Assembly (NCBI RefSeq): GCF_001428505.1
Contig: NZ_LMHU01000005.1
Location: 124,001-188,000, forward strand
Source of the DNA: Terrabacter sp. Root181
Lineage (GTDB): Bacteria > Actinomycetota > Actinomycetes > Actinomycetales > Dermatophilaceae
Length of the DNA stretch: 64,000 nt
Direction of reading: 5' to 3'
Shown piece by piece: positions 1 to 64,000 of this stretch. Each line of letters starts with the position of its first letter. The first letter of the stretch is position 1. The notes under the pieces were generated by a model, which saw only the letters and a program-made list of their open reading frames with translations, did no database searches and was not told where the DNA came from. The position numbers and the translations under genes were made by a program.

Positions 1-903
1 CCGCAGCTCCCAGCCGAGCTCGGCCTTCGCCTTGGCGTTCGACGACCCGCGTGCGGCGGTCATGAGGTTGACGCCGTGCCGTCCGATGAGCGGCCGCGCC
101 AGCCAGACGGGGATCCGCCGCGGCGGCTTGGCTCCGAGCGCCTCGGCCAGTGCGGGGAGCCACTCCGCGACGGGAGCCGGCTCGTCGTCGACGATGTTGT
201 AGAGGCCGGGACGGCCCCGCTCGACCGCGGCCACGGTGGCCGAGGCGGCGTCCACGACGTGCACGAAGCCCCACTGCCCCTCGCCACGACCGACGATGGG
301 GAGCTTGCGCTTCAGGACGATGTCGATGAGCCCCTCCTCCCCACGGGCGACGCCGGTGCCCGGCCCGTAGAGCCCGCCGTAGCGCAGCACGAGCCCGTCG
401 AGGTCGGTCGCCCCGCCCACCGCCTCCTCCACGTGGCGGATCGCCGCGAGTGTCTCGACGGCCTCGGGCGCCGGGTCCGGGTCGAGGCCGGCCTGCTCGT
501 CGGCGAGCGGCCCGTCCACCCGGGCATTGGTCCAGCCGGTGAAGCTCTGGGCGACCACCCGTCCGACGCCGTGCTCGCGCGCGGCCTCGAGGAGGTGGTC
601 GGTCCCCTCGGTGCGCAGCCGGTTCGTCACGGCGAAGTCGCGGTCGAAGTGCTTGGGGTCGATGCCTCCGCCGAGCGAGGTCAGCTGGTGCACGATGACG
701 TCGGGCTTGGCCTGCTCGACCGCGGCCAGCACCGAGTCACGGTCGAGGCCGTCCATCCGCAGCGGGGCGACGCCCCGTGCCTCTAGGGTGGCGAACTGTG
801 CTTCGTGGCGGGTCGTGCCGACGACCGTGTGGCCGGCCTCGACGAGCTGCGGCCCGAGCGTCGTGCCGATCGCTCCGGTGGCGCCGCACAGAAGTACGCG
901 CAT
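1..903 (-). CDS. NAD(P)-dependent epimerase/dehydratase-like protein (3' end outside window)
   Basis: The frame is open for 301 codons from ATG at 903 to the window edge, so the C terminus is missing. The N terminus MRVLLCGATGAIGTTL is a Rossmann GxxGxxG dinucleotide-binding loop, followed by an extended-SDR-like body (LTSLGGGI, an LRYGGLYGPG segment where the family carries YxxxK or LRYGxVYGPG elements, and YNIVDDEP). These are sugar-nucleotide epimerase-superfamily features; the substrate is unknown. It is divergent from an ECF41 sigma gene, and the spacer carries a consensus ECF41 promoter reading into this gene. ECF41 factors are known to control neighbouring oxidoreductase, epimerase or carboxymuconolactone decarboxylase genes, so it is probably the sigma factor's target. 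Confidence 0.85.
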   Translation of the reverse strand, partial: MRVLLCGATGAIGTTLGPQLVEAGHTVVGTTRHEAQFATLEARGVAPLRMDGLDRDSVLAAVEQAKPDVIVHQLTSLGGGIDPKHFDRDFAVTNRLRTEGTDHLLEAAREHGVGRVVAQSFTGWTNARVDGPLADEQAGLDPDPAPEAVETLAAIRHVEEAVGGATDLDGLVLRYGGLYGPGTGVARGEEGLIDIVLKRKLPIVGRGEGQWGFVHVVDAASATVAAVERGRPGLYNIVDDEPAPVAEWLPALAEALGAKPPRRIPVWLARPLIGRHGVNLMTAARGSSNAKAKAELGWELR

Positions 904-950
904 GGTCCTGCTCCTGTCCTGGGAAGGTGTTTCCTGCTGTTGCCCCCTCC

Positions 951-977
951 GACGAGGCAGCCGGTCCGGTTGTGACA
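951..977 (-). promoter_or_regulatory. ECF41-type promoter driving the epimerase-like gene
   Basis: Read on the minus strand, positions 977-971 are TGTCACA and 954-951 are CGTC, separated by exactly 16 bases. This is the promoter signature established for ECF41 sigma factors (TGTCACA, 16 bases, CGTC). It lies about 48 bases upstream of the ATG at 903, and the divergent gene encodes an ECF41 protein. The match was found by eye. Confidence 0.85.
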
Positions 978-1021
978 GCCCCGCACCGCCACGGGCCCTC
1001 CGGCGGTGGAATCCTTGGCAG

Positions 1022-1942
1022 GTGACCGACCTGGCCCAAGCGCACGACGACCTGCGGCCGCTGATGTTCTCCATCGCGTACCGGATGCTCGGGAGCGTCG
1101 CGGAGGCGGAGGACGTCGTGCAGGACGCCTTCCTCAAGATGCACCGCGCCCTCGCCGAGGGCACCGAGCTCGACTCGCCCGACGCGTACGCGACGACGGT
1201 GACGACGCGCCTCGCCATCGACACGCTCCGCTCCGCCCGGGTGCGCCGCGAGGAGTACGTCGGGCCCTGGCTGCCGGAGCCGCTCGTCCCCGAGCGCGCG
1301 CCCGACCCCGCGTCCCGGTTCGAGCTCGAGGACTCCGTGTCCGTGGCGATGCTCGTGCTGATGGAGTCGCTGTCGCCCGTGGAGCGGGCTGTCTTCATCC
1401 TCCGCGAGACCCTCGGCTACGACTACGCCGAGATCGCGGCCGTCGTCGGCCAGTCGGAGGCCACCTGCCGCCAGCACTTCTCGCGCGCCCACAAACGTCT
1501 CGGCGCCGGCCCGCGGTTCGAGGCGTCGCAGGAGCGACGTGACGAGCTCGCGGCCGCCTTCCTCGGGGCCGTCCAGGGCGGCGGGCTCGAGGACCTCGAG
1601 CAGCTGCTCGCGGACGACGTCGTCTTCTACGGCGACGGCGGGGGCAAGGCCCCGGCCATCCGCACACCGATGCACGGCTCGGTCGCCGTCGCCCGGTTCC
1701 TGCTCGGCCTGGTCCGCCGCGGCGGCCCGGCGGGCGTGTCCCTCCAGCCCGCCCATGCGAACGGTGGCCCGGCAGCGCTGACCATCGGCCCCGACGGCGC
1801 GCTGCTCGGGGTCCTCACCATCGAGGTCGCCGACGGACGGATCATCGCGCTGCACAACCAGATCAACCCCGACAAGCTCCAGCACCTCGGTCGCGTCGGC
1901 GACCTGAACGCCCTGATGCGCGAGGGGACGACGCCCGCCTGA
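1022..1942 (+). CDS. ECF41-family RNA polymerase sigma factor with fused SnoaL-like regulatory domain
   Basis: GTG start at 1022 gives 306 residues. Residues about 10-75 are sigma region 2 (MFSIAYRMLGS, AEDVVQDAF); about 110-170 are region 4 (LSPVERAVFILRE, YAEIAAVVGQSEATCRQHFSRA). The linker contains WLPEPL and the C-terminal SnoaL/NTF2-like domain ends with NPDKL; these two motifs are diagnostic of ECF41 (SigJ-like) factors, in which the extension replaces a separate anti-sigma factor and tunes activity. An in-frame extension upstream to 527 runs antisense through the epimerase gene and is rejected. It presumably activates the divergent gene from the promoter at 951-977. Confidence 0.93.
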   Translation: MTDLAQAHDDLRPLMFSIAYRMLGSVAEAEDVVQDAFLKMHRALAEGTELDSPDAYATTVTTRLAIDTLRSARVRREEYVGPWLPEPLVPERAPDPASRFELEDSVSVAMLVLMESLSPVERAVFILRETLGYDYAEIAAVVGQSEATCRQHFSRAHKRLGAGPRFEASQERRDELAAAFLGAVQGGGLEDLEQLLADDVVFYGDGGGKAPAIRTPMHGSVAVARFLLGLVRRGGPAGVSLQPAHANGGPAALTIGPDGALLGVLTIEVADGRIIALHNQINPDKLQHLGRVGDLNALMREGTTPA

Positions 1943-2007
1943 CGGCGCCGGATCACACGGGCGTGCGGACCGTGCGGCCCGGCTCCTGGCGGCGCCGGCC
2001 TCCGCTG

Positions 2008-2508
2008 TCAGGGACGCGGGCGCCAGCGCTTCCAGACGGCGGTGGCCTGCGCGCGCACCTTGCCGTCGAAGCGGAGCTCCACCTCGACCCTCATCTGCGG
2101 CTCGTCCGACTCGACGACGGTGCCGAAGAGCTCGACCTGGTCGTGCAACGGCGCCGGACGCAGGTAGCGCACGTCGAGCCCGGCCGTGACGTAGGAGAGG
2201 TCGGCCCCCGGCAGCGGCGGCCAGCCCCGGCGCTGGGCCTCGAGCATGACGGCGGCCGCGCTGTGGCAGTCGAGGACCGTGCCGATGATGCCGCCGTTGA
2301 GGTAGCCGAGCCCGTTGTCGTGCTCGGGCCACGGCATGAACGCCGCGACGACGCCCTCACCCGCGCCGTCGCCGACCGGGTAGCTCTTGAGCTGCAGGCC
2401 CTTCGTGTTGCCCGGCCCGCAGCCGAAGCACGGGAGGTTCGGGTAGAGCCGCTCCTGGATGCTGAGCGCGGCGGTGTCTGCATCGGCGGCGACGTCGGTG
2501 TCCGGCAT
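2008..2508 (-). CDS. PaaI-family hotdog-fold thioesterase
   Basis: 166 residues. After a short N terminus come LPCFGCGPGNTKGLQL, then LNGGIIGTVLDCHSAAAV (the helix and catalytic-region signature of PaaI/YbgC-like hotdog thioesterases), a sheet with YLRPAPLHDQVELFGTV and a basic C terminus. The cysteine-rich CFGCG start is common in actinobacterial members. It probably hydrolyses an acyl-CoA; the substrate is unknown. It is divergent from the FadR-like regulator, and the 84-base spacer holds an inverted repeat (2537-2551), so it may be co-regulated. Confidence 0.85.
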   Translation of the reverse strand: MPDTDVAADADTAALSIQERLYPNLPCFGCGPGNTKGLQLKSYPVGDGAGEGVVAAFMPWPEHDNGLGYLNGGIIGTVLDCHSAAAVMLEAQRRGWPPLPGADLSYVTAGLDVRYLRPAPLHDQVELFGTVVESDEPQMRVEVELRFDGKVRAQATAVWKRWRPRP

Positions 2509-2536
2509 GCGCCCAACCTACAAGCGAGCCCGTGGC

Positions 2537-2551
2537 ACCAAATTGGTCCAA
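2537..2551. promoter_or_regulatory. Probable GntR/FadR-type operator between divergent genes
   Basis: Two overlapping odd-centred inverted repeats lie in the divergent spacer: ACCAAATTGGT at 2537-2547 and TTGGTCCAA at 2543-2551. TTGG/CCAA half-sites resemble operators of FadR-subfamily GntR regulators, and such a regulator starts 41 bases downstream. Autoregulation and control of the thioesterase are inferred. Confidence 0.5.
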
Positions 2552-2592
2552 CCTCTTGATGAGTTGATGTCTCCGGTGTCATCCTCGTCCCC

Positions 2593-3330
2593 ATGAGTCA
2601 GAGTGGGTTCACCCCGGTCGCGCGTCGGTCGGTGTCCGACGAGGTCTTCGCCGAGCTGCGCGACGCCGTGCTCACGGGCCGCTTCCAGCCCGGCGACGCG
2701 CTGCCGCCCGAGCGCGAGCTCGCCGCCTCCTTCGCCGTCAACCGGCACGCGGTGCGCGAGGCCCTCCAGCGGCTCCAGGTCGCCGGCTTCGTCCGCGTCG
2801 TCCACGGCGGCGGCACCACGGTGCTCGACGTGCGCAGCAGCGCCGGCCTCGACCTGCTCGCCCACCTCGCCCGCTCGGGCGAGGGGCTCGACCCGATGAT
2901 CCTGCGCGACGGGCTCGAGATGCGCCGCTGCATCGGCATCGAGGCGGCCCGCATCGCGGCCTCCCGCGCGACGGACGAGGCGCGGGCGCGCGTGGTGGCG
3001 GCAGCGGCGGCATACGGCTGTCCCGACATCGACGACGCCGACCGCGACTTCTGGCTCGCCGTCGTCGAGGCGAGCGGCAACCTCACCTTCCGGCTCGCGC
3101 TCAACTCGCTCGTCCACGCCATCGACGGCAGCCCCGAGGTCATGGACGCGCTGCTCGCCGCCGACCGCGCCGACCTGCTCCCGCACGCGCCGCTCGCCGC
3201 CGCCATCGCCGCCGGTGACGCCGCCGGTGCCGCGCGGCTCGCCGACACGATCCTCACCCAGGCCGTCGACGTGTGGGCCTCGCTCACCGACGACGGACGC
3301 ACGCTCGGCCCGATGACCAAGGGGGCGTGA
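2593..3330 (+). CDS. GntR-family transcriptional regulator, FadR/FCD type
   Basis: 245 residues. Residues about 12-75 form a winged helix (EVFAELRDAVLTGRFQPGD, PPERELAASFAVNRHAVREAL, LQVAGFVRVVHGGGTTV); the rest is an all-helical FCD-like ligand-binding domain with LRDGLEMRRCIGIEAARIA. It binds DNA as a dimer in this family; the effector may be a lipid or organic acid but cannot be read from sequence. Its stop overlaps the start of the next gene by one base (TGATG), so the two are co-transcribed. Confidence 0.9.
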   Translation: MSQSGFTPVARRSVSDEVFAELRDAVLTGRFQPGDALPPERELAASFAVNRHAVREALQRLQVAGFVRVVHGGGTTVLDVRSSAGLDLLAHLARSGEGLDPMILRDGLEMRRCIGIEAARIAASRATDEARARVVAAAAAYGCPDIDDADRDFWLAVVEASGNLTFRLALNSLVHAIDGSPEVMDALLAADRADLLPHAPLAAAIAAGDAAGAARLADTILTQAVDVWASLTDDGRTLGPMTKGA

Positions 3331-4157
3331 TGGTCGACATCATCCTCACGGCGATCCCCTTCTTCATCGCCTTCATCGTCATCGAGGTGCTCTCGCTGTG
3401 GCTGGCGCCCGACGACGACGAGGTGGGCTACGAGGTCCGCGACACCGTCACCAGCCTGACCATGGGCATCGGGAGCGTCGGCGTCGGCATCGTCTACAAG
3501 GCAGCCCAGCTCGTCGTCTACGCCGCGTTGTATGCCGTGACGCCGCTCCGCCTCGACACCTCGCTCTGGTGGGTGTGGGTCGTCATCTTCTTCGCCGAGG
3601 ACCTCGCGTACTACTGGTACCACCGCGCCCACCACGAGGTGCGCATCCTCTGGGCGAGCCACGTCGTGCACCACTCGAGCCAGCGCTACAACTTCTCGAC
3701 GGCGCTGCGCCAGACGTGGACGCCCTTCGGGGGCATCCCGTTCTGGGCGCCGCTGGCGCTCCTCGGCGTGCCGGTCTGGGCGATCTTCCTCCAGCAGTCG
3801 ATCTCGCTGCTCTACCAGTTCTTCCTCCACACCGAACGCGTCGGGAAGCTCTGGCGCCCAGTGGAACTCGTCATGAATACGCCCTCGCACCACCGCGTGC
3901 ACCACGGCATGAACAACGCCTACCTCGACCGCAACTACGGCGGCATCCTCGTCATCTGGGACCGCCTCTTCCGCTCGTTCGAGCCCGAGGGCGAGCGGGT
4001 CGTCTACGGCCTGACGAAGCAGCTGCGCACCTACAACCCGCTCGTCGTCGCCACCCACGAGTACGCGTCGATCTGGGCCGATGTGCGCGCCGCCCGCCGG
4101 TGGCGCGACCGCTGGGGCTTCGTCTTCCGCGGCCCCGGCTGGCAGCCCCGCACCTGA
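3330..4157 (+). CDS. Sterol desaturase / fatty acid hydroxylase superfamily membrane protein
   Basis: 275 residues with several membrane segments (about 2-25, 45-70, 85-105, 140-165). The histidine clusters that bind a di-iron centre in this superfamily are present: YYWYHRAHHE, HVVHHSSQRYN and HHRVHHGMN. The enzyme is expected to hydroxylate or desaturate a lipid at the membrane using O2; the exact lipid is unknown. The ATG overlaps the stop of the upstream FadR-like regulator, which suggests local lipid-responsive control. Confidence 0.88.
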   Translation: MVDIILTAIPFFIAFIVIEVLSLWLAPDDDEVGYEVRDTVTSLTMGIGSVGVGIVYKAAQLVVYAALYAVTPLRLDTSLWWVWVVIFFAEDLAYYWYHRAHHEVRILWASHVVHHSSQRYNFSTALRQTWTPFGGIPFWAPLALLGVPVWAIFLQQSISLLYQFFLHTERVGKLWRPVELVMNTPSHHRVHHGMNNAYLDRNYGGILVIWDRLFRSFEPEGERVVYGLTKQLRTYNPLVVATHEYASIWADVRAARRWRDRWGFVFRGPGWQPRT

Positions 4158-4267
4158 CCGAGCCGACGGCGGCGGCAGGCGCGGGGCCGCCACGGGCGGA
4201 CGGGCTGCGCTGGCCGTCGCGGGTCGAGGGAGGCGACACTGGAGGTCCCCGAGCGAGGAGGACCATC

Positions 4268-4837
4268 GTGAGCACGTACCAGGTCGGCTACTTCGTGGGC
4301 AGCCTGTCATCGACCTCGATCAACCGGACGCTGAGCCAGGCGTTGATCCGGCTCGCGCCGTCGGACCTCGAGTTCACGGAGATCCCGATCGGCAACCTGC
4401 CGCTCTACAGCCCGGACTTCGACAGCGACTACCCCGCCGAGGCCACGGCCCTCAAGGAGGCCATCGCCGCCTCGAGCGCCGTCCTCTTCGTGACGCCCGA
4501 GTACAACCGCTCGATCCCCGGCGCCCTGAAGAACGCCATCGACTGGGCGTCACGCCCCTGGGGCCAGAACTCCTTCAACCACGTGCCGGCCGCCGTCATC
4601 GGGGCCTCTCCCGGCCAGATCGGCACGGCGCTCGCCCAGCAGAGCCTGCGTGGCGTGCTGAGCTTCTGCAACGCCCGCCAGATGACCGCGCCCGAGGCCT
4701 ACCTCAGGCTCGCGCCGGGGGCGATCACCGACGACGGCGACGTCACCGACGAGTCGATGAGGACGTTCCTCACCGACTTCATGCGGGAGTTCCGCGACCA
4801 CGTCGAACGCGTCCTCGCGGTGCTGCCCCGCTCCTGA
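4268..4837 (+). CDS. NADPH-dependent FMN reductase family protein
   Basis: GTG start with AGGAGG about 10 bases upstream; 189 residues. The flavodoxin-like fold is shown by VGSLSSTSINRTL (phosphate-binding loop), PLYSPDFD, and the conserved VTPEYNRSIPGALKNAIDWASRP flavin-binding stretch given here in two parts: TPEYNRSIPGALKNAID then WASRP. Members reduce flavin, quinones or azo compounds with NAD(P)H in the cytoplasm. The gap of 110 bases and own ribosome site suggest an independent unit. Confidence 0.9.
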   Translation: MSTYQVGYFVGSLSSTSINRTLSQALIRLAPSDLEFTEIPIGNLPLYSPDFDSDYPAEATALKEAIAASSAVLFVTPEYNRSIPGALKNAIDWASRPWGQNSFNHVPAAVIGASPGQIGTALAQQSLRGVLSFCNARQMTAPEAYLRLAPGAITDDGDVTDESMRTFLTDFMREFRDHVERVLAVLPRS

Positions 4838-4839
4838 GC

Positions 4840-4870
4840 CCCGTTCCCGGCCGGGGCCCGTTCCCGGCCG
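4840..4870 (+). repeat. Short direct repeat downstream of the FMN reductase gene
   Basis: The 14-mer CCCGTTCCCGGCCG occurs at 4840-4853 and again at 4857-4870, each copy containing a self-complementary CCCGGCCGGG-like core. It immediately follows the stop codon and may act as a transcript end. No gene was seen in the 194-base interval before the next gene. Confidence 0.5.
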
Positions 4871-5031
4871 CGGCCCGTGCGGACCGCACGCGCGCCCGGT
4901 GGCACCCGGCGGCATACGGCCTCGGGTCCGTCGGGCGAAGCGGCCCACGCGGCCGGTGCGGCGGGTTACCGTGGCCAGACCTCGGGGAAAGTGCCGCGCC
5001 ATGAGCGCGCCCGCCCTCGAAAGGTCACTCC

Positions 5032-5826
5032 ATGAAGAAGATCTGGTTCGCGCTCGTCGCGGCCCTCGCCCTCGTGCTCGGCGCCTCGGCCCCGGCCGGC
5101 GCCGTCACCGACGGGACGCTCGACGGCAACGGCCACCCGTACGTCGGGCTCATGGTCGCCCAGGACGCCGCCGGCAACCCGCTGTGGCGCTGCTCCGGCA
5201 CCCTCCTCAGCTCGACGGTCTTCCTCACGGCGGGCCACTGCACCGAGGCGCCCGCCGCCCACGTCGAGATCTGGTTCCAGGCCGACGTCGAGAACGGCCG
5301 TCCCGGCAACGGCTACCCGAACACGGGCCAGGTCGGCGGCACGCCGCACACCATCCCGTCCTACGACCCCGACGCGTTCTTCCTCCACGACGCCGGAGTC
5401 GTCGTCCTCGACACGCCGATGGCCATGCCGGCCTACGGCGCCCTCCCCACGGCGAACCAGCTCGACGCCCTCAAGCCGCGCCGGTCGACGACGTTCACGT
5501 CGGTCGGCTACGGCCTGCAGAAGGCCTTCCCCGACGCCGCCGCGTCGAAGGAGCTGGCGCTGCGCATCCGGATGGTCGCACACCCGCACCTGCTCCAGAT
5601 CAACACCGGCTTCACCGGACCCCAGTCGCTGCTGCTGTCGAACAACGCCAACACCGGAGGCACGTGCTTCGGTGACTCCGGCGGCCCGAACTTCCTCGGC
5701 GACAGCAACGTCGTCGCAGGCGTGACCTCGTTCGGCATCAACTCGACGTGCGGCGGCACCGGCGGCGTCTTCCGCGTCGACCGTCCCGACGTCCTCGAGT
5801 TCGTCCAGGGCTACCTCGGCGACTGA
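5032..5826 (+). CDS. Secreted trypsin-like serine protease (S1 family)
   Basis: 264 residues. A classical signal peptide (MKKIWFALVAALALVLG, cleavage near PAGA-V) is followed by a chymotrypsin-like domain. The catalytic triad is visible: His in FLTAGHC, Asp in HDAGVVVLD, and Ser in CFGDSGGPNF; substrate-binding TSFGINSTCGG follows. The prosegment is very short or absent. It is exported and probably digests extracellular protein. The ATG at 5032 is preceded by an AAGG ribosome site. Confidence 0.92.
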   Translation: MKKIWFALVAALALVLGASAPAGAVTDGTLDGNGHPYVGLMVAQDAAGNPLWRCSGTLLSSTVFLTAGHCTEAPAAHVEIWFQADVENGRPGNGYPNTGQVGGTPHTIPSYDPDAFFLHDAGVVVLDTPMAMPAYGALPTANQLDALKPRRSTTFTSVGYGLQKAFPDAAASKELALRIRMVAHPHLLQINTGFTGPQSLLLSNNANTGGTCFGDSGGPNFLGDSNVVAGVTSFGINSTCGGTGGVFRVDRPDVLEFVQGYLGD

Positions 5827-5885
5827 GGTCCCCAGGTGGGCGACCGCTGCTGCGGAACCACCTGCGTATGCCGTGACGCCGGCTT

Positions 5886-5926
5886 CGCTCGGAAGCTGCT
5901 CCGTTCTCGGGAGCAGCTTCCGAGCG
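5886..5926. terminator. 17-bp perfect hairpin between convergent genes
   Basis: Arms 5886-5902 and 5910-5926 are perfectly complementary with a 7-base loop. It sits between the convergent protease and aldo/keto reductase genes. There is no U-tract, as usual in high-G+C actinobacteria; it probably ends transcription from both sides. Confidence 0.8.
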
Positions 5927-6037
5927 CGCATGGCGCGTCGGCCTACGACAGTGCTGCACGTGGTGCAGCAGTGACGTAGCGGTCGGTGGCGGGACCGCGG
6001 CGACCCGCGGTCCCGGCCACACGGCATACGCCGTCGG

Positions 6038-7081
6038 TCAGTGCGTGCTCGACGTCTTCCAGAGGTTGATGCCGCCCTCGACCGCGTGCTGGTCGATCCG
6101 GTCGAGCTCCTCGGTGCTGAAGTCGAGGTTGTCGAGCGAGCCGAGGCTGTCCTCGAGCTGGGCGACCGACGAGGCGCCGATGAGCACCGACGTGACGCGC
6201 TGGTCCCGCAGGATCCACGCGAGCGCCATCTGGGCGAGCGACTGACCGCGCGCCTGCGCCATCTCGTTGAGGGCACGGATGTGCGTGAGGTTCTGCTCGG
6301 TCAGCAGGTCGGTCGAGAGCGACTTGTCCTGCGAGGCGCGCGAGCCCGCGGGGACCCCGTTGAGGTACTTGTCGGTGAGCATCCCCTGCGCGAGCGGGCT
6401 GAAGGCGATGCAGCCGACGCCCTCCTCGCCGAGCACGTCGAGCAGGTCCTCCTCGACCCAGCGGTTGAGCATCGAGTAGCTCGGCTGGTGGATGAGCAGC
6501 GGCGTGCCCATGGCGCGCAGGATCTCGACGGCCTCCTTGGTGCGGGGACCCGAGTAGGAGGAGATGCCGGCATACAGCGCCTTGCCCTGGCGGACGGCCG
6601 TGTCGAGCGCGCCCATCGTCTCCTCGAGCGGCGTCGTCTCGTCGAAACGGTGGGAGTAGAAGATGTCGACGTAGTCGACGCCCATCCGCGCCAGCGACTG
6701 GTCGAGCGAGGACAGGACGTACTTGCGGTTGCCGCCGCCCTGGCCGTACGGGCCCGGCCACATGTCGTATCCGGCCTTCGTCGACAGGATCAGCTCGTCG
6801 CGGTAGCGCTTGAAGTCCTGCGCGTAGATCGCGCCGAAGTTGCGTTCGGCACTGCCGTAGGGCGGCCCGTAGTTGTTGGCGAGGTCGAAGTGCGTGACGC
6901 CGAGGTCGAAGGCGCGACGGAGCGTCGCGCGCTGGCGGTCGAGGGGGACGTCGTCGCCGAAGTTGTGCCACATCCCGAGCGAGACGGCCGGCAGGTCGAG
7001 CCCCGAACGGCCCGTGCGGCGGTAGGTCATCGAGTCGTAGCGGCTGCGGAGGGCCTGGTAGTCGTCGGCGTGAAGAGTCAT
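6038..7081 (-). CDS. mgrA: Aldo/keto reductase, YghZ/MgrA-like
   Basis: 347 residues, the usual length for the family. The (alpha/beta)8 catalytic tetrad is present: Asp and Tyr in FDLANNYGPPYGSAE, Lys in LSTKAGYDMWPGPYG, His in DYVDIFYSHRFD. The LSTKAGYDMWPGPYG and GGNRKYVLSSLDQSL segments are characteristic of E. coli YghZ (L-glyceraldehyde 3-phosphate reductase), which reduces aldehydes such as methylglyoxal or L-GAP with NADPH. The symbol is by similarity of these motifs and is tentative. Confidence 0.85.
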   Translation of the reverse strand: MTLHADDYQALRSRYDSMTYRRTGRSGLDLPAVSLGMWHNFGDDVPLDRQRATLRRAFDLGVTHFDLANNYGPPYGSAERNFGAIYAQDFKRYRDELILSTKAGYDMWPGPYGQGGGNRKYVLSSLDQSLARMGVDYVDIFYSHRFDETTPLEETMGALDTAVRQGKALYAGISSYSGPRTKEAVEILRAMGTPLLIHQPSYSMLNRWVEEDLLDVLGEEGVGCIAFSPLAQGMLTDKYLNGVPAGSRASQDKSLSTDLLTEQNLTHIRALNEMAQARGQSLAQMALAWILRDQRVTSVLIGASSVAQLEDSLGSLDNLDFSTEELDRIDQHAVEGGINLWKTSSTH

Positions 7082-7289
7082 GCCGACAGTCTCGTCCGTG
7101 GCCCGCGCGACGCCAAAGTGGCGCCCGTCGCGGCGCCCTTCGTCGAGCCCTTCGGGGGACCCCGCTGGGGATCGGCTGCGGGATGTTGAGGGTTCTCCCG
7201 GTTGCCCTTGTGAAGTAGTTGAACCCGAGTAAGACTCAGCCTGGGGAAGTCAACGATGTCAACTGCAGCGTGGCAGGAGGACCGACAGC

Positions 7290-7768
<479 letters not shown>

Positions 7769-7772
<4 letters not shown>

Positions 7773-10270
7773 CCATCACCGAGGACCGCGCGGCCGACGC
7801 CCCGACACCCGAGATCGGCAGGGCACGCACCCGCAAGGAGGACCAGCGCCTCATCACCGGCCGCACCCGCTGGACCGACAACATCCAGCTGCCCGGCATG
7901 CTGCACCTCGCGATGGTGCGCAGCCCCTTCGCCCACGCCACCATCAGCGCGATCAACACCGACGAGGCGAAGGCCGCGTCTGGTGTCCTCGCGGTGTTCA
8001 CGGGGGAGGACCTCAAGGACATCCAGGGCGTCAACATCACGGCGTGGCCGATCAGTGCCGACCAGAAGACGCCCGACCACCTGCCGGTGGCCGTGTCCCA
8101 CGTCGCGCACGCCGGCGAGATCGTCGCCGTCGTCGCGGCCCGCAGCTCCGCCGAGGCGCGTGATGCCGCCGAGCTCGTCGACGTCGACTACGACGAGCTG
8201 CCGGCGGTCCTCGACCTCAAGCAGGCGGCCACCGACTCGGTCCTGGCCCACCCCGGCCTCGGCACGAACACGAGTGCCACGTGGCAGCTCGACTCGGCCT
8301 CCGGCGGCACCGGCGGCGACATCGAGGCGGCCATCGCCACGGCCCGCGAGGGCGGAATCGTCATCGAGCGCGAGTACCGCCAGCAGCGCCTCATCCCGGC
8401 CTTCATGGAGCCCCGTTCCACGGTGGTCGACCCCACGGGCGAGCAGGTGACGATGTGGTCGGCGACCCAGGTGCCGCACGTCCTCCGCTTCTGCATCGCA
8501 GCCACCACCGGACTGCAGGAGTCGAAGATCCGCGTCATCGCCCCCGACGTCGGTGGTGGGTTCGGCGGCAAGCTGCAGACCACCCCGGAGGAGTTCGCCA
8601 CGCTCGCCGTGGCGCGCAAGCTCGGCAAGCCCTGCAAGTACACCGAGACCCGTTCCGAGACGATGGTCTCCGGCCACCACGGCCGGGACCAGTGGCAGAA
8701 GCTCACCCTCGCCGCGGAGAAGGACGGCACGGTCACCGGGCTCAAGGTGGAGCTCATGGCCGACCTCGGGGCCTACGCGGCCCTCGTCGGCGGCGGCGTG
8801 CCGGTGCTCGGCGCGTGGATGTTCAACTCGATCTACAAGTTCGCCGCCTACCAGTTCAACGTCACCACGTACTACACGAACAAGACGTGGGTCGATGCCT
8901 ATCGCGGTGCCGGTAGGCCCGAGGCGACGTACGGCATCGAGCGCCTCATGGACGAGCTCGCCGTCGAGGTGGGGGTCGACCCGCTCGAGATCCGCGAGAA
9001 GAACTGGATCAAGCACGAGGAGTTCCCCTTCACCACGGTGGCGGGCATGACCTACGACTCGGGCAACTACGAGGCCGCGACCGCCAAGGCGAAGGAGCTC
9101 TTCGGCTACGACGAGCTGCGCGCCGAGCAGCGGCGTCGCCGCGAGAGCAACGACCCGGTCCAGCTCGGCATCGGCATCTCGACGTTCACCGAGATGTGCG
9201 GTCTCGCCCCGTCCCGCATCCTCGGCGTCCTCAGCTACGGGGCCGGCGGCTGGGAGAGCGCGAGCATCCGCATGCTCGCCACCGGCACGGTCGAGGTCGT
9301 CACGGGCTCGTCCGCTCACGGGCAGGGCCACGAGACGGCGTGGAGCCAGATCGTCGCCGACCGGCTCGGCGTCCCGTTCGAGGACATCGAGGTGCTCCAC
9401 GGCGACACGCAGATCGCGCCCAGGGGCATGGACACGTACGGCTCACGCTCGCTCGTCGTCGGGGCCGAGGCGGTCATCCGCGCAGCCGACAAGGTCATCG
9501 AGAAGGCAAAGCCGATCGCGGCCCACATGCTCGAGGCCAGCGTCGACGACATCGAGTTCTCGGCAGGGCGCTTCGGTGTCAAGGGCACCGACAAGAGCGT
9601 CAGCATGCCCGAGGTGGCCCTCGAGACGTGGACGTGCCACAACCTCCCCGACGGCATCGAGCCCACGATCGACGCCGACGCGACGTTCGACCCCAACACG
9701 TTCTCCTTCCCGCACGGCACCCACCTGTGCGCGATGGAGGTCGACACCGAGACCGGGGCGACGACGATGCGCAAGTACGTCTGCGTCGACGACATCGGCA
9801 ACATCGTCAACCCGCTCATCGTCGAGGGTCAGGTCCACGGCGGCCTCGTCCAGGGCATCGCGCAGGCCCTCTGGGAGGGTGCCGAGTACGACGACCAGGG
9901 CACGCTCGTCACGGGCTCGTTCGTCGACTACACCCTGCCGACGTCCGCCGACACGATCAGCTTCATCACCGACCACACGACGTCACCGTCGACGACGAAC
10001 ACGTTGGGCACCAAGGGAGTCGGCGAGGCGGGCACGATCGCCTCGACACCAGCCGTCGTCAACGCGATCGTTGATGCGGTGCGCAGCTTCGGCGTCAACG
10101 ACATCCTCATGCCGTGCACCCCCGAGCGGGTGTGGAAGGCCATCCAGAAGGGGGGGGCCGTCCCGGTCGAAGGTGAGCGCGACGCGCAGCCGCACTTCGA
10201 CGAGGGTGCGCCCAACCAGGACCCCGGGGCCGCGAGTCCCGAGTCCGCGAGCGAGGGGAGCCAGTCATGA
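7769..10270 (+). CDS. Molybdenum hydroxylase large (Mo-binding) subunit, form II CoxL-like
   Basis: 833 residues, a full-length xanthine dehydrogenase/CoxL-family catalytic subunit. Early [13 protein letters not shown] is typical. GGGFGGKLQ (about residue 265) binds the molybdopterin. The active-site loop at residues 377-383 is AYRGAGR, the form II signature, not the AYxCSFR of true aerobic CO dehydrogenase. [10 protein letters not shown] and [10 protein letters not shown] near the C terminus are further cofactor motifs. It should hydroxylate an unidentified substrate; calling it a CO dehydrogenase would be unsupported. It overlaps both neighbours by four bases. The C-terminal 30 residues are a charged extension. 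Confidence 0.92.
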
Positions 10271-11124
10271 TCCCGGCCCAGTTCGACTACCTGGCCCCCT
10301 CGACCGTCCAGGAGGCCATCGCGGCGCTCGCCGAGCACGGCGACGACGCCAAGGTCCTCGCGGGTGGGCAGTCGCTGCTGCCCATCCTGCGCATGCGGCT
10401 CAACGCCCCAGGGGTCGTCATCGACCTCGGGCGCATCGCCGAGCTCCAGGGCGTCTCCGAGGACGGTGACCACCTCGTCATCGGAGCCATGACGACGTAT
10501 GCCGCCGTGCTCGCCTCCGGGGCCGTGTCCACCCACGCGGCCCTGCTGTCCAAGGCGATCGCGACCGTGGCCGACCCGCAGATCCGCCACCGCGGCACCA
10601 TCGGCGGCGCGCTCGTGCACGCCGACCCGGCGGGCGACGTCGGGGCGCCGGCGCTCGCGCTCGAGGCCGAGCTCGTCATCGCGGGCGCGGACGGCTCGAC
10701 CCGCACCGTCGCGGCGGAGGACTTCTTCGAGGACCTCTTCACGACGGCCGTCGGCGAGGGCGAGCTGCTGACACAGATCCGCGTGCCGAAGCACACCGGC
10801 TGGGGCGCGCACTACGAGAAGTTCGTCCGGGTCAGCCACCAGTGGTCGATCGTCGGCGTCGCGGCCACGGTGCGCAGCGAGGGCGGCTCGATCGCCGAGG
10901 CCCGCGTCGGGCTGACCAACATGGGCTCGACGCCCCTGCGGGCCCGCTCGGTCGAGGAGGCCCTCGTCGGGCAGCCCGCGACCGACGAGGCGGTCCGTGC
11001 GGCCGTCGCGTCTGTAGCCGACGGCACCAACCCGCCCTCCGACCTCAACGGTGACTCCGACTACCGCAAGCACCTCGCCACCGTGCTGACGCGGCGCGCG
11101 GTCCTCGCCGCGGCAGGAGCGTGA
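10267..11124 (+). CDS. Molybdenum hydroxylase FAD-binding medium subunit (CoxM-like)
   Basis: 285 residues. The family signatures AGGQSLLPILRMRL (FAD pyrophosphate loop), ATVADPQIRHRGTIGGALVHADPAGD (the second FAD motif, residues about 98-122, around TIGG) and the C-terminal CO_deh_flav_C domain are present. It takes electrons from the 2Fe-2S subunit to FAD and on to an acceptor. Its ATG overlaps the stop of the large subunit by four bases; the next gene starts seven bases downstream. Confidence 0.93.
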   Translation: MIPAQFDYLAPSTVQEAIAALAEHGDDAKVLAGGQSLLPILRMRLNAPGVVIDLGRIAELQGVSEDGDHLVIGAMTTYAAVLASGAVSTHAALLSKAIATVADPQIRHRGTIGGALVHADPAGDVGAPALALEAELVIAGADGSTRTVAAEDFFEDLFTTAVGEGELLTQIRVPKHTGWGAHYEKFVRVSHQWSIVGVAATVRSEGGSIAEARVGLTNMGSTPLRARSVEEALVGQPATDEAVRAAVASVADGTNPPSDLNGDSDYRKHLATVLTRRAVLAAAGA

Positions 11125-11131
11125 TCGCCGG

Positions 11132-11929
11132 ATGGACCTGACGCACTCCTTCACCGTCCCGACCTCGGTCGACGACGCGTGGGCCCTCTTCATGGACCTC
11201 GAGCGCGTCGGCGGCTGCTTCCCCGGGGCGACCGTGACGGAGGTGACCGACGACGGCTTCTCCGGCACGGTCAAGGTCAAGCTCGGGCCGATCGCGCTCG
11301 TCTACTCCGGGTCGGGCTCGTTCGTCGAGCGCGACGACGCGACGCACCACGCCGTCATCGAGGCCAAGGGCAAGGACAAGCGGGGCAACGGCACGGCCGG
11401 CGCCACCGTGACGATCACCCTGAGCCCCGACGGTGACGGCACCCGCGCCGACGTCGTCACCGACCTCGCCGTCACCGGCAAGCCGGCCCAGTTCGGCCGG
11501 GGCGTCATGCAGGACGTGTCCGACAAGCTCCTGGGCGCCTTCGTGGCCTGCATCGAGAAGCAGCTGACCGGTCCGGCGGACGAGCCGGAGGCCGCCCCGG
11601 CGGCGGCCGGCGCGGCGGCCGGCTCGTCGGCCGGCTCGTCGGCTGGGGCTTCGGCCGGCGCTTCGGCGGGCTACGTCGAGACGGGGTCCGACGCGCTCGC
11701 CGCAGACACCGGTCCGCAGGTGGGTGTCACGACGGCGGCGCCGGCACCCGCTGCGGCGGCACACACGCCGCCGCCCCCGCGCCGGGTCCCGGCCTCTGTC
11801 GAGGAGGACGCCCCCCTCGACCTCGGGTCGGCCGTCATGCCCGTGCTGATCCAGCGGTATGCCGGTTACGCAGCGGCTGCCGCCATCGGGGTCGTCATCG
11901 GTTGGCTCATCGGTCACCGGGGCGACTGA
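11132..11929 (+). CDS. CoxG-like SRPBCC protein with C-terminal membrane anchor
   Basis: 265 residues. Residues 1-145 are an SRPBCC fold of the CoxG type (HSFTVPTSVDDAWALFMDL, GGCFPGATV, YSGSGSFVERD, GRGVMQDVSDKLLG). Residues about 150-240 are a low-complexity Ala/Gly/Ser/Pro linker with SSAG/ASAG repeats. The end (about 242-262) is a hydrophobic helix with GxxxG-like small residues followed by HRGD. In carboxydotrophs CoxG helps recruit the Mo enzyme to the membrane; the same role is inferred here. It completes the S-L-M-G operon. Confidence 0.85.
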   Translation: MDLTHSFTVPTSVDDAWALFMDLERVGGCFPGATVTEVTDDGFSGTVKVKLGPIALVYSGSGSFVERDDATHHAVIEAKGKDKRGNGTAGATVTITLSPDGDGTRADVVTDLAVTGKPAQFGRGVMQDVSDKLLGAFVACIEKQLTGPADEPEAAPAAAGAAAGSSAGSSAGASAGASAGYVETGSDALAADTGPQVGVTTAAPAPAAAAHTPPPPRRVPASVEEDAPLDLGSAVMPVLIQRYAGYAAAAAIGVVIGWLIGHRGD

Positions 11930-11942
11930 CGCAGCACGTGCA

Positions 11943-11974
11943 GCAGGCCCGGTCGCGCTCCCGACCGGGCCTGC
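11943..11974. terminator. 13-bp perfect hairpin between convergent genes
   Basis: Arms 11943-11955 and 11962-11974 (GCAGGCCCGGTCG and its complement) with a 6-base loop, between the CoxG-like gene and the convergent sortase gene. Probably a shared transcript end. Confidence 0.8.
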
Positions 11975-12004
11975 GGCGCGTTCCGGGCGGCCCGTCACCC
12001 ACCG

Positions 12005-12706
12005 TCAGTCGTGGAGCGGCGAAGCGACCAGGACGGTGATGTCGTCGTAGTCCTCGCGGGTCGCGTCCCACAGGCCGCCGCACGTGGCGAGGAAGAGACG
12101 CTCCGGTCCGCTGCGGTCGTAGAGGTGCTCGGACGCGACGATGCGGGGGTAGTCGCGCTGGGCGTCGACGGCGGGCCACACCCGGTCGACCCGGTACGAG
12201 CAGACCGAGCCGTCCTGCTGCACGGTCTGCACGAGCTGCCCGGCCTGCGCTCGCGACGGGAAGTCCTCGCCGAAGACGGCCGACCCGTCACGGTAGGTGT
12301 GGCCGTCGAGCAGGACGGTGCCGGCGCCGCTGCCCGGTTGAGGACCGTCCGCGTACCAGCCGATCCGGCTGATGTCGGTGGGGTTGCCGAGTCGCAGTGT
12401 CCCTGCGGTCCCGGCGGCTCCGGCCGCGGCGTCGGTCTCGAGCCCGATCCGCTCGACCGCCGCGTCCACGCCGAGGTCGGGATAGACGACGCGGTGGGGC
12501 GGCCCGGGTCGGCACGTCGGCCCCGTGGCCCGGGCGATGGGCGTACGCGGCGGTGGCGGCGCGGAGCGCGCGGCCAGGTCGGCGGCAGCGAGCGGTCTGG
12601 CGAGCAGGAACCACACCGCTACGCAGGCCAGTGCCGCCGCGACGAGCGGGACGACCGCGCGGCCACCGGGCGCGCGGTCGTGCGCCCGGTGACGCCCGGT
12701 GATCAG
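12005..12706 (-). CDS. Class F-like sortase
   Basis: Up to 233 residues. A basic start and one membrane helix (about VVPLVAAALACVAVWFLL) precede a Pro-rich linker and the sortase barrel. Catalytic residues are visible: His in LLDGHTYRDGS, Cys in LATCGGLWD, and a C-terminal Arg in ATREDYDD. The start is uncertain: no ATG or GTG precedes the helix. A CTG at 12706 overlaps the upstream stop by four bases and keeps the helix whole; the first GTG (12616) would cut into it. The gene directly upstream encodes a likely substrate, so this is a dedicated pair acting at the cell surface. Confidence 0.8.
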   Translation of the reverse strand: MITGRHRAHDRAPGGRAVVPLVAAALACVAVWFLLARPLAAADLAARSAPPPPRTPIARATGPTCRPGPPHRVVYPDLGVDAAVERIGLETDAAAGAAGTAGTLRLGNPTDISRIGWYADGPQPGSGAGTVLLDGHTYRDGSAVFGEDFPSRAQAGQLVQTVQQDGSVCSYRVDRVWPAVDAQRDYPRIVASEHLYDRSGPERLFLATCGGLWDATREDYDDITVLVASPLHD

Positions 12707-13437
12707 TCGGCCTCGACGACGCGGCGTCGGCGGCGGCTGCGGGCACCGAGCAGGCCGCCGGCCACGGCCAGCAGACCGACACCGACGAGCACGTCGGCCG
12801 AGCCGGAACGCTGCGCGACCTGACCCATCCCGCCGGTGTCGGGTGCGGCGTCGCCCATCGCGGGGACGGGTGCGAGCGCGAGGGTCGTGGCGGGCGAGGC
12901 CGCTCCGAGCCCGGTCGCGGCCGTCCCCGTCGGGGTGGGGGTGCCCGTGCCCACCGCCGTCGACGTGGCGCGCGGGTCGCCGGGGACGGTGGTCGCGGGT
13001 GCGGTCGGGGTGGCCGGAGTGGTTGGGGTGGTCGTGGTCGCCGGGGTCGTCGGCGTCACGGTGCCCGGTCGGCTCACGCCACCGAACCCGCCCACCTCGT
13101 CGGCTGCAGGGCAGTCCGTCGCGGGTGCCTGTGCGTCGAGCGAGACCACGACAGAACGGAACTGGCCGTCCGAGAACGCGTCGCCCAGCTGGGGCGCGAC
13201 GCCCCGGTCGTTCGTGAGTGACGCAGCATCCACGTGGATCGGGTTCTTGCCGCGCTTGAGGACCTCGTCCACACCGGGCTTCTGGACGTACTTGCAGACC
13301 CACACCTGGTGCGGGTCCCCGGGCGTCGCCGACGCGGCCTGGACGCCGAGGGTGGCGGCGCCGGCCGTGGCGAAGGCTGCGACGAGGAGGAGGGTGACGG
13401 CGCGTGACGGCGCGACGACATGGGTGGATCGGGTCAT
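12703..13437 (-). CDS. Cell-wall-anchored surface protein with PDTGG sorting signal
   Basis: 244 residues: signal peptide (about 1-38, ending ASA), a globular part containing QVWVCKYVQKPGVDEVL and NPIHVDAASLTND, which resembles a domain common in actinobacterial LPxTG proteins, then a Thr/Pro linker of about 70 residues, and a C-terminal signal made of APDTGG, a hydrophobic helix and an Arg run. The pentapeptide PDTGG departs from LPxTG. It probably is cut by the downstream sortase and linked to peptidoglycan. Function of the globular domain is unknown. Confidence 0.82.
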   Translation of the reverse strand: MTRSTHVVAPSRAVTLLLVAAFATAGAATLGVQAASATPGDPHQVWVCKYVQKPGVDEVLKRGKNPIHVDAASLTNDRGVAPQLGDAFSDGQFRSVVVSLDAQAPATDCPAADEVGGFGGVSRPGTVTPTTPATTTTPTTPATPTAPATTVPGDPRATSTAVGTGTPTPTGTAATGLGAASPATTLALAPVPAMGDAAPDTGGMGQVAQRSGSADVLVGVGLLAVAGGLLGARSRRRRRVVEAD

Positions 13438-13683
13438 CAGTGAGAGTGCTCTCGTGGAGGGCGGCGTGACCGGGTCGGGTCACGAGCCGCGAGTTGTGGA
13501 GGGTGTTGTGACACAGAGGAACTCGGTGACCGTGAGGGTGGTCGGTGAACCATGGCGAGGGCGTGTGGCGCCTCAGCCGTGGGAGAACATACACGACCTC
13601 GCCGCCGTGGCGGGGGTGGAGGATTGTCACCTTTTGCACCGGCGCCCGACGCACCATCGCCGCCACTCTGCGATGGTGGATGC

Positions 13684-14346
13684 ATGTCCCACGTCATCAT
13701 CGTCGGCGGCCACGGCAAGGTCGCCCTGCTCGCCGCCCCGCTCCTCGTCTCCGACGGCCACGACGTCACCTCCGTGGTCCGCAACCCGGAGCACGTCGCC
13801 GCCGTCGAGGCGACCGGTGCCACGGCGGCCGTGCTCGACGTCGAGCACGCCACGACCGAGCAGATCGCGGAACTCGTGCGCGGGAGCGACGTCGTCGTGT
13901 GGTCGGCCGGCGCCGGCGGCGGCAGCCCCGAGCGGACGTATGCCGTCGACCGCGACGCCGCGATCCGCTCGATGGACGCCGCCGCACAGGCCGGGGTCGA
14001 GCGCTACGTCATGGTGTCCTACTTCGGCGCCGGGCCCGACCACGGCGTGCCCGAGGACAGCTCCTTCTACCCGTACGCCGAGGCCAAGACCGCGGCCGAC
14101 GAGCACCTCCAGGGCACCGCCCTCGCATGGACCATCCTGCGCCCGAGCGGACTGACCACCGACGCGGCCACCGGCCACATCGCCGCCGGTCAGGACATCG
14201 TCGCTGGCACGGTGTCGCGCGACAACGTCGCCCACGTGATCCGTGCGGTCGTCGAGCACCCCGAGTCGACCGCCCGCCGCATCCTGCCCTTCAACGACGG
14301 CTTCCAGCCCATCGGCGACGTCGTCGCCGCCACCCCCTCCGCCTGA
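13684..14346 (+). CDS. NAD(P)-binding SDR-like (atypical) protein
   Basis: 220 residues from ATG 13684. VIIVGGHGKVALLAAPLL is the N-terminal nucleotide-binding loop of the atypical SDR/NmrA-like group; WSAGAGGGS, RYVMVSYFGA, YAEAKTAADEHL and WTILRPSGL are the usual later motifs. Close relatives are annotated as NAD(P)H-binding proteins or YwnB/YhfK-like; substrate unknown, some act as redox sensors. The 246-base region upstream (13438-13683) contains no gene; it must hold promoters for this gene and the divergent surface protein. Confidence 0.85.
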   Translation: MSHVIIVGGHGKVALLAAPLLVSDGHDVTSVVRNPEHVAAVEATGATAAVLDVEHATTEQIAELVRGSDVVVWSAGAGGGSPERTYAVDRDAAIRSMDAAAQAGVERYVMVSYFGAGPDHGVPEDSSFYPYAEAKTAADEHLQGTALAWTILRPSGLTTDAATGHIAAGQDIVAGTVSRDNVAHVIRAVVEHPESTARRILPFNDGFQPIGDVVAATPSA

Positions 14347-14393
14347 CCCCCACTCCCACTCGAGTGCGGTGGCGGGCCTACTCGAGTGTCAGG
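14342..14393. terminator. Hairpin overlapping both ends of a convergent gene pair
   Basis: CACTCGAGT (about 14357-14365) pairs with ACTCGAGTG (about 14380-14388), and the flanking CCTGA/TCAGG pair around an 8-base bulge. The structure includes the stop codons of both convergent genes. A shared transcript end is likely. Confidence 0.55.
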
Positions 14394-15336
14394 GGCGGGC
14401 GAGGTGTTCGGCGATGACGAGGTCCTGCCACGCCATGCCGACGCTCTTGAAGACGTTGGGCCGGTCGCTCGCCCGCTCGACCCGGCCGAGCACGAGGTCC
14501 GCGAGCGTGTGGACGTCGGCCCAGTCGAGGGCGCCCTGCGCGGCTGCGAGGATGACGTCGCCGGCCTCACGGTGCGCCGTCCCGATGTCCTCGACGACGA
14601 CGAGCGAGCGGCCGAGCAGCCCCGACCCGAGCTCACGACGGTGCGGCTCGTGCGAGCCGATGGCAACGACGCACGCCCCGTCGGCCACCCAGTCGTCGTC
14701 GAGCACCGGCGTCGCCGCCGACGTGGCCGTCACGACGACCTGCGCCTCGCGCACGGCCGCCTCGACCTGTGGGTCGTCGACCGTGATGCCGCGCGTGCTG
14801 AGCCGGTGCGTCGTCGCGAGCCCGGAGATCCGTTGCGCGGTCGCGCGGGCGGCGTCGCCCCGCCGACCGACGACCGTCACCGACGACGTCTCCCGGATGG
14901 CGAGCAGCGCCTCCGCGTGACCGAGCGCCTGGGGCCCGCTCCCGAAGATGACCGCGGACCCGACCTCGGCCGGGGCGAGCGCGTCCATGGCCACGGCGGA
15001 CACGGCAGGGGTGCGCAGCGACGTGACCGCCGTGCCGTCGATGAGGACCGACGGCGTCAGGGTGTCGGCGTCGAGCAGGATGTAGAGCGCCTGGATGCGC
15101 TCGAGGCCGCGGGCCGGGTTGCCCGGCGCGACCGAGACGACCTTGACGCCGGCCACGCGGCCCTTTGTAGCGGGCATGACGAGGAGCTGGCCGTCGGCGA
15201 CGCCCGCGACCATCCGGGCCGGGTCCGACGCTGGATCGAGACCGTCGGCGAGCTCGCAACGGATGAGACGCCGGGCACGGTCGGGCGAGACGATCCGACG
15301 GACCGCGGCGGCGTCGACCCAGCGCGGCTGCTGCAT
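14389..15336 (-). CDS. Ornithine cyclodeaminase / mu-crystallin family protein
   Basis: 315 residues. The family fold is shown by DGTAVTSLRTPAVSAVA, the Rossmann loop VIFGSGPQALGHAEALL, and ATSAATPVL, plus VAIGSHEPHRREL. Members include ornithine cyclodeaminase, alanine dehydrogenases and imine reductases, all NAD(P)-linked, so the substrate cannot be assigned. The ATG overlaps the stop of the upstream SRPBCC-like gene by one base, so they form an operon. Confidence 0.88.
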   Translation of the reverse strand: MQQPRWVDAAAVRRIVSPDRARRLIRCELADGLDPASDPARMVAGVADGQLLVMPATKGRVAGVKVVSVAPGNPARGLERIQALYILLDADTLTPSVLIDGTAVTSLRTPAVSAVAMDALAPAEVGSAVIFGSGPQALGHAEALLAIRETSSVTVVGRRGDAARATAQRISGLATTHRLSTRGITVDDPQVEAAVREAQVVVTATSAATPVLDDDWVADGACVVAIGSHEPHRRELGSGLLGRSLVVVEDIGTAHREAGDVILAAAQGALDWADVHTLADLVLGRVERASDRPNVFKSVGMAWQDLVIAEHLARP

Positions 15337-15665
15337 CAGCCCTCGCCCGCGCCGGCCCGGGCGCGTGCGACCCGCTCGGGGTCGCCGGCCGCCTCGACGA
15401 CGGTCGCGAGGTGGGCGCGCAGCTGCTTGGCGAGAGACCACTGGGTGACCTCGTGGGTGATCGAACGCACCCAGCCCGGGTCGACGGCATACGCCAGCGT
15501 CAGCACGACGAGGGTGCCGTCGTCCTCGGCGTCGAAGCGCCACGTGAAGGGTTCCGGGGTCAGGTGCGGGGCCAGCCGGAGCGTCGGCTCGCCCACCGAC
15601 CCGGCCAGCGCGCGGGCGACGGGCGGCGGGAGGGGGACGTGGACGTCGGCACTGACCTGGGGCAC
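15336..15665 (-). CDS. Small SRPBCC-like protein
   Basis: 109 residues from GTG 15665. The start is chosen because it is the first codon giving the conserved-looking [20 protein letters not shown]; a GAGG lies almost against the codon, which is closer than usual. The pattern (strand, helix, then [18 protein letters not shown] and a long C-terminal helix) fits the polyketide cyclase/START-like fold used for binding hydrophobic ligands. It is translationally coupled to the ornithine cyclodeaminase-like gene. Function unknown. Confidence 0.65.
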
Positions 15666-15826
15666 TCCTCGACTGTAGGGGCCGACCCTGCGAGCCGCTC
15701 GCGCGGGCTGCGCGCCGGGGCGCCGTTCCACGCATGTGCGTGCGGGCACTCCCGGGACGTAGGCTCAAGCGGATCGCCCACCACCCCGGGCGGCAGCCGT
15801 CAACGACGACACGAAGTCAGGACTCC

Positions 15827-17200
<1,374 letters not shown>

Positions 17201-17248
17201 GCCCCCTCCCGGCCCCTTCCCCCGGCGGCTCCCCCGCAGCGCCAGTAA

Positions 17249-17280
17249 CGTCTGGTTTGCGTGCAGCAATCTCCCAGACG
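17249..17280 (+). repeat. Inverted repeat upstream of a secreted protein gene
   Basis: CGTCTGG at 17249-17255 and CCAGACG at 17274-17280, 18 bases apart, in the 231-base spacer after the serine dehydratase gene. It could be its terminator or an operator of the next gene. The following stretch (about 17290-17330) is less G+C-rich than the surroundings and probably holds that gene's promoter. Confidence 0.45.
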
Positions 17281-17431
17281 AGGCGCACTTCCTGCGAATA
17301 TGCTGACAGTTGTGCCTTTTTCGTCTCTGGCCGCCTCGGTCGGAGCACCTTGGAGGGTGGCGCCGATCGGCGCCGCCCGACGACCTCGGGGGTCTGGCGC
17401 CGGTTGGTCAACAAGGGGAAAGGGGAGACAC

Positions 17432-17920
17432 ATGCGTTCACTGCGCAGTCGTGCCGTCATGGCCGGCATCACCGCACTGGGCACGATCGGACTCGCGGCC
17501 GGAGCCGCGGGCGCTGCACCGTCGAACGGAGGGACCGAGCACTCGTCGTTCCCTGCGGCCGGTGCCGTCTTCGAGTGCAGTGCGCCGACGGGGGACATCA
17601 CGGCGGTCAGCGGCACGGTCTACATGGTCGACCACTGGACGGTCGACGGCCAGGGTGTGTTTCACGAGACGGGGACCGTGAACACGCACGGCGTCACGCT
17701 CGTCGGTGAGAACGGCGATCTCTACACGGTGTCGGGGGCTTCGTGGTTCGGCGGGAAGGTCGACGCCACGGGCACACCGCTCGTCTTCACCGACACGGAG
17801 CACTGGGTGCTGCACGACACCACCACGGGCGGCAACGTCAAGGTGCAGATCGTCAGCCACTGGTCGTCCGGTTCGGGCTTCACGTGGGACAAGGGCAGCT
17901 GCTCCGCTCCGGAGGGGTGA
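17432..17920 (+). CDS. Secreted protein of unknown function
   Basis: 162 residues. A signal peptide (MRSLRSRAVMAGITALG to about AGAAGA) is followed by a Thr/Gly-rich beta-type domain with SAPTGDITAVSGTVYMVDH and two tryptophan-containing segments; one early (FECSAP) and one late (GSCSAP) cysteine could form a disulfide. I do not recognise the family. GGGGAGA lies just before the ATG. Confidence 0.75.
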   Translation: MRSLRSRAVMAGITALGTIGLAAGAAGAAPSNGGTEHSSFPAAGAVFECSAPTGDITAVSGTVYMVDHWTVDGQGVFHETGTVNTHGVTLVGENGDLYTVSGASWFGGKVDATGTPLVFTDTEHWVLHDTTTGGNVKVQIVSHWSSGSGFTWDKGSCSAPEG

Positions 17921-17938
17921 GCGGAGAGCCGGCCCGGT

Positions 17939-17970
17939 CGCCGCCCCGTCCCGCGAGGAGCGGGGCGGCG
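17939..17970. terminator. 10-bp G+C hairpin followed by TTT between convergent genes
   Basis: Arms 17939-17948 (CGCCGCCCCG) and 17961-17970 with a 12-base loop, followed on the plus strand by TTTCCTGT. Factor-independent-like end for the secreted protein gene, facing the DUF3237-like gene. Confidence 0.75.
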
Positions 17971-18001
17971 TTTCCTGTCAGGGCCCTGGTCCGGATGCGC
18001 G

Positions 18002-18427
18002 TCAGGGCAGCTCCACGTCAGGCAGGGGCAGCTCGACCTCGCACTCGTAGTAGCGCATCGCCAGCCGGGCGTGCTCGACGTCGATGCTGCCCTCGCCCAC
18101 GGCGATGACGTCGTTGAGCCACCGGTGGGCCGGCGCCTCGGTCTGGAAGGTGAGGACGTGGACGCCTCGCCCGTCCGCCAGCGACGACAGGCCGGTCAGG
18201 GTGAACAGGACGATGCCGTCGTCGACGTGGATGACGCCGCGGGCGTCCGGTGAGGCGTAGCCCTCGCGGAGTCGCGGGAAGTTCGACCACGACGCCGTGC
18301 CGGACAGCCGACCCGTCAGGGTGCCGGTGCCCTGACCGTAGACGCGGCCGTCGCGTCTGCCTGAAGGCTCGACCTCGTGGATGAGGTCATAGGTCCAGGT
18401 CGCGTCGCAGAGCGGGTTGAGACGCAT
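18002..18427 (-). CDS. DUF3237-like protein
   Basis: 141 residues, a beta-barrel-like pattern with GQGTGTLTGRLSGTASW, SPDARGVIHVDDG and EVELPLPDVELP. The PLCDATWTYD start and the ARGVIHVDDG segment match my recollection of the DUF3237 family. The molecular role of that family is unknown. It has no membrane segment or signal peptide. Confidence 0.6.
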   Translation of the reverse strand: MRLNPLCDATWTYDLIHEVEPSGRRDGRVYGQGTGTLTGRLSGTASWSNFPRLREGYASPDARGVIHVDDGIVLFTLTGLSSLADGRGVHVLTFQTEAPAHRWLNDVIAVGEGSIDVEHARLAMRYYECEVELPLPDVELP

Positions 18428-18505
18428 GGCAGCCTCCTCGGAAGGTCCGACACCGTCGACGGTACTCCTGCCCCTGCCTCGACGCAGCCGTCCGGGAGAC
18501 CGCCG

Positions 18506-19825
18506 TCAGCGGTGGTGGGCCTCGGCCGAGCTCATCGGATAGGTCTGTCCCGCAACGTATCTCGCGTGCATCTCCGCCGTCGCTCCGCCCTCGCGCGTGA
18601 CCTCTGCGAAGAACCGACCCGAGTCGCGGACCGTGCGTTCCTGCGTCTCGTAGTCGAGGGCGACGAGGCCGAAGCGCGGACCCTCACCCTCGTTCCACTC
18701 CCAGTTGTCGACGAAGCACCAGTGGTAGTAGCGCTCGACCGGAACCCCTTGTGCCCGAACGCTGCTCAGGACCGAGAGGTGCTCCCACAGGTAGCGCGAC
18801 CGGAAGGCGTCGGCGGCGTCGCACGTCCCGTTCTCGGTGACCCAGACGGGAAGCCCGTAGGTCTCCCAGGCCCACCGCGCCGTCTCACCCAGCCCCGCGG
18901 CATACACCTCCCAGCCGAGGTCGTTGACGGGGACGCCCGGCGGGGTGCCGTCGTCGAAGCGCGTCACCGTCGTGCGCGAGTAGTAGTTGAGCCCGAAGAA
19001 GTCGGCGTAGCGCCCGGGTGCGATCCCTTCGGGCCGGCGCAGGGGCAGCGTGAACTCGCCGGTCGTCATGGCTCGCACGATCGCGCCCTGGAAGAGGTGG
19101 CGCATGGCCGGCGTCAGCACGCGGTGCCACGGGTTGCGCGGGTTGCCCGGCCGGAAGGGCCGCAGGTGGTGGGCGACCCCGACCATCGTGTCCGGCGCGG
19201 GCCGCAGCGCGTGGATGAGGACGTATGCCCTGATGTGTGCCGCCGCGAGCACGCCGTAGACGCGCATCCCCTCTCGGAGGCTGCGGTGGCCGGGCGGGAA
19301 GTCGCCGAAGACGTGCGCGCCGGTGACGTAGACGTTGGGCTCGTTGATCGTCACCCACTCCGCCACGAGGTCGCCGAGTCGTGTCACGACCTCGCTGACG
19401 AAGCGCTCCCACACCCAGAGGGCGCCGGGCGCGAGCCAGCCGCCGTCGCGCTCGAACCACAGCGGGTGGCTGAAGTGGTGCAGCGTCACGAGGGGCCGGA
19501 TCCCCTTGTCGCGCAACAGCTCTAGCTCCTCCCGGTAGCGGGCGAACGCGGCGTCGTGCCAGACCCCCGGGCGCGGCTCGAGGCGCGCCCACTCGACACT
19601 CATCCGGTACACCTGCACCCCGAGCGAGGCCATCAGCTCGGTGTCCTCACGCCACCGGCGCCAGTGGTCGGTCGCACGTCGCGGCGTGGAGCCGTCGGCG
19701 ATGGTCCCCGGGCGGTCGGCCCAGTCGCTCCAGCTGCTCTGGACGTCGCCGCCCTCGACCTGCGTGGCCGCGGTCGCGACGCCGAGCAGCATCCCGTCGA
19801 GCCGGAACCTGTCAGTGGTCGCCAT
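18506..19825 (-). CDS. Glycoside hydrolase family 1 beta-glycosidase
   Basis: 439 residues, typical for GH1. Acid/base Glu162 lies in TINEPN and nucleophile Glu331 in VTENGT; other GH1 marks are GVATAATQVEGG, YRMSVEWARLEP, TLHHFSHPLWF, GLNYYSR and YYHWCFVDNWEWNEG. No signal peptide, so it is cytoplasmic and would cleave imported beta-glucosides or related sugars. ATG 19825 is 42 bases from the divergent moeA start. Confidence 0.93.
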   Translation of the reverse strand: MATTDRFRLDGMLLGVATAATQVEGGDVQSSWSDWADRPGTIADGSTPRRATDHWRRWREDTELMASLGVQVYRMSVEWARLEPRPGVWHDAAFARYREELELLRDKGIRPLVTLHHFSHPLWFERDGGWLAPGALWVWERFVSEVVTRLGDLVAEWVTINEPNVYVTGAHVFGDFPPGHRSLREGMRVYGVLAAAHIRAYVLIHALRPAPDTMVGVAHHLRPFRPGNPRNPWHRVLTPAMRHLFQGAIVRAMTTGEFTLPLRRPEGIAPGRYADFFGLNYYSRTTVTRFDDGTPPGVPVNDLGWEVYAAGLGETARWAWETYGLPVWVTENGTCDAADAFRSRYLWEHLSVLSSVRAQGVPVERYYHWCFVDNWEWNEGEGPRFGLVALDYETQERTVRDSGRFFAEVTREGGATAEMHARYVAGQTYPMSSAEAHHR

Positions 19826-19867
19826 GCGCCTCAACGTACCGGGGCCCGATGCGCCAGACTGGCGCCC

Positions 19868-21061
19868 GTGGGTCACGTGTCCGTCACCGATCACCGGGCC
19901 GCCGTCGAGCGGCTCCTCGGCGACGGGTCCACCGAGCGGGTGCCGCTCGACCGGCACGCGGCCGGACGCCGCCTCGCCGCCGACCTCGTCGCGGCCGACG
20001 ACCTCCCGCGCTTCGACGCCTCCGCGATGGACGGGTATGCCGTGTGCCCCGGTTCGCCGGACCAGCGCGCCTACCCCGTGGTCGGGGACGTGCCCGCCGG
20101 GTCCGCTCCGGACTTCGTGCTGGCCCCGGGTGAGGCTGCCCGGGTCATGACAGGAGCCCGGGTGCCGGAGGGCACGGTCGCCGTCGTCCCCGTCGAGCGC
20201 ACCGACGCGAGCCCGACCGGTCCGGCGCCGCAGCGGGTCACGGTCGAGGTCGACCCGATCCCCGGGCAGCACGTGCGCCCCCGTGGCGAGGACGTGACGG
20301 CCGGCACGGTCCTGGCGACCGCCGGCTCGGCCGTGACGGCCGCGCTCATCGCCCTCGGCCGCTCGGCCGGGTGCACCACGGTCGAGGTCCACGTGCCGAC
20401 GCGGGTCGCGGTCATCGCGACGGGGGCCGAGCTCGCGCCACCCGAGGCAGACCCCGGCGCGGGCGGCATCCACGAGTCCAACTCCGACATGGTGGCCGCG
20501 CTCGCCGAGGCCGCCGGTTGCGTCGTGCACCGGGTCGAGGTCTGCTCCGACGAGCCCGACGACCTGCGGGCGCTGCTCGACGCCCTCGACGCCGACTCCG
20601 AGGTCGACCTCGTCGTCACGACCGGCGGCGTGAGCGCGGGCGCCTACGAGGTCGTGCGGCAGGTGTGCGAGCCCTTGCCGAGCTTCGACTTCGTCCACCT
20701 CGCGATGCAGCCGGGTGGCCCTCAGGGGCTCGGGCGCTACGGCTCCACGCCGGTCGTCTGCCTGCCGGGGACGCCGGTCGGCGCGTTCGTCGCCTTCCAC
20801 GTGCTCGTGCGTCCCGCCCTCGACCGACGCCACGGGGTGCCGGCGACGCGACCGGGCCGGGCGGCATACGTCGGCAGGGCCCGGCGCACGCGCACCGGAC
20901 GCGTCCAGTTCGTCACGAGCGTGCTCCGCGACGACGGCACCGTCACCGCACCGGACGCGCGCCACCTCACGGCGCTCGCCGCCGCGAACTGCCTCGTCGA
21001 GGTGCCCGAGGGCGTCGACCAGCTCATCGAGGGTGACGTCGTCGTCGTCCACCCGGTGTGA
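19868..21061 (+). CDS. moeA: Molybdopterin molybdenumtransferase MoeA
   Basis: 397 residues from GTG 19868 (GTG 19877 also possible). MoeA marks: RFDASAMDGYAV, RVMTGARVPEGTVAVVPVE, RPRGEDV, IATGAELAPP, GIHESNSDM, TTGGVSAGAYEVV, and QPGGPQGLGRYGSTPVVCLPG (given in family order). It inserts molybdate into adenylylated molybdopterin, the last common step of Moco synthesis. This fits the CoxL-like and sulfite-oxidase-like enzymes elsewhere in the window. The distance to the ABC-F gene is 36 bases. Confidence 0.93.
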   Translation: MGHVSVTDHRAAVERLLGDGSTERVPLDRHAAGRRLAADLVAADDLPRFDASAMDGYAVCPGSPDQRAYPVVGDVPAGSAPDFVLAPGEAARVMTGARVPEGTVAVVPVERTDASPTGPAPQRVTVEVDPIPGQHVRPRGEDVTAGTVLATAGSAVTAALIALGRSAGCTTVEVHVPTRVAVIATGAELAPPEADPGAGGIHESNSDMVAALAEAAGCVVHRVEVCSDEPDDLRALLDALDADSEVDLVVTTGGVSAGAYEVVRQVCEPLPSFDFVHLAMQPGGPQGLGRYGSTPVVCLPGTPVGAFVAFHVLVRPALDRRHGVPATRPGRAAYVGRARRTRTGRVQFVTSVLRDDGTVTAPDARHLTALAAANCLVEVPEGVDQLIEGDVVVVHPV

Positions 21062-21097
21062 ACGGGGCACCCGCCGGGCGCCCGTAGGCTGGTGGGC

Positions 21098-22735
21098 GTG
21101 AGCGCGACCCTGGTGGCCAAGGACCTCGCCGGGGGCCACGCCCACCGGACCCTCTTCGAGCACCTCGACCTCACGGTCGCCCCCGGTGACGTCGTCGGGG
21201 TCGTCGGCGCCAACGGCGCGGGCAAGTCGACGCTGCTCCGCCTCCTCGCGGGCGAGGACCTGCCGCTCGGCGGCACCGTGACGACGGCCCCCTCGGACGC
21301 CTTCGTCGGCTGGCTGCCGCAGGAGCACGAGCGCGTGCCGGGCGAGACCGTCGCCGACCACATCGGCCGACGCACCGGCGCCACCGCCGCCACGGTCGCC
21401 ATGGAGGAGGCCGCCGCCGGCCTCGGTGGCGACCACCCGAAGGCCGACGAGGCGTATGCCGTGGCGCTCGACCACTGGCTCGTCAGCGGTGCGCCCGACC
21501 TCGACGACCGGATCCCGCCGATGCTCGCCGAGCTCGGGCTCGACGTCGGCCCCGATGCGCTCATGACCTCGCTCTCGGGCGGACAGGCCGCCCGTGCGGC
21601 GCTCGCCGCGCTGCTGCTGAGCCGCTTCGACCTCGTGCTCCTCGACGAGCCCAGCAACGACCTCGACCTCGCCGGGCTCGACCGGCTCGAGGCCTTCGTC
21701 CACGGCCAGCGCGGCGGCGTCGTGCTCGTCTCGCACGACCGCGAGTTCCTCGCCCGCTGCGTCACGCGCATCGTCGAGCTCGACCTGGCGCAGAACTCCG
21801 TCGCCGTCCACGACGGGGGCTATGAGTCGTACCTCGACGAGCGGGAGGTCGCGCGCCGTCATGCGCGCGAGGCGTACGAGGCGTATGCCGGCACGAAGGC
21901 CGACCTGGAGGCGCGGGCCCGCACGCAGCGGGAATGGTCGTCCAAGGGCGTGCGCAACGCGATGAAGAAGAGCCCGGACAACGACAAGATCCGGCGCTCG
22001 GCCCAGCAGGACTCGGCCGAGAAGCAGGCGCGCAAGGTGCGGCAGATGGAGTCGCGGATCGCGCGGCTCGACGAGGTGGCCGAGCCGCGCAAGGAGTGGG
22101 TGCTGCAGTTCAGCATCGCCGCGGCGCCGCGTTCGAGCTCGGTCGTCGCCACGCTCAACGAGGCCGTCGTGCGTCGGGGTGACTGGACCTTCGGCCCGGC
22201 GTCGCTGCAGGTCGAGGCGCGCCGGCGCATCGGCATCACCGGACCCAACGGCGCGGGCAAGACCACCCTGCTGTCGCTGCTGCTCGGGCGGGTCGAGCCG
22301 GACGATGGGAGCGCCTCGCTCGGCGCGAGCGTCGCCGTCGGGGAGATCGACCAGGCCCGCACCGGGCTGCGCGACGACCTGCCGCTCGGCGACGCGTTCG
22401 GCGAGGCCGTGCCCGACCTCAACCCCGCCGACCGGCGCACGCTGCTCGCGAAGTTCGGGCTCAAGGCCGACCAGGTCGGCAGTGCCGTCGGGCGGCTCTC
22501 ACCCGGCGAGCGCACCCGGGCGGCGATGGCGCTGCTGCAGGCCCGCGGCGTCAACCTCCTCGTCCTCGACGAGCCGACGAACCACCTCGACCTGCCCGCC
22601 ATCGAGCAGCTCGAGGAGGCCCTCGACTCCTACGACGGCGCCCTGCTGCTCGTCTCGCACGACCGGCGGCTGCTCGAGAACGTCCGCCTCGACGAGCGCT
22701 GGCACGTCGAGTCCGGCGCCGTCACCGCGAGCTGA
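21098..22735 (+). CDS. ABC-F family ATP-binding protein
   Basis: 545 residues, two ABC domains and no membrane segments. Domain 1: Walker A GANGAGKST, signature LSGGQAARAAL, Walker B LVLLDEPSNDLD. A basic linker (about 255-330) with KKSPDNDKIRRSAQQDS is the P-site tRNA-interaction region of ABC-F proteins. Domain 2: GPNGAGKTTL, signature LSPGERTRAAM, LLVLDEPTNHLD. ABC-F proteins act on ribosomes; some give antibiotic target protection, others are translation factors. The class cannot be settled by eye. GTG 21092 is an alternative start. Confidence 0.92.
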   Translation: MSATLVAKDLAGGHAHRTLFEHLDLTVAPGDVVGVVGANGAGKSTLLRLLAGEDLPLGGTVTTAPSDAFVGWLPQEHERVPGETVADHIGRRTGATAATVAMEEAAAGLGGDHPKADEAYAVALDHWLVSGAPDLDDRIPPMLAELGLDVGPDALMTSLSGGQAARAALAALLLSRFDLVLLDEPSNDLDLAGLDRLEAFVHGQRGGVVLVSHDREFLARCVTRIVELDLAQNSVAVHDGGYESYLDEREVARRHAREAYEAYAGTKADLEARARTQREWSSKGVRNAMKKSPDNDKIRRSAQQDSAEKQARKVRQMESRIARLDEVAEPRKEWVLQFSIAAAPRSSSVVATLNEAVVRRGDWTFGPASLQVEARRRIGITGPNGAGKTTLLSLLLGRVEPDDGSASLGASVAVGEIDQARTGLRDDLPLGDAFGEAVPDLNPADRRTLLAKFGLKADQVGSAVGRLSPGERTRAAMALLQARGVNLLVLDEPTNHLDLPAIEQLEEALDSYDGALLLVSHDRRLLENVRLDERWHVESGAVTAS

Positions 22736-22768
22736 CCGCCCGCCAACCCCGCACCGGCGACACCAGCC

Positions 22769-22826
22769 GCACACATCGGGGTGACACGCACACTGTCTCC
22801 GAGGTGCGCCTGACCCCGAGGTGTGC
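22769..22826 (+). repeat. Near-perfect inverted repeat downstream of the ABC-F gene
   Basis: GCACACATCGGGGT (22769-22782) and ACCCCGAGGTGTGC (22813-22826) pair at 13 of 14 positions around a 30-base loop. It follows the ABC-F stop by 33 bases and precedes the VOC gene on the same strand; a terminator of the ABC-F transcript is most likely. The rest of 22827-22963 shows only the ribosome site GGAGGG of the next gene. Confidence 0.6.
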
Positions 22827-22963
22827 GTCTCGGTGGTGTCGACGAAGGGAGCCGCATGGGGCCGTCACCCCGACGTACCCACCTGTCGATTCCGGGGACG
22901 CTCGTTCGTCATCGAGTGAGCGGCCACCAGCCCGGTGCCCGTGAACCCACGGAGGGCATCATC

Positions 22964-23314
22964 ATGAGTCACCCCATCGTCCACGCCGAGATCCGCTCCG
23001 CCGACCCCGACGCGACCCGCGCCTTCTTCGGCGACCTGTTCGGATGGACCTACCCCACGGAGGGAGCCTTCCCCGGCTACACCTTCGTCGAGACCGGCGT
23101 CCCGGGCGCGCTCTACACGGCGATCAGCCCCCTGCAGGGCGACACCGACCTCGTCACCTTCTTCGTCGGCGTCGACGACATGGCCGACTCCATCGCGACC
23201 GCGACCCGGCTCGGGGGCCGCGTCGTGCAGGAACCGGTCACCGTCCCGGGCGTCTCGTTCGCCCTCATCGCCGACCCCCAAGGACACGTGGTCGGCCTGG
23301 CCCAGCAGTTCTGA
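22964..23314 (+). CDS. VOC (glyoxalase/bleomycin resistance) superfamily protein
   Basis: 116 residues, one vicinal-oxygen-chelate domain: VHAEIRSADPDATRAFFGDL and GWTYPTEGAFPGYTF at the front, then DDMADSIATATRLGGRVV and FALIADPQGHVVGLAQ at the end. Such proteins bind a metal or a small ligand; the specific role is unknown. The start is set by GGAGGG eight bases before ATG 22964. Confidence 0.88.
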   Translation: MSHPIVHAEIRSADPDATRAFFGDLFGWTYPTEGAFPGYTFVETGVPGALYTAISPLQGDTDLVTFFVGVDDMADSIATATRLGGRVVQEPVTVPGVSFALIADPQGHVVGLAQQF

Positions 23315-23327
23315 CCCGCAGACCCCA

Positions 23328-23398
23328 GCAACACACCGAGAAGGTCGCAACACACCCGGATCCGATCCCGGTGTGTCGCGACCTGCACGGTGTGTTGC
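23328..23398. terminator. Two-step long hairpin between convergent genes
   Basis: Outer arms GCAACACACCG (23328-23338) and complement (23388-23398) pair perfectly over 11 bp. Inside, GGTCGCAACACACC pairs with GGTGTGTCGCGACC at 13 of 14 positions around a 13-base loop. It separates the VOC and YCII genes. Confidence 0.8.
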
Positions 23399-23418
23399 CG
23401 ACGCGTGGGCTCGGGCCG

Positions 23419-23757
23419 TCAGCCGGGGGAGTTGGTCGGGTCGGCGACCCACGGCCCGAGCGGTGGGTCCCACTGCCGCACGACACGTCGCAGGATGTAG
23501 CCACCGAGCCAGTAGGGGTCCTGGTCGAACGTCTCGGTGACGGACTCCAGGGACTCACCGGAGACGACGATGAGCCCGGCGTTGACGGGCTCCTGGTCGG
23601 TCGGCTCGCCCTCGCTCACCTCGTCGACCCCGTCCTGGTACATCCCGGCGACGAGCAGCCCCGACAGCCCGCTCAGCCACTCGCGGTGCTCGGGTCGGAT
23701 CGTCAGCATCTCGGTCGCGTCGTCGGGGTAGGTGTAGTGGATCGCGAAGATCGCCAC
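23419..23757 (-). CDS. YCII-related (YciI-like) protein
   Basis: 112 residues from GTG 23757, which has a GGAG site about 10 bases upstream. FAIHYTYPDDATEMLTIRPEHREWL and ESVTETFDQDPYWLGGYI match the YciI ferredoxin-like dimer with its conserved His/Asp pair (first stretch: HYTYPDD then RPEHREWL). Members are probably enzymes or ligand-binding proteins of unknown function. It follows fdhD by 26 bases on the same strand and may be co-transcribed with it. Confidence 0.85.
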   Translation of the reverse strand: MAIFAIHYTYPDDATEMLTIRPEHREWLSGLSGLLVAGMYQDGVDEVSEGEPTDQEPVNAGLIVVSGESLESVTETFDQDPYWLGGYILRRVVRQWDPPLGPWVADPTNSPG

Positions 23758-23783
23758 GGGCGGGGCTCCAGTCACTCGGGTGG

Positions 23784-24632
23784 TCAGGTGGTCGTGATCC
23801 GGTGCGCGCCGGCATACACGTTGAGACGGGTGCCGCGCACGAAGCCGAGCAGGCTCATCCCGGCGTCCTCCGCACACTCGACCGCCAACGACGAAGGCGC
23901 CGAAACCGCGGCCAGACAGGGGATCCCGGCCATGATCGCCTTCTGGGTCAGCTCGAACGACGCGCGGCCCGAGACCACGAGCACGCACCCGACGCCCGGC
24001 ACGCGCCCGTGCTGGAGCGCCCACCCGACGACCTTGTCGACGGCGTTGTGCCGGCCGACGTCCTCGCGCACGACGAGCAGCTCGCCGTCGGCGGTGAAGA
24101 GGCCGGCGGCGTGCAGCCCGCCCGTCTTGTCGAACGACCGCTGCTCGACGCGCAGGGCGTCGGGCAGCTCGGCGACGATCTTGGCCGCGAACTCGGTCGG
24201 GTCGGACCGCACGTCGAAGGCCGACTGTGCCCGGAGCTGCTCGATGCTCGCCTTGCCGCAGACCCCGCACGACGAGTTCGTGAAGAAGGCACGGGTCGCC
24301 GAGGCGGCCGGCGCGGCGACGCCGGGGGCCAGCGTCACGTCGATGACGTTGTAGGTGTTCTCGTCGAACCCGCTCTCGCCCGAGACCACGGCGCCCTCGC
24401 AGTAGCGCGCGAGCGCGATGTCGTCGGCGGACCGGACGAGCCCCTCGGACATGAGGAAGCCGTGGACGAGCTCGATGTCGTGACCAGGCGTGCGCATCGT
24501 GACCGTGAGGGGCGACCCGTTGACCCGCAGCTCGAGGGGCTCCTCGACGGTGAGCGTGTCGGGGCGCGTGGTCGTCGACGGGGTCGCGAGGTCGATCGTC
24601 GTGACCTTGCGTCGCACCGTGACCCGTCCCAT
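23784..24632 (-). CDS. fdhD: Formate dehydrogenase accessory sulfurtransferase FdhD
   Basis: 282 residues. EEPLELRVNG, TPGHDIELVHGFLMSEGL, NSSCGVCGKASI (catalytic Cys122 and Cys125), REDVGRHNAVDKVVG, VVSGRASFELTQKA and RGTRLNVYAG are all family signatures. FdhD moves sulfur from the cysteine desulfurase IscS to the Mo-bis-PGD cofactor of formate dehydrogenase. No formate dehydrogenase is in the window. Its ATG lies opposite a potential upstream start of the mobA-like gene. Confidence 0.95.
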   Translation of the reverse strand: MGRVTVRRKVTTIDLATPSTTTRPDTLTVEEPLELRVNGSPLTVTMRTPGHDIELVHGFLMSEGLVRSADDIALARYCEGAVVSGESGFDENTYNVIDVTLAPGVAAPAASATRAFFTNSSCGVCGKASIEQLRAQSAFDVRSDPTEFAAKIVAELPDALRVEQRSFDKTGGLHAAGLFTADGELLVVREDVGRHNAVDKVVGWALQHGRVPGVGCVLVVSGRASFELTQKAIMAGIPCLAAVSAPSSLAVECAEDAGMSLLGFVRGTRLNVYAGAHRITTT

Positions 24633-24669
24633 GGGGCCAGCCTGCCAGACTCCGTGCCAGACTCCGAGG

Positions 24670-25353
24670 GTGCTGTCGAGCCAACCCGAAGCGCCCCCGG
24701 TCGTCGTCGTCCTGACGGGCGGAGCCTCCCGGCGCATGGGCTCGCACAAGCCCGTCCTCGACGTGGGTGGCCGCCCCCTCGTCGCGCGCGTGCTCGACGC
24801 CGCGGGAGAGCGACCCGCGCTCGTCGTCGGTCCCGGGCAGGGGGTCCCCGAGGGCGTACGCGTCGTGTGGGAGCGCGTGCCCGGTGGCGGTCCCGTGGCC
24901 GGGTTGTCCACGGCCGTCGAGACACTCGTCGACGACGCCACCGTCGGCGCCGCTCCGCTGCCGTATGCCGTCGTGCTCCTGGCCGCGGACCTGCCGTTCG
25001 TCACCTCCGCCCACGTCGACCGGCTGCTCACGGCGCTCGGGTCGGCCGACCTCGCCGTCACGGTCGACCGCGGTGGACGCACCAACTGGCTCTGCTCTGC
25101 CTGGCGCCTGACCGCCCTGCGGGCGCGGCTCGACGACGTCGGCGACGCCTACGGCCGGAGCATGCGCGAGCTCGCCGACGGCCTCCGCACCCAGCCCGTC
25201 GACGACCCCGCCGAGGTGGCCCTGGACGTCGACACGCCGGCCGACCTCGAGCGGGCTCGCGACCGCGCTCGCGACGGCGCTCGAGGCCGCGCACGAGGCC
25301 CTGCCCGCGACCGCGCACGCGACCGCTCAGCGGACGCGTCGAGCCCCGACTGA
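24670..25353 (+). CDS. mobA: Molybdenum cofactor guanylyltransferase-like NTP transferase (MobA-like)
   Basis: 227 residues from GTG 24670. VVVLTGGASRRMGSHKPVL is the nucleotide-binding signature LxGGxSxRMGxxK, followed by GGGPVAGLSTAVE and LLAADLPFV with the metal-binding Asp. C-terminal residues about 195-227 are an Arg/Asp-rich repetitive tail (RDRARD, RGRARG) not part of the family core. Likely adds GMP to Moco, which FdhD-dependent enzymes need; a MocA-type CMP transfer cannot be excluded. An ATG at 24631 overlaps the divergent fdhD start codon; 24670 is preferred. Confidence 0.82.
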   Translation: MLSSQPEAPPVVVVLTGGASRRMGSHKPVLDVGGRPLVARVLDAAGERPALVVGPGQGVPEGVRVVWERVPGGGPVAGLSTAVETLVDDATVGAAPLPYAVVLLAADLPFVTSAHVDRLLTALGSADLAVTVDRGGRTNWLCSAWRLTALRARLDDVGDAYGRSMRELADGLRTQPVDDPAEVALDVDTPADLERARDRARDGARGRARGPARDRARDRSADASSPD

Positions 25354-25587
25354 GCGTTCCCGCGAGCGACTCTGGGAGATCGCCCAAGTCGGGCCCTGCA
25401 GCGAATCCCCCTGCAGCCAAGCGTTACTCAGGAGTTGGAACGCATTTGGCAAAGACTTGGTAAGCCCCGTTGACCCGTGTTCTCGGCTGCTGCGAACGTC
25501 GCGCTCGTTCCGGCCCGATCTCAAGTCGTGAGATGGCGGAACTCCCTCCAAGCGGCCCACGAGCCGCATCTCGACAAGGAGCAACCA

Positions 25588-27645
25588 GTGAATCGACTGA
25601 AGTCTGGGCTGGCGACCGGAGGGCTGCTCGCCCTCGCCCTCGCCATCTCGCCGGCGATCCCGGCGGGCGCAGCGGCCGGTGCAGGACGCGACAAGGCGCC
25701 CGCCCCCGAGTCGCAGAGCCTCAAGGCGACCGAGCAGTCCCGAGCCGCATCGTCCGCGAGTGCCCTCGGCCTCGCCTCGGGTGAGAAGCTCACCGTCAAG
25801 TCCGCCATCGCGGACGCCAACGGCGCGACCCACGTCCGCTACGAGCGCACCCTCGACGGCCTCCGCGTCATCGGCGGCGACTTCGTCAGCCACAAGGACT
25901 CCTCGGGTGCCGTCAAGAGCGTCACCTGGAACGTCCGCAAGAACGTCACCCCCTCGACGATGACCCCGACGGTCTCCAAGAGCGAGGCGCACCAGGCCGG
26001 CCTCGCCGCGTCGAAGGCGAACAAGGAGACCGCCACCCCCGGTGAGCTCGTCGTCTTCCAGTCGGCCACCGGCCCGAAGCTCGCCTACGAGGTCATCACG
26101 GAGGGCATCAAGGCCGACCAGACCCCGACCCGCCTGCACACCATCGTCGACGCCACCACGGGCAAGACCCTGACGAGCTGGGACGACATCAAGCACGGCA
26201 CGGGCAACGGCATCTTCGTCGGTTCGGTGACCATCGGCACGACCGCCGGCACGAGCTACACGATGCGCGACACGCACGGCAACTACACGACCGACCTCAA
26301 CCAGGCCACGAGCGGCACGGGCACGACGTTCACCGACGCCGACGACGTCTGGGGCAACGGCCTCCAGAGCAACCGCCAGTCGGCCGCCGTCGACGCGCAC
26401 TACGGCGCCGGCAAGACGTACGACTACTACAACACCCAGCTCGGCCGCGCCGGCATCTGGAACAACGGCACCGGCGCCCGCAGCCGCGTGCACTACGGCC
26501 AGAACTACGTCAACGCCTTCTGGGACGGCACGCAGATGACGTACGGCGACGGCGCGGGCAACGCCGCCCCGCTCGTCGAGCTCGACGTCGCCGGCCACGA
26601 GATGAGCCACGGCGTCACCGAGAACACGGCCGGCCTCAACTACACCGGCGACGCGGGCGGCCTCAACGAGGCGACGTCCGACATCTTCGGCACGGGTGTC
26701 GAGTGGTACACGAACAACCCGAGCGACACCCCCGACTACCTCATCGGCGAAGAGATCAACATCAACGGCAACGGCACGCCGCTGCGCTACATGGACAAGC
26801 CGAGCAAGGACGGCGGCTCCAAGGACTGCTGGAGCAGCTCCGTCGGTGGCCTCGACCCGCACTACTCGTCCGGCCCGCTGAACCACTGGTACTACCTGGC
26901 CTCCGAGGGCACCGGCGCCAAGACGATCAACGGCGTCAGCTACAACAGCACCGCGTGCAACGGCACGACGTTCACCGGCATCAGCCACCTCAAGGTCGAG
27001 AAGATCTGGTACCGCACGCTGTCGACCTACCTCACCTCGTCGAGCAACTACGCGGCGGCCCGCACCGGAGCGATCAAGGCGGCCAAGGACCTCTACGGCG
27101 CCGGCTCCGCTGAGTGCACGGGTGTCGAGAAGGCCTTCAGCGGCATCTCGGTCCCGGCCGGCACCGAGACGTGCGGCGGCACGACGCCCCCGCCCACCGG
27201 CGGCGCGCTGACCAACGGCGGCTTCGAGTCCGGCCAGACCGGCTGGACCGGCACCTCGGGCCCGATCACGAACAACACGGGTCGCCCCGCGCGCACCGGT
27301 TCCTGGAAGCTGTGGCTCGGCGGCAACGGCACGACGGCCTCCGAGAACGAGTCGCAGACCTTCGCCGTCCCGTCCACGGCCACCTCGCCGACGCTGACGT
27401 ACTACATCCGCATCGACACGGCCGAGACCACGACGACGACGGCATACGACACCGCCACCGTCCAGATCAACGGCGTCACGAAGCAGAGCTACTCCAACCT
27501 GTCCACGCCGAAGGCGTCGTACGTCGCCAAGACGATCGACCTCACGTCCTACAAGGGCACGAACGTCACGCTGAAGTTCGCGTCGTCCGAGGACTCGTCG
27601 CTCCAGACGAGCTTCGTCATCGACGACGTGTCGACGAACTTCTGA
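25588..27645 (+). CDS. Secreted M4-family (thermolysin-like) zinc metalloprotease
   Basis: 685 residues from GTG 25588 with AAGGAG just upstream. Order: signal peptide (about 1-30), FTP and PepSY-like propeptide (about 45-195), catalytic domain with HEMSH at 337-341 and the third zinc ligand Glu361 in GGLNEATSD, ending near residue 530, then a Pro/Gly hinge and a C-terminal beta-sandwich (NGGFESG, W-rich, ending FVIDDVSTNF) as in proprotein or carbohydrate-binding modules. It is made as a zymogen and works outside the cell. The 234-base region upstream (25354-25587) shows no gene; it carries two CCTGCAGC copies and TTGG-rich DNA that may hold the promoter. Confidence 0.93.
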   Translation: MNRLKSGLATGGLLALALAISPAIPAGAAAGAGRDKAPAPESQSLKATEQSRAASSASALGLASGEKLTVKSAIADANGATHVRYERTLDGLRVIGGDFVSHKDSSGAVKSVTWNVRKNVTPSTMTPTVSKSEAHQAGLAASKANKETATPGELVVFQSATGPKLAYEVITEGIKADQTPTRLHTIVDATTGKTLTSWDDIKHGTGNGIFVGSVTIGTTAGTSYTMRDTHGNYTTDLNQATSGTGTTFTDADDVWGNGLQSNRQSAAVDAHYGAGKTYDYYNTQLGRAGIWNNGTGARSRVHYGQNYVNAFWDGTQMTYGDGAGNAAPLVELDVAGHEMSHGVTENTAGLNYTGDAGGLNEATSDIFGTGVEWYTNNPSDTPDYLIGEEININGNGTPLRYMDKPSKDGGSKDCWSSSVGGLDPHYSSGPLNHWYYLASEGTGAKTINGVSYNSTACNGTTFTGISHLKVEKIWYRTLSTYLTSSSNYAAARTGAIKAAKDLYGAGSAECTGVEKAFSGISVPAGTETCGGTTPPPTGGALTNGGFESGQTGWTGTSGPITNNTGRPARTGSWKLWLGGNGTTASENESQTFAVPSTATSPTLTYYIRIDTAETTTTTAYDTATVQINGVTKQSYSNLSTPKASYVAKTIDLTSYKGTNVTLKFASSEDSSLQTSFVIDDVSTNF

Positions 27646-27696
27646 CGGACCGAGCACTGTGGGCCGCGTGAGCTGCCCAGAAGGACACGCACCACA

Positions 27697-27739
27697 GAGG
27701 TCGGTATGCCGCCGGGTCAGCCCCGCGCATACCGACCTC
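27697..27739. terminator. 13-bp perfect hairpin between convergent genes
   Basis: GAGGTCGGTATGC (27697-27709) pairs with 27727-27739 around a 17-base loop. It ends the metalloprotease transcript and faces the lipoprotein gene. One arm carries a copy of the GTATGCC heptamer. Confidence 0.78.
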
Positions 27740-27773
27740 GTGCGTGTGGTGGGGGCGCCGGCCGCGCGGCCGC

Positions 27774-28394
27774 TCAGGGAGCGGCCGTGACCGGAAGCGT
27801 GGTCGGCGTCGTGCACCGGGTCGTCGCGGGCACCGAGAGGGTGACGTCGCTGACGAGGACGCCGACGAGGCCCGAGATCTCGCCGAGCGACGGGTCGCTG
27901 AGGTCGATCGCGCGGGCCTGGTGGTCGGTGACGGAGATCGTGATCGGGTCGCTCTCGGGGACGGCGTCGGGGTCGAGCACCGTGGACCCGTCGATCGGCG
28001 GCCCGGTGGTCGAGGAGCCGAGGCGCAGCGTCGCGAGCAGCGAGACGAGCTGGCGCTGCAGCGGCGCGCTGAGCGTGCAGACGCGCCCGTGGACCGAGAG
28101 CGTGTCGACGCGGACCCGGCCGTTGGCCTCGAGGACGATCTGGTCGTCGAAGCCGGCGATGCCACCCGTGCGGCGCAGGGTGAGCGGGAACGCCGGCCCG
28201 TAGGAGGGCGGGATCGAGTCGTCGCCCCCGGCACCGAAGCGCAGCGGCGCGGTGGTCGAGGACGTGGCCGACGTCGGCGTCGAGCCCGCACCGTCGGTGG
28301 ACCTGTCGTCGGGCGTGGCGACGCCGCACCCCCCGACGAAGGATGCTGCGATGGCCAACCCCACGCACAGGCCTGCGCGCCCCATGGAGACCAT
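27774..28394 (-). CDS. Lipoprotein of unknown function
   Basis: 206 residues from ATG 28394. The N terminus MVSMGRAGLCVGLAIAA leads to the lipobox FVGGC, followed by a Ser/Thr-rich spacer and a domain with FPLTLRRTGGIAGFDDQIVLEANG and two later Cys (CTLS, TRCTTP). It resembles no enzyme I know; the pattern fits a secreted lipoprotein of actinobacteria. It is divergent from the amidase gene; the 225-base spacer contains no other gene. Confidence 0.78.
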   Translation of the reverse strand: MVSMGRAGLCVGLAIAASFVGGCGVATPDDRSTDGAGSTPTSATSSTTAPLRFGAGGDDSIPPSYGPAFPLTLRRTGGIAGFDDQIVLEANGRVRVDTLSVHGRVCTLSAPLQRQLVSLLATLRLGSSTTGPPIDGSTVLDPDAVPESDPITISVTDHQARAIDLSDPSLGEISGLVGVLVSDVTLSVPATTRCTTPTTLPVTAAP

Positions 28395-28619
28395 GCTGCC
28401 CCCCTGCGGCGGACGATGCACGCGCGACATGGTGGATCGGGGGCAACGCTTCGGTGACGGTTTCAAGTGGCGGGCCTCGGGGTGCGCGGGAATGCTCGGT
28501 GTCAGAGGTGTGTGTCGGGCTCGGGGCCGGACGCACCCATCCGCAGGGGCGCGACGCCGACGGACCCACGTCGGCGCTCAGCGGTCTGCGGTCACCAGGG
28601 ATACGAAAGGGACGATCGA

Positions 28620-30578
28620 GTGATACCCAACTCCACACCACACCGAACTCCAGGGGCCCGCCGGGTGCGTCGGTCCGTGGCGGCGCTCGGCGCCGTCGCC
28701 GCGGTCGCCGCAGGCCTGGCCCTGACGAGCCCGACGGCACGGGCCGCGGACCCGTCGGCGGCGGCCACGGGCAGCGACCCGGCGAGTCGTGAGCGCGCCT
28801 TCGCCGCGGCCGCGTCCGAGTACGGCGTGCCCCGCAGCCTGCTCGAGGCGGTGTCCTACGCGCAGACCCGCTGGGACTTCCACCCGGGCCACAGCACGTC
28901 GGGCGGCTACGGACCGATGCACCTCGTCGACGCCGACCTCGGCGACGTCGACGGCAAGGGCCTCGGCGAGGCCTCGACGCAGCCCGAGGGCGTCACCGAC
29001 ACGCTCGCGGAGGCGGCCCGGCTGACCGGTCTGTCCGAGGAGGCGCTGCGCACCGACGAGCTCGCCAACATCCGTGGCGGCGCCGCGCTGCTGGCCGCCG
29101 AGCAGGAGAAGCTCGGCCTGCCCGTGGGCGCGGGCTCCGACCCGGGGCAGTGGTATGCCGCCGTGGCCGCCGGGTCCGGGTCGGGCGAGGAGCGCTCGGC
29201 CGCGGTCTTCGCCGACGACGCGTTCACCGCGCTGACGACCGGGGCCTCGCGTCGCACCGTCGACGGCAAGGAGGTCACCCTCACGGCGACGTCGACGACG
29301 CCGCAGAAGGGCCAGCTCGCCCGTCTCGGCCTCGAGAAGGCCCGGCCCGGCGTGGCCGAGTGCCCGCCGAGCGTCGACTGCGAGTGGATCCCGGCGACGT
29401 ACCGCCAGACGGGACCCAGCCCCACGGCATACGTCAACCACGACCTCGCCGACCGGCCGCGCTCGCCCGAGATCACGAGCATCGTCATCCACAACACCGA
29501 GGGCACCTACTCCTCGACGATCGCCTCGGTGCAGGACCCGACGCGCGCCGTGTCGTGGCAGTACACCCTGCGGTCGTCCGACGGGCACATCGCCCAGCAC
29601 GTGCTCGGCAAGGACATCGCCTGGCAGGCCGGCAACTGGTACGTCAACACCCACTCGATCGGCCTCGAGCACGAGGGCTTCGCGGCCACCGGTGCCGAGT
29701 GGTTCAGCGAGCCGATGTACCGCTCGTCCGCGCGCCTCGTGACGTACCTCGCCGACACGTACGACATCCCCGTCGACCGTCAGCACGTCTTCGGCCACGA
29801 CCAGGTGCCGGGCACGATCCCGGGCACGGTCGCCGGCATGCACTGGGACCCGGGCCCCTACTGGGACTGGGAGCACTACTTCCAGCTGCTCGGCGCTCCG
29901 CTCAACGGTCACCGCTCGCCGACCTCGACCGACCTCGTGCGCATCCTGCCGGGCTTCGAGGACAACCAGCAGCAGGTGACCGGCTGCGCGACCGCCGGGG
30001 TCGCCTGCACGCCGCAGGGCACGAACTTCGTCTACCTGCACCAGGCTCCCGACGCGGCGTCACCGCTCATCCCCGACGTCGGTCTGCGTTCCAGCGGCGC
30101 GGCGTCGACCACGGGTGTCAGTGACATCGGCGCCCGGGCCGCGGCTGGCGTCGAGTACGCCGTCGCCGAGCGCCAGGGCGACTGGACGGCGATCTGGTTC
30201 AACGGCACGAAGGGCTGGTTCCTCAACCCCGCGACCGACCCGACCGCGATCTCCGTCACGGGCTCCTACGTCGTGCCCAAGGCGGGGCGCACCTCGGTGC
30301 CGGTCTACGGGCGCGCCTACCCGGAGGCCGCCGCCTACCCGACCGGCATCCCGGTGCAGGCCGTGACGCCGCTGCAGTACTCCTTCGCCGCCGGTCAGCG
30401 GTATGCCGTCGCGGACCTCACGGTGCCGACGGACTACTACCGCGCGTCGACGTTCTCGCTCGACACCCCGAACGACCACACCGACGTCGTCGGGCAGGAC
30501 CGCTACTACCAGGTGTCGCTCGGCCACCGCTTCGCCTACGTGCGCGCAGCCGACGTCGACGTCGTCCAGGCCCAGTAG
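28620..30578 (+). CDS. Secreted N-acetylmuramoyl-L-alanine amidase (amidase_2 type)
   Basis: 652 residues from GTG 28620. Signal peptide with VRRSVAALGAVAAVAAG, ending about ARAAD. Residues about 55-200 look lysozyme/transglycosylase-like (EYGVPRSLLEAVSYAQTRWD, GGYGPMHLVD). The amidase domain (about 285-440) has zinc ligands His in SIVIHNTEG, His in VFGHDQVPG region and His/Asp in GMHWDPGPYW, and LEHEGFA. The C-terminal third has repeated SH3-like segments (FVYLHQAPD, WFNGTKGWFLNP). It cleaves the peptide stem from glycan in peptidoglycan. The start is preceded by GAAAGG. Confidence 0.9.
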   Translation: MIPNSTPHRTPGARRVRRSVAALGAVAAVAAGLALTSPTARAADPSAAATGSDPASRERAFAAAASEYGVPRSLLEAVSYAQTRWDFHPGHSTSGGYGPMHLVDADLGDVDGKGLGEASTQPEGVTDTLAEAARLTGLSEEALRTDELANIRGGAALLAAEQEKLGLPVGAGSDPGQWYAAVAAGSGSGEERSAAVFADDAFTALTTGASRRTVDGKEVTLTATSTTPQKGQLARLGLEKARPGVAECPPSVDCEWIPATYRQTGPSPTAYVNHDLADRPRSPEITSIVIHNTEGTYSSTIASVQDPTRAVSWQYTLRSSDGHIAQHVLGKDIAWQAGNWYVNTHSIGLEHEGFAATGAEWFSEPMYRSSARLVTYLADTYDIPVDRQHVFGHDQVPGTIPGTVAGMHWDPGPYWDWEHYFQLLGAPLNGHRSPTSTDLVRILPGFEDNQQQVTGCATAGVACTPQGTNFVYLHQAPDAASPLIPDVGLRSSGAASTTGVSDIGARAAAGVEYAVAERQGDWTAIWFNGTKGWFLNPATDPTAISVTGSYVVPKAGRTSVPVYGRAYPEAAAYPTGIPVQAVTPLQYSFAAGQRYAVADLTVPTDYYRASTFSLDTPNDHTDVVGQDRYYQVSLGHRFAYVRAADVDVVQAQ

Positions 30579-30595
30579 CCAACGGCCACCCCCAA

Positions 30596-30671
30596 CCGTC
30601 GAAGGGCCACAAACCGGAAGGTCTGCGGCCCTTCGACGGTGCTCGGGGCCCGGTTCGTGGCCCTTCGACGG
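30596..30671. terminator. 22-bp hairpin with a third competing arm between convergent genes
   Basis: Left arm 30596-30617 pairs with 30650-30671 at 21 of 22 positions. A middle segment, 30627-30639 (GGCCCTTCGACGG), can pair with the same left arm over 13 bp, so two exclusive folds exist. It lies between the amidase stop and the penicillin-binding protein stop. Confidence 0.8.
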
Positions 30672-30674
30672 GTG

Positions 30675-32600
30675 TCAGCGGAGGTCGTACGCCTTGAGGA
30701 AGCTGACGATGAAGGGTGCGGCGCCCGTCACACCGTTGTCGCCGACCTCGTTGTAGGCCGCGACGGCGATGTCGCCCCGGCCGGCGACCATCCACACGTG
30801 GGTGTCGGGCGGGCTCTTCGTGCCGAACTCGGCGGTGCCGGTCTTGGCGTACTCCACGCCGAGCGGCTTGAGGACCTGGCCGGAGCCCTCGTCGACGACG
30901 GCGCGCATCTCCTGGCGCAGCACGCCCGCCTCCGAGGGGTCGAGCGGCGTGGCCGGGTTGGGCAGCGCGGTCGTGCCGGCGACGAGCTGCGGCCGCACCG
31001 TCTGGCCCTTCATGACGGAGGCGACCACGACCGCCATCGTCAGGGGCGAGGCCTCGACGCGACCCTGGCCGATGAACGAGGCCGCGTGTTCGACGACGTC
31101 GTCGGTGCTCGGCACCGAGCCGAGGAAGCCGGTGAAGGGCAGGTCGAGCTTCTCGCCCATGCCGAGGGACTGCGCGGCCGTCACGAGGTCGGCCTGGCTC
31201 ACCTTCTTGTACTGGCTGATGAAGGCCGTGTTGCACGAGAAGGCGAGGGCGGTCCGCATCGGGATGTCGCCGAGCTTGTCCTTGGGGTAGGTGGTGTAGT
31301 TGCTGAACCGGCGGCCGTTGACGGTCAGCGTCTCGGTGCAGGGCAGCGTGGTGTCGGCCGTGGCGCCCTTGCGCACGTTGGCGAGCGAGCTGACGATCTT
31401 GAAGGTCGAGCCGGGCGCCTCCTTGCCGGCGAGGGCGAGCGTCGTCCCGGCAGCGGCGGGTCCCACGGCGGCGGCGAGCACCTCACCCGTCGACACGCGG
31501 ACGGCGACGAGCGCGGTGGGGTGCTTCGTCTGCTTGGCGAGGGCGGCCTCGGCCGCCGACTGCGCCTTGGGGTCGAGCGTGATGGTCAGCGGCTCGCCCT
31601 CGGTCGACTGCTCGGCGAAGAGCTCGCGCTTGTCGAGGACGCTGCCGTCGGCGCCGCGCTTGACGGCGTGCACCGCCAGGCCGGGCGTGCCGCGCAGCCG
31701 GGCGTCGTAGCGGTACTGGAGGCCGTTCTTGCCGACGGTGTCGCCGGCCTCGAGGGTGTCCTTCGAGGCCTCGATCTGCTCGGCGGTGGCCTCGCCGACG
31801 GTGCCGAGGATCGGGGCGGCCCAGGTGCGGCTCGGGCCGAGCACCTGCATCGTCGGCACCGTGAGCGCGCCCTTGACCTTCTCGATCGCGGCGCCCTGCT
31901 TCTCGATGATCGGGTCGGTCGCGCGCAGGGTCACGCCCTCGACGAAGGCCTTCGAGCCAGCCGCCTCGACCTTGGCCGCGAACGTGGCGGGGTCGATGTC
32001 GAGGAGCCCAGCGAGCTTCTTCGCCGAGACCGTGGCCTGGGTCCCGGACACCTTCGTCTTGTCGATGCCGACGGCGGCGACCTCGCGCTCGGTCATGATC
32101 TTGGCGCCGGAGCCGTCGACGATGTCGGCGCGCTGGGGCCACTTGCGGGCGAGGTCGAGGGTCTCGTCGGAGGTGAGCCGGGGCGCCACGACGCCGGGCG
32201 TCCAGGACACCCGCCACTGGTCGTCGACGAGGGTCATGTCGACCTGCGTCTCGTAGGTCCAGTCCGTGGCGGACGTCGAGACGTCCCAGCGGCTGAAGAG
32301 CGTGGCCGTGGCGTGGTCGGAGCCCTCGTTGTGGCTCATCTCGCTCAGCGACACCTGCGGACGCAGCGTGCCGAGGTCCTGGTAGGCCGCCTTGACGAAG
32401 GCGGTCGCCCTGGCCGGCGTCGTGCCCTTGAAGGTGACCGTACCGAGGTCCCCCGTGGCCAGGCCGGTCGCGAGGGCGCGTGCGGTGTCGTCGGGCTTCG
32501 GCGGCGACTGGAAGAGCGAGCAGCCCGCACCGAGCGTGCCGACGAGCACCCCCGACAGCGAGACGGCGACGAGAGTCCTGGCGCGAGATCCCCTGAGCAT
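30675..32600 (-). CDS. Penicillin-binding lipoprotein (class B transpeptidase, MecA-N domain)
   Basis: 641 residues. The lipobox LGAGC (Cys27) anchors it to the membrane. Residues about 34-145 are the NTF2-like MecA N-terminal domain, about 150-310 a PBP dimer domain, and the rest the transpeptidase with Ser398-TF-Lys401, Ser455-C-Asn457 and Lys586-T-G. It cross-links peptidoglycan peptides and is a beta-lactam target; the layout is that of mycobacterial PBP-lipo. ATG 32600 is chosen because it gives a standard lipoprotein signal; ATG 32639 is possible. Confidence 0.93.
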   Translation of the reverse strand: MLRGSRARTLVAVSLSGVLVGTLGAGCSLFQSPPKPDDTARALATGLATGDLGTVTFKGTTPARATAFVKAAYQDLGTLRPQVSLSEMSHNEGSDHATATLFSRWDVSTSATDWTYETQVDMTLVDDQWRVSWTPGVVAPRLTSDETLDLARKWPQRADIVDGSGAKIMTEREVAAVGIDKTKVSGTQATVSAKKLAGLLDIDPATFAAKVEAAGSKAFVEGVTLRATDPIIEKQGAAIEKVKGALTVPTMQVLGPSRTWAAPILGTVGEATAEQIEASKDTLEAGDTVGKNGLQYRYDARLRGTPGLAVHAVKRGADGSVLDKRELFAEQSTEGEPLTITLDPKAQSAAEAALAKQTKHPTALVAVRVSTGEVLAAAVGPAAAGTTLALAGKEAPGSTFKIVSSLANVRKGATADTTLPCTETLTVNGRRFSNYTTYPKDKLGDIPMRTALAFSCNTAFISQYKKVSQADLVTAAQSLGMGEKLDLPFTGFLGSVPSTDDVVEHAASFIGQGRVEASPLTMAVVVASVMKGQTVRPQLVAGTTALPNPATPLDPSEAGVLRQEMRAVVDEGSGQVLKPLGVEYAKTGTAEFGTKSPPDTHVWMVAGRGDIAVAAYNEVGDNGVTGAAPFIVSFLKAYDLR

Positions 32601-32635
32601 GGCTCCACGGTACGTGCCGGGTCGCAGCGCCCGGG

Positions 32636-33682
32636 TCATGGGACTGTGGCGTCGGCGTGACGGTCGTCTGCAGGAACGGTCGTACGCCGGGGGTGGGCCT
32701 CGGCGGCCGACCCCGGACCGGACGGGCGGGACGGGCGCGGGGGGCGGCCCGGACGGCGCCACAGCACGAGCGACCCGAGCAGGCCGACGACGATCGCGAC
32801 GAGGTGCACGCCCCAGGCCTGGTTGGCGGGCGAGAGGGCGGCGACGAGGACGTCGCGGCTCGCCTCGACGTGGTCGCGCAGCCCGTTGGGCAGGCCCGAG
32901 CGCGGCCGGAGGTAGGACGCGAGGTAGGAGAAGGCGGTCTGTCCGGCGGCGCAGACCGACAGGAGCACGAGCACGGCCGCCCACGCGACGAGGCGCCGGG
33001 CCGGGCGCAGCCCCAGACCGGCCAGGGCGAGACCCGCCGCCACGCCCACGACGACCGCGGCCCACTGCAGCAGGCCCTGCGACCGCTCGAGGCCGAGCAG
33101 CGCGACGACGACGGCGCTGACCCAGCTGCCGAGGGCCACCGCGAGCGGGGCCGCGGCCAGCGCGCGCAGCACCGGGCCACCGAGCGCGACGAGCAGGCCG
33201 AGCGCGAGCCCGAGGACCGTGCCCACGACCGCGACGGCGAGGACGCCGAGGATGACGCGGTCGTCGCGGTCGAAGTCGCTGCCGAGCTGTCGGGTGGCGC
33301 CCGCCGACTGGGCGACCGTGTAGGCCGCGGTCGTCAGGGCGCCGAGCGTCGCGAGGGCGACCAGGGCGAGCCGCCGCCCGGTGCGCCGTCGCACCCACAG
33401 GGTCGCGAGCGCAGCCGCGGCCCCGCCCACGAGCGTGATGGTCAGGAGCAGCCCGAGGCGCGCCGTGGTGAAGGGGAGCAGGCTGATGTAGCCGTCGGTC
33501 GCCGAGCCGGTGGCGACGTCGTAGGGCCAGTTGCGCGGTGACCGTGCGCCGAGGCCGTCGATGGTCCAGGGCAGCGCGCCGACCACCCACCAGGCCGCCG
33601 CCGCGAGGGGAAGGACCGGCCAGAGACGGTCGCGGGCAGGCCGATGGTGCGCCCCACTGCCCACGTCAACGCCGGTGTCCAC
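32636..33682 (-). CDS. Multipass membrane protein of unknown function
   Basis: 348 residues from GTG 33682, with about seven hydrophobic helices (around 25-40, 75-95, 103-120, 142-170, 175-195, 205-225, 232-255, 290-310) and a Pro/Arg-rich cytoplasmic-looking tail. No catalytic motif is visible. It lies 35 bases upstream of the penicillin-binding protein on the same strand, so a cell-envelope role is possible but only inferred from position. Confidence 0.75.
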   Translation of the reverse strand: MDTGVDVGSGAHHRPARDRLWPVLPLAAAAWWVVGALPWTIDGLGARSPRNWPYDVATGSATDGYISLLPFTTARLGLLLTITLVGGAAAALATLWVRRRTGRRLALVALATLGALTTAAYTVAQSAGATRQLGSDFDRDDRVILGVLAVAVVGTVLGLALGLLVALGGPVLRALAAAPLAVALGSWVSAVVVALLGLERSQGLLQWAAVVVGVAAGLALAGLGLRPARRLVAWAAVLVLLSVCAAGQTAFSYLASYLRPRSGLPNGLRDHVEASRDVLVAALSPANQAWGVHLVAIVVGLLGSLVLWRRPGRPPRPSRPSGPGSAAEAHPRRTTVPADDRHADATVP

Positions 33683-33750
33683 GCGCAGATCCGATCATGA
33701 CTGACCGACATCCGCCAATCGTCGGCTGGCCTGGAGCCCGCCCGCCCCGG

Positions 33751-34392
33751 CTAGCGCTCGGGTCGCCAGAGCTGCACGGAGGCCACCGGTTCGAAGCCGG
33801 CGGCGAGGAACGCGCGCAGCGCCCGGGCGTTGCCGGGGGCGCACGCCGCGACGACGACGTCGCCCTCCTCGATGAGCGTCAGGGCGTCGCGCACCACGTC
33901 GGTGCCCACGTGGTCCCTGGACGGGTCGGTCTCGAGGCCCAGCTCGGGCAGCCCGCCCAGCCCCGTCGAGATGGTCACGAGCGTGTGGTCGTCGGGGGCG
34001 GCATACCCGAACGTCGTGACCTCGCTGCGCGCGGAGGTGGCGTGCTCGGCGCGGGGGTGGTTGCGGAGGTCGCTGCGCGGCACGAGGGCGGGCTCGCCGC
34101 CCGTGCCGCGCGCCACGAGGATGATGTCGAGGGCGTCGATCCAGCCGGTGCCGGCGAGGCGCGAGACGAGGCGCGGGTTGCTCGCGCCGCCGAAGCCGTC
34201 GGGGCTCAGCGAGTCCAGGGTGCCGTCGGAGACGTCGTCGTCGACGGCGAGGTAGGCGTGGCCGGTGAAGGCCACGACGCCCTCGACCCCGGGACGCCAC
34301 GGCTCGACACGCTGCCAGGCGCCGTCCACGGCAGGGAAGTCGCCGCCTGCGGCCTTGCTGAGGACTTCGGCAATGGGGTGCACGGCGTCCAT
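33751..34392 (-). CDS. Predicted GNAT-fold acetyltransferase-like protein
   Basis: 213 residues from ATG 34392. The C-terminal half, with DPSRDHVGTDVVRDALTLI, VVVAACAPGNARALRAFLAAG and the closing FEPVASVQLW, matches the end of GNAT N-acetyltransferases (acetyl-CoA pocket, then LLxxGF strand pattern). The N-terminal half has a HAYLAVDDDVS segment of unknown role. Substrate unknown. Divergent from the App1-like gene with a 93-base spacer. Confidence 0.68.
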   Translation of the reverse strand: MDAVHPIAEVLSKAAGGDFPAVDGAWQRVEPWRPGVEGVVAFTGHAYLAVDDDVSDGTLDSLSPDGFGGASNPRLVSRLAGTGWIDALDIILVARGTGGEPALVPRSDLRNHPRAEHATSARSEVTTFGYAAPDDHTLVTISTGLGGLPELGLETDPSRDHVGTDVVRDALTLIEEGDVVVAACAPGNARALRAFLAAGFEPVASVQLWRPER

Positions 34393-34485
34393 CAAACCCG
34401 CCGCGTCGGCCGGGCGCCCGCCGGGGTCCACCTGTTGGCACCCGCCCGCTGCTCTCCCAGCGCCCCCGCCGGGTAGGTTGTGGCC

Positions 34486-35598
34486 ATGTCCCGACCGCAC
34501 GCGGCCGCCATCGTGGAGGACACCGTCCACGAGCAGATCGAGCGCGTGCTCCGCAGCCGCGGCTGGGGCAACCGGGTCATCACCCACGTCGGCTACGGCT
34601 CGTCCTCCTTCGTCCGCGTCTACGCGCGGATCCTCCTCGGGCGCAAGGGCCGCGAGGACGTCGAGGGCCCCGAGTCACGGCAGGACGCGACCGGCGCCCT
34701 CAGCCCGGCCCGCTACGACCGGGGCTGGCGCGCCTTCATCACCTCGCCCGCCACGGGGGTCCCGGTCAAGGTCACGGCGGGCGACCGCGAGGTCTACGGC
34801 CGGTCCGACCGTGGGGGTCACGTCGACATCGTCGCGCGCGACCACGGGTTGGCCCCCGGGTGGCAGCAGGTGGTGGTCGAGGTGCAGGGCACCGCCCCGG
34901 TCGCGGCCGACGTCTTCATCGTCGCCGACGGCGTGACGCGCGGCATCGTCAGCGACATCGACGACACCGTCATCACGACGATGCTGCCCCGCCCGATGAT
35001 CGCGGCGTTCAACACGTTCGTGCGCCGCGGCAAGGCCCGTCACGCGGTGTCGGGCATGGCCCCGATGTACCGCCGCATCCTGTCGGCGCACCCCGGCGCG
35101 CCCATCGTCTACGTGTCGACGGGCGCCTGGAACGCCGCAGCCACCCTCAACCGGTTCCTCGTCGAGAACGGCTTCCCCCTCGGCCCGCTCATGCTCACCG
35201 ACTGGGGCCCGACCAACACGGGGTGGTTCCGCAGCGGCCAGGCGCACAAGCGCACCTGCCTCGACCGGCTGGCCCGCGACTTCCCCGACATCACGTGGCT
35301 GCTCATCGGCGACGACGGCCAGCACGACCCCCAGATCTACGCCGACTTCGCCGAGGCGCGGCCCGACCGTGTCGACGCCATCTGCATCCGGCACCTGTCG
35401 CCGACCGAGCAGGTGCTGTCCAACCCGATGAAGATCGACTCGCCCATCCGCCCCTGGGCGTCGCGCTCGGTCCCGACCTTCTCGGCAGCCGACGGGCACG
35501 GGATGCTCCGCGTCCTCGAGCGTGCCGGCAAGGTGGGCGAGGCCGTCGCGACCGATGAGCAGCCCTCGCGTCCGGGCCGTCCCGTCGGCTCCGGGTGA
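34486..35598 (+). CDS. App1-family phosphatase-like protein (DUF2183)
   Basis: 370 residues. The HAD-type motif SDIDDTVI (DxDxT) sits near residue 160, followed by YVSTGAWN, a TNTGWFRSGQAHKR segment and LIGDDGQHDPQIY with the acidic metal site; PMYRRIL and the order match the App1 catalytic domain. Yeast App1 dephosphorylates phosphatidic acid; the bacterial substrate is untested. ATG 34486 and GTG 34480 are both possible starts. It ends 12 bases before the DNA glycosylase gene, suggesting an operon. Confidence 0.88.
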   Translation: MSRPHAAAIVEDTVHEQIERVLRSRGWGNRVITHVGYGSSSFVRVYARILLGRKGREDVEGPESRQDATGALSPARYDRGWRAFITSPATGVPVKVTAGDREVYGRSDRGGHVDIVARDHGLAPGWQQVVVEVQGTAPVAADVFIVADGVTRGIVSDIDDTVITTMLPRPMIAAFNTFVRRGKARHAVSGMAPMYRRILSAHPGAPIVYVSTGAWNAAATLNRFLVENGFPLGPLMLTDWGPTNTGWFRSGQAHKRTCLDRLARDFPDITWLLIGDDGQHDPQIYADFAEARPDRVDAICIRHLSPTEQVLSNPMKIDSPIRPWASRSVPTFSAADGHGMLRVLERAGKVGEAVATDEQPSRPGRPVGSG

Positions 35599-35610
35599 CA
35601 GACTGGGCCC

Positions 35611-36471
35611 ATGCCTGAGCTGCCGGAGGTGCAGGCGCTCGTCGACTTCCTCGCCGAGCGGACGGACGGCCTCGCCATCACGAAGGTCGAGCTCGCGTCG
35701 TTCAGCGTGCTCAAGACGTTCAACCCGCCGCCGCAGGCCCTGGAGGGTGCGCCCATCGACGGCGTCCACCGCCACGGCAAGTTCCTCGACATCGACGCCG
35801 ACGGTACCCACCTCGTCTTCCACCTCGCGCGGGCCGGCTGGCTGCGCTGGTCCGACCAGCTGCCGTCCACCGTCGTGCGGCCGGGCAAGTCGCCGATCGC
35901 CCTGCGGGTGCGCCTGTCCGACGGCTCGGGCTTCGACCTGACCGAGGCCGGCACGAAGAAGTCGCTCGCGGCCTACATCGTCACCGACCCCGCCCAGGTG
36001 CCCGGCATCGCGCGCCTCGGGCCCGACCCGATGGCCGACGACTTCACGCTCGAGCAGTTCCGGTCGATGCTCGAGGGGCGGCGCACCCAGATCAAGGGGT
36101 TGCTGCGCGACCAGGAGTTCATCGCGGGCGTCGGCAACGCCTACTCCGACGAGATCCTCCACGTCGCCAAGATCAGCCCGTTCGCCATCGCCGGCACGCT
36201 CGCCCCCGAGGTGGTCGACCGGTTGTACGCCGCCCTGCGCGACACGCTCGAGGGCGCGGTCACGACGGCGTCGGGCAAGCCGGCCAAGGAGCTCAAGGAC
36301 GCCAAGCGCGCGGGCATGCGCGTCCACGCCCGCACCGGGCAGACGTGCCCGGAGTGCGGCGACATCGTGCGCGAGGTGTCCTTCGCCGACACGTCGCTGC
36401 AGTACTGCGCCACCTGCCAGACCGGCGGCAAGCCCCTGGCCGACCGGCGGATGTCCAAGCTGCTCAAGTGA
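35611..36471 (+). CDS. Fpg/Nei family DNA glycosylase
   Basis: 286 residues. MPELPEVQAL provides the catalytic N-terminal Pro and Glu; Lys lies in HRHGKFLDID. The H2TH region is around LRDQEFIAGVGNAYSDEIL. The C-terminal zinc finger has CPECG and CATC with QTGGK after it. These enzymes cut out oxidised bases and nick the DNA (base excision repair). The finger and KTL-type spacing suggest an actinobacterial Fpg/Nei paralogue rather than canonical MutM. Confidence 0.9.
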   Translation: MPELPEVQALVDFLAERTDGLAITKVELASFSVLKTFNPPPQALEGAPIDGVHRHGKFLDIDADGTHLVFHLARAGWLRWSDQLPSTVVRPGKSPIALRVRLSDGSGFDLTEAGTKKSLAAYIVTDPAQVPGIARLGPDPMADDFTLEQFRSMLEGRRTQIKGLLRDQEFIAGVGNAYSDEILHVAKISPFAIAGTLAPEVVDRLYAALRDTLEGAVTTASGKPAKELKDAKRAGMRVHARTGQTCPECGDIVREVSFADTSLQYCATCQTGGKPLADRRMSKLLK

Positions 36472-36529
36472 GCGCCGACGGCTTCGTCCGGAATGCAACG
36501 GTTCCGTCGTCGTGGTTGTCTTCACCGTC

Positions 36530-37312
36530 ATGAAGCCGTCCACGCCCCGCGCCCTGCGCGGCCCCCTCCACCCGGTCCGTCCCGTCGTCGCGCTCGTCCT
36601 CGGAGCCGTGCTCGTCACGAGTGCCTGCGGGCAGGCGACGCCGTCTCCCGGCGCGCCCACGCCTGCCGGTGACGGCGGGACGGCTGCCTCATCGGCCCCC
36701 GCGTCGTCCGCAGGCGATGCCGGTGCCGGTGGCGAGACGGTCACGGCGGGCGGTGTGCGCCTCGAGGCGACGATGGCGCCGGGCGGCCCGGAGGCCGGGT
36801 CGACGGGTGCCGGGATCGCGGCGGCTCCCGGCCTCGTCGTGGACTACACGCTGACCAACACCGGCACGAAGCCCGTCCTCGCCTCCGACGTCGTGCCCGC
36901 CGACCTCGGCAGCGCCACGCTCCCCGCGGACGTCGACCTCAAGCACGCCTGGGTCTACGAGCAGTCCGGCGTGCTGCGCCTCGGCAAGCAGGGCTTCGCG
37001 CCCGGCCCGAACGTCCGCTTCGCCGCCGCCCCCGTCATGGGCGGCCACACGATCGCCCCCGGCGCCAGCATCACCGGGAAGGCGTATGCCGTGTCGCCCC
37101 CGACGCTCGACGTGCCGAGTGAGTCGTTCGAGGCCCCGCGCACCCCCGTCGACCCGGGCGTGAAGCAGTGGCAGCTCTGCGTCCAGGTCGACGACCGCAC
37201 GGCGCAGGCCCGTCCGTCCGCGGTCGGAGGTGGCGTGGTCGAGGCCCCCTCGAAGGCGCCGCAGGGCGACGAGCTGGTCTGCACCCCGCCGGCAACGATC
37301 CCGGTCGCCTGA
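36530..37312 (+). CDS. Lipoprotein of unknown function
   Basis: 260 residues. After a basic N terminus and the segment VVALVLGAVLVTSAC, which ends in a lipobox (VTSAC), comes a long Ala/Ser/Gly/Pro spacer and an immunoglobulin-like beta domain (LVVDYTLTNTGTKPVLASDV), as in DUF4352-like extracellular proteins. C-terminal Cys pair (QLCVQ, ELVCTP) may form a disulfide. The stop is eight bases from that of the convergent GntR gene. Confidence 0.8.
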   Translation: MKPSTPRALRGPLHPVRPVVALVLGAVLVTSACGQATPSPGAPTPAGDGGTAASSAPASSAGDAGAGGETVTAGGVRLEATMAPGGPEAGSTGAGIAAAPGLVVDYTLTNTGTKPVLASDVVPADLGSATLPADVDLKHAWVYEQSGVLRLGKQGFAPGPNVRFAAAPVMGGHTIAPGASITGKAYAVSPPTLDVPSESFEAPRTPVDPGVKQWQLCVQVDDRTAQARPSAVGGGVVEAPSKAPQGDELVCTPPATIPVA

Positions 37313-37320
37313 CCGGCCCG

Positions 37321-37968
37321 TCAGTCGGAGGCGTCGACGCTCGCGACGGCGGCTCGGCTGCTCGCGAGATGGTCGCTGAAGACCGCCGCCGCGCGGTCGG
37401 CCTCGCGGGAGCGCAGCGCCGCCACGATCGCCCGGTGCTCGGCGACCATGGCGCCCGGCTCCGTGTGCTGGTTGAGCAGCCAGGCCATGCGACCGGCGAC
37501 CGGCTCGATGATCGAGCTGAGCACGCGGCTGTGGGCGAGGTCGACGAGGGCGGCGTGGAAGGCGGCGTTGGCGCCCACGGCGTCGGCGTGGCGTCCCGCG
37601 CGGGCATGGCCGTCGGCCTCGGCGACGAGGTCGTCGAGGGTCGCGAGACCGTCGTCGTCGAGCACGTCGACGAGCCGGTGGGAGAGCACGACCTCGAGGG
37701 ACTCGCGCACCGCGAAGAGCATGGCGACGTCCTCGGGGTCGAGGCGGCGTACGACCATGCCCCGGGTGGCGCGCTCCTCGAGGAAGCCCTCGCGCTCGAG
37801 GGCGCGCAGCGCCTCGCGCACCGGCACCCGGGAGACGCCCAGCTGCTCGGCGACCTGCCGCTCGACGACGCGGGTGCCGGGGGCGAGCTCGCCCGACACG
37901 ATGCGCTGGCGCAGCGCCCCGGTGACGGAGTCGCGCAGCGATCCCGGATGTTCCTCACGAGTAGGCAT
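37321..37968 (-). CDS. GntR-family regulator, FCD type
   Basis: 215 residues from ATG 37968. Winged helix at about 10-75 (RQRIVSGELAPGTRVVERQVAEQLGVSR split here as RQRIVSGELAPGTRVV, then VAEQLGVSRVPVREAL), then an FCD domain with metal/ligand histidines (NAAFHAALVDLAHS, SDHLASSRA). An upstream in-frame ATG at 38010 lies inside the operator and is rejected. The tandem TTGGTATACCAA boxes next to it mark autoregulation and control of the divergent amidohydrolase; the effector may be that enzyme's substrate or product. Confidence 0.9.
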   Translation of the reverse strand: MPTREEHPGSLRDSVTGALRQRIVSGELAPGTRVVERQVAEQLGVSRVPVREALRALEREGFLEERATRGMVVRRLDPEDVAMLFAVRESLEVVLSHRLVDVLDDDGLATLDDLVAEADGHARAGRHADAVGANAAFHAALVDLAHSRVLSSIIEPVAGRMAWLLNQHTEPGAMVAEHRAIVAALRSREADRAAAVFSDHLASSRAAVASVDASD

Positions 37969-37985
37969 TGACCACCCATCCTCAG

Positions 37986-38010
37986 TTGGTATACCAAATT
38001 GGTATACCAA
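37986..38010. promoter_or_regulatory. Tandem GntR operator, two perfect TTGGTATACCAA boxes
   Basis: The 12-base palindrome occurs at 37986-37997 and 37999-38010, centres 13 bases apart, in the 80-base spacer between the GntR gene and the divergent amidohydrolase gene. TTGGTATACCAA-like palindromes are usual for FCD-type GntR proteins. Confidence 0.88.
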
Positions 38011-38048
38011 AAATGGCTCGGCCCGAGCCTAACCCCTGGAGGTCCCGA

Positions 38049-39377
38049 ATGTGCCTGCACGACCACGACGCCGCGCCGTCCCTGCCGCCCGCGTCCCTCT
38101 CGCGCCGCAACGTCCTCGCCGGGGCCGCGGTCCTCGCGGGCGTCACGGCCGCCGGGGTCGCCTCGGCCTCGTCCGCCACGGCCGCTGGTTCGGCGACGCC
38201 CCGCGGTGCGGGATCGGTCCGGTCGACGACGGCGGTCCCGCTCGTCGTCGAGGGCGGCTGGGTCGTCGACCCGCTGACGGGCCACGTCGTCGAGGACGGC
38301 GTCGTCGTCATCCGGGACGGTCTGGTGCTCGCCGTCGGCTCGCGCGACGCGACCCGACGGGCCGTGGCCTCCGTCGGCTCCGCGGCCCGCCGCATCGACG
38401 CCTCGGGGCGCTGGGTGGTGCCCGGGCTCGTCGACGTGCACGTCCACGCCAACGCGCTCGCCGACGCCCGCGCCCTGCTCCGGGCCGGCGCCACGTCGGT
38501 GCGCAGCGGCTCGTCGTCCTTCTACCAGGACGTCGCGATGCGCTCGCTGCCCGACACCGTCCCCGGCCTCGCGCCGCGCATGCGGGCAGCCGGCATCTTC
38601 GTCTCGCCGCAGCTCGGGGACTCGCTGCTCGCCGACCCCGAGCTCGCACCGCTCGCCTCGCTTCCGGGCGGCGTCACCTCGACCGACGACATCGCCCACG
38701 TGACGCGGGTCAACGTCTCCCGCGGCGTCGACGTCGTGAAGACCCGGGCCAACCCGCGAGCCGGCCTCGCCGAGCAGGACCCGCGTGAGCTCGTCTACGA
38801 CCGTGAGCAGCTCACGGCCGTCGTCCGCGCGGCGAGCGGGCGTCCGGTGCTCTGCCACGCCTACAGCGCCGAGGGCATCGACGGCGCCGTGCGGGCGGGC
38901 GTCCGGAGCATCGAGCACGGCGTCTTCGTCAGCGACGCGACGATCTCCGAGATGGCCCGGCGCGACACGCACTTCACGCCGACGCTCGCCGCCATCAGCG
39001 GCATGATCGGCTCGAGCGACCCCGTCCTCGACGCCCGTGGCCGGGAGTACACCCCGGTCCTCATGAAGGCCGTCCGCGAGGCCCACGAGCGCGGGGTCAC
39101 CGTCGTGGCCGGCACCGACTCCTTCGGCACCGACGTCGACCCCATCGGCTCGGAGGTGCGCCTGCTCGTCGAGGCCGGACTGACCCCGCTCGACGCCCTG
39201 CGGGCCGCGACGACCAGCGCCGCCCGACTGCTCGGGTGGTCGCGTCAGGGCGGGCGGCTCGTGCCGGGTGGCTTCGGGGACCTGCTCGTCGTCGACGGCA
39301 ACCCGATCGACGACGGCGGCGCGGTCGAGCGTGTCCGGGTCGTCGTCGCCCAGGGGGCCGTGGTCCGTCAGGACTGA
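38049..39377 (+). CDS. Tat-exported metal-dependent amidohydrolase
   Basis: 442 residues from ATG 38049 with GGAGG ten bases upstream. The twin-arginine signal SRRNVLAGAAVLAG (about 23-45) predicts folded export. The amidohydrolase barrel has HVHAN (HxH), a histidine in LCHAYSAEG, IEHGVFVS, and the metal Asp in GTDSFGTD; the pattern is that of imidazolonepropionase/prolidase-like enzymes. The usual carboxylated Lys may be VVKTRAN. Substrate unknown. Controlled by the divergent GntR protein by inference. Confidence 0.9.
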   Translation: MCLHDHDAAPSLPPASLSRRNVLAGAAVLAGVTAAGVASASSATAAGSATPRGAGSVRSTTAVPLVVEGGWVVDPLTGHVVEDGVVVIRDGLVLAVGSRDATRRAVASVGSAARRIDASGRWVVPGLVDVHVHANALADARALLRAGATSVRSGSSSFYQDVAMRSLPDTVPGLAPRMRAAGIFVSPQLGDSLLADPELAPLASLPGGVTSTDDIAHVTRVNVSRGVDVVKTRANPRAGLAEQDPRELVYDREQLTAVVRAASGRPVLCHAYSAEGIDGAVRAGVRSIEHGVFVSDATISEMARRDTHFTPTLAAISGMIGSSDPVLDARGREYTPVLMKAVREAHERGVTVVAGTDSFGTDVDPIGSEVRLLVEAGLTPLDALRAATTSAARLLGWSRQGGRLVPGGFGDLLVVDGNPIDDGGAVERVRVVVAQGAVVRQD

Positions 39378-39378
39378 G

Positions 39379-39867
39379 CTACAGGGAGTTGGCCACGTGC
39401 GCGACCGCGGAGCACGCGAACAGCAGCACCGAGCTCCCGGGTGAGATGAGAGCCGCGAGCAGGCACCAGGTCTTGACCGACCTGGAGGCAGCCCGTGCCC
39501 CGTCCCAGTCGCCGAGGGCCCACTTCGGGTTGACCTGGGTGGACTTGACGATCGCGACGATCCCGAACGGCATGAAGCAGAAGAGGGTGCACACGATCGC
39601 CCAGCCGAGGCGGGTCGGGGGTGGCGGTGCCTGGCCACTGCGGGGGCCGACCCACTCGGGGATGGGGGTGGCGGCATACGGCAGCGGGTCGACCCGGTTC
39701 GCGGGCGGCGGCAGCGGCACGCGCGGGGGGATCGAGGGCGCGGGGGCGCCGTCCGCTCGGGACGGCGCCGTCACTGCGGTCATCGGGGTGCTGCTGTCCG
39801 GCGAGTCGAGGTCGGGCAGCCACCCCGACCAGGTGTCCTGCGTGGGATCGGGTCGACGGTCGTCCAT
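39379..39867 (-). CDS. CD225/dispanin-like membrane protein
   Basis: 162 residues. A Pro-rich cytoplasmic N terminus (about 1-85, with APAPSIPPRVPLPPP) precedes WAIVCTLFCFMPFGIVAIVKS, the first membrane segment with the dispanin CCxxPxG-like pattern (here LFCFMPFG), a loop with GDWDGARAASRSVKTW, and a second membrane helix. Bacterial dispanins are of unknown function; eukaryotic relatives (IFITM) alter membranes. The gene ends two bases from the convergent amidohydrolase stop. Confidence 0.8.
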   Translation of the reverse strand: MDDRRPDPTQDTWSGWLPDLDSPDSSTPMTAVTAPSRADGAPAPSIPPRVPLPPPANRVDPLPYAATPIPEWVGPRSGQAPPPPTRLGWAIVCTLFCFMPFGIVAIVKSTQVNPKWALGDWDGARAASRSVKTWCLLAALISPGSSVLLFACSAVAHVANSL

Positions 39868-39974
39868 GGTCGGCGTGCTCCTGGCTCGGCGGGCCGGTCA
39901 CTGGTGAGACCCGTCAGGAGCGACAGCGTTCCATGCAGAGTGCGGTTGCGGGCGCGAACCGGACGAATCGGGGA

Positions 39975-40304
39975 TCAGATGATGCTGGGATCACCGTCCG
40001 CCGCGAGCTGCTTGCCGGCGCGCTCCCACTCGAGCATCCCGCCCTCGACGTTGGCGACGTCGTAGCCCTGGTGCACGAGCCACTGGACCGCCCGTGCCGA
40101 CCGGCCGCCCATGCGGCAGACGATGGCGACGGTGTCGTCCGTCTCGGGCAGCTCGTCGATGCGCGCCGGCAGCTCCGCGAGCGGGATGTGGATGGCGTTG
40201 GGGGCGTGGCCCGCGGCCCACTCGTCGGCCTCGCGGACGTCGACGAGGACGGCGTCGTCGGGCAGCTCGGACACGGTCGTGGTGGGAATGCTCATGCCTT
40301 CCAT
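39975..40304 (-). CDS. Rhodanese-like sulfurtransferase
   Basis: 109 residues from ATG 40304, or 106 from ATG 40295; neither has a well-spaced ribosome site. One rhodanese domain: VLVDVREADEWAAGHAPNAIHIPL and the active-site loop VCRMGGRSA with catalytic Cys (the first stretch spans DVREADEW and GHAPNAIHIPL), then GYDVANVEGGMLEW. It carries sulfane sulfur as a persulfide. No partner is apparent nearby. Confidence 0.9.
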   Translation of the reverse strand: MEGMSIPTTTVSELPDDAVLVDVREADEWAAGHAPNAIHIPLAELPARIDELPETDDTVAIVCRMGGRSARAVQWLVHQGYDVANVEGGMLEWERAGKQLAADGDPSII

Positions 40305-40322
40305 CGTGACACGACCGCATCC

Positions 40323-40414
40323 GACCGACGACCGTTGGTCAGCGCCCGCCGGCGACACGCGGTGGGACACGCCGGGGTGGGCGTCGCGCGGCGACCAACG
40401 GTCGTCCGTCGGTC
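40323..40414 (-). terminator. Long bulged hairpin upstream of the rhodanese gene
   Basis: GACCGACGACCGTTGGTC (40323-40340) pairs with 40393-40414, with a 4-base GTCC bulge; the inner stretch can also fold. It overlaps the stop codon of the upstream DUF1648-like gene by two bases and is probably its terminator. Confidence 0.7.
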
Positions 40415-41372
40415 AGGACGCCCGGGCGGCGAGGGTGTTGAGCACGGCCGCGGCCTCGTCGGCGTCGTCGACGGTGACGACGACGTCGGGCTCACCGATG
40501 CGGTGCACGACGAGGGCCTCGCCGGCACGCGTGACGTAGCCGCGGCGGCCGTCGACCCCGATCCGCCAGCCCCATCCGCCGAACTCGCGCAGCGGCGAGA
40601 CCGTCGTCGTGGCGGCCGAGGCCACGCGCTCCAGGGGCACGCGGGACCACGAGAGGCCCGCGCTCGACACCCGCAGCCCGGAGGCGTCGACCGTCACGCG
40701 GGCGGAGAGGGTGACGGCGAGCAGGGTGCCGAGGCCGAGCGCCAGCACCCACACCCAGGGCAGCCCGGCGAGCGCCACCCAGACGAGCGGCAGGCCCGCG
40801 ACGACCGCCAGCACCGCCGTCGGACCCACGGGCAGGCTCGCGCGACCGGTCCACGCCAGCCGCGTGGTCGGCGCGACGTCGAGCCGGCGTGCATCGGGGG
40901 GCAGGGGTGGGCGGGTGCCGGTGACGTCGGGCGGCGTCGTGCGACCCCAGCGCCAGAGCCCGACGGCGACGATGGCGGTCAGCGCGAGGGTGGGCACCAC
41001 CCACTGGGGTGGGAACGCCTGCGGCACCTGGCCCGGTCGCTGCGCGACGAGGCCACCGAAGAGCAGACCCCCGAGGAACACCGCGAGACCGCCGGCCACG
41101 GCAGCGAGGGGGCCGCGGGCCGAGCGGTACATGACCGCGGCGAGAGCGACGAGGGCGAGCGGCATCACGATGGTGATGACGGCCGCCGTGACGACCGCGG
41201 ACGGGTAGGACTGCCAGCGGTCCGGCTCGCCGTCCAGGCCCCAGTGGACGGCCACCTGGTCCGGCACGAGGTCGCGGACGGCATACGCCAGCCCCGTGCC
41301 GACCGCGGCCACGACGGGAGCCAGCACGGCGCTCGCGACGAGGGCGTGGGTGGGGCGGCGGTCGGTGGTCAT
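40413..41372 (-). CDS. DUF1648-like multipass membrane protein with PH-like C-terminal domain
   Basis: 319 residues. The start contains PDQVAVHWGLDGEPDRW, the DUF1648 motif around VHWGxxGxPDR, followed by four hydrophobic helices, two more helices (about 190-230) and a soluble beta domain with RVTVDASGLRVSSAG, YVTRAGEALVVHRI resembling membrane-associated PH-like domains. Function unknown; such proteins are often paired with a YtrA-type GntR gene, as here. ATG overlaps the upstream stop by four bases. Confidence 0.8.
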   Translation of the reverse strand: MTTDRRPTHALVASAVLAPVVAAVGTGLAYAVRDLVPDQVAVHWGLDGEPDRWQSYPSAVVTAAVITIVMPLALVALAAVMYRSARGPLAAVAGGLAVFLGGLLFGGLVAQRPGQVPQAFPPQWVVPTLALTAIVAVGLWRWGRTTPPDVTGTRPPLPPDARRLDVAPTTRLAWTGRASLPVGPTAVLAVVAGLPLVWVALAGLPWVWVLALGLGTLLAVTLSARVTVDASGLRVSSAGLSWSRVPLERVASAATTTVSPLREFGGWGWRIGVDGRRGYVTRAGEALVVHRIGEPDVVVTVDDADEAAAVLNTLAARAS

Positions 41373-41725
41373 CGCTGGAACTCGCTCTCGATGAGTCGGG
41401 TGAGGTCGGTCGTGGTGGCGCCGACGCGTCGCGCCTCGGCGACGAGCTCGGCGGCGAGCGTGCGCAGGCGGGCGTCGCTCCCGGGGTCGGTCGCGCTGAC
41501 GACGGCCCCGCGGCCCCGGCGCAGGTCGATGAGCCCCTCGTCGCGCAGGGACTGGTAGGCGCGCAGCACGGTGTGGAGGTTCACGTCGAGCACGGCGGCG
41601 ACCTCCTTCGCCGGGGGCAGGCGGTCGCCCCTCGCGAGCCTGCCTGAGGCCATCTCGCGCCGTACGCAGGCGGCCACCTGCACGTGCAGCGCCGTGCTCG
41701 ACGTGGGGTCCACCTGCCACAACAT
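41369..41725 (-). CDS. GntR-family regulator, YtrA type
   Basis: 118 residues, short as usual for the YtrA subfamily: a winged helix (HVQVAACVRREMASGRLARGD, with PPAKEVAAVLDVNLHTVLRAY, and GLIDLRRGRGAVV) plus two C-terminal helices for dimerisation. It lacks a large ligand domain. It is translationally coupled to the DUF1648-like membrane protein. A perfect operator overlaps its start codon, so it probably represses its own operon. Confidence 0.9.
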   Translation of the reverse strand: MLWQVDPTSSTALHVQVAACVRREMASGRLARGDRLPPAKEVAAVLDVNLHTVLRAYQSLRDEGLIDLRRGRGAVVSATDPGSDARLRTLAAELVAEARRVGATTTDLTRLIESEFQR

Positions 41726-41747
41726 AGTTCTATTATGACTAGAACTA
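41725..41747. promoter_or_regulatory. YtrA-type operator overlapping the regulator's start
   Basis: TAGTTCTA (41725-41732) and TAGAACTA (41740-41747) are perfect inverted arms, seven bases apart, within an A+T-rich patch between the YtrA-type regulator and pdxY. The spacing and place fit a dimeric GntR repressor site; pdxY starts 32 bases further on and may also be affected. Confidence 0.75.
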
Positions 41748-41778
41748 ACTTTTAAAGCCAGACGGCTAGGGTGGGGCC

Positions 41779-42627
41779 GTGAAGATCCTGTCGATCCAGT
41801 CCCACGTCGCCTACGGCCACGCCGGCAACTCGGCCGCGGTCTTCCCGCTCCAGCGGCTCGGCCACGACGTCTATCCCGTCCTCACGGTGACCTTCTCCAA
41901 CCACACCGGCTACGGCTCGACGAAGGGCCCGCTCATCGCGCCCGCCGACGTCGCAGCCGTCATCGACGGTGTCGAGGAGCGGGGTGCCTTCCCGGCGATC
42001 GACGCCGTGCTCTCGGGCTACCAGGGCGCCGAGTCGGTCGGCGAGGTCGTGCTCGACGCCGTCGCGCGGGTCAAGGCGGCCAACCCGTCCGCGGTCTACT
42101 GCTGCGACCCGGTCATGGGCGACGTCGGCCGTGGCTTCTTCGTGCGCGAGGGCATCCCCGAGTACATGCGCGACCACGTCGTGCCGAAGGCCGACATCGT
42201 CACGCCCAACCAGTTCGAGCTCGAGTTCCTCGTCGGCCGCGCGGTCGCGACGCAGGCCGACCTCGTCGCGGCGTCCCGCGAGCTCGTCGCGCAGGGGCCG
42301 TCCGTCGTGCTCGTCACGAGCGCCCTGACCTCCGACACCCCCGAGGGCTCGATCCAGATGGCCTGTGTCACGGCCGACGACGCCTGGGTCGTGACGACCC
42401 CGATGCTGCCGATGACGGTGCGCGGCGGGGGCGACGTGACCGCTGCGGTCTTCCTCGCGCACTACCTGACCGACGGCCCGGAGGTGGCCCTCCGCCGCAC
42501 GGCGGCGACGATGTATGCCGTGCTGGAGCGCACCCACGCGAGCGGCTCCGACGAGATGCTCCTCGTCGCGGAGCAGGACGCGATCGCGCACCCCGACGAA
42601 GTTTTTGAAATCTCTTCGATCACTTGA
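41779..42627 (+). CDS. pdxY: Pyridoxal kinase PdxY
   Basis: 282 residues from GTG 41779. Ribokinase-fold marks: SIQSHVAYGHAGNSAAVFPL, TVTFSNHTGYG, VYCCDPVMGD, DIVTPNQFELEFL, and GGGDVTAAVFLAHYL with the catalytic Asp (GxGD). It phosphorylates pyridoxal to pyridoxal 5'-phosphate in the salvage pathway. The final codons (DEVFEISSIT) are notably less G+C-rich than the rest. Confidence 0.93.
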   Translation: MKILSIQSHVAYGHAGNSAAVFPLQRLGHDVYPVLTVTFSNHTGYGSTKGPLIAPADVAAVIDGVEERGAFPAIDAVLSGYQGAESVGEVVLDAVARVKAANPSAVYCCDPVMGDVGRGFFVREGIPEYMRDHVVPKADIVTPNQFELEFLVGRAVATQADLVAASRELVAQGPSVVLVTSALTSDTPEGSIQMACVTADDAWVVTTPMLPMTVRGGGDVTAAVFLAHYLTDGPEVALRRTAATMYAVLERTHASGSDEMLLVAEQDAIAHPDEVFEISSIT

Positions 42628-42654
42628 CCGTTTCGCCCCAGAGAGCGTTATAGT
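42624..42654 (+). promoter_or_regulatory. Possible sigma-A-like promoter at the pdxY stop
   Basis: TTGACC at 42624-42629 (overlapping the pdxY stop codon) and TATAGT at 42649-42654 are 19 bases apart, each one base from consensus. A start six to seven bases on would fall at 42661, the first base of a hairpin with a T-run. It may be chance; the spacer is long. Confidence 0.35.
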
Positions 42655-42660
42655 CGCAAC

Positions 42661-42706
42661 GCGCCGTTCCGCATGACCACCCCTGACCGTGCGGAACGGC
42701 GCTTTT
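42661..42706 (+). terminator. Rho-independent terminator: 12-bp stem and TTTT
   Basis: GCGCCGTTCCGC (42661-42672) pairs perfectly with 42691-42702 around an 18-base loop, directly followed by TTTT. It ends pdxY. Of all hairpins in the window this has the best T-run. It could also be the body of a very small RNA from the promoter at 42624-42654. Confidence 0.85.
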
Positions 42707-42726
42707 CCATGCCCTTATTCACTGGA

Positions 42727-42749
42727 ATCCGAATCAAACGAGTTCGGAT
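42727..42749 (+). repeat. 7-bp inverted repeat in an A+T-rich island
   Basis: ATCCGAA (42727-42733) and TTCGGAT (42743-42749), nine bases apart, upstream of the AAA ATPase gene. This may be an operator. The rest of 42750-42871 has no gene; TATAGC at 42858-42863 lies only eight bases before the ATPase GTG, which would suit a leaderless transcript. Confidence 0.45.
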
Positions 42750-42871
42750 GCCATCGAGTCGGTGCCTGCGGTGGTGCCGGTGCCCGGGCTGACGACGCCC
42801 GCCGCGACGCGCCGATCGCGGTCGATCGGGACGTCTCAGGTTTTCGGTAGAGATGCGTATAGCCTCCGAGC

Positions 42872-44140
42872 GTGGACCCGATCACGAACCCGTACGCCCC
42901 GGGCGCGGGCCAGCGCCCGCCCGAGCTCGCCGGTCGTGACGAGCAGCTGCACACCTTCGACGTCGTGCTCGAGCGGATCGCCAGGGGTCGTGCCGAGCGC
43001 TCCATCGTGCTGACCGGCCTGCGCGGCGTCGGCAAGACCGTCCTGCTCAACGCGCTGCGCAGCTCGGCCGTGCGGGCCGACTGGGGCACCGGCAAGTTCG
43101 AGGCGCGCCCCGACCAGCGCCTGCGCCGCCCCCTGGCCGCGGCCGCCCACCAGGCCGTGCGCGAGCTGGGGCACCCGCGGGGCGAGGACGTCGACCAGGT
43201 GCTCGGCATCATCAAGGCCTTCGCGCTGCGTGACGCGCCGACCGGGGCGAAGCTCCGTGACCGGTGGCAGCCCGGCATCGACGTCCCGGCCCTCACCGGG
43301 AGGGCCGACTCGGGCGACATCGAGATCGACCTCGTCGAGCTGTTCACCGACATCGGTGGTCTCGCCGCCGACGTCGGCAAGGGCGTCGCCTTCTTCATCG
43401 ACGAGATGCAGGACCTCGACCCCGACGACGTGTCGGCCCTCTGTGCGGCCTGCCACGAGATCTCGCAGTCGGGCCTGCCCGTCATCGTCGTCGGTGCCGG
43501 CCTGCCGCACCTGCCGGCCGTGCTCTCGGCCTCGAAGTCCTACTCCGAGCGACTCTTCCGCTACTCACGCATCGACCGGCTGCCCCGCGACTCCGCCGAC
43601 CAGGCCCTCGTCGGGCCCGCCACGGAGGAGGGCTGCGAGTTCACGCCCGAGGCGCTCGACGAGATGTACGCCGTGACCGCCGGCTACCCCTACTTCATCC
43701 AGGCCTACGGCAAGGTCGTGTGGGACGTCGCGCCCTCCTCGCCGGTCACCGCCCAGGACATCCGCGTCGCCGTGCCCGAGGCGGAGTCCGAGCTCGCGGT
43801 CGGCTTCTTCGGCTCCCGCTTCGAGCGCGCGACGCCCGCCGAGCGCGAGTACCTCCGGGCCATGGCCGAGGCCGCCCTCGTGAACCCGTCTGCGGCGGAG
43901 GCCGGCCCCGACGGCGACGGGTCAGCGGGTGGCGACGCCACGGCATACGTCCGGGACGGGGTGACCGAGCGCGAGGCGGTGCCGACGTCGGCCGTGGCGG
44001 ACGTGCTGGGACGCAAGCCGCAGTCGCTCTCGCCCGCACGCGACGCCCTCATCAAGAAGGGCCTCATCTACTCCGGCGAGCGCGGGCTCATCGCCTTCAC
44101 CGTCCCGCACTTCGGGCGCTACCTGCGCACCCAGTCCTGA
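42872..44140 (+). CDS. ORC1/CDC6-like AAA ATPase with C-terminal winged helix
   Basis: 422 residues from GTG 42872. Walker A TGLRGVGKTVLL at 48-59, Walker B FFIDEMQDLD at 174-183, sensor-1-like VIVVGAGLPHLP, and an arginine-finger-like RLFRYSRIDRL. Helical lid follows (PYFIQAYGKVVW). The last 100 residues, after an acidic Gly/Ser/Asp insert, form a winged helix (VADVLGRKPQSLSPARDALIKKG in two parts: VADVLGRKPQSL, ARDALIKKGLIYSG). The layout equals archaeal ORC or STAND-like ATPases. Partners and role are unknown; no neighbouring nuclease or toxin supports a defence function. Confidence 0.85.
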   Translation: MDPITNPYAPGAGQRPPELAGRDEQLHTFDVVLERIARGRAERSIVLTGLRGVGKTVLLNALRSSAVRADWGTGKFEARPDQRLRRPLAAAAHQAVRELGHPRGEDVDQVLGIIKAFALRDAPTGAKLRDRWQPGIDVPALTGRADSGDIEIDLVELFTDIGGLAADVGKGVAFFIDEMQDLDPDDVSALCAACHEISQSGLPVIVVGAGLPHLPAVLSASKSYSERLFRYSRIDRLPRDSADQALVGPATEEGCEFTPEALDEMYAVTAGYPYFIQAYGKVVWDVAPSSPVTAQDIRVAVPEAESELAVGFFGSRFERATPAEREYLRAMAEAALVNPSAAEAGPDGDGSAGGDATAYVRDGVTEREAVPTSAVADVLGRKPQSLSPARDALIKKGLIYSGERGLIAFTVPHFGRYLRTQS

Positions 44141-44142
44141 GG

Positions 44143-44880
44143 TCAGGGGCGGTCCCAGGTCTCGACGCGGCCGTCCCGGTGGGCGAAGGCGCGCAGCGCG
44201 TCGAGGTCCGACGGCGCTGACAGCACGTAGTCCTCGACCCACTGGGCGACGTCGGGGAATTCGCTCTGCTCGACGACCGACCGGGCCACCCGGTCGGGGT
44301 CGATGGCGGTCGTGCGCAGGTGGACGCCGTACGCGTCGAGCAGCGTCCACGGGGCCCCGCTGCTGCCGTAGGGCATGCCGATGCTGCCGCTGTTGACCAC
44401 CCAGCGCCGGTCGACGAGACGGGCGAACGGCATGTGGGTGTGCCCGCAGCAGACGACGCGCACCGTGTCGGGGACCTCGGCGAGGACCCTCGCCCACTGC
44501 GCCGGGCGGGTGTCGACGAGCACGACCTCGTCGTCGTCGCGAGGGGTGCCGTGACAGAACAGCACGTCACCGACGCCCTCCAGAGCCACCGTGACCGGGT
44601 GCCGGAGCCCGTCGAGCAGATCGACGTGGGCGTCGGTGAGCCGGCCGGCCGCCCACAGGTCGACGGCCGGGGTGCCCTCCGGCAGCTGCCCTCCGCGGGC
44701 GGCCGTGACGAGGTCCCGGTCGGCGTTGCCGCGCACGAGCACGACGCGGTCACCGAGCTCGAGGAGCCGGTCGAGGACCTGCGTCGGCTGCGGTCCGGCG
44801 GCGAGGTCACCCGTGACGACCACGAGGTCGGTCACCTTCGTCTCGGCCGGCAACGGCCAGGGACAGTGCGTCAAGAACAA
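44143..44880 (-). CDS. Metallophosphoesterase, 5'-truncated
   Basis: 245 residues if ATG 44880 is used. VVVTGDLAAGP, VRGNADRD (GNxD), VLFCHGTPRDD, CCGHTHMPF (GHTH) and NSGSIGMPYG are clear YfcE/calcineurin-type metal motifs, but the essential first motif (DxH, as in SDIHGN) is missing. In its place the first 16 residues (MFLTHCPWPLPAETKV) are unrelated and are antisense to the M23 fragment. The break is near 44840-44850. The product is probably inactive. See the neighbouring M23 fragment. Confidence 0.7.
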   Translation of the reverse strand: MFLTHCPWPLPAETKVTDLVVVTGDLAAGPQPTQVLDRLLELGDRVVLVRGNADRDLVTAARGGQLPEGTPAVDLWAAGRLTDAHVDLLDGLRHPVTVALEGVGDVLFCHGTPRDDDEVVLVDTRPAQWARVLAEVPDTVRVVCCGHTHMPFARLVDRRWVVNSGSIGMPYGSSGAPWTLLDAYGVHLRTTAIDPDRVARSVVEQSEFPDVAQWVEDYVLSAPSDLDALRAFAHRDGRVETWDRP

Positions 44881-45496
44881 CGCCGCGTCGGTCTGGAACC
44901 GCGAGAGCGCCGTCGCGACCGTCTTCTACCGGAGTGGCTACTCCGGGGCCATCGACTCCGTCGAGCCCGGCACCAAGGCGGACCTGCGTGCCGAGCTGAA
45001 GAACGAGAACGCCGGCCACATCGTCGGTGACGCCGCCGATGACACGTTCGAGTACGGCGTCTACCACGCGGCCGGTGCCCGCGTGACGGCGTGGTTCGAC
45101 GGCTACCTCAACACGCCCGGACGGCACGAGGGCATCGACGTCGCCTACGCGTCCGGTGCCGACGTCTTCGCCGTCCTCGGCGGCACGGTGACCCGCGTGA
45201 CGGAGGGGAGCGACTCGACGGACGCGCTGTCCACGCTCGCGGTCTACAACGCGACCTACGCCAAGACCGTCGTCTACCTCCACCTCAACCCGCTGGGTTT
45301 CGCCGTAGGACAGTCGATCTCGAAGGGCCAGAAGATCGGCGACGAGGCGGCCCGTGGGGCGCCCGCCACGCACACCCATGTCGAGATGCGCCCCGGCCGG
45401 CAGACCGCCGCGACGTTCAGCAGCGACACGACGCTCGTGAACCCGGTGCCCACCCAGTTCTGGATGGACCGCGGCTACAACGCCTGCTGCCAGTGA
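44849..45496 (+). pseudogene. M23-family metallopeptidase, 5'-truncated (no start codon)
   Basis: The homologous frame enters at about 44849 with NGQGQCVKNNAASVWNRES, part of a peptidase-inhibitor-I36-like domain that normally follows a signal peptide, and runs through GRHEGIDVAY (zinc His and Asp) and THTHVEMRPG (HxH) of the lysostaphin-type M23 domain to a stop at 45494. There is no ATG or GTG near the entry point, and no signal peptide. The first in-frame candidate within the domain is GTG near 45089. A peptidoglycan or protein endopeptidase in origin; now probably silent. Confidence 0.72.
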
Positions 45497-45502
45497 CGCG
45501 TG

Positions 45503-45533
45503 GGGGTGTGGCCGACGCCCTCGGCCACACCCC
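45503..45533. terminator. 13-bp perfect hairpin between convergent genes
   Basis: GGGGTGTGGCCGA (45503-45515) pairs with 45521-45533 around a 5-base loop, seven bases after the M23 stop and facing the DUF457-like gene. Confidence 0.82.
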
Positions 45534-45545
45534 TGGACGTGGACC

Positions 45546-46283
45546 TCAGCCCGGGACGACCAGCTGGACCGTGTGCCACGTGGTCCGCAGGGCCGGACCG
45601 AGGACGTCGACCCCGCCGGCCATCGTCACGACGAGCCAGGCAGCGGCGAGGGTGAGCGCGGGCCCGACGACGTGGCGCTCGACGGCGTGGTCCGTGCTGA
45701 GAGCCAGGTAGTTGTAGCGGTGGCCGTGCACCGGCCAGAACAGCGGGCAGCCCTGCACCGTGGCCATGTCACCGAGCAGGTGCACGGTGACCCCGATCGC
45801 CACGGCCCAGGGCACAACCCCGGCGGGGAAGGAGTCGAGCACGGCGCCTCGGGTCAGCATCGCGCCCATGAGCAGGCAGAGCAGGGTGTGGCCCACTGTC
45901 GCGCGGACCATGGTGACGCGCAGGGCCGCCGCCGCGAGGGCGAAGAGGAACGACAGGAACAGTCCGAGGGGCAGTCCGCCGACGTTCGTCAGGTGGGCGG
46001 CCAGGCCGGTGAACGCGGCGAGGCCGACGAACGAGTGCGTCCCGTTGCGGTGTCCTCCGCTGACCAGGCCCACGCACCAGGCGAGTCCGGCCGTGAGAGG
46101 ACCGAGGGAGCGGGCCGGCGTCGCGTCGGCGTGGTCGAAGTCCGGCAGCACGGCGGCGCCCGCCGCCGTGACGGCCGCGACGGGGACCGCCCACGAATCG
46201 ACCGTGACGCCGTGGTCGCGGAGCAGTGGCGTCAGGGCGAGGACTGCGACCGCGCCCGACAGGGCATGGGTCCTACCGAGCAC
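45546..46283 (-). CDS. YdjM/DUF457-like membrane-bound metal-dependent hydrolase
   Basis: 245 residues with about six hydrophobic helices. The motif MLGRTHALSGAVAVLAL with His6, LLPDFDHADATPAR read here as VLPDFDHADA, the GGHRNGTHSFVG segment with HRxxTHS, and GVTVHLLGDM are the family's histidine and aspartate motifs (E. coli YdjM is LexA-regulated). The substrate is unknown; phospholipid or peptidoglycan precursor hydrolysis is speculative. Confidence 0.87.
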   Translation of the reverse strand: MLGRTHALSGAVAVLALTPLLRDHGVTVDSWAVPVAAVTAAGAAVLPDFDHADATPARSLGPLTAGLAWCVGLVSGGHRNGTHSFVGLAAFTGLAAHLTNVGGLPLGLFLSFLFALAAAALRVTMVRATVGHTLLCLLMGAMLTRGAVLDSFPAGVVPWAVAIGVTVHLLGDMATVQGCPLFWPVHGHRYNYLALSTDHAVERHVVGPALTLAAAWLVVTMAGGVDVLGPALRTTWHTVQLVVPG

Positions 46284-46405
46284 CGCGGGCCACCGATCGC
46301 ACGAGCGGAGACTCTAGCCAGCCGTGGCGAACTCCCGGACACCGGGGTCGAGTCGACGGCGCGTCTGGTGTGCGCGAATTCCATTGTGTGGCAGGGTTTC
46401 CGATC

Positions 46406-47176
46406 GTGTCTGCTCGCTACCTCCCCAGGCTTCTGCCCCCTCTCGCCGCGGTGGTCGCGGCGGTTGCCGTGCTCGCGGGCTGCGGACTCCCGCTCCCGTC
46501 GCCCGGGGCCGGTGTCACCTACGACTCGACGCGGGTCCCCGGGCCGTCGTCCGTCCCCGGGTCGTCGCCCGTCCCGTCGCTGACTCCCGCGCAGGTGCGT
46601 GACGCCGTCACGGCGGTCGCGGCCCTCCCGATCAAGGGTCGGGCACCCCGGACCGGCTACGACCGTGAGGCCTTCGGGCCGGCGTGGACCGACGACGTCG
46701 ACGTCAGCGGCGGCCACAACGGCTGCGACACGCGCAACGACGTCCTCCGGCGCGACCTCACCGCCGAGCGACTCAAGCCGGGCACGCACGGATGCGTCGT
46801 GCTCTCAGGCACGCTCGCCGACCCCTACACGGGCCGCACCATCGTCTTCACCCGCGGGCGGTCCACCTCGTCACGGGTGCAGATCGACCACGTCGTGGCG
46901 CTCGGCGACGCCTGGGTCACCGGAGCGCAGCAGCTGACGCCGACCCAGCGCACGACCCTCGCGAACGACCCGCTCAACCTGCTGGCCGTCGACGGGCCGA
47001 CCAACAGCGCCAAGCGCGACGCCGACGCCGCGTCGTGGCTGCCGCCGAACAAGGTGTACCGCTGCACCTACGTGGCGCGCCAGGTCGCCGTGAAGTCGCG
47101 CTACCACCTGTGGGTCACGGCGGCAGAGGCGGTGCAGATCGCCCGTGTCCTCGCCGGGTGCTCGCGCGCGCGTTGA
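46406..47176 (+). CDS. Exported HNH-type nuclease lipoprotein (DUF1524-like)
   Basis: 256 residues from GTG 46406. The N terminus is a lipoprotein signal ending AVLAGC, followed by a Ser/Pro linker. The C-terminal domain is an HNH fold of the DUF1524/GmrSD-C type: VQIDHVVALGDAWVTGA carries the DH pair and LNLLAVDGPTNSAKRDADAAS (two parts, NLLAVDGPTNSAK then RDADAASW) the Asn and Lys. Cysteines (NGCDTRND, HGCVVLSG) may form disulfides. Exported relatives are predicted surface nucleases that use extracellular DNA. Confidence 0.88.
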   Translation: MSARYLPRLLPPLAAVVAAVAVLAGCGLPLPSPGAGVTYDSTRVPGPSSVPGSSPVPSLTPAQVRDAVTAVAALPIKGRAPRTGYDREAFGPAWTDDVDVSGGHNGCDTRNDVLRRDLTAERLKPGTHGCVVLSGTLADPYTGRTIVFTRGRSTSSRVQIDHVVALGDAWVTGAQQLTPTQRTTLANDPLNLLAVDGPTNSAKRDADAASWLPPNKVYRCTYVARQVAVKSRYHLWVTAAEAVQIARVLAGCSRAR

Positions 47177-47204
47177 GCGGGCCACGCCGACCGGCGGGCA
47201 TGGG

Positions 47205-47276
47205 GGAAGGGCCGGGCCCCACCTGACTGCCAAGCCGTGAGGGAGGGGTGGAGTGGCAGCCAATCCCGGCCCTTCC
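47205..47276. terminator. Two-step hairpin between convergent genes
   Basis: GGAAGGGCCGGG (47205-47216) pairs perfectly with 47265-47276; inside, CTGCCA (about 47227-47232) pairs with TGGCAG (about 47254-47259). It separates the HNH nuclease gene from the alanyl-tRNA synthetase-like gene. The remaining 47277-47346 shows no gene. Confidence 0.72.
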
Positions 47277-47346
47277 AGTAGGACACGGTACGGGACGAGG
47301 CGCGCTCGTTGGGCAGAATCGCCGGACGATTCGTGCCGATTCGCCG

Positions 47347-48747
47347 TCATCGGGCCTGACCGGCCTGCTCACCGCGCGAGCGGGCCCGCTGCTGCGCCAT
47401 CTGCTCGTCGAACTCCTCGCGCCAGCTCTCGCTCAGTGACATGCGCTGCGTCAGCGCCACCTCCGTCGACAGCTCGACGGGGAAGCCGTAGGTGTCGTGG
47501 AGCACGAAGAGGTCCGCGCCGGTGATGCCGGTGTCGCGGTGGCTCTCCAGCCGCTCGAGCCCGCGGCGCAGCGTCCTTCGGAAAGCGTGCTCCTCCCGTG
47601 CGAGCACCGCGACGACGTCGTCGGCGGCAGCGGCCACCTCGGGGTAGGCGGCGGCGTAGACCTCGGCGACCGTGGGGACGACGTGCGGGAAGAAGTTGTC
47701 GTCGATGCCCAGGTCGACGGCGAACCGGACGGCCCGGCGCACGAGCCGGCGCATGACGTAGCCCTGGGCCTTGTTGCTCGGCCGCACGCCGTCGACGGCG
47801 AGGAACGTCGCGCCGCGGAGGTGGTCGGCGATGACCCGCATCGCGAGGGTCTCGTCGTCGTAGGCGCGCCCCGACAGCTCCTCGAGCCGCTCGACGATGG
47901 GCCGCAGCAGGCTGATGCGGAAGACGTCGGGCGAGTCGATGGCCGCGGCGGCGATGCGCTCGAGCCCGCCGCCGTAGTCGACGTTGCGGCGCGGCAGCGG
48001 CTCGAAGCCGGTCTCGGTGCGGCGGTACTCCATGAAGACGGAGTTGCCGAGCTCGATGAACCGGCCACAGTCGCAGTTCTGGTGGCAGTGCGCGCCGTAG
48101 GCAGGGTCGTGCTCGACGTGCGGGAAGAGGTAGAAGACCTCGGTGTCGGGTCCACCGGGCTCACCGACCGGCATGTCATCGGCCGATCCCTCGCGACACC
48201 ACCAGTTCTTCTTGCCGTAGAAGGCGATCCGTGCGCCGCCGGTGCCGACCTCTGCGGCGTGCTCCTCGGTGTCGACCTCGACCTGGTCGGCACTCACCCC
48301 GGCCTCGGCGAAGAGCCGCGTCCACACCGCGGCCGACTCGTCGTCCTTGGGTATGCCGTTCGCCGCGTCCCCGATGAAGCACGACACGTAGAGCCGGGCC
48401 GGGTCCAGGCCGACCGTGTCGGTGAGGAAACCCCAGAACTGGGGGAGCTGCTCGTCCTTGAAGTAGTCCCCGAGGCTCCAGTTGCCGAGCATCTCGAAGA
48501 AGGTCGTGTGCCGGTTGTCGCCGACCTCCTCGATGTCCTGGACGCGCAGGCAGGTCTGGCTGTCGACGAGCCGGCGCCCGCCCGGGTGCTCGGCGCCGAG
48601 CAGGTAGGGGAGCAGCGGCTGCATGCCGCTGCCGGTGAAGAGGGTGGTCGGGTCGTCGTCCGGGACGAGCCGCGCACGCGGGATGACCGCGTGGCCGTGC
48701 CGGGCCAGGTGGTCGAGGAACGCGCTGCGGATCTCGTCTGCGTCCAT
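47347..48747 (-). CDS. Alanyl-tRNA synthetase-like protein, catalytic and tRNA-binding core only
   Basis: 466 residues; full AlaRS is about 870-890. Class II motifs: RHTTFFEMLGNWSLGDYFK (motif 2), GNSVFMEYRR, NVDYGGGLERIAA (motif 3, where AlaRS has DTGMGLER) and PSNKAQGYVMRRLVRRAVRF before HDTYGFPVELSTEVAL, where the editing domain would begin. The protein stops there with about 30 further residues, so editing and C-Ala domains are absent. An insert HCHQNCDCGRFIELGNS differs from normal AlaRS. It may charge tRNA or another acceptor with alanine; no true alaS is in the window. Confidence 0.88.
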   Translation of the reverse strand: MDADEIRSAFLDHLARHGHAVIPRARLVPDDDPTTLFTGSGMQPLLPYLLGAEHPGGRRLVDSQTCLRVQDIEEVGDNRHTTFFEMLGNWSLGDYFKDEQLPQFWGFLTDTVGLDPARLYVSCFIGDAANGIPKDDESAAVWTRLFAEAGVSADQVEVDTEEHAAEVGTGGARIAFYGKKNWWCREGSADDMPVGEPGGPDTEVFYLFPHVEHDPAYGAHCHQNCDCGRFIELGNSVFMEYRRTETGFEPLPRRNVDYGGGLERIAAAAIDSPDVFRISLLRPIVERLEELSGRAYDDETLAMRVIADHLRGATFLAVDGVRPSNKAQGYVMRRLVRRAVRFAVDLGIDDNFFPHVVPTVAEVYAAAYPEVAAAADDVVAVLAREEHAFRRTLRRGLERLESHRDTGITGADLFVLHDTYGFPVELSTEVALTQRMSLSESWREEFDEQMAQQRARSRGEQAGQAR

Positions 48748-48824
48748 GTCCTGATTCGACACCCGGGACGCTCGGTCCACCAGTCGGTTTCGCGACGGGC
48801 CACTCGGGCAGGCATGCTCGTCGC

Positions 48825-49823
48825 ATGCGCCCGCTCGTCGACCTCGTCCTCGTCGTGGCGCTCCTGGGTCTCGCGATCCACGCCGCACGCACCGATCCCC
48901 GCCGCTGGCGCACCGGGGTCCTCCTCCTCGGAGCGATCTGGGCCGCGCTCTCGGCGGTGGGGGTGGGCGTGCTCGTCCTGCCGTGGGCCGCGTCGGTCGT
49001 GCTGGGGCTCCTCTTCGTCGGCAACGGTCTGCGACTGGTGCGTCCCGAGGGCCGCGGCCCGACCAACGTCGTGGCGCTCGTCCTCGGCCTGGCGATGCTT
49101 GCCGCGACCGTCGCCGCCATCGGGCTCGTCGGGTCCGGCACGTCCGGCACGGCGGGCACGTCGGGTCCGGCCGTCGTCGGCGCGGTCGTCCTGCTGCTGC
49201 CGGGCTACCCGGCGCTCGCGTTCGCCGGCTACGCGCTCTACTGCCTGACGTACCGCCGCCACAGCGTGCGGCCCGATCCCGCGGCGGTCGTCGTGCTCGG
49301 GTCGGGGCTCGTGGGTGGCACGGTGCCGCAGCTGCTCGCCCACCGGCTCGACGCGGCCGCCGACGCCTGGCGCGCGGAGCGCGACCGTGGTCACGACCCG
49401 CTGCTCGTCCCGAGCGGTGGGCAGGGCGACGACGAGCCCATGGCGGAGGGCGTGGCCATGACCGCCTACCTCGTGGCCCACGGCATACCTCCCCAGTCGG
49501 TCGCGACGGAGGACCGGGCGACGACGACCGAGGAGAACCTGCTGCTGTCGCGCGAGATCCTGCGGTCGCGGGGGCTCTGGGCCGCCGGCCACCTCCGCGT
49601 GGTCACGAGCAACTACCACGTCGGGCGTGCAGCCCTGCTGACCCGGCGCCTCGGCATCGACGCCGACGTCACGGGTGGCCCGACGGCGTGGTACTTCCTG
49701 CCGAGCGCCTTCCTGCGTGAGTTCCTCGCGGCGCTCACGCTCCACCCGCGCACCAACCTCGCGGGGCTCGGCCTCTGGGCCGCGTTCACGGCCTACCTCT
49801 CGTATGCCGTCCTGCCCGGTTGA
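48825..49823 (+). CDS. YdcF/SanA-like DUF218 membrane protein
   Basis: 332 residues. Four to five N-terminal membrane helices (about 1-125) precede a DUF218 domain: AVVVLGSGLVGGTVPQLLAHRLDAA (parts AVVVLGSGL and LLAHRLDAA), VPSGGQGDDEPMAEG, TTTEENLLLSREIL and VTSNYHVGRAALL. This is the pattern of ElyC/SanA/YdcF, linked in enterics to envelope or lipid-carrier homeostasis. Divergent from the AlaRS-like gene (77-base spacer). Confidence 0.9.
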   Translation: MRPLVDLVLVVALLGLAIHAARTDPRRWRTGVLLLGAIWAALSAVGVGVLVLPWAASVVLGLLFVGNGLRLVRPEGRGPTNVVALVLGLAMLAATVAAIGLVGSGTSGTAGTSGPAVVGAVVLLLPGYPALAFAGYALYCLTYRRHSVRPDPAAVVVLGSGLVGGTVPQLLAHRLDAAADAWRAERDRGHDPLLVPSGGQGDDEPMAEGVAMTAYLVAHGIPPQSVATEDRATTTEENLLLSREILRSRGLWAAGHLRVVTSNYHVGRAALLTRRLGIDADVTGGPTAWYFLPSAFLREFLAALTLHPRTNLAGLGLWAAFTAYLSYAVLPG

Positions 49824-49838
49824 CGTCGCGCCGCCCGG

Positions 49839-51380
49839 TCAGGGCGTGGCGGGCTGCTGCTGCGCCAGGTCGTCGCGCAGCACGCGCTTGAGCAGCTTGC
49901 CGCTCTGGTTGCGGGGCAGCTCGTCGACGAAGTGGATCGCCTTGGGCAGCTTGAACGGTGCGAGGGTCGCGCGGGCGTGGTCGACGAGCTCGGTCTCGGT
50001 CACCGTCCGGCCGTCGCGGAGGACGACGACGGCCGTGACGGCCTCGACCCAGCGCTCGTGGGGGGTGGCGATGACGGCCACCTCGGCGACGGCCGGGTGG
50101 GTGTAGAGCGCGTCCTCGACCTCGCGTGAGGCGACCATGACGCCGCCGGTGTTGATGACGTCCTTGATGCGGTCGACGACGGTGAGGTAGCCCGCGTCGT
50201 CGCGGGTCACGAGGTCGCCGGAGTGGAACCACCCGTCCCGGAAGGCCTCCGTCGTCGCGTCCTGCTTGTTCCAGTAGCCGGTGCACAGCTGGGGTGAGCG
50301 GTAGAGCAGCTCGCCCGGTTCGCCCGCCGGGACGTCGCCGCCCTCCGGGTCGACGACGCGCGCCTCGACGAAGAGGACGGTGCGGCCGCACGCCTCGGGT
50401 CGCTCGGCGTGCTCCTCGGGCCGCAGCACCGTCGCCAGGGGACCGATCTCGGACTGGCCGAAGCAGTTCCAGAAGCCGAGCGCGGGCAGTCGCTCCTGGA
50501 GCCGGTCGCGCACCGGGACCGGCATGATCGAGGCGCCGTAGTACGCCTTGCGCAGCGAGCCGAGGTCGGCCGTGTCGAGGGCCGGGTGGTTCGACAGCGG
50601 CACCCAGACGGTCGGCGCGAGGAAGAGCGACCCGATGCCCTGCGAGGCGACCCGCTCGAGGATCGTCGCGACGTCGGGGCGCGGCAGCAGGTGGTTCGTC
50701 GCGCCCACCGCGAGGTAGGGCAGGAGGAAGACGTGCATCTGCGCCGAGTGGTAGAGCGGCATCGAGTGGAGCGGGGCGTCGTCCTCGCGCAGGTCGAGAC
50801 CGACGATGCACGAGACGTACTCGTGGACGAGCGCGCGGTGCGTCATCATCGCGCCCTTCGGCTGCGAGGTCGTGCCGGACGTGTAGAGCAGCTGGACGAT
50901 GTCGGTGTCACGCGTCCCGACGTCGAGCACGGGCACGTCGCCCTCGCTCCAGCCCGGCAGCACCGCGTCGTCGCCGCCGTGGAGCAGCAGCACCTGCTCG
51001 AGGTCGGTGTCGCCGCGCACGGCCTCGACGGAGGGCCGCAGCGCCACGTCGACGAGCGCCACCCGGGCGCCCGAGTCGCGCAGCAGGTAGGTCAGCTCGG
51101 GTCCGGTGAGGGCGTAGTTGATCGGGACGTGCACGAGACCCGCCCGGGCGCAGCCGAGGTAGGCGAGCAGGTAGGCGTCGGAGTTGACCCCCACCGTCGC
51201 GACGCGGTCACCGGCGGCGAGCCCGAGACCCAGCAGGTGCGCGGCAGCGCGGCTCACGGCGTCGTCGAGGGCGGCATACGTCCACGAGCGGTCGTCGAAG
51301 ACGAGCGCCACGCGCTCGGGGTGACGCGACGCGCTGCGGCGGACGATGTCGTCGACGGTGCTCGAGGTGATGGCGCTCAT
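49839..51380 (-). CDS. Acyl-CoA synthetase (AMP-forming)
   Basis: 513 residues. ANL-superfamily motifs: YTSGTTSQPKGAMMTHRAL (P-loop, A3), FWNCFGQSE (A5), WFHSGDLVTRDDAGYL (A7), VDRIKDVINTGG (A8) and catalytic Lys in NQSGKLLKRVL (A10). It activates a fatty or aromatic acid to the CoA thioester via an acyl-adenylate. Its ATG overlaps the stop of the upstream enoyl-CoA hydratase gene by four bases, so the pair works in fatty or carboxylic acid catabolism. Confidence 0.93.
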   Translation of the reverse strand: MSAITSSTVDDIVRRSASRHPERVALVFDDRSWTYAALDDAVSRAAAHLLGLGLAAGDRVATVGVNSDAYLLAYLGCARAGLVHVPINYALTGPELTYLLRDSGARVALVDVALRPSVEAVRGDTDLEQVLLLHGGDDAVLPGWSEGDVPVLDVGTRDTDIVQLLYTSGTTSQPKGAMMTHRALVHEYVSCIVGLDLREDDAPLHSMPLYHSAQMHVFLLPYLAVGATNHLLPRPDVATILERVASQGIGSLFLAPTVWVPLSNHPALDTADLGSLRKAYYGASIMPVPVRDRLQERLPALGFWNCFGQSEIGPLATVLRPEEHAERPEACGRTVLFVEARVVDPEGGDVPAGEPGELLYRSPQLCTGYWNKQDATTEAFRDGWFHSGDLVTRDDAGYLTVVDRIKDVINTGGVMVASREVEDALYTHPAVAEVAVIATPHERWVEAVTAVVVLRDGRTVTETELVDHARATLAPFKLPKAIHFVDELPRNQSGKLLKRVLRDDLAQQQPATP

Positions 51381-52174
51381 GGGGTGTCTCCGTGGGTCGG
51401 GCGGTCGGGATGCGGGGCGGCGAAGGCGGCGAGCAGGGCGCCGGCCTCGGCGCCCGCCGAGAGGCGCGCGATGGTCGCGGCCTCGTCGGCGAGCTGGGCG
51501 GCATACGTCCGCTCGCCCGACCGGCGCAGCAGGCGGGCCGCCTCACCGACGGCCTCGCGCGGAAGGGCGGCGATGGCGGCGACCACCTCACCGGCCCGGG
51601 CGTCGAGCGTGTCGGCGGGGCACACCTCGGTGACGAGCCCCCAGTCGAGCGCCGTCGCCGCGTCGATCGGCGTGCCGGTGAGCAGGAAGAGAGCGGCCCG
51701 CCGCGCGCCCACCGCGGCGGGCAGGAGAGCGCTCACCCCGCAGTCGGGTGACAGGCCGACGGAGGGGTAGGCCGCCACGAACGTCGCGTGGTCGGCGGCG
51801 AGCACCACGTCGGAGGCGAGGACGAGACCCACGCCCGCGCCGGCGGCCGCACCCTGGACGACGGCGACGACAGGAGTCGGCAGCGCCCGCAGCGCCGAGA
51901 GCACCTCGTGCAGGACCCCGGCCAGCTCGGCGACGAACGCCCGGCGCTCGGGGGCCGCGGCCATGGCGCGCACGTCTCCCCCGGCGCAGAAGAGCCGGCC
52001 GTCAGCACGGATGACGACCACGTGCACCCGCTCCGAGACGCTCGCGATCCCGGCGACCGCGTCGCGCAGCGCGAGTGCGGTGGGCAGGTCCACGGCGTTG
52101 CCGGCGTCGGGTCGCGCGAGCCGGATCGTGGCCACGCCGCCGGACACCGACAGCATCGGCACCGTCGTCGTCAC
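51377..52174 (-). CDS. Enoyl-CoA hydratase/isomerase family protein
   Basis: 265 residues from GTG 52174 with GGAGG about 15 bases upstream. Crotonase marks: GRLFCAGGDVRAMA (oxyanion hole), VQGAAAGAGVGLVLASDVVLAAD (in parts VQGAAAGAGVGL and SDVVLAAD), PSVGLSPDCG with the second catalytic position Asp rather than Glu, GLVTEV. It hydrates or isomerises enoyl-CoA. Operon with the acyl-CoA synthetase. Confidence 0.92.
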   Translation of the reverse strand: MTTTVPMLSVSGGVATIRLARPDAGNAVDLPTALALRDAVAGIASVSERVHVVVIRADGRLFCAGGDVRAMAAAPERRAFVAELAGVLHEVLSALRALPTPVVAVVQGAAAGAGVGLVLASDVVLAADHATFVAAYPSVGLSPDCGVSALLPAAVGARRAALFLLTGTPIDAATALDWGLVTEVCPADTLDARAGEVVAAIAALPREAVGEAARLLRRSGERTYAAQLADEAATIARLSAGAEAGALLAAFAAPHPDRPTHGDTP

Positions 52175-52281
52175 GGGTTCATCCTGCCTCCCGCGGCGCC
52201 GGTTGGGGAGGCCCGGCCCACCCGAAGGACAGATGGCGTATGCCGTCCGGCGCGGCCCCGGGGCCCGTACAGTGACTGGGC

Positions 52282-52881
52282 ATGGACTTCGTGACGCGAG
52301 GCTTCCAGGGGCGCCCACGTGGCCGCGACGAGCGGTTGCCCCCGGGGCAGTACCTCACCGGCGACTTCCCGGTGCTGTCGGCCGGACCGACGCCCGGCGT
52401 CGACCACGACGAGTGGGAGCTCTGGGTCGCGACCGAGGACGGCACCCGCCACACGTGGTCGTGGCAGGAGCTCATGGCGCTCCCGGCCGAGACGGTCACC
52501 GTCGACATCCACTGCGTCACGAGCTGGTCCAAGCTCGACACCGAGTGGCGCGGCGTCTCGCTCGACACGCTCCTCGCCGACGTCGAGACCGCTGCCGACT
52601 TCGCCCTGGTGCACAGCTACGGCGGCTACACGACGAACCTGCCGCTCGAGGACCTCCTCGACGGGCAGGCCTGGGTCGCCTACGCCTACGACGGCGACGA
52701 CCTCCGCCCCGAGCACGGCGGCCCGGCAAGGCTGCTCGTGCCCCACCTCTACTTCTGGAAGTCGGCGAAGTGGGTGCGCGGCATCGAGCTGATGCTCGAG
52801 GACTCGCCCGGCTTCTGGGAGCAGCTCGGCTACCACGACTACGGCGACCCATGGCGCGAGCAGCGGTACCAGGGGGACTGA
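52282..52881 (+). CDS. Molybdopterin-dependent oxidoreductase (sulfite oxidase/YedY fold)
   Basis: 199 residues, the short stand-alone domain form. The Mo-binding cysteine is in DIHCVTSWSKLDTEWRG; PHLYFWKSAKWVRGIEL and FALVHSYGGYTTNLPLED are also conserved in the family. There is no signal peptide, so it is cytoplasmic, unlike YedY (MsrP). The substrate is unknown. The next gene starts 31 bases before this one ends and encodes its probable reductase. Confidence 0.9.
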   Translation: MDFVTRGFQGRPRGRDERLPPGQYLTGDFPVLSAGPTPGVDHDEWELWVATEDGTRHTWSWQELMALPAETVTVDIHCVTSWSKLDTEWRGVSLDTLLADVETAADFALVHSYGGYTTNLPLEDLLDGQAWVAYAYDGDDLRPEHGGPARLLVPHLYFWKSAKWVRGIELMLEDSPGFWEQLGYHDYGDPWREQRYQGD

Positions 52882-53606
52882 GCGCCCGGCGCGCGTGGCG
52901 GGACGCCGCGCTCGTCGAGCGCCGGCCCGAGACGAGGAGCGCCGTGACGCTCGTCCTCGACGTCGACGGCTGGCCCGGACACCTGCCCGGGCAGCACGTC
53001 GACGTGCGGCTCACGGCCCCCGACGGCTACACCGCGACGCGGAGCTACTCCGTCTCGGCCCCCGAGCGGGCGAACCGGGTCGAGCTGACGGTCCAGCGGG
53101 TCCCGGACGGCGAGGTGTCGGGCTTCCTCGCCGACGGGCTCGCCGTCGGCGACGCGGTGCGCCTGCGCGGCCCCGTCGGCGGCTGGTTCGTCTGGCGCCC
53201 AGGGCAACCCGGGCCGGTGCTGCTCGTGGCCGGCGGCTCGGGGGTCGTGCCCGTCATGGCGATGCTCCGGGCGCGCGACGTCGGGTCACCGCCGTTCCGG
53301 CTCGTCTACTCGGTCCGCGACCCCGACGACGTCATCTACCGCGACGAGCTCGCGGCGATCGCCGCCACGGACGGCGCCGACGTCCACCTCGTCCACACGC
53401 GCCGGGCACCCGACGGTGACGCGCGGCCGACCGGGCGCCTGCGGGAGACCGACCTCGTGGCGGCCGGCTGGGGCGGTGACGACCCGCCCACCTGCTACGT
53501 GTGCGGCCCGACGGGCTTCGTCGAGAGTGCCGCCGACCTGCTCGTCGGCCTCGGCCATGCGGCCGACCGCATCAGGACAGAGAGATTCGGGCCGAGCGGC
53601 CCGTGA
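52851..53606 (+). CDS. Ferredoxin reductase-type FAD/NAD(P)-binding oxidoreductase
   Basis: 251 residues. FAD domain: GQHVDVRLTAPDGYTATRSYSVSAP (parts GQHVDVRLT and TRSYSVSAP with RxYS). NAD(P) domain: LLVAGGSGVVPVMAML, YSVRDPDDVIYRDEL, and CYVCGPTGFVESA. There is no 2Fe-2S domain. It likely shuttles electrons between NAD(P)H and the overlapping Mo enzyme. Its 31-base overlap with the upstream gene indicates coupled translation. Confidence 0.9.
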   Translation: MARAAVPGGLSARRAWRDAALVERRPETRSAVTLVLDVDGWPGHLPGQHVDVRLTAPDGYTATRSYSVSAPERANRVELTVQRVPDGEVSGFLADGLAVGDAVRLRGPVGGWFVWRPGQPGPVLLVAGGSGVVPVMAMLRARDVGSPPFRLVYSVRDPDDVIYRDELAAIAATDGADVHLVHTRRAPDGDARPTGRLRETDLVAAGWGGDDPPTCYVCGPTGFVESAADLLVGLGHAADRIRTERFGPSGP

Positions 53607-53619
53607 AGGAGGACCTCCC

Positions 53620-53946
53620 ATGACGATCCCGGGGCACCCAGGCGCGGAGGCGGCATACGACGGCAACCTCATGGCCGGTCCGCTGTCCGAGCTCTTCGCT
53701 CTCGACGTCACCGTGGCGGTGGTCCGGTGCCGCGGCTGCGGCTCGTCGACGGAGGTCGCGACGCTCCGCGTCTACGGGCCCGACCCCGGTCTCGTCGGCC
53801 GGTGCCCCGGCTGCGACGACGTGCTGCTCCGCGTCGTCCGCACCCCAGACGCGGTGTGGCTCGACCTCGGGGGCGTCACCTCGCTCCGCGTGCCTGCTCC
53901 TCGCGTTGCGCCCGCCGGGGACGGGGACGAGTCGGCTCGAACCTGA
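53620..53946 (+). CDS. DUF6510 family zinc-ribbon protein
   Basis: 108 residues. YDGNLMAGPLSELFALDVTVA is the conserved DUF6510 start (given here as DGNLMAGPLSELF); CRGCG and CPGCDD form a zinc ribbon. Gene order Mo oxidoreductase, flavin reductase, DUF6510 is shared by several actinobacteria as far as I recall, so it may be an electron-transfer or assembly partner; its function is unknown. It has the strong site AAGGAGG ahead of ATG 53620. Confidence 0.85.
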   Translation: MTIPGHPGAEAAYDGNLMAGPLSELFALDVTVAVVRCRGCGSSTEVATLRVYGPDPGLVGRCPGCDDVLLRVVRTPDAVWLDLGGVTSLRVPAPRVAPAGDGDESART

Positions 53947-53996
53947 CATCCCGACGAAACCGGGTCAGCGGACCCGTCTGGGTCCAGACTGGTGTG

Positions 53997-54566
53997 GTGA
54001 TCGGCGCGGAGTTCGAGACCGTCCTCGCCGGCGCACGGAACGGTGACGAGGTCGCGTTCGCACGCTTGTGGCGCGACCTCAACCCACCGTTGCTGCGCTA
54101 CCTGAGTCTGGGGGGAGACACCGCTGACGAGGTCGCCGCGGAGACGTGGTTGACCGTCGTCAGGGGACTCGACACCTTCACGGGTGACGAGACGGCTTGG
54201 CGTGCCTGGGTCTTCACGACCGCACGCCGCAGGGCGGTCGATGCTGCCCGCAGACGAGGGCGGGAGGCCCGGTTCGGCCGACAGCACGCCGAGTGGGTGG
54301 CGACGGTCCGGGACTGTGCTGACGACGTCGTCGACGCGCTGACGACGCAGGAGGCCGTGGCCCTCGTGCGCCGGCTCCCTCCCCTGCAGGCCGAGGTCGT
54401 GCTGCTACGGGTCGTGGCGGGGCTGCCCGTGAGCGAGGTGGCGGACGTGCTGGGACGCACGCCCGGGGCGGTCCGCGTCGCCGCACACCGCGGACTGCGT
54501 GCGCTCGCCGACCTCGTCGCTCCGGCCGGTGTAACGCTGGCCGAGGCTGCGACGCTTCGTGAGTGA
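53997..54566 (+). CDS. ECF-type RNA polymerase sigma factor
   Basis: 189 residues from GTG 53997 (53994 possible). Region 2: FARLWRDLNPPLLRYLSL, ADEVAAETWLTVVRGL, WRAWVFTTARRRAVDAARR; region 4: ALTTQEAVALVRRLPPLQAEVV, VSEVADVLGRTPGAVRVAAHRGLRAL (in parts EVADVLGRTPGAV). It is unrelated to ECF41: no SnoaL extension. It overlaps the next gene by eight bases, the usual arrangement for a sigma factor and its regulator. Confidence 0.9.
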   Translation: MIGAEFETVLAGARNGDEVAFARLWRDLNPPLLRYLSLGGDTADEVAAETWLTVVRGLDTFTGDETAWRAWVFTTARRRAVDAARRRGREARFGRQHAEWVATVRDCADDVVDALTTQEAVALVRRLPPLQAEVVLLRVVAGLPVSEVADVLGRTPGAVRVAAHRGLRALADLVAPAGVTLAEAATLRE

Positions 54567-55500
54567 CATGGGCACGACCTGGTGGCACGAGAGGAACCGA
54601 GGGCGTCGCGACGACGTTCCCGCGTCTCCTGCTGGACTTCACCGGGGCGAGCCGGGACGCGACCGGATGCGCGACCCGTCGCTCGCCCCGGTGATCCGGG
54701 CGCTGACCGCCGAGCCGAGTGAGCGTGAACTCGACGGCATCGGGCCGGCTCTCGCCGAGCTCCGGGCGCGGGTCGCGCAGGCGTCGCCCGGAGCTCGGCG
54801 ACGCCGGATGCTCGCGACCGCCTTCGGCGCCAAGCTGGGAGCCACCCTCGGCGGAGTGGCGGCCGGCCTCGTCGGGGTGGGCACCGTGCTGCTCGTCTCC
54901 ACGCACCTGCCGAGCGGCGCCCAGCTCCCCGCGGGCCTCGACGGACCCGCCCAGCCGCACCCGGCTGTCGTCAGCGCGACGGCACCTCCTCGAGGCCCTG
55001 ACGCGAACGGGCCCGCCAAGCACGGCCTGTGCACGGCCTGGACGGCCCGGTCCACCCACGGCTCCCAGGGCAAGGTCGACGGGTCTGTCGCCTTCGCCAA
55101 CCTCGTCGAGGCCGCGGGTGGTGCGGACAAGGTCGCCGCGTTCTGCGCCGACGTGCTGAAACCGCGGGCGTCGGGCGGCCCCGGCAACGGCAACGGGGCG
55201 GGTAAGGCGAACGGCAACGCCAAGGGCAAGCCGAACGGCACGGCAGCGGACAAGGGGAAGGACAAGGCGGAGAAGCAGCCGGACGGCACGCCGACCGACG
55301 AGCCGACCGGCACGACGACGCCGACGACGCCTGCGCCGACGACAGCGCCGACGACAGCGCCGACGACGCCTGCGACCACGCCGACGACAACGCCGACGAC
55401 GCCTGCGACGACGCCCACGACGACGCCGGCCACCACCACGGGCACGCCGGTGCCGCGGGGATCCGCGACCGTGGAGCCGGGCCAGACCGTCGGGCCCTGA
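54559..55500 (+). CDS. Membrane protein with P/T-rich tail, possible anti-sigma partner
   Basis: 313 residues from GTG 54559. Residues about 40-75 form a basic helical segment, followed by one membrane helix (about 88-114, GATLGGVAAGLVGVGTVLL). The outside part has a short domain with paired Cys (HGLCTAWTARS, AFCADVL), then Lys/Gly/Asn repeats and about 60 residues of TTP/PTT repeats encoded by ACGACGCC-like repeats. Position and topology suggest an anti-sigma factor, but I see no ZAS zinc motif. Function not shown. Confidence 0.72.
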   Translation: MSDMGTTWWHERNRGRRDDVPASPAGLHRGEPGRDRMRDPSLAPVIRALTAEPSERELDGIGPALAELRARVAQASPGARRRRMLATAFGAKLGATLGGVAAGLVGVGTVLLVSTHLPSGAQLPAGLDGPAQPHPAVVSATAPPRGPDANGPAKHGLCTAWTARSTHGSQGKVDGSVAFANLVEAAGGADKVAAFCADVLKPRASGGPGNGNGAGKANGNAKGKPNGTAADKGKDKAEKQPDGTPTDEPTGTTTPTTPAPTTAPTTAPTTPATTPTTTPTTPATTPTTTPATTTGTPVPRGSATVEPGQTVGP

Positions 55501-55513
55501 GGGCGGGGAGGGG

Positions 55514-55549
55514 GTGGGCGTGTGCCGAGGGGTTTCGGCACACGCCCAC
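55514..55549. terminator. 15-bp perfect hairpin between convergent genes
   Basis: GTGGGCGTGTGCCGA (55514-55528) pairs with 55535-55549 around a 6-base loop, 13 bases after the P/T-rich protein's stop. Confidence 0.83.
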
Positions 55550-55556
55550 TCGGTGG

Positions 55557-55583
55557 GGGTGCGCGCGGGACCCGCGCGCACCC
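55557..55583. terminator. Second adjacent hairpin before the carboxylase stop
   Basis: GGGTGCGCGCGGG (55557-55569) and its complement (55571-55583) are separated by a single A, so the working loop would be about five bases. It lies seven bases from the carboxylase stop codon, probably serving the minus-strand transcript. Confidence 0.75.
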
Positions 55584-55589
55584 ACCCGG

Positions 55590-58500
55590 TCAGCCCTGCA
55601 GGCCCGCCTCGATGGCGGCGATGATGCGCGGACGCATCTCGTGCGCGTCGATGACGGCGTCGACCGAGCCGACCGAGACGGCGCGGTGGATGCTGTGCAC
55701 CGCGTCGAACTCGGAGGCGACCTGGCCGAGCTTCTCGGCGCGCACCGATGTGCGCAGCTCGGCGACCTCGGTGGCCAGACGCGCGCGCTCGACGCCGGAG
55801 GCCGAGGCGAGACGTCCCTCGAGCTCGGTGACGCGCGGGTCGGACGCCGTGCGGGCGTCGACGTCGCGGGAGAAGACGACGGCCGCGGCGGGGGCGCCAC
55901 CGAGCACCGACGCGAACGACCCCTCGACGGCGAGCACCGTCATGCGCGGGTTGAGCGTCTTGGAGAAGACGACGAACGCGCCACCGTGGTAGCGGGAGAC
56001 CACGGTGAAGACGATCGGGCCGTCGAAGTTGACAATGGCCCGGCCGATCTCGGCGCCGTACTCGAGCTGGAGGCTGCGCATCGACTCGGGTGAGCCGTCG
56101 AAGCCCGAGAGGTTGGCGAGGACGACGACCGGTCGGTTGCCGCTCGCGGCGTTGACCGCGCGCGCCACCTTCTTGCTCGAGCGCGGGAAGAGCGTGCCGG
56201 CCGTGTAGGTGTCGGGGCCGTCGGTGGGCGGGAAGCCGCGGCGCGGCACCGACTTGGACTCGATGCCGATGAGGGTGACCGGGATGCCGCCGAGGTGGGC
56301 GTCCTGCACCACAGCCGTCTCGGCGTCGGCCATGCCGGCCCAGCGCTCGAGCGGCTCGTGGTCCTGGTCGCTGACCGCCCGCATCAGGGTGCGGATGTCG
56401 AAGGGCTTCTTGCGGTCCGGGTTGGTGAGCGAGCTGAAGATGTCGCCGACCGTCTTGAAGCCGGAGTCGGCCAGCTCGTGCGGGAAGAGCGTCACGTCGC
56501 GGTGCGAGGGGTCGCTCGTGCTGACCCGCCGGGGACCCGACTCGCCGGGGCTGACGTACGCGTGGTCGTAGTGCGCCATGAGGATGGCGCGGGCGCCCGC
56601 GAGGTCCTTGGCCCAGTACTGCGCCTGGCCGTTCGGGCCCATGACGCGGTCGTAGCCGCCGATGCCGAAGTTGTCCTCGGCCGAGACGCCACCGGAGAAG
56701 TCGAGCGACTGCTTGCCCGTGAGGACCATGGCGCTGTCGGGCGTCATGACGAGGATGCCCTTGGTGTGCATGAGCATCGTCGCCTCGGCGTTCCAGTAGG
56801 GCTGGGCTCCGACGTTGATGCCGGCGACGACGATGTTGATCTCGCCGCCCGCCTGGGTGAACTCGATGATCCGCTTGAGGGCGCGGGCCACCCAGTCCAT
56901 GTTCTCGGTGCCGGAGTCCATCGAGATGCGGGCGCCGGCGGACAGGGAGTACCACTCGAGCGGCACCTGGAGGCGCTCGGCGAGGTCGATGGCCGCGATG
57001 ACGCGGGCGCACTCGGCCTCGGCGACCGAGCCGAGCGAGCGGAGGGGGTCGCCGGAGAGGACGACGCGGGTGACGCCCTCGGGGTGGCGGACCGTCGGCG
57101 AGCTGACGACGGCGACGATGATGCCGGCCTTGTTGAGCCCCTGCGGGCGGTCGACCGGCACGAGCGTGCCCGAGTCGTCGAGGTCGTGCTCGACGACGGT
57201 GCCGCCGTCGCCGGCGATCATCGACTGGAGCTCGTAGGGGTAGACGAGACCGCGGCGCCGGGCGCGGACGACCTTGGAGGCGTAGTCGTCGAGCGGCTTG
57301 AGCGGCTCGGTGGGCGGCGCGCCGAGGGTGCCGGTGACGCCGGAGCCGGGCTGGTAGAAGAAGCGACCTGCGATGGGGAGCGGGGCCTCGCCGGGCGCGC
57401 CCGCGACGTTGGCCTGGACGAGCACCTCCTCGATGCCGGCGCCGGCCGTGACGGGCGCGATCCTGCTCTGCAGCGCCGTCAGCTGGCCGAGGTCGGCCTC
57501 GATGGTCGGCCAGATCTGGACCCACACGTGGTTCATGTCGAGCCTGGAGCCCTTGGCGCCGCGGCTCGCGCGGACCCGGCGGATCGCCTCGAGGCAGTTG
57601 GCGATGGCGCGCTCGACGTGCGGCAGGCCGGAGACCTGCCCCGACTCGTCGCGCACGACGACGATCTGGCGCACCTGCGCCAGCGCCACGAGGCGGTGGT
57701 CGTCGGAGTTGTCCCTGGCGACGCACTCGTAGAGCAGGACGTCCTCGGGCGCCTCGAGCCGCGTCACGTCGAACGAGGTGAGGCGCCACAGGTTGAGGCG
57801 CCGCCCGACCATCGGGTGCACGCCCCGCACGAGGCGGTCCTCGGCGAGCGTGCCGTCGACGGGGCGGAAGGTGAAGTAGCCGACGGGGCCTCCCCGGCCC
57901 GCGCTCACGGCGACGGCCACGCGACGTACGTCCTGGGCGAAGGGCAGCTGCTGGAGCAGCGTGGCGAGCTGCTCGCTCGCGGCGTCGGGGGACTCGGGCT
58001 CCTGCGGCCAGCGCAGGTAGAGGTCGACGACCGACTGGAGCCCCGTGGCGCGCGACCACACGTCGTTGGAGACGGCCGCGTCGAGCGCGCTGCCCGGCAC
58101 GAGCTCGTCGACCCCGCCGATCGTCGACGTCAGGTGGGTCGGTCGGTCGTCGAGGGTGTAGTCGGCCACGGCGAAGGGCCGGCCGCCCTCGGAGAAGGTG
58201 CGCAGGCCGTGCAGCTCGTGCTCGCGGTAGTGACGCTTGATGAGCACCTCGAGCATCGGCTCGTGCTCGGGCAGCCGCTCCGGCGACTCCTCGTGGAGGC
58301 GCTCGGTGAGGAAGCGCACGATCTGCTCGGGGATCGCCGCGAGCTCGTCGATGCGGGCCGTGTGGTCGGGCGCGTCGGGCTCGGCCGCGAGCGTCGCGAG
58401 CTTGTCGCGGACGCCGGCGAGCACGCTCTGGCGCTCCTCGTCGACGAGCGGCTGGTCGAACCAGCGGAAGCGGACGCTGCGGGCGAGGTCGCCGATGACG

Positions 58501-61127
58501 GGGAAGCGCAGCTGGGTCGCGACGACGAGGCGGTCGAGCGCCTCCCGGGCGGCGACGTCGAGCGGCGCGGCCGGGATCGGCTCGGCGAGCCAGCGCTGGA
58601 GGATCGACGTCGCGAGCTGGACCTCGGGCGCCGAGCGCTGCTGGGCGAGGAAGACGCGGAAGACGGCCTCCTCGAGGTCGGGTGTGCGCTCGAAGTCGGT
58701 GACGCCGTAGTGGAGCAGCACGCGGGCGAGCTTGTCGCGGAAGTCAGCCGAGAGGCCGGCGCGGTCGACGTCGAGGCTCTGGAGGTAGGAGTGGAAGTGC
58801 TCGCGCGGGCTGTGCACGAGCAGCTCGGTGTGCCGCTCCTCGGCCGCGGGGCGGTTGCGGCTCAGTTCGGCGAAGTCGGTGAGCAGGTCGAGGACCGCGA
58901 TCTCCTCGGCGAGCGGGATGGTGCCGCTGGCGGCGAGCTCGTCGCGAGCCGTGAGGTAGCCGGCGAGCACCCTGCGGTCACCGCTGGGGTCTCCGTCGAA
59001 GCCGAGGACGCTCGCCGAGAGGTCCTCGATACCGCGGTCGACGCGCTCGCGCACGCTCGCGTGACCCGCGCTCGAGTCGGGCAGGTCGAGGTCGACGGTC
59101 TCGGTGGCCGCTGTCTCGGCGACCTCGGCCTCGTCGCCGGTGGGCTCGAGGCGCACGAGCGGCGCGCCGGTCTCGACCTGGCTGCCGACGCTGACGAGGA
59201 GCTCGCGGACGCGCGCCGCGAAGGGCGCCGGCAGCACCGTCTCCATCTTCATCGACTCGAGGACGAGCACCGGAGCACCGGCGGCCACCTCGTCGCCGAC
59301 GGCGGCCGGGGTCGCGACGACCAGCGCGGGCGCGGGCGACCGCACGACGCCGCCCTCGTCACGCGAGACGCGGTGGGTGACCCCGTCGACCTCGACGAGG
59401 TGGACGGGTCCGTGGGTGGCGGTGACGAGGCGGTGCGCGCGTCCCTCGACGACGATGCGGCCGGCATACTCGTCGATGCGGTCGAGCGTCGCGTCGACGA
59501 CGTGCTCGTCGGCGCCGTTGGTGATGGAGACGCGGTAGCGGTGCGACGCCGTGCGCAGCACCATGACCTTGTATGCCGTGCCGCGCAGCTTGAGGTCGAT
59601 GGCGCGGCCGACCGTGTGCTGCACCTGCGGGCGGCCACCGCGGGCCGACGCGAGCAGGCGGGCCCGCTCGATGGCCTCGGCGTCCTCGTAGGCCTCGATG
59701 CCGGCGGCGACGAGCGCGACACCGGAGTGGCGGTGCGAGACGAGGCGGCCCTCGGCGCGGACGCGGTCGATCCAGCCGGTGTCGGCCGAGCCGTCGATGA
59801 TCTCGGGCTGGTCGAGCAGGTCGAGGATGAAGCTCTTGTTCGTCGAGCCGCCGTCGATGACGACGGTCGTCTCGGCCATGGCGCGGCGCAGGCGGGCGAG
59901 GGCCTCGTCGCGGTCGCGGCCGTGGGCGATGATCTTGGCGATCATCGAGTCGAAGTCGGCGGGGATCGAGTCGCCTTCTCCCACACCGGTGTCGACGCGG
60001 ATGCCGGGGCCGGCGGGGAACTGGAGCAGGCTGATGTGGCCGGGGCTCGGCGCGAAGTCGCGGTCGGGATCCTCGGCGTTGAGGCGGGCCTCGACGGCGT
60101 GGCCGCGCTGGGTGGGTCGCCCGCCGGGGAGGTCGTCGAGGCGGCCGCCGTTCGCGACGTGGATCTGGAGCTTGACGAGGTCGGTGTCGGTGACGACCTC
60201 GGTGATGGGGTGCTCGACCTGGAGGCGGGTGTTGACCTCGAGGAAGGCGAAGAAGCGCTCGCCCGGGTGGTAGAGGAACTCGACCGTGCCGGCGCCGGCG
60301 TAGCCCACGGCGATGGCGAGGCGCTCGGCGCTCGTGCGGACCTCGTCCTCCTGCTCGGGGCGCAGCACCGGCGACGAGGACTCCTCGATGACCTTCTGGT
60401 TGCGGCGCTGCACCGAGCAGTCGCGCACGCCCACGGCCCACGCCGAGCCCTGGCCGTCGGCGATGACCTGCACCTCGATGTGGCGGGCGCCGGTCACGAG
60501 CTTCTCGAGGAAGACGACGCCCGAGCCGAATGCGCGCTGCGCCTCGTCGCGGGTGCGCTCGTAGGCGTCGGTGAGGTCGGCGTCGGAGTCGACGCGACGG
60601 ATGCCGCGGCCACCGCCACCGGCGGTCGCCTTGAGCATGAGCGGGTAGCCGATGCGCGCGGCCGCGGCCTTCGCGTCCTCGAGGGTGTCGACGCCGCCGC
60701 GGCTCCACGGAGCGACCGGCACGCCGACCTCCTCGGCGATGAGCTTGCTGCCGATCTTGTCGCCGAGCTTGCGCATCGCGTCGGGGCTGGGGCCGATGAA
60801 GGTGACGCCGACGCGCTCGCACAGGTCGGCGAACGCGGGGTCCTCGGCGACGAAGCCCCAGCCGACCCACGCCGCGTCGGCGTTCGTCGCGCGCAGGGCG
60901 CGCTCGAGGACGGCGTGGTCGAGGTAGGGGCGCGCCGAGGCCGGCCCGAGGTCGTACGCGTGGTCGCTCTCGCGGACGAACATCGCCCGCCGCTCGCCCT
61001 CGGTGTGAAGCGCGATCGTCTCGATGCGGTGCCCGTCGCGGCCTGCCGCGGCGTTGAGGTCCCGCACCGCGTGGATGAGCCGCATGGCGGCCTCGCCGCG
61101 GTTCACGATGGCGATGCGCGAGATCAT
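55590..61127 (-). CDS. Single-chain acyl-CoA carboxylase (biotin carboxylase, BCCP and carboxyltransferase fused)
   Basis: 1845 residues. Biotin carboxylase occupies about 1-460 (VNRGEAAMRLIHAVRD, KATAGGGGRGIR at about 166-177, EVNTRLQVEHPITE). BCCP is about 595-665 with biotinyl-Lys627 in ESMKME. A long central region (about 680-1310) resembles the AC-central part of eukaryotic ACC. The carboxyltransferase fills about 1330-1845 (PQGLNKAGIIVAVVSSP, GGEINIVVAGINVGAQPYWN in parts, PVVVLANLSGFDGSPESM). It carboxylates an acyl-CoA, using bicarbonate and ATP. This fused yeast-type layout is rare in bacteria, which usually split AccA/B/C/D. Confidence 0.93.
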   Translation of the reverse strand: MISRIAIVNRGEAAMRLIHAVRDLNAAAGRDGHRIETIALHTEGERRAMFVRESDHAYDLGPASARPYLDHAVLERALRATNADAAWVGWGFVAEDPAFADLCERVGVTFIGPSPDAMRKLGDKIGSKLIAEEVGVPVAPWSRGGVDTLEDAKAAAARIGYPLMLKATAGGGGRGIRRVDSDADLTDAYERTRDEAQRAFGSGVVFLEKLVTGARHIEVQVIADGQGSAWAVGVRDCSVQRRNQKVIEESSSPVLRPEQEDEVRTSAERLAIAVGYAGAGTVEFLYHPGERFFAFLEVNTRLQVEHPITEVVTDTDLVKLQIHVANGGRLDDLPGGRPTQRGHAVEARLNAEDPDRDFAPSPGHISLLQFPAGPGIRVDTGVGEGDSIPADFDSMIAKIIAHGRDRDEALARLRRAMAETTVVIDGGSTNKSFILDLLDQPEIIDGSADTGWIDRVRAEGRLVSHRHSGVALVAAGIEAYEDAEAIERARLLASARGGRPQVQHTVGRAIDLKLRGTAYKVMVLRTASHRYRVSITNGADEHVVDATLDRIDEYAGRIVVEGRAHRLVTATHGPVHLVEVDGVTHRVSRDEGGVVRSPAPALVVATPAAVGDEVAAGAPVLVLESMKMETVLPAPFAARVRELLVSVGSQVETGAPLVRLEPTGDEAEVAETAATETVDLDLPDSSAGHASVRERVDRGIEDLSASVLGFDGDPSGDRRVLAGYLTARDELAASGTIPLAEEIAVLDLLTDFAELSRNRPAAEERHTELLVHSPREHFHSYLQSLDVDRAGLSADFRDKLARVLLHYGVTDFERTPDLEEAVFRVFLAQQRSAPEVQLATSILQRWLAEPIPAAPLDVAAREALDRLVVATQLRFPVIGDLARSVRFRWFDQPLVDEERQSVLAGVRDKLATLAAEPDAPDHTARIDELAAIPEQIVRFLTERLHEESPERLPEHEPMLEVLIKRHYREHELHGLRTFSEGGRPFAVADYTLDDRPTHLTSTIGGVDELVPGSALDAAVSNDVWSRATGLQSVVDLYLRWPQEPESPDAASEQLATLLQQLPFAQDVRRVAVAVSAGRGGPVGYFTFRPVDGTLAEDRLVRGVHPMVGRRLNLWRLTSFDVTRLEAPEDVLLYECVARDNSDDHRLVALAQVRQIVVVRDESGQVSGLPHVERAIANCLEAIRRVRASRGAKGSRLDMNHVWVQIWPTIEADLGQLTALQSRIAPVTAGAGIEEVLVQANVAGAPGEAPLPIAGRFFYQPGSGVTGTLGAPPTEPLKPLDDYASKVVRARRRGLVYPYELQSMIAGDGGTVVEHDLDDSGTLVPVDRPQGLNKAGIIVAVVSSPTVRHPEGVTRVVLSGDPLRSLGSVAEAECARVIAAIDLAERLQVPLEWYSLSAGARISMDSGTENMDWVARALKRIIEFTQAGGEINIVVAGINVGAQPYWNAEATMLMHTKGILVMTPDSAMVLTGKQSLDFSGGVSAEDNFGIGGYDRVMGPNGQAQYWAKDLAGARAILMAHYDHAYVSPGESGPRRVSTSDPSHRDVTLFPHELADSGFKTVGDIFSSLTNPDRKKPFDIRTLMRAVSDQDHEPLERWAGMADAETAVVQDAHLGGIPVTLIGIESKSVPRRGFPPTDGPDTYTAGTLFPRSSKKVARAVNAASGNRPVVVLANLSGFDGSPESMRSLQLEYGAEIGRAIVNFDGPIVFTVVSRYHGGAFVVFSKTLNPRMTVLAVEGSFASVLGGAPAAAVVFSRDVDARTASDPRVTELEGRLASASGVERARLATEVAELRTSVRAEKLGQVASEFDAVHSIHRAVSVGSVDAVIDAHEMRPRIIAAIEAGLQG

Positions 61128-61288
61128 CGGTGCTCCTTCAGACGGGGGTGGTGTCGCACCCTGCAGCCTTCCACGCCTGCCGGGTGACCGGCGAGTAGAC
61201 AGGCAGAGTCGTCGGGTCGCCGTGAACCGCGCGTGGGTCAGGCGAGGGTGCCGGGGACTGACACCGGAGGCCGATAGCGTTCTCGCCC

Positions 61289-61897
61289 GTGACCACGATC
61301 GACGACGTCAGGCAGGCCGTCCGCACCGCGTCCGAGGTGTCGCTCGACGTCGTGCTCGGGCCGATGAAGTCGGGCAAGAGCCTCGCGCTCATCTCGCTGC
61401 TGTCACCCCTGCAGTTCACGCGGGTGCGGCACCGCGTCTACCAGTCGGAGCGGCACGTCCGCGACAGCGGCGTGACGTCCCGCAGCGGCGGCGTGCTCGC
61501 GACGACGAAGGTCGAGAGCCTGCACGAGGCCCTCGACGAGCAGCTCGACGTCGTGGCCGTCGACGAGGTGCACATGTTCGACCTCGACGACGTCGCGGTC
61601 GTCGACCAGCTGTTGCGTCGCGGCACCCGCGTCGTCGTCGCCGGCATCGACCTCGACCACCGCGGCGAGCTCTTCGCGCCGGTCCGGGCGCTGCTCGAGC
61701 TCGGGCCCGACACCGTGACCTACCGGCGCGCGGTGTGCGACCAGTGCCGCGACTTCAGCGCCACGCACACGCAGGTGCTGCGCTCGGGTGAGCCGTTCCT
61801 CGACCACCTCGGCGGCTCCGAGGCGCTGCCCGACGACGGCACCTTCACCTACGAGGCCCGCTGCCGGTCCTGCTTCGTCCGACCTGCATCGTCCTGA
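61289..61897 (+). CDS. tdk: Thymidine kinase
   Basis: 202 residues from GTG 61289. P-loop GPMKSGKSLAL, VDEVHMFD (Walker B-like with catalytic acid), RGTRVVVAGIDLDHRGELF (lasso entry), zinc ligands CDQC and CRSC. The type II enzyme phosphorylates thymidine with ATP. The lid segment around YQSERHVRDSGVTSRSGG fits. The 161-base spacer towards the carboxylase gene shows no other gene. Confidence 0.93.
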   Translation: MTTIDDVRQAVRTASEVSLDVVLGPMKSGKSLALISLLSPLQFTRVRHRVYQSERHVRDSGVTSRSGGVLATTKVESLHEALDEQLDVVAVDEVHMFDLDDVAVVDQLLRRGTRVVVAGIDLDHRGELFAPVRALLELGPDTVTYRRAVCDQCRDFSATHTQVLRSGEPFLDHLGGSEALPDDGTFTYEARCRSCFVRPASS

Positions 61898-61955
61898 CGC
61901 GCCGGCTCGAGCCGCCGGGTCCGGCCAACGTCTCCGCGTCTGCCGCTGCCCGGGG

Positions 61956-62609
61956 TCACCGCTTCCGGGCGATGGTCAGGCCATCGAAGGCGGTCAGGAC
62001 GACGGACTCGACGCGATCGTCGGAGACCACCAGGTCGTTGAAGGCGCGCAGCGCGACGGTGTTCGCGTCGTCGGTCTCGGGATCGGCGATCCGGCCGCTC
62101 CACAGGACGTTGTCCGCGAGCAACAGGCCCCCCGGACGAACCCGCGGCACCAGCTCGGCCCAGTAGGCGGCATACGCCGGCTTGTCCGCATCGATGAAGA
62201 CCAGGTCGATGTCCGCCGCCGTCGGCAGTGCCCGCAGCGTGTCCAGCGCCGGCGCTATACGCAGCTCGATCCGGTCAGCCAGGCCGGCGGAGGCCCACGC
62301 CCGTCGGCCGATCTCGGTCCACTCTGCGCTGACGTCGCAACACAGCAGTGAGCCTCCCTCGGCCAGCCCCCGGGCGATGCACATGCTCGAGTAGCCCGTG
62401 AACGTCCCCACCTCGACGGCCCGGCGCGCGCCGATCAGTCGGGCGAGCAGGGTGAGCAGCTGTCCCTGGTCGTCGCCGATCTGCATCCCGGCCGCGTCCC
62501 CGAGCCCGGCCGTCTCCGCCTGGAGCCCCCGGACCACGGGATCGGGGCGCCAGGTGCCGTGAGCGACGGCGTAGGAGCGGATCGCGTCCGTCACCGGGAA
62601 GCTGCGCAT
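61956..62609 (-). CDS. O-methyltransferase (class I SAM, COMT-like family 3)
   Basis: 217 residues. AVEVGTFTGYSSMCIARGL is the SAM motif I, LLCCDVSAEW motif II, DLVFIDADKPAYAAYW carries the metal-binding Asp and the post-motif, and GGLLLADNVLWSGRI the second metal pair. It is a Mg-dependent catechol or caffeoyl-CoA O-methyltransferase type; the acceptor is unknown. Confidence 0.93.
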   Translation of the reverse strand: MRSFPVTDAIRSYAVAHGTWRPDPVVRGLQAETAGLGDAAGMQIGDDQGQLLTLLARLIGARRAVEVGTFTGYSSMCIARGLAEGGSLLCCDVSAEWTEIGRRAWASAGLADRIELRIAPALDTLRALPTAADIDLVFIDADKPAYAAYWAELVPRVRPGGLLLADNVLWSGRIADPETDDANTVALRAFNDLVVSDDRVESVVLTAFDGLTIARKR

Positions 62610-62683
62610 CCTCGAACGCTACGCCCAAGGTCAGGGCCGCGCCCGGGTGATGGTCCCAGGCCGTTCGGCGACACACTGGCTGC

Positions 62684-63025
62684 ATGGTCGAGGTCGATCC
62701 CGAGCGCTTCGAGGTGATGGTGGGCGAAGCGCTCGACGGCATACCCGGAGAGCTGGGTGAGCTCATGAGCAACGTGGCCGTCACCGTGCAGCACGACAGC
62801 GGGCCGCCAGGTCTTCTGGGGCTGTACCAGGGGGTGCCGTTGACGCGTCGGTCGGCGTTCTACGCCGGCGTCCTGCCTGACCGGATCACGATCTTCCGGC
62901 GTGCCATCTGTGCCGTGTGCACCAGCGACTCCGAGGTGGTCGACCAGGTTCGGCGGACGGTCATCCACGAGGTGGGCCATCACTTCGGGATCGGGGACGC
63001 CCGGCTGCGCGAGCTCGGGTACTGA
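62684..63025 (+). CDS. Small metallopeptidase (zincin-like, DUF1025 type)
   Basis: 113 residues. The zinc site is VIHEVGHHFGIGD (HExxHxxGxxD-like minimal gluzincin pattern). FERMVGEALD-like start (here FEVMVGEALDGIP) and LLGLYQGVPLTRRS complete the family. Members are minimal cytoplasmic zincins without known substrate. ATG 62684 has little ribosome site; 74 bases separate it from the divergent methyltransferase. Confidence 0.9.
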   Translation: MVEVDPERFEVMVGEALDGIPGELGELMSNVAVTVQHDSGPPGLLGLYQGVPLTRRSAFYAGVLPDRITIFRRAICAVCTSDSEVVDQVRRTVIHEVGHHFGIGDARLRELGY

Positions 63026-63115
63026 GTCGGCAGGGATTCCCGGAAAGCAGCCATCGAGGCCCGGTCGCCGTCCTAACCTCGAATGGTCCACGATGACACC
63101 CAGGGGGTGGCGAGG

Positions 63116-64000
63116 ATGTTCGGACGAAGGAAGCATGCGCTGGTCGCCGCGTCGGCGCTGGTCCTGGTCACCGCCGGCCCGGCGGGGGCGGTCGCCTTCT
63201 CGCCGGGAGCCCCCGGAGCCGGGGACCCGTACTTCCCCCAAGCCGGAAACGGCGGGTACGACGTCTCCAACTACTCGCTGAGCCTCGGCTACGAACCCAG
63301 CTCGAGGCAGCTCACCGGTACGGCTGTCATCACGGCGACCGCGACACAGAACCTCTCCCGGTTCGACCTCGACCTGCGGGGCTTCACGATCTCCGGACTG
63401 CAGGTGAACGGCGCTGCCGCAGCCTTCGAGCGAGTGGGCGACCAGGAGCTCGTGGTCACCCCCAGCGACGGCCTTCGCGCCGGTCGGTCGTTCACGGTGT
63501 CGGTCACCTACGCCGGCACACCTCAAGCGGTGACCGACCCCGACGGGTCGATCGAGGGGTGGGTCCCGACGGATGACGGCGCCTTCGTCGTCGGAGAGCC
63601 GCAAGGCTCGCCGAGCTGGTACCCCGTGAACGACAACCCGCAGGACAAGGCGACCTTCGACTTCGGGGTCACCGTCCCCGAGGGCCTCACCGTGATGGCG
63701 AACGGCGTGCTCGTGTCGAGCCGGTCCACCGGGGGACGCACGACCTGGGTCTGGCGTGAGAGCGACCCGATGGCTCCCTACCTCGCCACGGCGACCCTCG
63801 GTCGGTTCGACCTCACGGTCTCGCAGGTCGGAAGCATCCCTTCCTACGTTGCCATCGACCCGACCCTCCCCTCGGGGAACGTCTTCCGGAAGCTCCCGCA
63901 GATCGTCCAGTTCTACGAGTCGATCTACGGGCCCTATCCGTTCAATGCCGTCGGCTCGGTCGCGGACAACGCTCCGGAGGTGGGCTACTCGCTCGAGACC
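63116..64000 (+). CDS. Secreted M1-family metallopeptidase (3' end outside window)
   Basis: The frame is open for 295 codons from ATG 63116 to the window edge. A signal peptide (MFGRRKHALVAASALVL, cleavage about PAGA) precedes the M1 N-terminal beta domain: YDVSNYSLSLGYEPSSRQLTG (in parts YDVSNYSLSL and EPSSRQLTG), FDLDLRGFTISGLQVNG, SWYPVNDNPQDKATFDF, MAPYLATATLGRFDL. The zinc-site HExxH region lies beyond the window. It probably removes N-terminal residues from extracellular peptides. Confidence 0.9.
   Translation, partial: MFGRRKHALVAASALVLVTAGPAGAVAFSPGAPGAGDPYFPQAGNGGYDVSNYSLSLGYEPSSRQLTGTAVITATATQNLSRFDLDLRGFTISGLQVNGAAAAFERVGDQELVVTPSDGLRAGRSFTVSVTYAGTPQAVTDPDGSIEGWVPTDDGAFVVGEPQGSPSWYPVNDNPQDKATFDFGVTVPEGLTVMANGVLVSSRSTGGRTTWVWRESDPMAPYLATATLGRFDLTVSQVGSIPSYVAIDPTLPSGNVFRKLPQIVQFYESIYGPYPFNAVGSVADNAPEVGYSLET

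What the first reader, a model, noticed from the sequence alone, without database searches (positions are those of the whole stretch)
3009..62744. GTATGCC/GGCATAC heptamer strongly over-represented across the whole window
By eye I count 40 copies, 19 as GTATGCC and 21 as GGCATAC on the plus strand, for example at about 3009, 5866, 6022, 10498, 13937, 20035, 27704, 29426, 39673, 42512, 49481, 51275, 51508, 53651 and 62738. Assuming about 72% G+C, a random expectation is roughly six. In genes it gives TAT-GCC (Tyr-Ala) or GCA-TAC (Ala-Tyr), although TAT and GCA are otherwise scarce, so the codon choice follows the DNA word. Copies also lie between genes (4911, 5866, 27704). Most have a flanking G or C giving CGTATGCCG. 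No strand bias argues against an FtsK-orienting sequence; a methylation site, a nucleoid or recombination site is possible.
Basis: partly seen in the sequence, partly recalled or inferred. Interest (0 to 1): 0.72.

Follow-up and report, generated by a model that had tools for sequence, protein, structure and literature searches.

The report
DNA-uptake-like word in soil actinobacteria
A short DNA word is repeated thousands of times in the genomes of a family of soil bacteria, comes in different spellings in different genera, and is held in place by selection or biased exchange, which looks like the self-DNA tags that some bacteria use to choose which DNA to take up.

Summary
The heptamer is real: 40 copies, 19/21 by strand; 39 are the octamer CGGCATAC/GTATGCCG. 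The genome (Terrabacter or close kin, Actinomycetota) has 2231 copies; a 327-kb sample has 140 against 6.6 expected. Taking the best genome per genus, 30 of 53 family genera reach at least 277 copies/Mb and 23 stay at or below 102/Mb. Several of the 23 are rich in near-variants (CGGCATCC, CCGCATAC, CGSCGTAC), and two species of CGGCATAC genera have switched words: "dialects". No strand skew was seen along a complete chromosome. Within the genus copies resist synonymous change: TAT 72% kept inside versus 13% outside, GCA 89% versus 16%. Mobile inserts hold 4 where about 28 are expected. The six genera without the tad-1 pilus ATPase are all CGGCATAC-poor, and tadA is split by kb-sized inserts in 15 genomes. 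Best explanation: a DNA uptake sequence with dialects, used with a Flp/Tad pilus and ComEA/ComEC. Uptake is untested; no receptor was found. FtsK and Chi sites do not fit; methylation was not tested.

The parts
3008..3015 (+). CGGCATAC copy
3530..3537 (-). CGGCATAC copy (GTATGCCG on +)
4910..4917 (+). CGGCATAC copy, between genes by my calls
5866..5873 (-). CGGCATAC copy, between genes by my calls
6022..6029 (+). CGGCATAC copy, between genes by my calls
6568..6575 (+). CGGCATAC copy
10497..10504 (-). CGGCATAC copy
11857..11864 (-). CGGCATAC copy
13938..13945 (-). CGGCATAC copy
15485..15492 (+). CGGCATAC copy
18898..18905 (+). CGGCATAC copy, outside my gene calls
19223..19229 (-). GGCATAC copy, the one without the leading C
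20035..20042 (-). CGGCATAC copy
20862..20869 (+). CGGCATAC copy
21454..21461 (-). CGGCATAC copy
21883..21890 (-). CGGCATAC copy
23810..23817 (+). CGGCATAC copy
24963..24970 (-). CGGCATAC copy, outside my gene calls
27440..27447 (+). CGGCATAC copy
27704..27711 (-). CGGCATAC copy, between genes by my calls
29153..29160 (-). CGGCATAC copy
29425..29432 (+). CGGCATAC copy
30401..30408 (-). CGGCATAC copy
33999..34006 (+). CGGCATAC copy
37084..37091 (-). CGGCATAC copy
39672..39679 (+). CGGCATAC copy
41279..41286 (+). CGGCATAC copy
42513..42520 (-). CGGCATAC copy
43941..43948 (+). CGGCATAC copy
48351..48358 (-). CGGCATAC copy
49481..49488 (+). CGGCATAC copy
49802..49809 (-). CGGCATAC copy
51272..51279 (+). 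CGGCATAC copy
51499..51506 (+). CGGCATAC copy
52238..52245 (-). CGGCATAC copy, between genes by my calls
53651..53658 (+). CGGCATAC copy, outside my gene calls
59462..59469 (+). CGGCATAC copy
59571..59578 (-). CGGCATAC copy
62168..62175 (+). CGGCATAC copy
62737..62744 (+). CGGCATAC copy

Best explanation
CGGCATAC is the local dialect of a DNA uptake sequence. Shown: a non-palindromic octamer, thousands of copies per genome, both strands alike, held at its positions against synonymous drift within a genus, replaced by near-variant words in other genera, and scarce in mobile inserts. Inferred: cells take up DNA through a Flp/Tad-type competence pilus (the tad-1 locus) with ComEA and ComEC, and a surface DNA-binding part prefers fragments that hold the word. 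Taken-up fragments recombine into the chromosome, so the word is spread and repaired by biased exchange. A change in the receptor's taste then rewrites the genome into a new dialect, and loss of the pilus lets the word decay. Mobile elements that would be removed by such exchange insert into tadA (or tadC) and switch it off.
For: Density and symmetry: 2231 copies, 1096/1135; 390 CGGCATCC in 400 kb of a complete chromosome, 207/183. Dialects; genome-wide CGSCGTAC 3660-5257 in G126, G128, G129, G130, G031 and G060 and GGTCTACG 1183 in G065 against 234-315 in its four congeners; within-genus switches G126 against G127 and G033, and G065 against its congeners. DUS dialects in Neisseriaceae behave alike (PMC3630211, passages). 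Conservation within the genus: 352 of 418 motif comparisons identical against 46% of matched 8-mers; synonymous codons; neisserial DUS are likewise strongly conserved and absent from recent acquisitions (PMC2397512, passages). Inserts of five user genomes: 4 seen, 27.8 expected in 45.2 kb. Machinery: ComEC in 35 of 35 and 180 of 186; ComEA in 35 of 35 loci (one short); PilM in only 2 of 35. The six genera in which no genome has a TadA match at 1e-60 are all among the 23 of 53 CGGCATAC-poor genera (hypergeometric 0.0044) and among the 15 for which I know no dialect (2.2e-4), without phylogenetic correction. In the actinobacterium Micrococcus luteus transformation needs tad genes and ComEC (PMC4322843, passages). 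tadA lies in pieces on one contig, 3.9-79 kb apart, in 15 genomes at several positions; five of five inserts scanned (four in tadA, one in tadC) carry a serine-recombinase domain. Insertion of mobile elements into competence genes is a known pattern (PMC4774983, passages).
Against: No uptake or transformation was or could be tested; one paper search showed no report of it in this family. No receptor was identified: divergence of TadA, Flp, TadE, TadF or TadG did not track dialect. Nine of the 15 genera without known dialect keep tad-1 and ComEC. Users without an intact tad-1 tadA exist: G154 and G160 (100% complete; G160 has only a fragment), G117 (only a fragment), and the incomplete genomes G138, G158 and G205. 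The window's own genome has its tadA split. Motif positions are hardly shared between genera: 1 of 30 site comparisons identical. Four of the 15 genera (g55, g64, g65, g68) were checked only for CGGCATAC, so they may use an unseen dialect.
Confidence: 0.68

Rival explanations
1. HIP1-like: the word is (part of) the site of an orphan methyltransferase or repair system, and methylation-dependent repair creates and keeps it; dialects follow changes of the enzyme.
For: HIP1 of cyanobacteria is also very abundant, and alternate HIPs come with their own methyltransferases (PMC4390886, passages). Patchy within-genus switches would fit a swapped enzyme.
Against: HIPs are palindromes; this is an asymmetric octamer whose dialects differ at single inner positions, some by transversion (CGGCATAC to CGGCATCC). 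It does not explain the link with tad-1. No methyltransferase search was made.
Confidence: 0.13
2. Chi-like recombination word read by AdnAB or RecBCD, with dialects following the enzyme.
For: Density, abundance in the chromosome and scarcity in mobile inserts fit.
Against: Chi words favour one strand by replichore (recalled); here 207/183 over a complete chromosome, 105/89 in one half and 102/94 in the other (origin and terminus not located), and 1096/1135 in the own genome. It does not explain the tad-1 link or the splitting of tadA.
Confidence: 0.08
3. Binding site of a nucleoid or chromosome-organising protein, or a self-mark for a defence system, held by direct selection at each site.
For: Strong conservation of copies at their positions within the genus.
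Against: Positions are hardly kept between genera (1 of 30 comparisons), which is odd for sites with local function, and changes of dialect within genera would break thousands of sites. No candidate protein was sought or found.
Confidence: 0.08
4. Mutational or codon by-product: biased mutation or codon-pair preference yields the word without function.
For: 103 of 127 genic copies in 402 kb of own genome read as Tyr-Ala or Ala-Tyr.
Against: Rare codons TAT and GCA are kept at 72% and 89% inside the word and 13% and 16% outside; copies also lie outside my gene calls at similar density, 0.37 against 0.42 per kb (gene calls are rough); single-step precursors such as CGGCGTAC (36) and CGGCATGC (34) remain common.
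Confidence: 0.02

Closest known systems
DNA uptake sequence (DUS) and its dialects, Neisseriaceae (ComP receptor, type IV pilus)
   Same: Short asymmetric word, thousands of copies, near-variant dialects, some genomes with none, strong conservation, absent from recent acquisitions (PMC3630211, PMC2397512; passages read).
   Different: High-GC Gram-positive host; PilM found in 2 of 35 genomes, Flp/Tad locus instead; no shared ancestry of the words is shown; no receptor known; uptake not tested.
Uptake signal sequence (USS), Pasteurellaceae
   Same: Abundant asymmetric core word for choosing self DNA (PMC1939737, passages read, and recalled).
   Different: Different word and hosts; experimental uptake bias known there only.
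Flp/Tad-dependent transformation of Micrococcus luteus
   Same: Actinobacterium (same NCBI order, recalled) with tad clusters, ComEA and ComEC (PMC4322843, passages read).
   Different: The term 'uptake sequence' does not occur in that paper's main text.
HIP1 and alternate HIPs, cyanobacteria
   Same: Very abundant octamer replaced by other words in some genomes.
   Different: Palindromic and tied to methyltransferases (PMC4390886, passages read).
Competence-gene insertions (comYC, comK, comFA, comM)
   Same: Mobile elements repeatedly interrupt the transformation machinery (PMC4774983, passages read).
   Different: Here the target is tadA, and at least once tadC, of a Flp/Tad locus, at several positions; a role of this locus in transformation is inferred.

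Membership tests
DNA uptake sequence (DUS/USS) | Genome-wide excess of a short word far above Markov expectation | tested here: met
   140 against 6.6; 2231 in the genome; 390 against 32 for the CGGCATCC dialect
DNA uptake sequence (DUS/USS) | Asymmetric word, both strands alike | tested here: met
DNA uptake sequence (DUS/USS) | Dialects among related genera | tested here: met
DNA uptake sequence (DUS/USS) | Copies conserved in core genes and scarce in acquired DNA | tested here: met
   one 20-kb region in eight genomes and five inserts only
DNA uptake sequence (DUS/USS) | Host has DNA-uptake machinery | tested here: inconclusive
   ComEC, ComEA and tad-1 genes present in most users; G154, G160 and G117 lack an intact tad-1 tadA; function not shown
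DNA uptake sequence (DUS/USS) | Sequence-specific receptor | tested here: inconclusive
   no dialect signal in TadA, Flp, TadE, TadF or TadG; ComEA looks ordinary by eye
DNA uptake sequence (DUS/USS) | The word raises DNA uptake or transformation | not testable with these tools
   needs an experiment
FtsK-orienting (KOPS) or Chi | Strand skew by replichore | tested here: not met
   207/183 over 20 stretches of a complete chromosome, halves 105/89 and 102/94; origin not located
HIP1 | Palindromic word | tested here: not met
   CGGCATAC is not its own reverse complement (the sequence itself)
HIP1 | Cognate methyltransferase in word-rich genomes | not tested
   no search made

The most novel reading that the evidence does not exclude
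A whole family of Gram-positive actinobacteria has its own DNA-uptake-sequence language with at least seven dialects, read by a Flp/Tad pilus system. It marks who can exchange genes with whom, and mobile elements repeatedly break its pilus ATPase to stop the exchange.
Probability: 0.6. Interest if true: 0.92.

Novelty: new variant of a known kind. Interest (0 to 1): 0.86.

Why it matters
As far as I know (recalled), and as far as the listings of my searches show (open-access papers only, no preprints), uptake sequences are described in two families of Gram-negative bacteria. A separate origin in high-GC Gram-positives with a different pilus would show that self-DNA tagging evolves repeatedly. 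It would give natural dialect switches, some within a genus, with which to find the receptor. It would also predict that many little-studied soil bacteria are naturally transformable, and tell how to tag DNA for them.

Tried and rejected
Rejected: FtsK-orienting or Chi site (no strand skew); codon or mutational by-product; palindromic HIP. Type IVa pilus as carrier: PilM in only 2 of 35 genomes. Receptor search by divergence of tad-1 proteins against dialect: no signal in 15 genomes; one pair, G065/G066, has unusually divergent TadF (49% against 65-80% for TadA, TadB, TadC, TadE and TadG), but the wider test did not bear it out. ComEA alignment showed no dialect-linked feature by eye. No convincing abundant word was seen in the sampled stretches (14-83 kb each) of G010, G014, G016, G017, G018, G021, G022, G058, G097, G131, G133 or G150; G009 has a weak excess of CGGCATCC (26 against 7.7 in 54 kb). 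G027 and G032 show only about 1.2 and 2 times the CGSCGTAC density of the next highest non-user genome and are uncertain users. Paper searches for the word found nothing relevant.

Corrections: one search used 14 non-user genera; recounted, 15 have no known dialect (p 2.2e-4), 17 if g20 and g25 are added (p 5.4e-4); by CGGCATAC alone 23 are poor (p 0.0044). The E 1e-60 cut also passes paralogues: in G117 and G158 the best match is the paralogue. Paralogue rows look unsplit by eye, but a few (G160, G195, G205, G155, G166) are partial, and both lists are capped. The reversed-word control of the genome search is inflated by overlap with CGGCATACGGC. Gene names leuS, degV, LysR-type, prfB, ftsE, ftsX, smpB, Flp of tad-1 and TadF are given by eye or position, not by a family match. 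G015's recombinase is by eye.
Full report
Observation. The word is there as described: 19 GTATGCC and 21 GGCATAC. Thirty-nine of 40 are CGGCATAC, and 40 of 47 CATA in the window lie in the word. In 326,559 letters of window plus own-genome stretches (2,559 of them masked) CGGCATAC occurs 140 times; an order-2 Markov model expects 6.6 and order 3 expects 8.1. The genome (4.94 Mb, 12 contigs) holds 1096 forward and 1135 reverse copies.

Who it is. A ComEC search gave named contigs whose lengths equal those of unnamed same-genus relatives: Terrabacter sp. Root85, T. tumescens, T. aerolatus, Terracoccus sp. 273MFTsu3.1 and others, and Intrasporangium oryzae for G029. So the window is inferred to be from Terrabacter or close kin (Actinomycetota; Intrasporangiaceae at NCBI). 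The search tool's family seems to hold genera that NCBI puts in other families too (Flexivirga, Dermacoccaceae is rich in the word); this is inferred, not stated by the tool.

Spread. In 58 genomes (own and 57 relatives) the eight other same-genus genomes have 1423-2358 copies; the 27 other family members are rich (939-4724) or poor (11-293); the 22 genomes of other families have 2-167. In 186 family genomes of 53 genera, the best genome of each genus gives two groups: 30 genera at 277/Mb or more, 23 at 102/Mb or less.

Dialects. Several poor genera use other words: CGGCATCC in G034 (390 against 32 expected in 400 kb) and G024 (14 against 1.3 in 20 kb), CCGCATAC in G028 (9 against 0.3 in 20 kb), CGSCGTAC in G128-G130, G031 and G060 (3660-5257 copies genome-wide, against 173-1044 in the genomes of the same call that are not counted as users; G027 with 1216 and G032 with 1933 are uncertain). 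Some genomes use two: CGGCATTC with CGGCATAC in G020 (28 and 13 in 38 kb), CGTCATAC with CGGCATAC in G011 and G035 and Flexivirga caeni. Species of CGGCATAC genera have switched: G126 has 19 CGGCATAC and 4580 CGSCGTAC, its congeners G127 3681 and 370, G033 1062 and 803; G065 has 37 CGGCATAC and 1183 GGTCTACG where its four congeners have 1251-1660 and 234-315. On a quick tree of five chromosomal genes (midpoint root, support not read) CGGCATAC users are spread over the family, and G024 and G034 are sisters, which suggests an old trait with changes and losses. Of the 80 loci I examined 23: 10 are outgroups (Streptomyces, Nocardioides, Arthrobacter, Tessaracoccus, Phytoactinopolyspora) with 0-4 CGGCATAC in 14-22 kb; 13 are family members or close, among them Allobranchiibius with 28 CGSCGTAC and Intrasporangium flavum with no CGGCATAC.

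Maintenance. In the 20-kb comEC region of eight same-genus genomes (56 ordered pairs, not independent) 352 of 418 motif comparisons are identical, against 46% of 8-mers of equal G+C. Where the amino acid is kept, TAT stays TAT in 72% (n 97) inside the word and 13% (n 78) outside; GCA 89% (121) against 16% (1268); CCG 100% (42) against 66% (6866). Between G000 and eleven genomes of other genera 1 of 30 sites is identical (the one with G011); at one site G034 and G024 show GGATGCCG, their own dialect. So the DNA word itself is maintained, and it turns over on longer time scales. In 402 kb of own genome copies are about as dense in genes (0.42/kb) as outside my rough gene calls (0.37/kb).

No skew. 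Along the single contig of G034 (4.02 Mb) the dialect word is 207/183 in 20 stretches, 105/89 and 102/94 in the two halves (binomial p 0.24). I did not locate origin and terminus, but no stretch is strongly one-sided. This speaks against Chi and FtsK sites.

Link with uptake machinery. The 35 family genomes searched all have ComEC, and the 35 comEC loci encode ComEA, short in G022. PilM of type IVa pili occurs in 2 of 35. A locus with tadA-tadB-tadC-flp-tadE-tadF-tadG, often beside prfB, recurs in the fetched loci (Pfam support for TadA, TadB, TadC, TadE and TadG); I call it tad-1. A TadA match at E 1e-60 is found in 168 of 186 genomes; in two of them, G117 and G158, the best match is the paralogue. 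Of the 18 without, 14 are CGGCATAC-poor, including every genome of six genera; G138 and G205 are incomplete genomes; G154 and G160 are users with tadA lost or decayed. Six of six such genera fall among the 23 poor genera of 53 (p 0.0044), or among 15 without known dialect (p 2.2e-4), with no phylogenetic correction. In Micrococcus luteus every open reading frame of two tad clusters was knocked out; tad genes and ComEC are needed for transformation (PMC4322843, abstract and passages).

tadA is broken again and again. In G000 (the window's genome), G001, G006, G015, G199, G061, G064, G118, G123, G137, G159, G175, G183, G195 and G197 parts of tadA lie on one contig 3.9-79 kb apart (G183 in three pieces), at query residues near 80, 87, 100, 141, 168, 205, 230 and 300; G008 has tadC split near residue 110 by 10.2 kb. 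Rows of the paralogous TadA listed look unsplit by eye, though a few are partial. A serine-recombinase domain (PF00239 and PF07508; in G199 PF07508 only) lies in the five inserts scanned (G000, G001, G006, G199, G008), and by eye in G015. The inserts of five user genomes (G000, G001, G006, G015, G008) hold 4 copies in 45.2 kb against 27.8 expected (p 2.5e-8). Insertion into competence genes is a known way for mobile elements to escape removal by transformation (PMC4774983, passages). This supports, but does not prove, that tad-1 is the transformation pilus here.

Limits. Dialects other than CGGCATAC rest on 20-440 kb samples or on single-pattern counts. Expected counts for G+C-rich words are less sure. 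A methyltransferase link was not examined. G150, the one CGGCATAC-poor genome of 31 in its genus, has an unusually weak ComEC match (2.6e-93), which I could not follow up.

Verdict. What is shown is a family-wide system of abundant, maintained, dialect-bearing words. The mechanism, biased DNA uptake, is inferred by likeness to Neisseriaceae DUS and by the tad-1 association. It works like a DUS; membership needs an uptake assay.

Noticed in passing
L093:12071-13985 with L193:2483-3367: tadA of the tad-1 pilus locus in the window's own genome is split by a 10.0-kb insert with a serine recombinase; similar splits on one contig occur in 14 other family genomes at several positions.
   Followed up: partly
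G150 (genome handle; loci L077-L080, L206): The one CGGCATAC-poor genome of 31 in its genus has a much weaker ComEC match than most congeners, possibly a truncated comEC or a contig break.
   Followed up: no
L037 (G022): The ComEA frame is only 137 aa, shorter than in the other 34 loci; the genome has no TadA match at 1e-60 and is poor in the word.
   Followed up: no
L006 (G000:C2, 27.3 kb contig): Low G+C (63%) and only 1 copy of the word in 20 kb; perhaps a plasmid or other acquired DNA.
   Followed up: no
L055-L074 (G034): AGGCATCC and TGGCATCC are nearly absent (0 and 2 against 11.2 and 9.3 expected), although most other one-mismatch forms of the dialect are not.
   Followed up: no
L118 (Intrasporangium flavum): No copy of the word in 22 kb although I. 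oryzae (L119) has 10.
   Followed up: no
L005:2457-2478: The only pair of copies of the word less than 60 bases apart (inverted, starts 14 bases apart) in 402 kb of the own genome, so close terminator-like pairs, as in Neisseria (recalled), are not a feature here.
   Followed up: no
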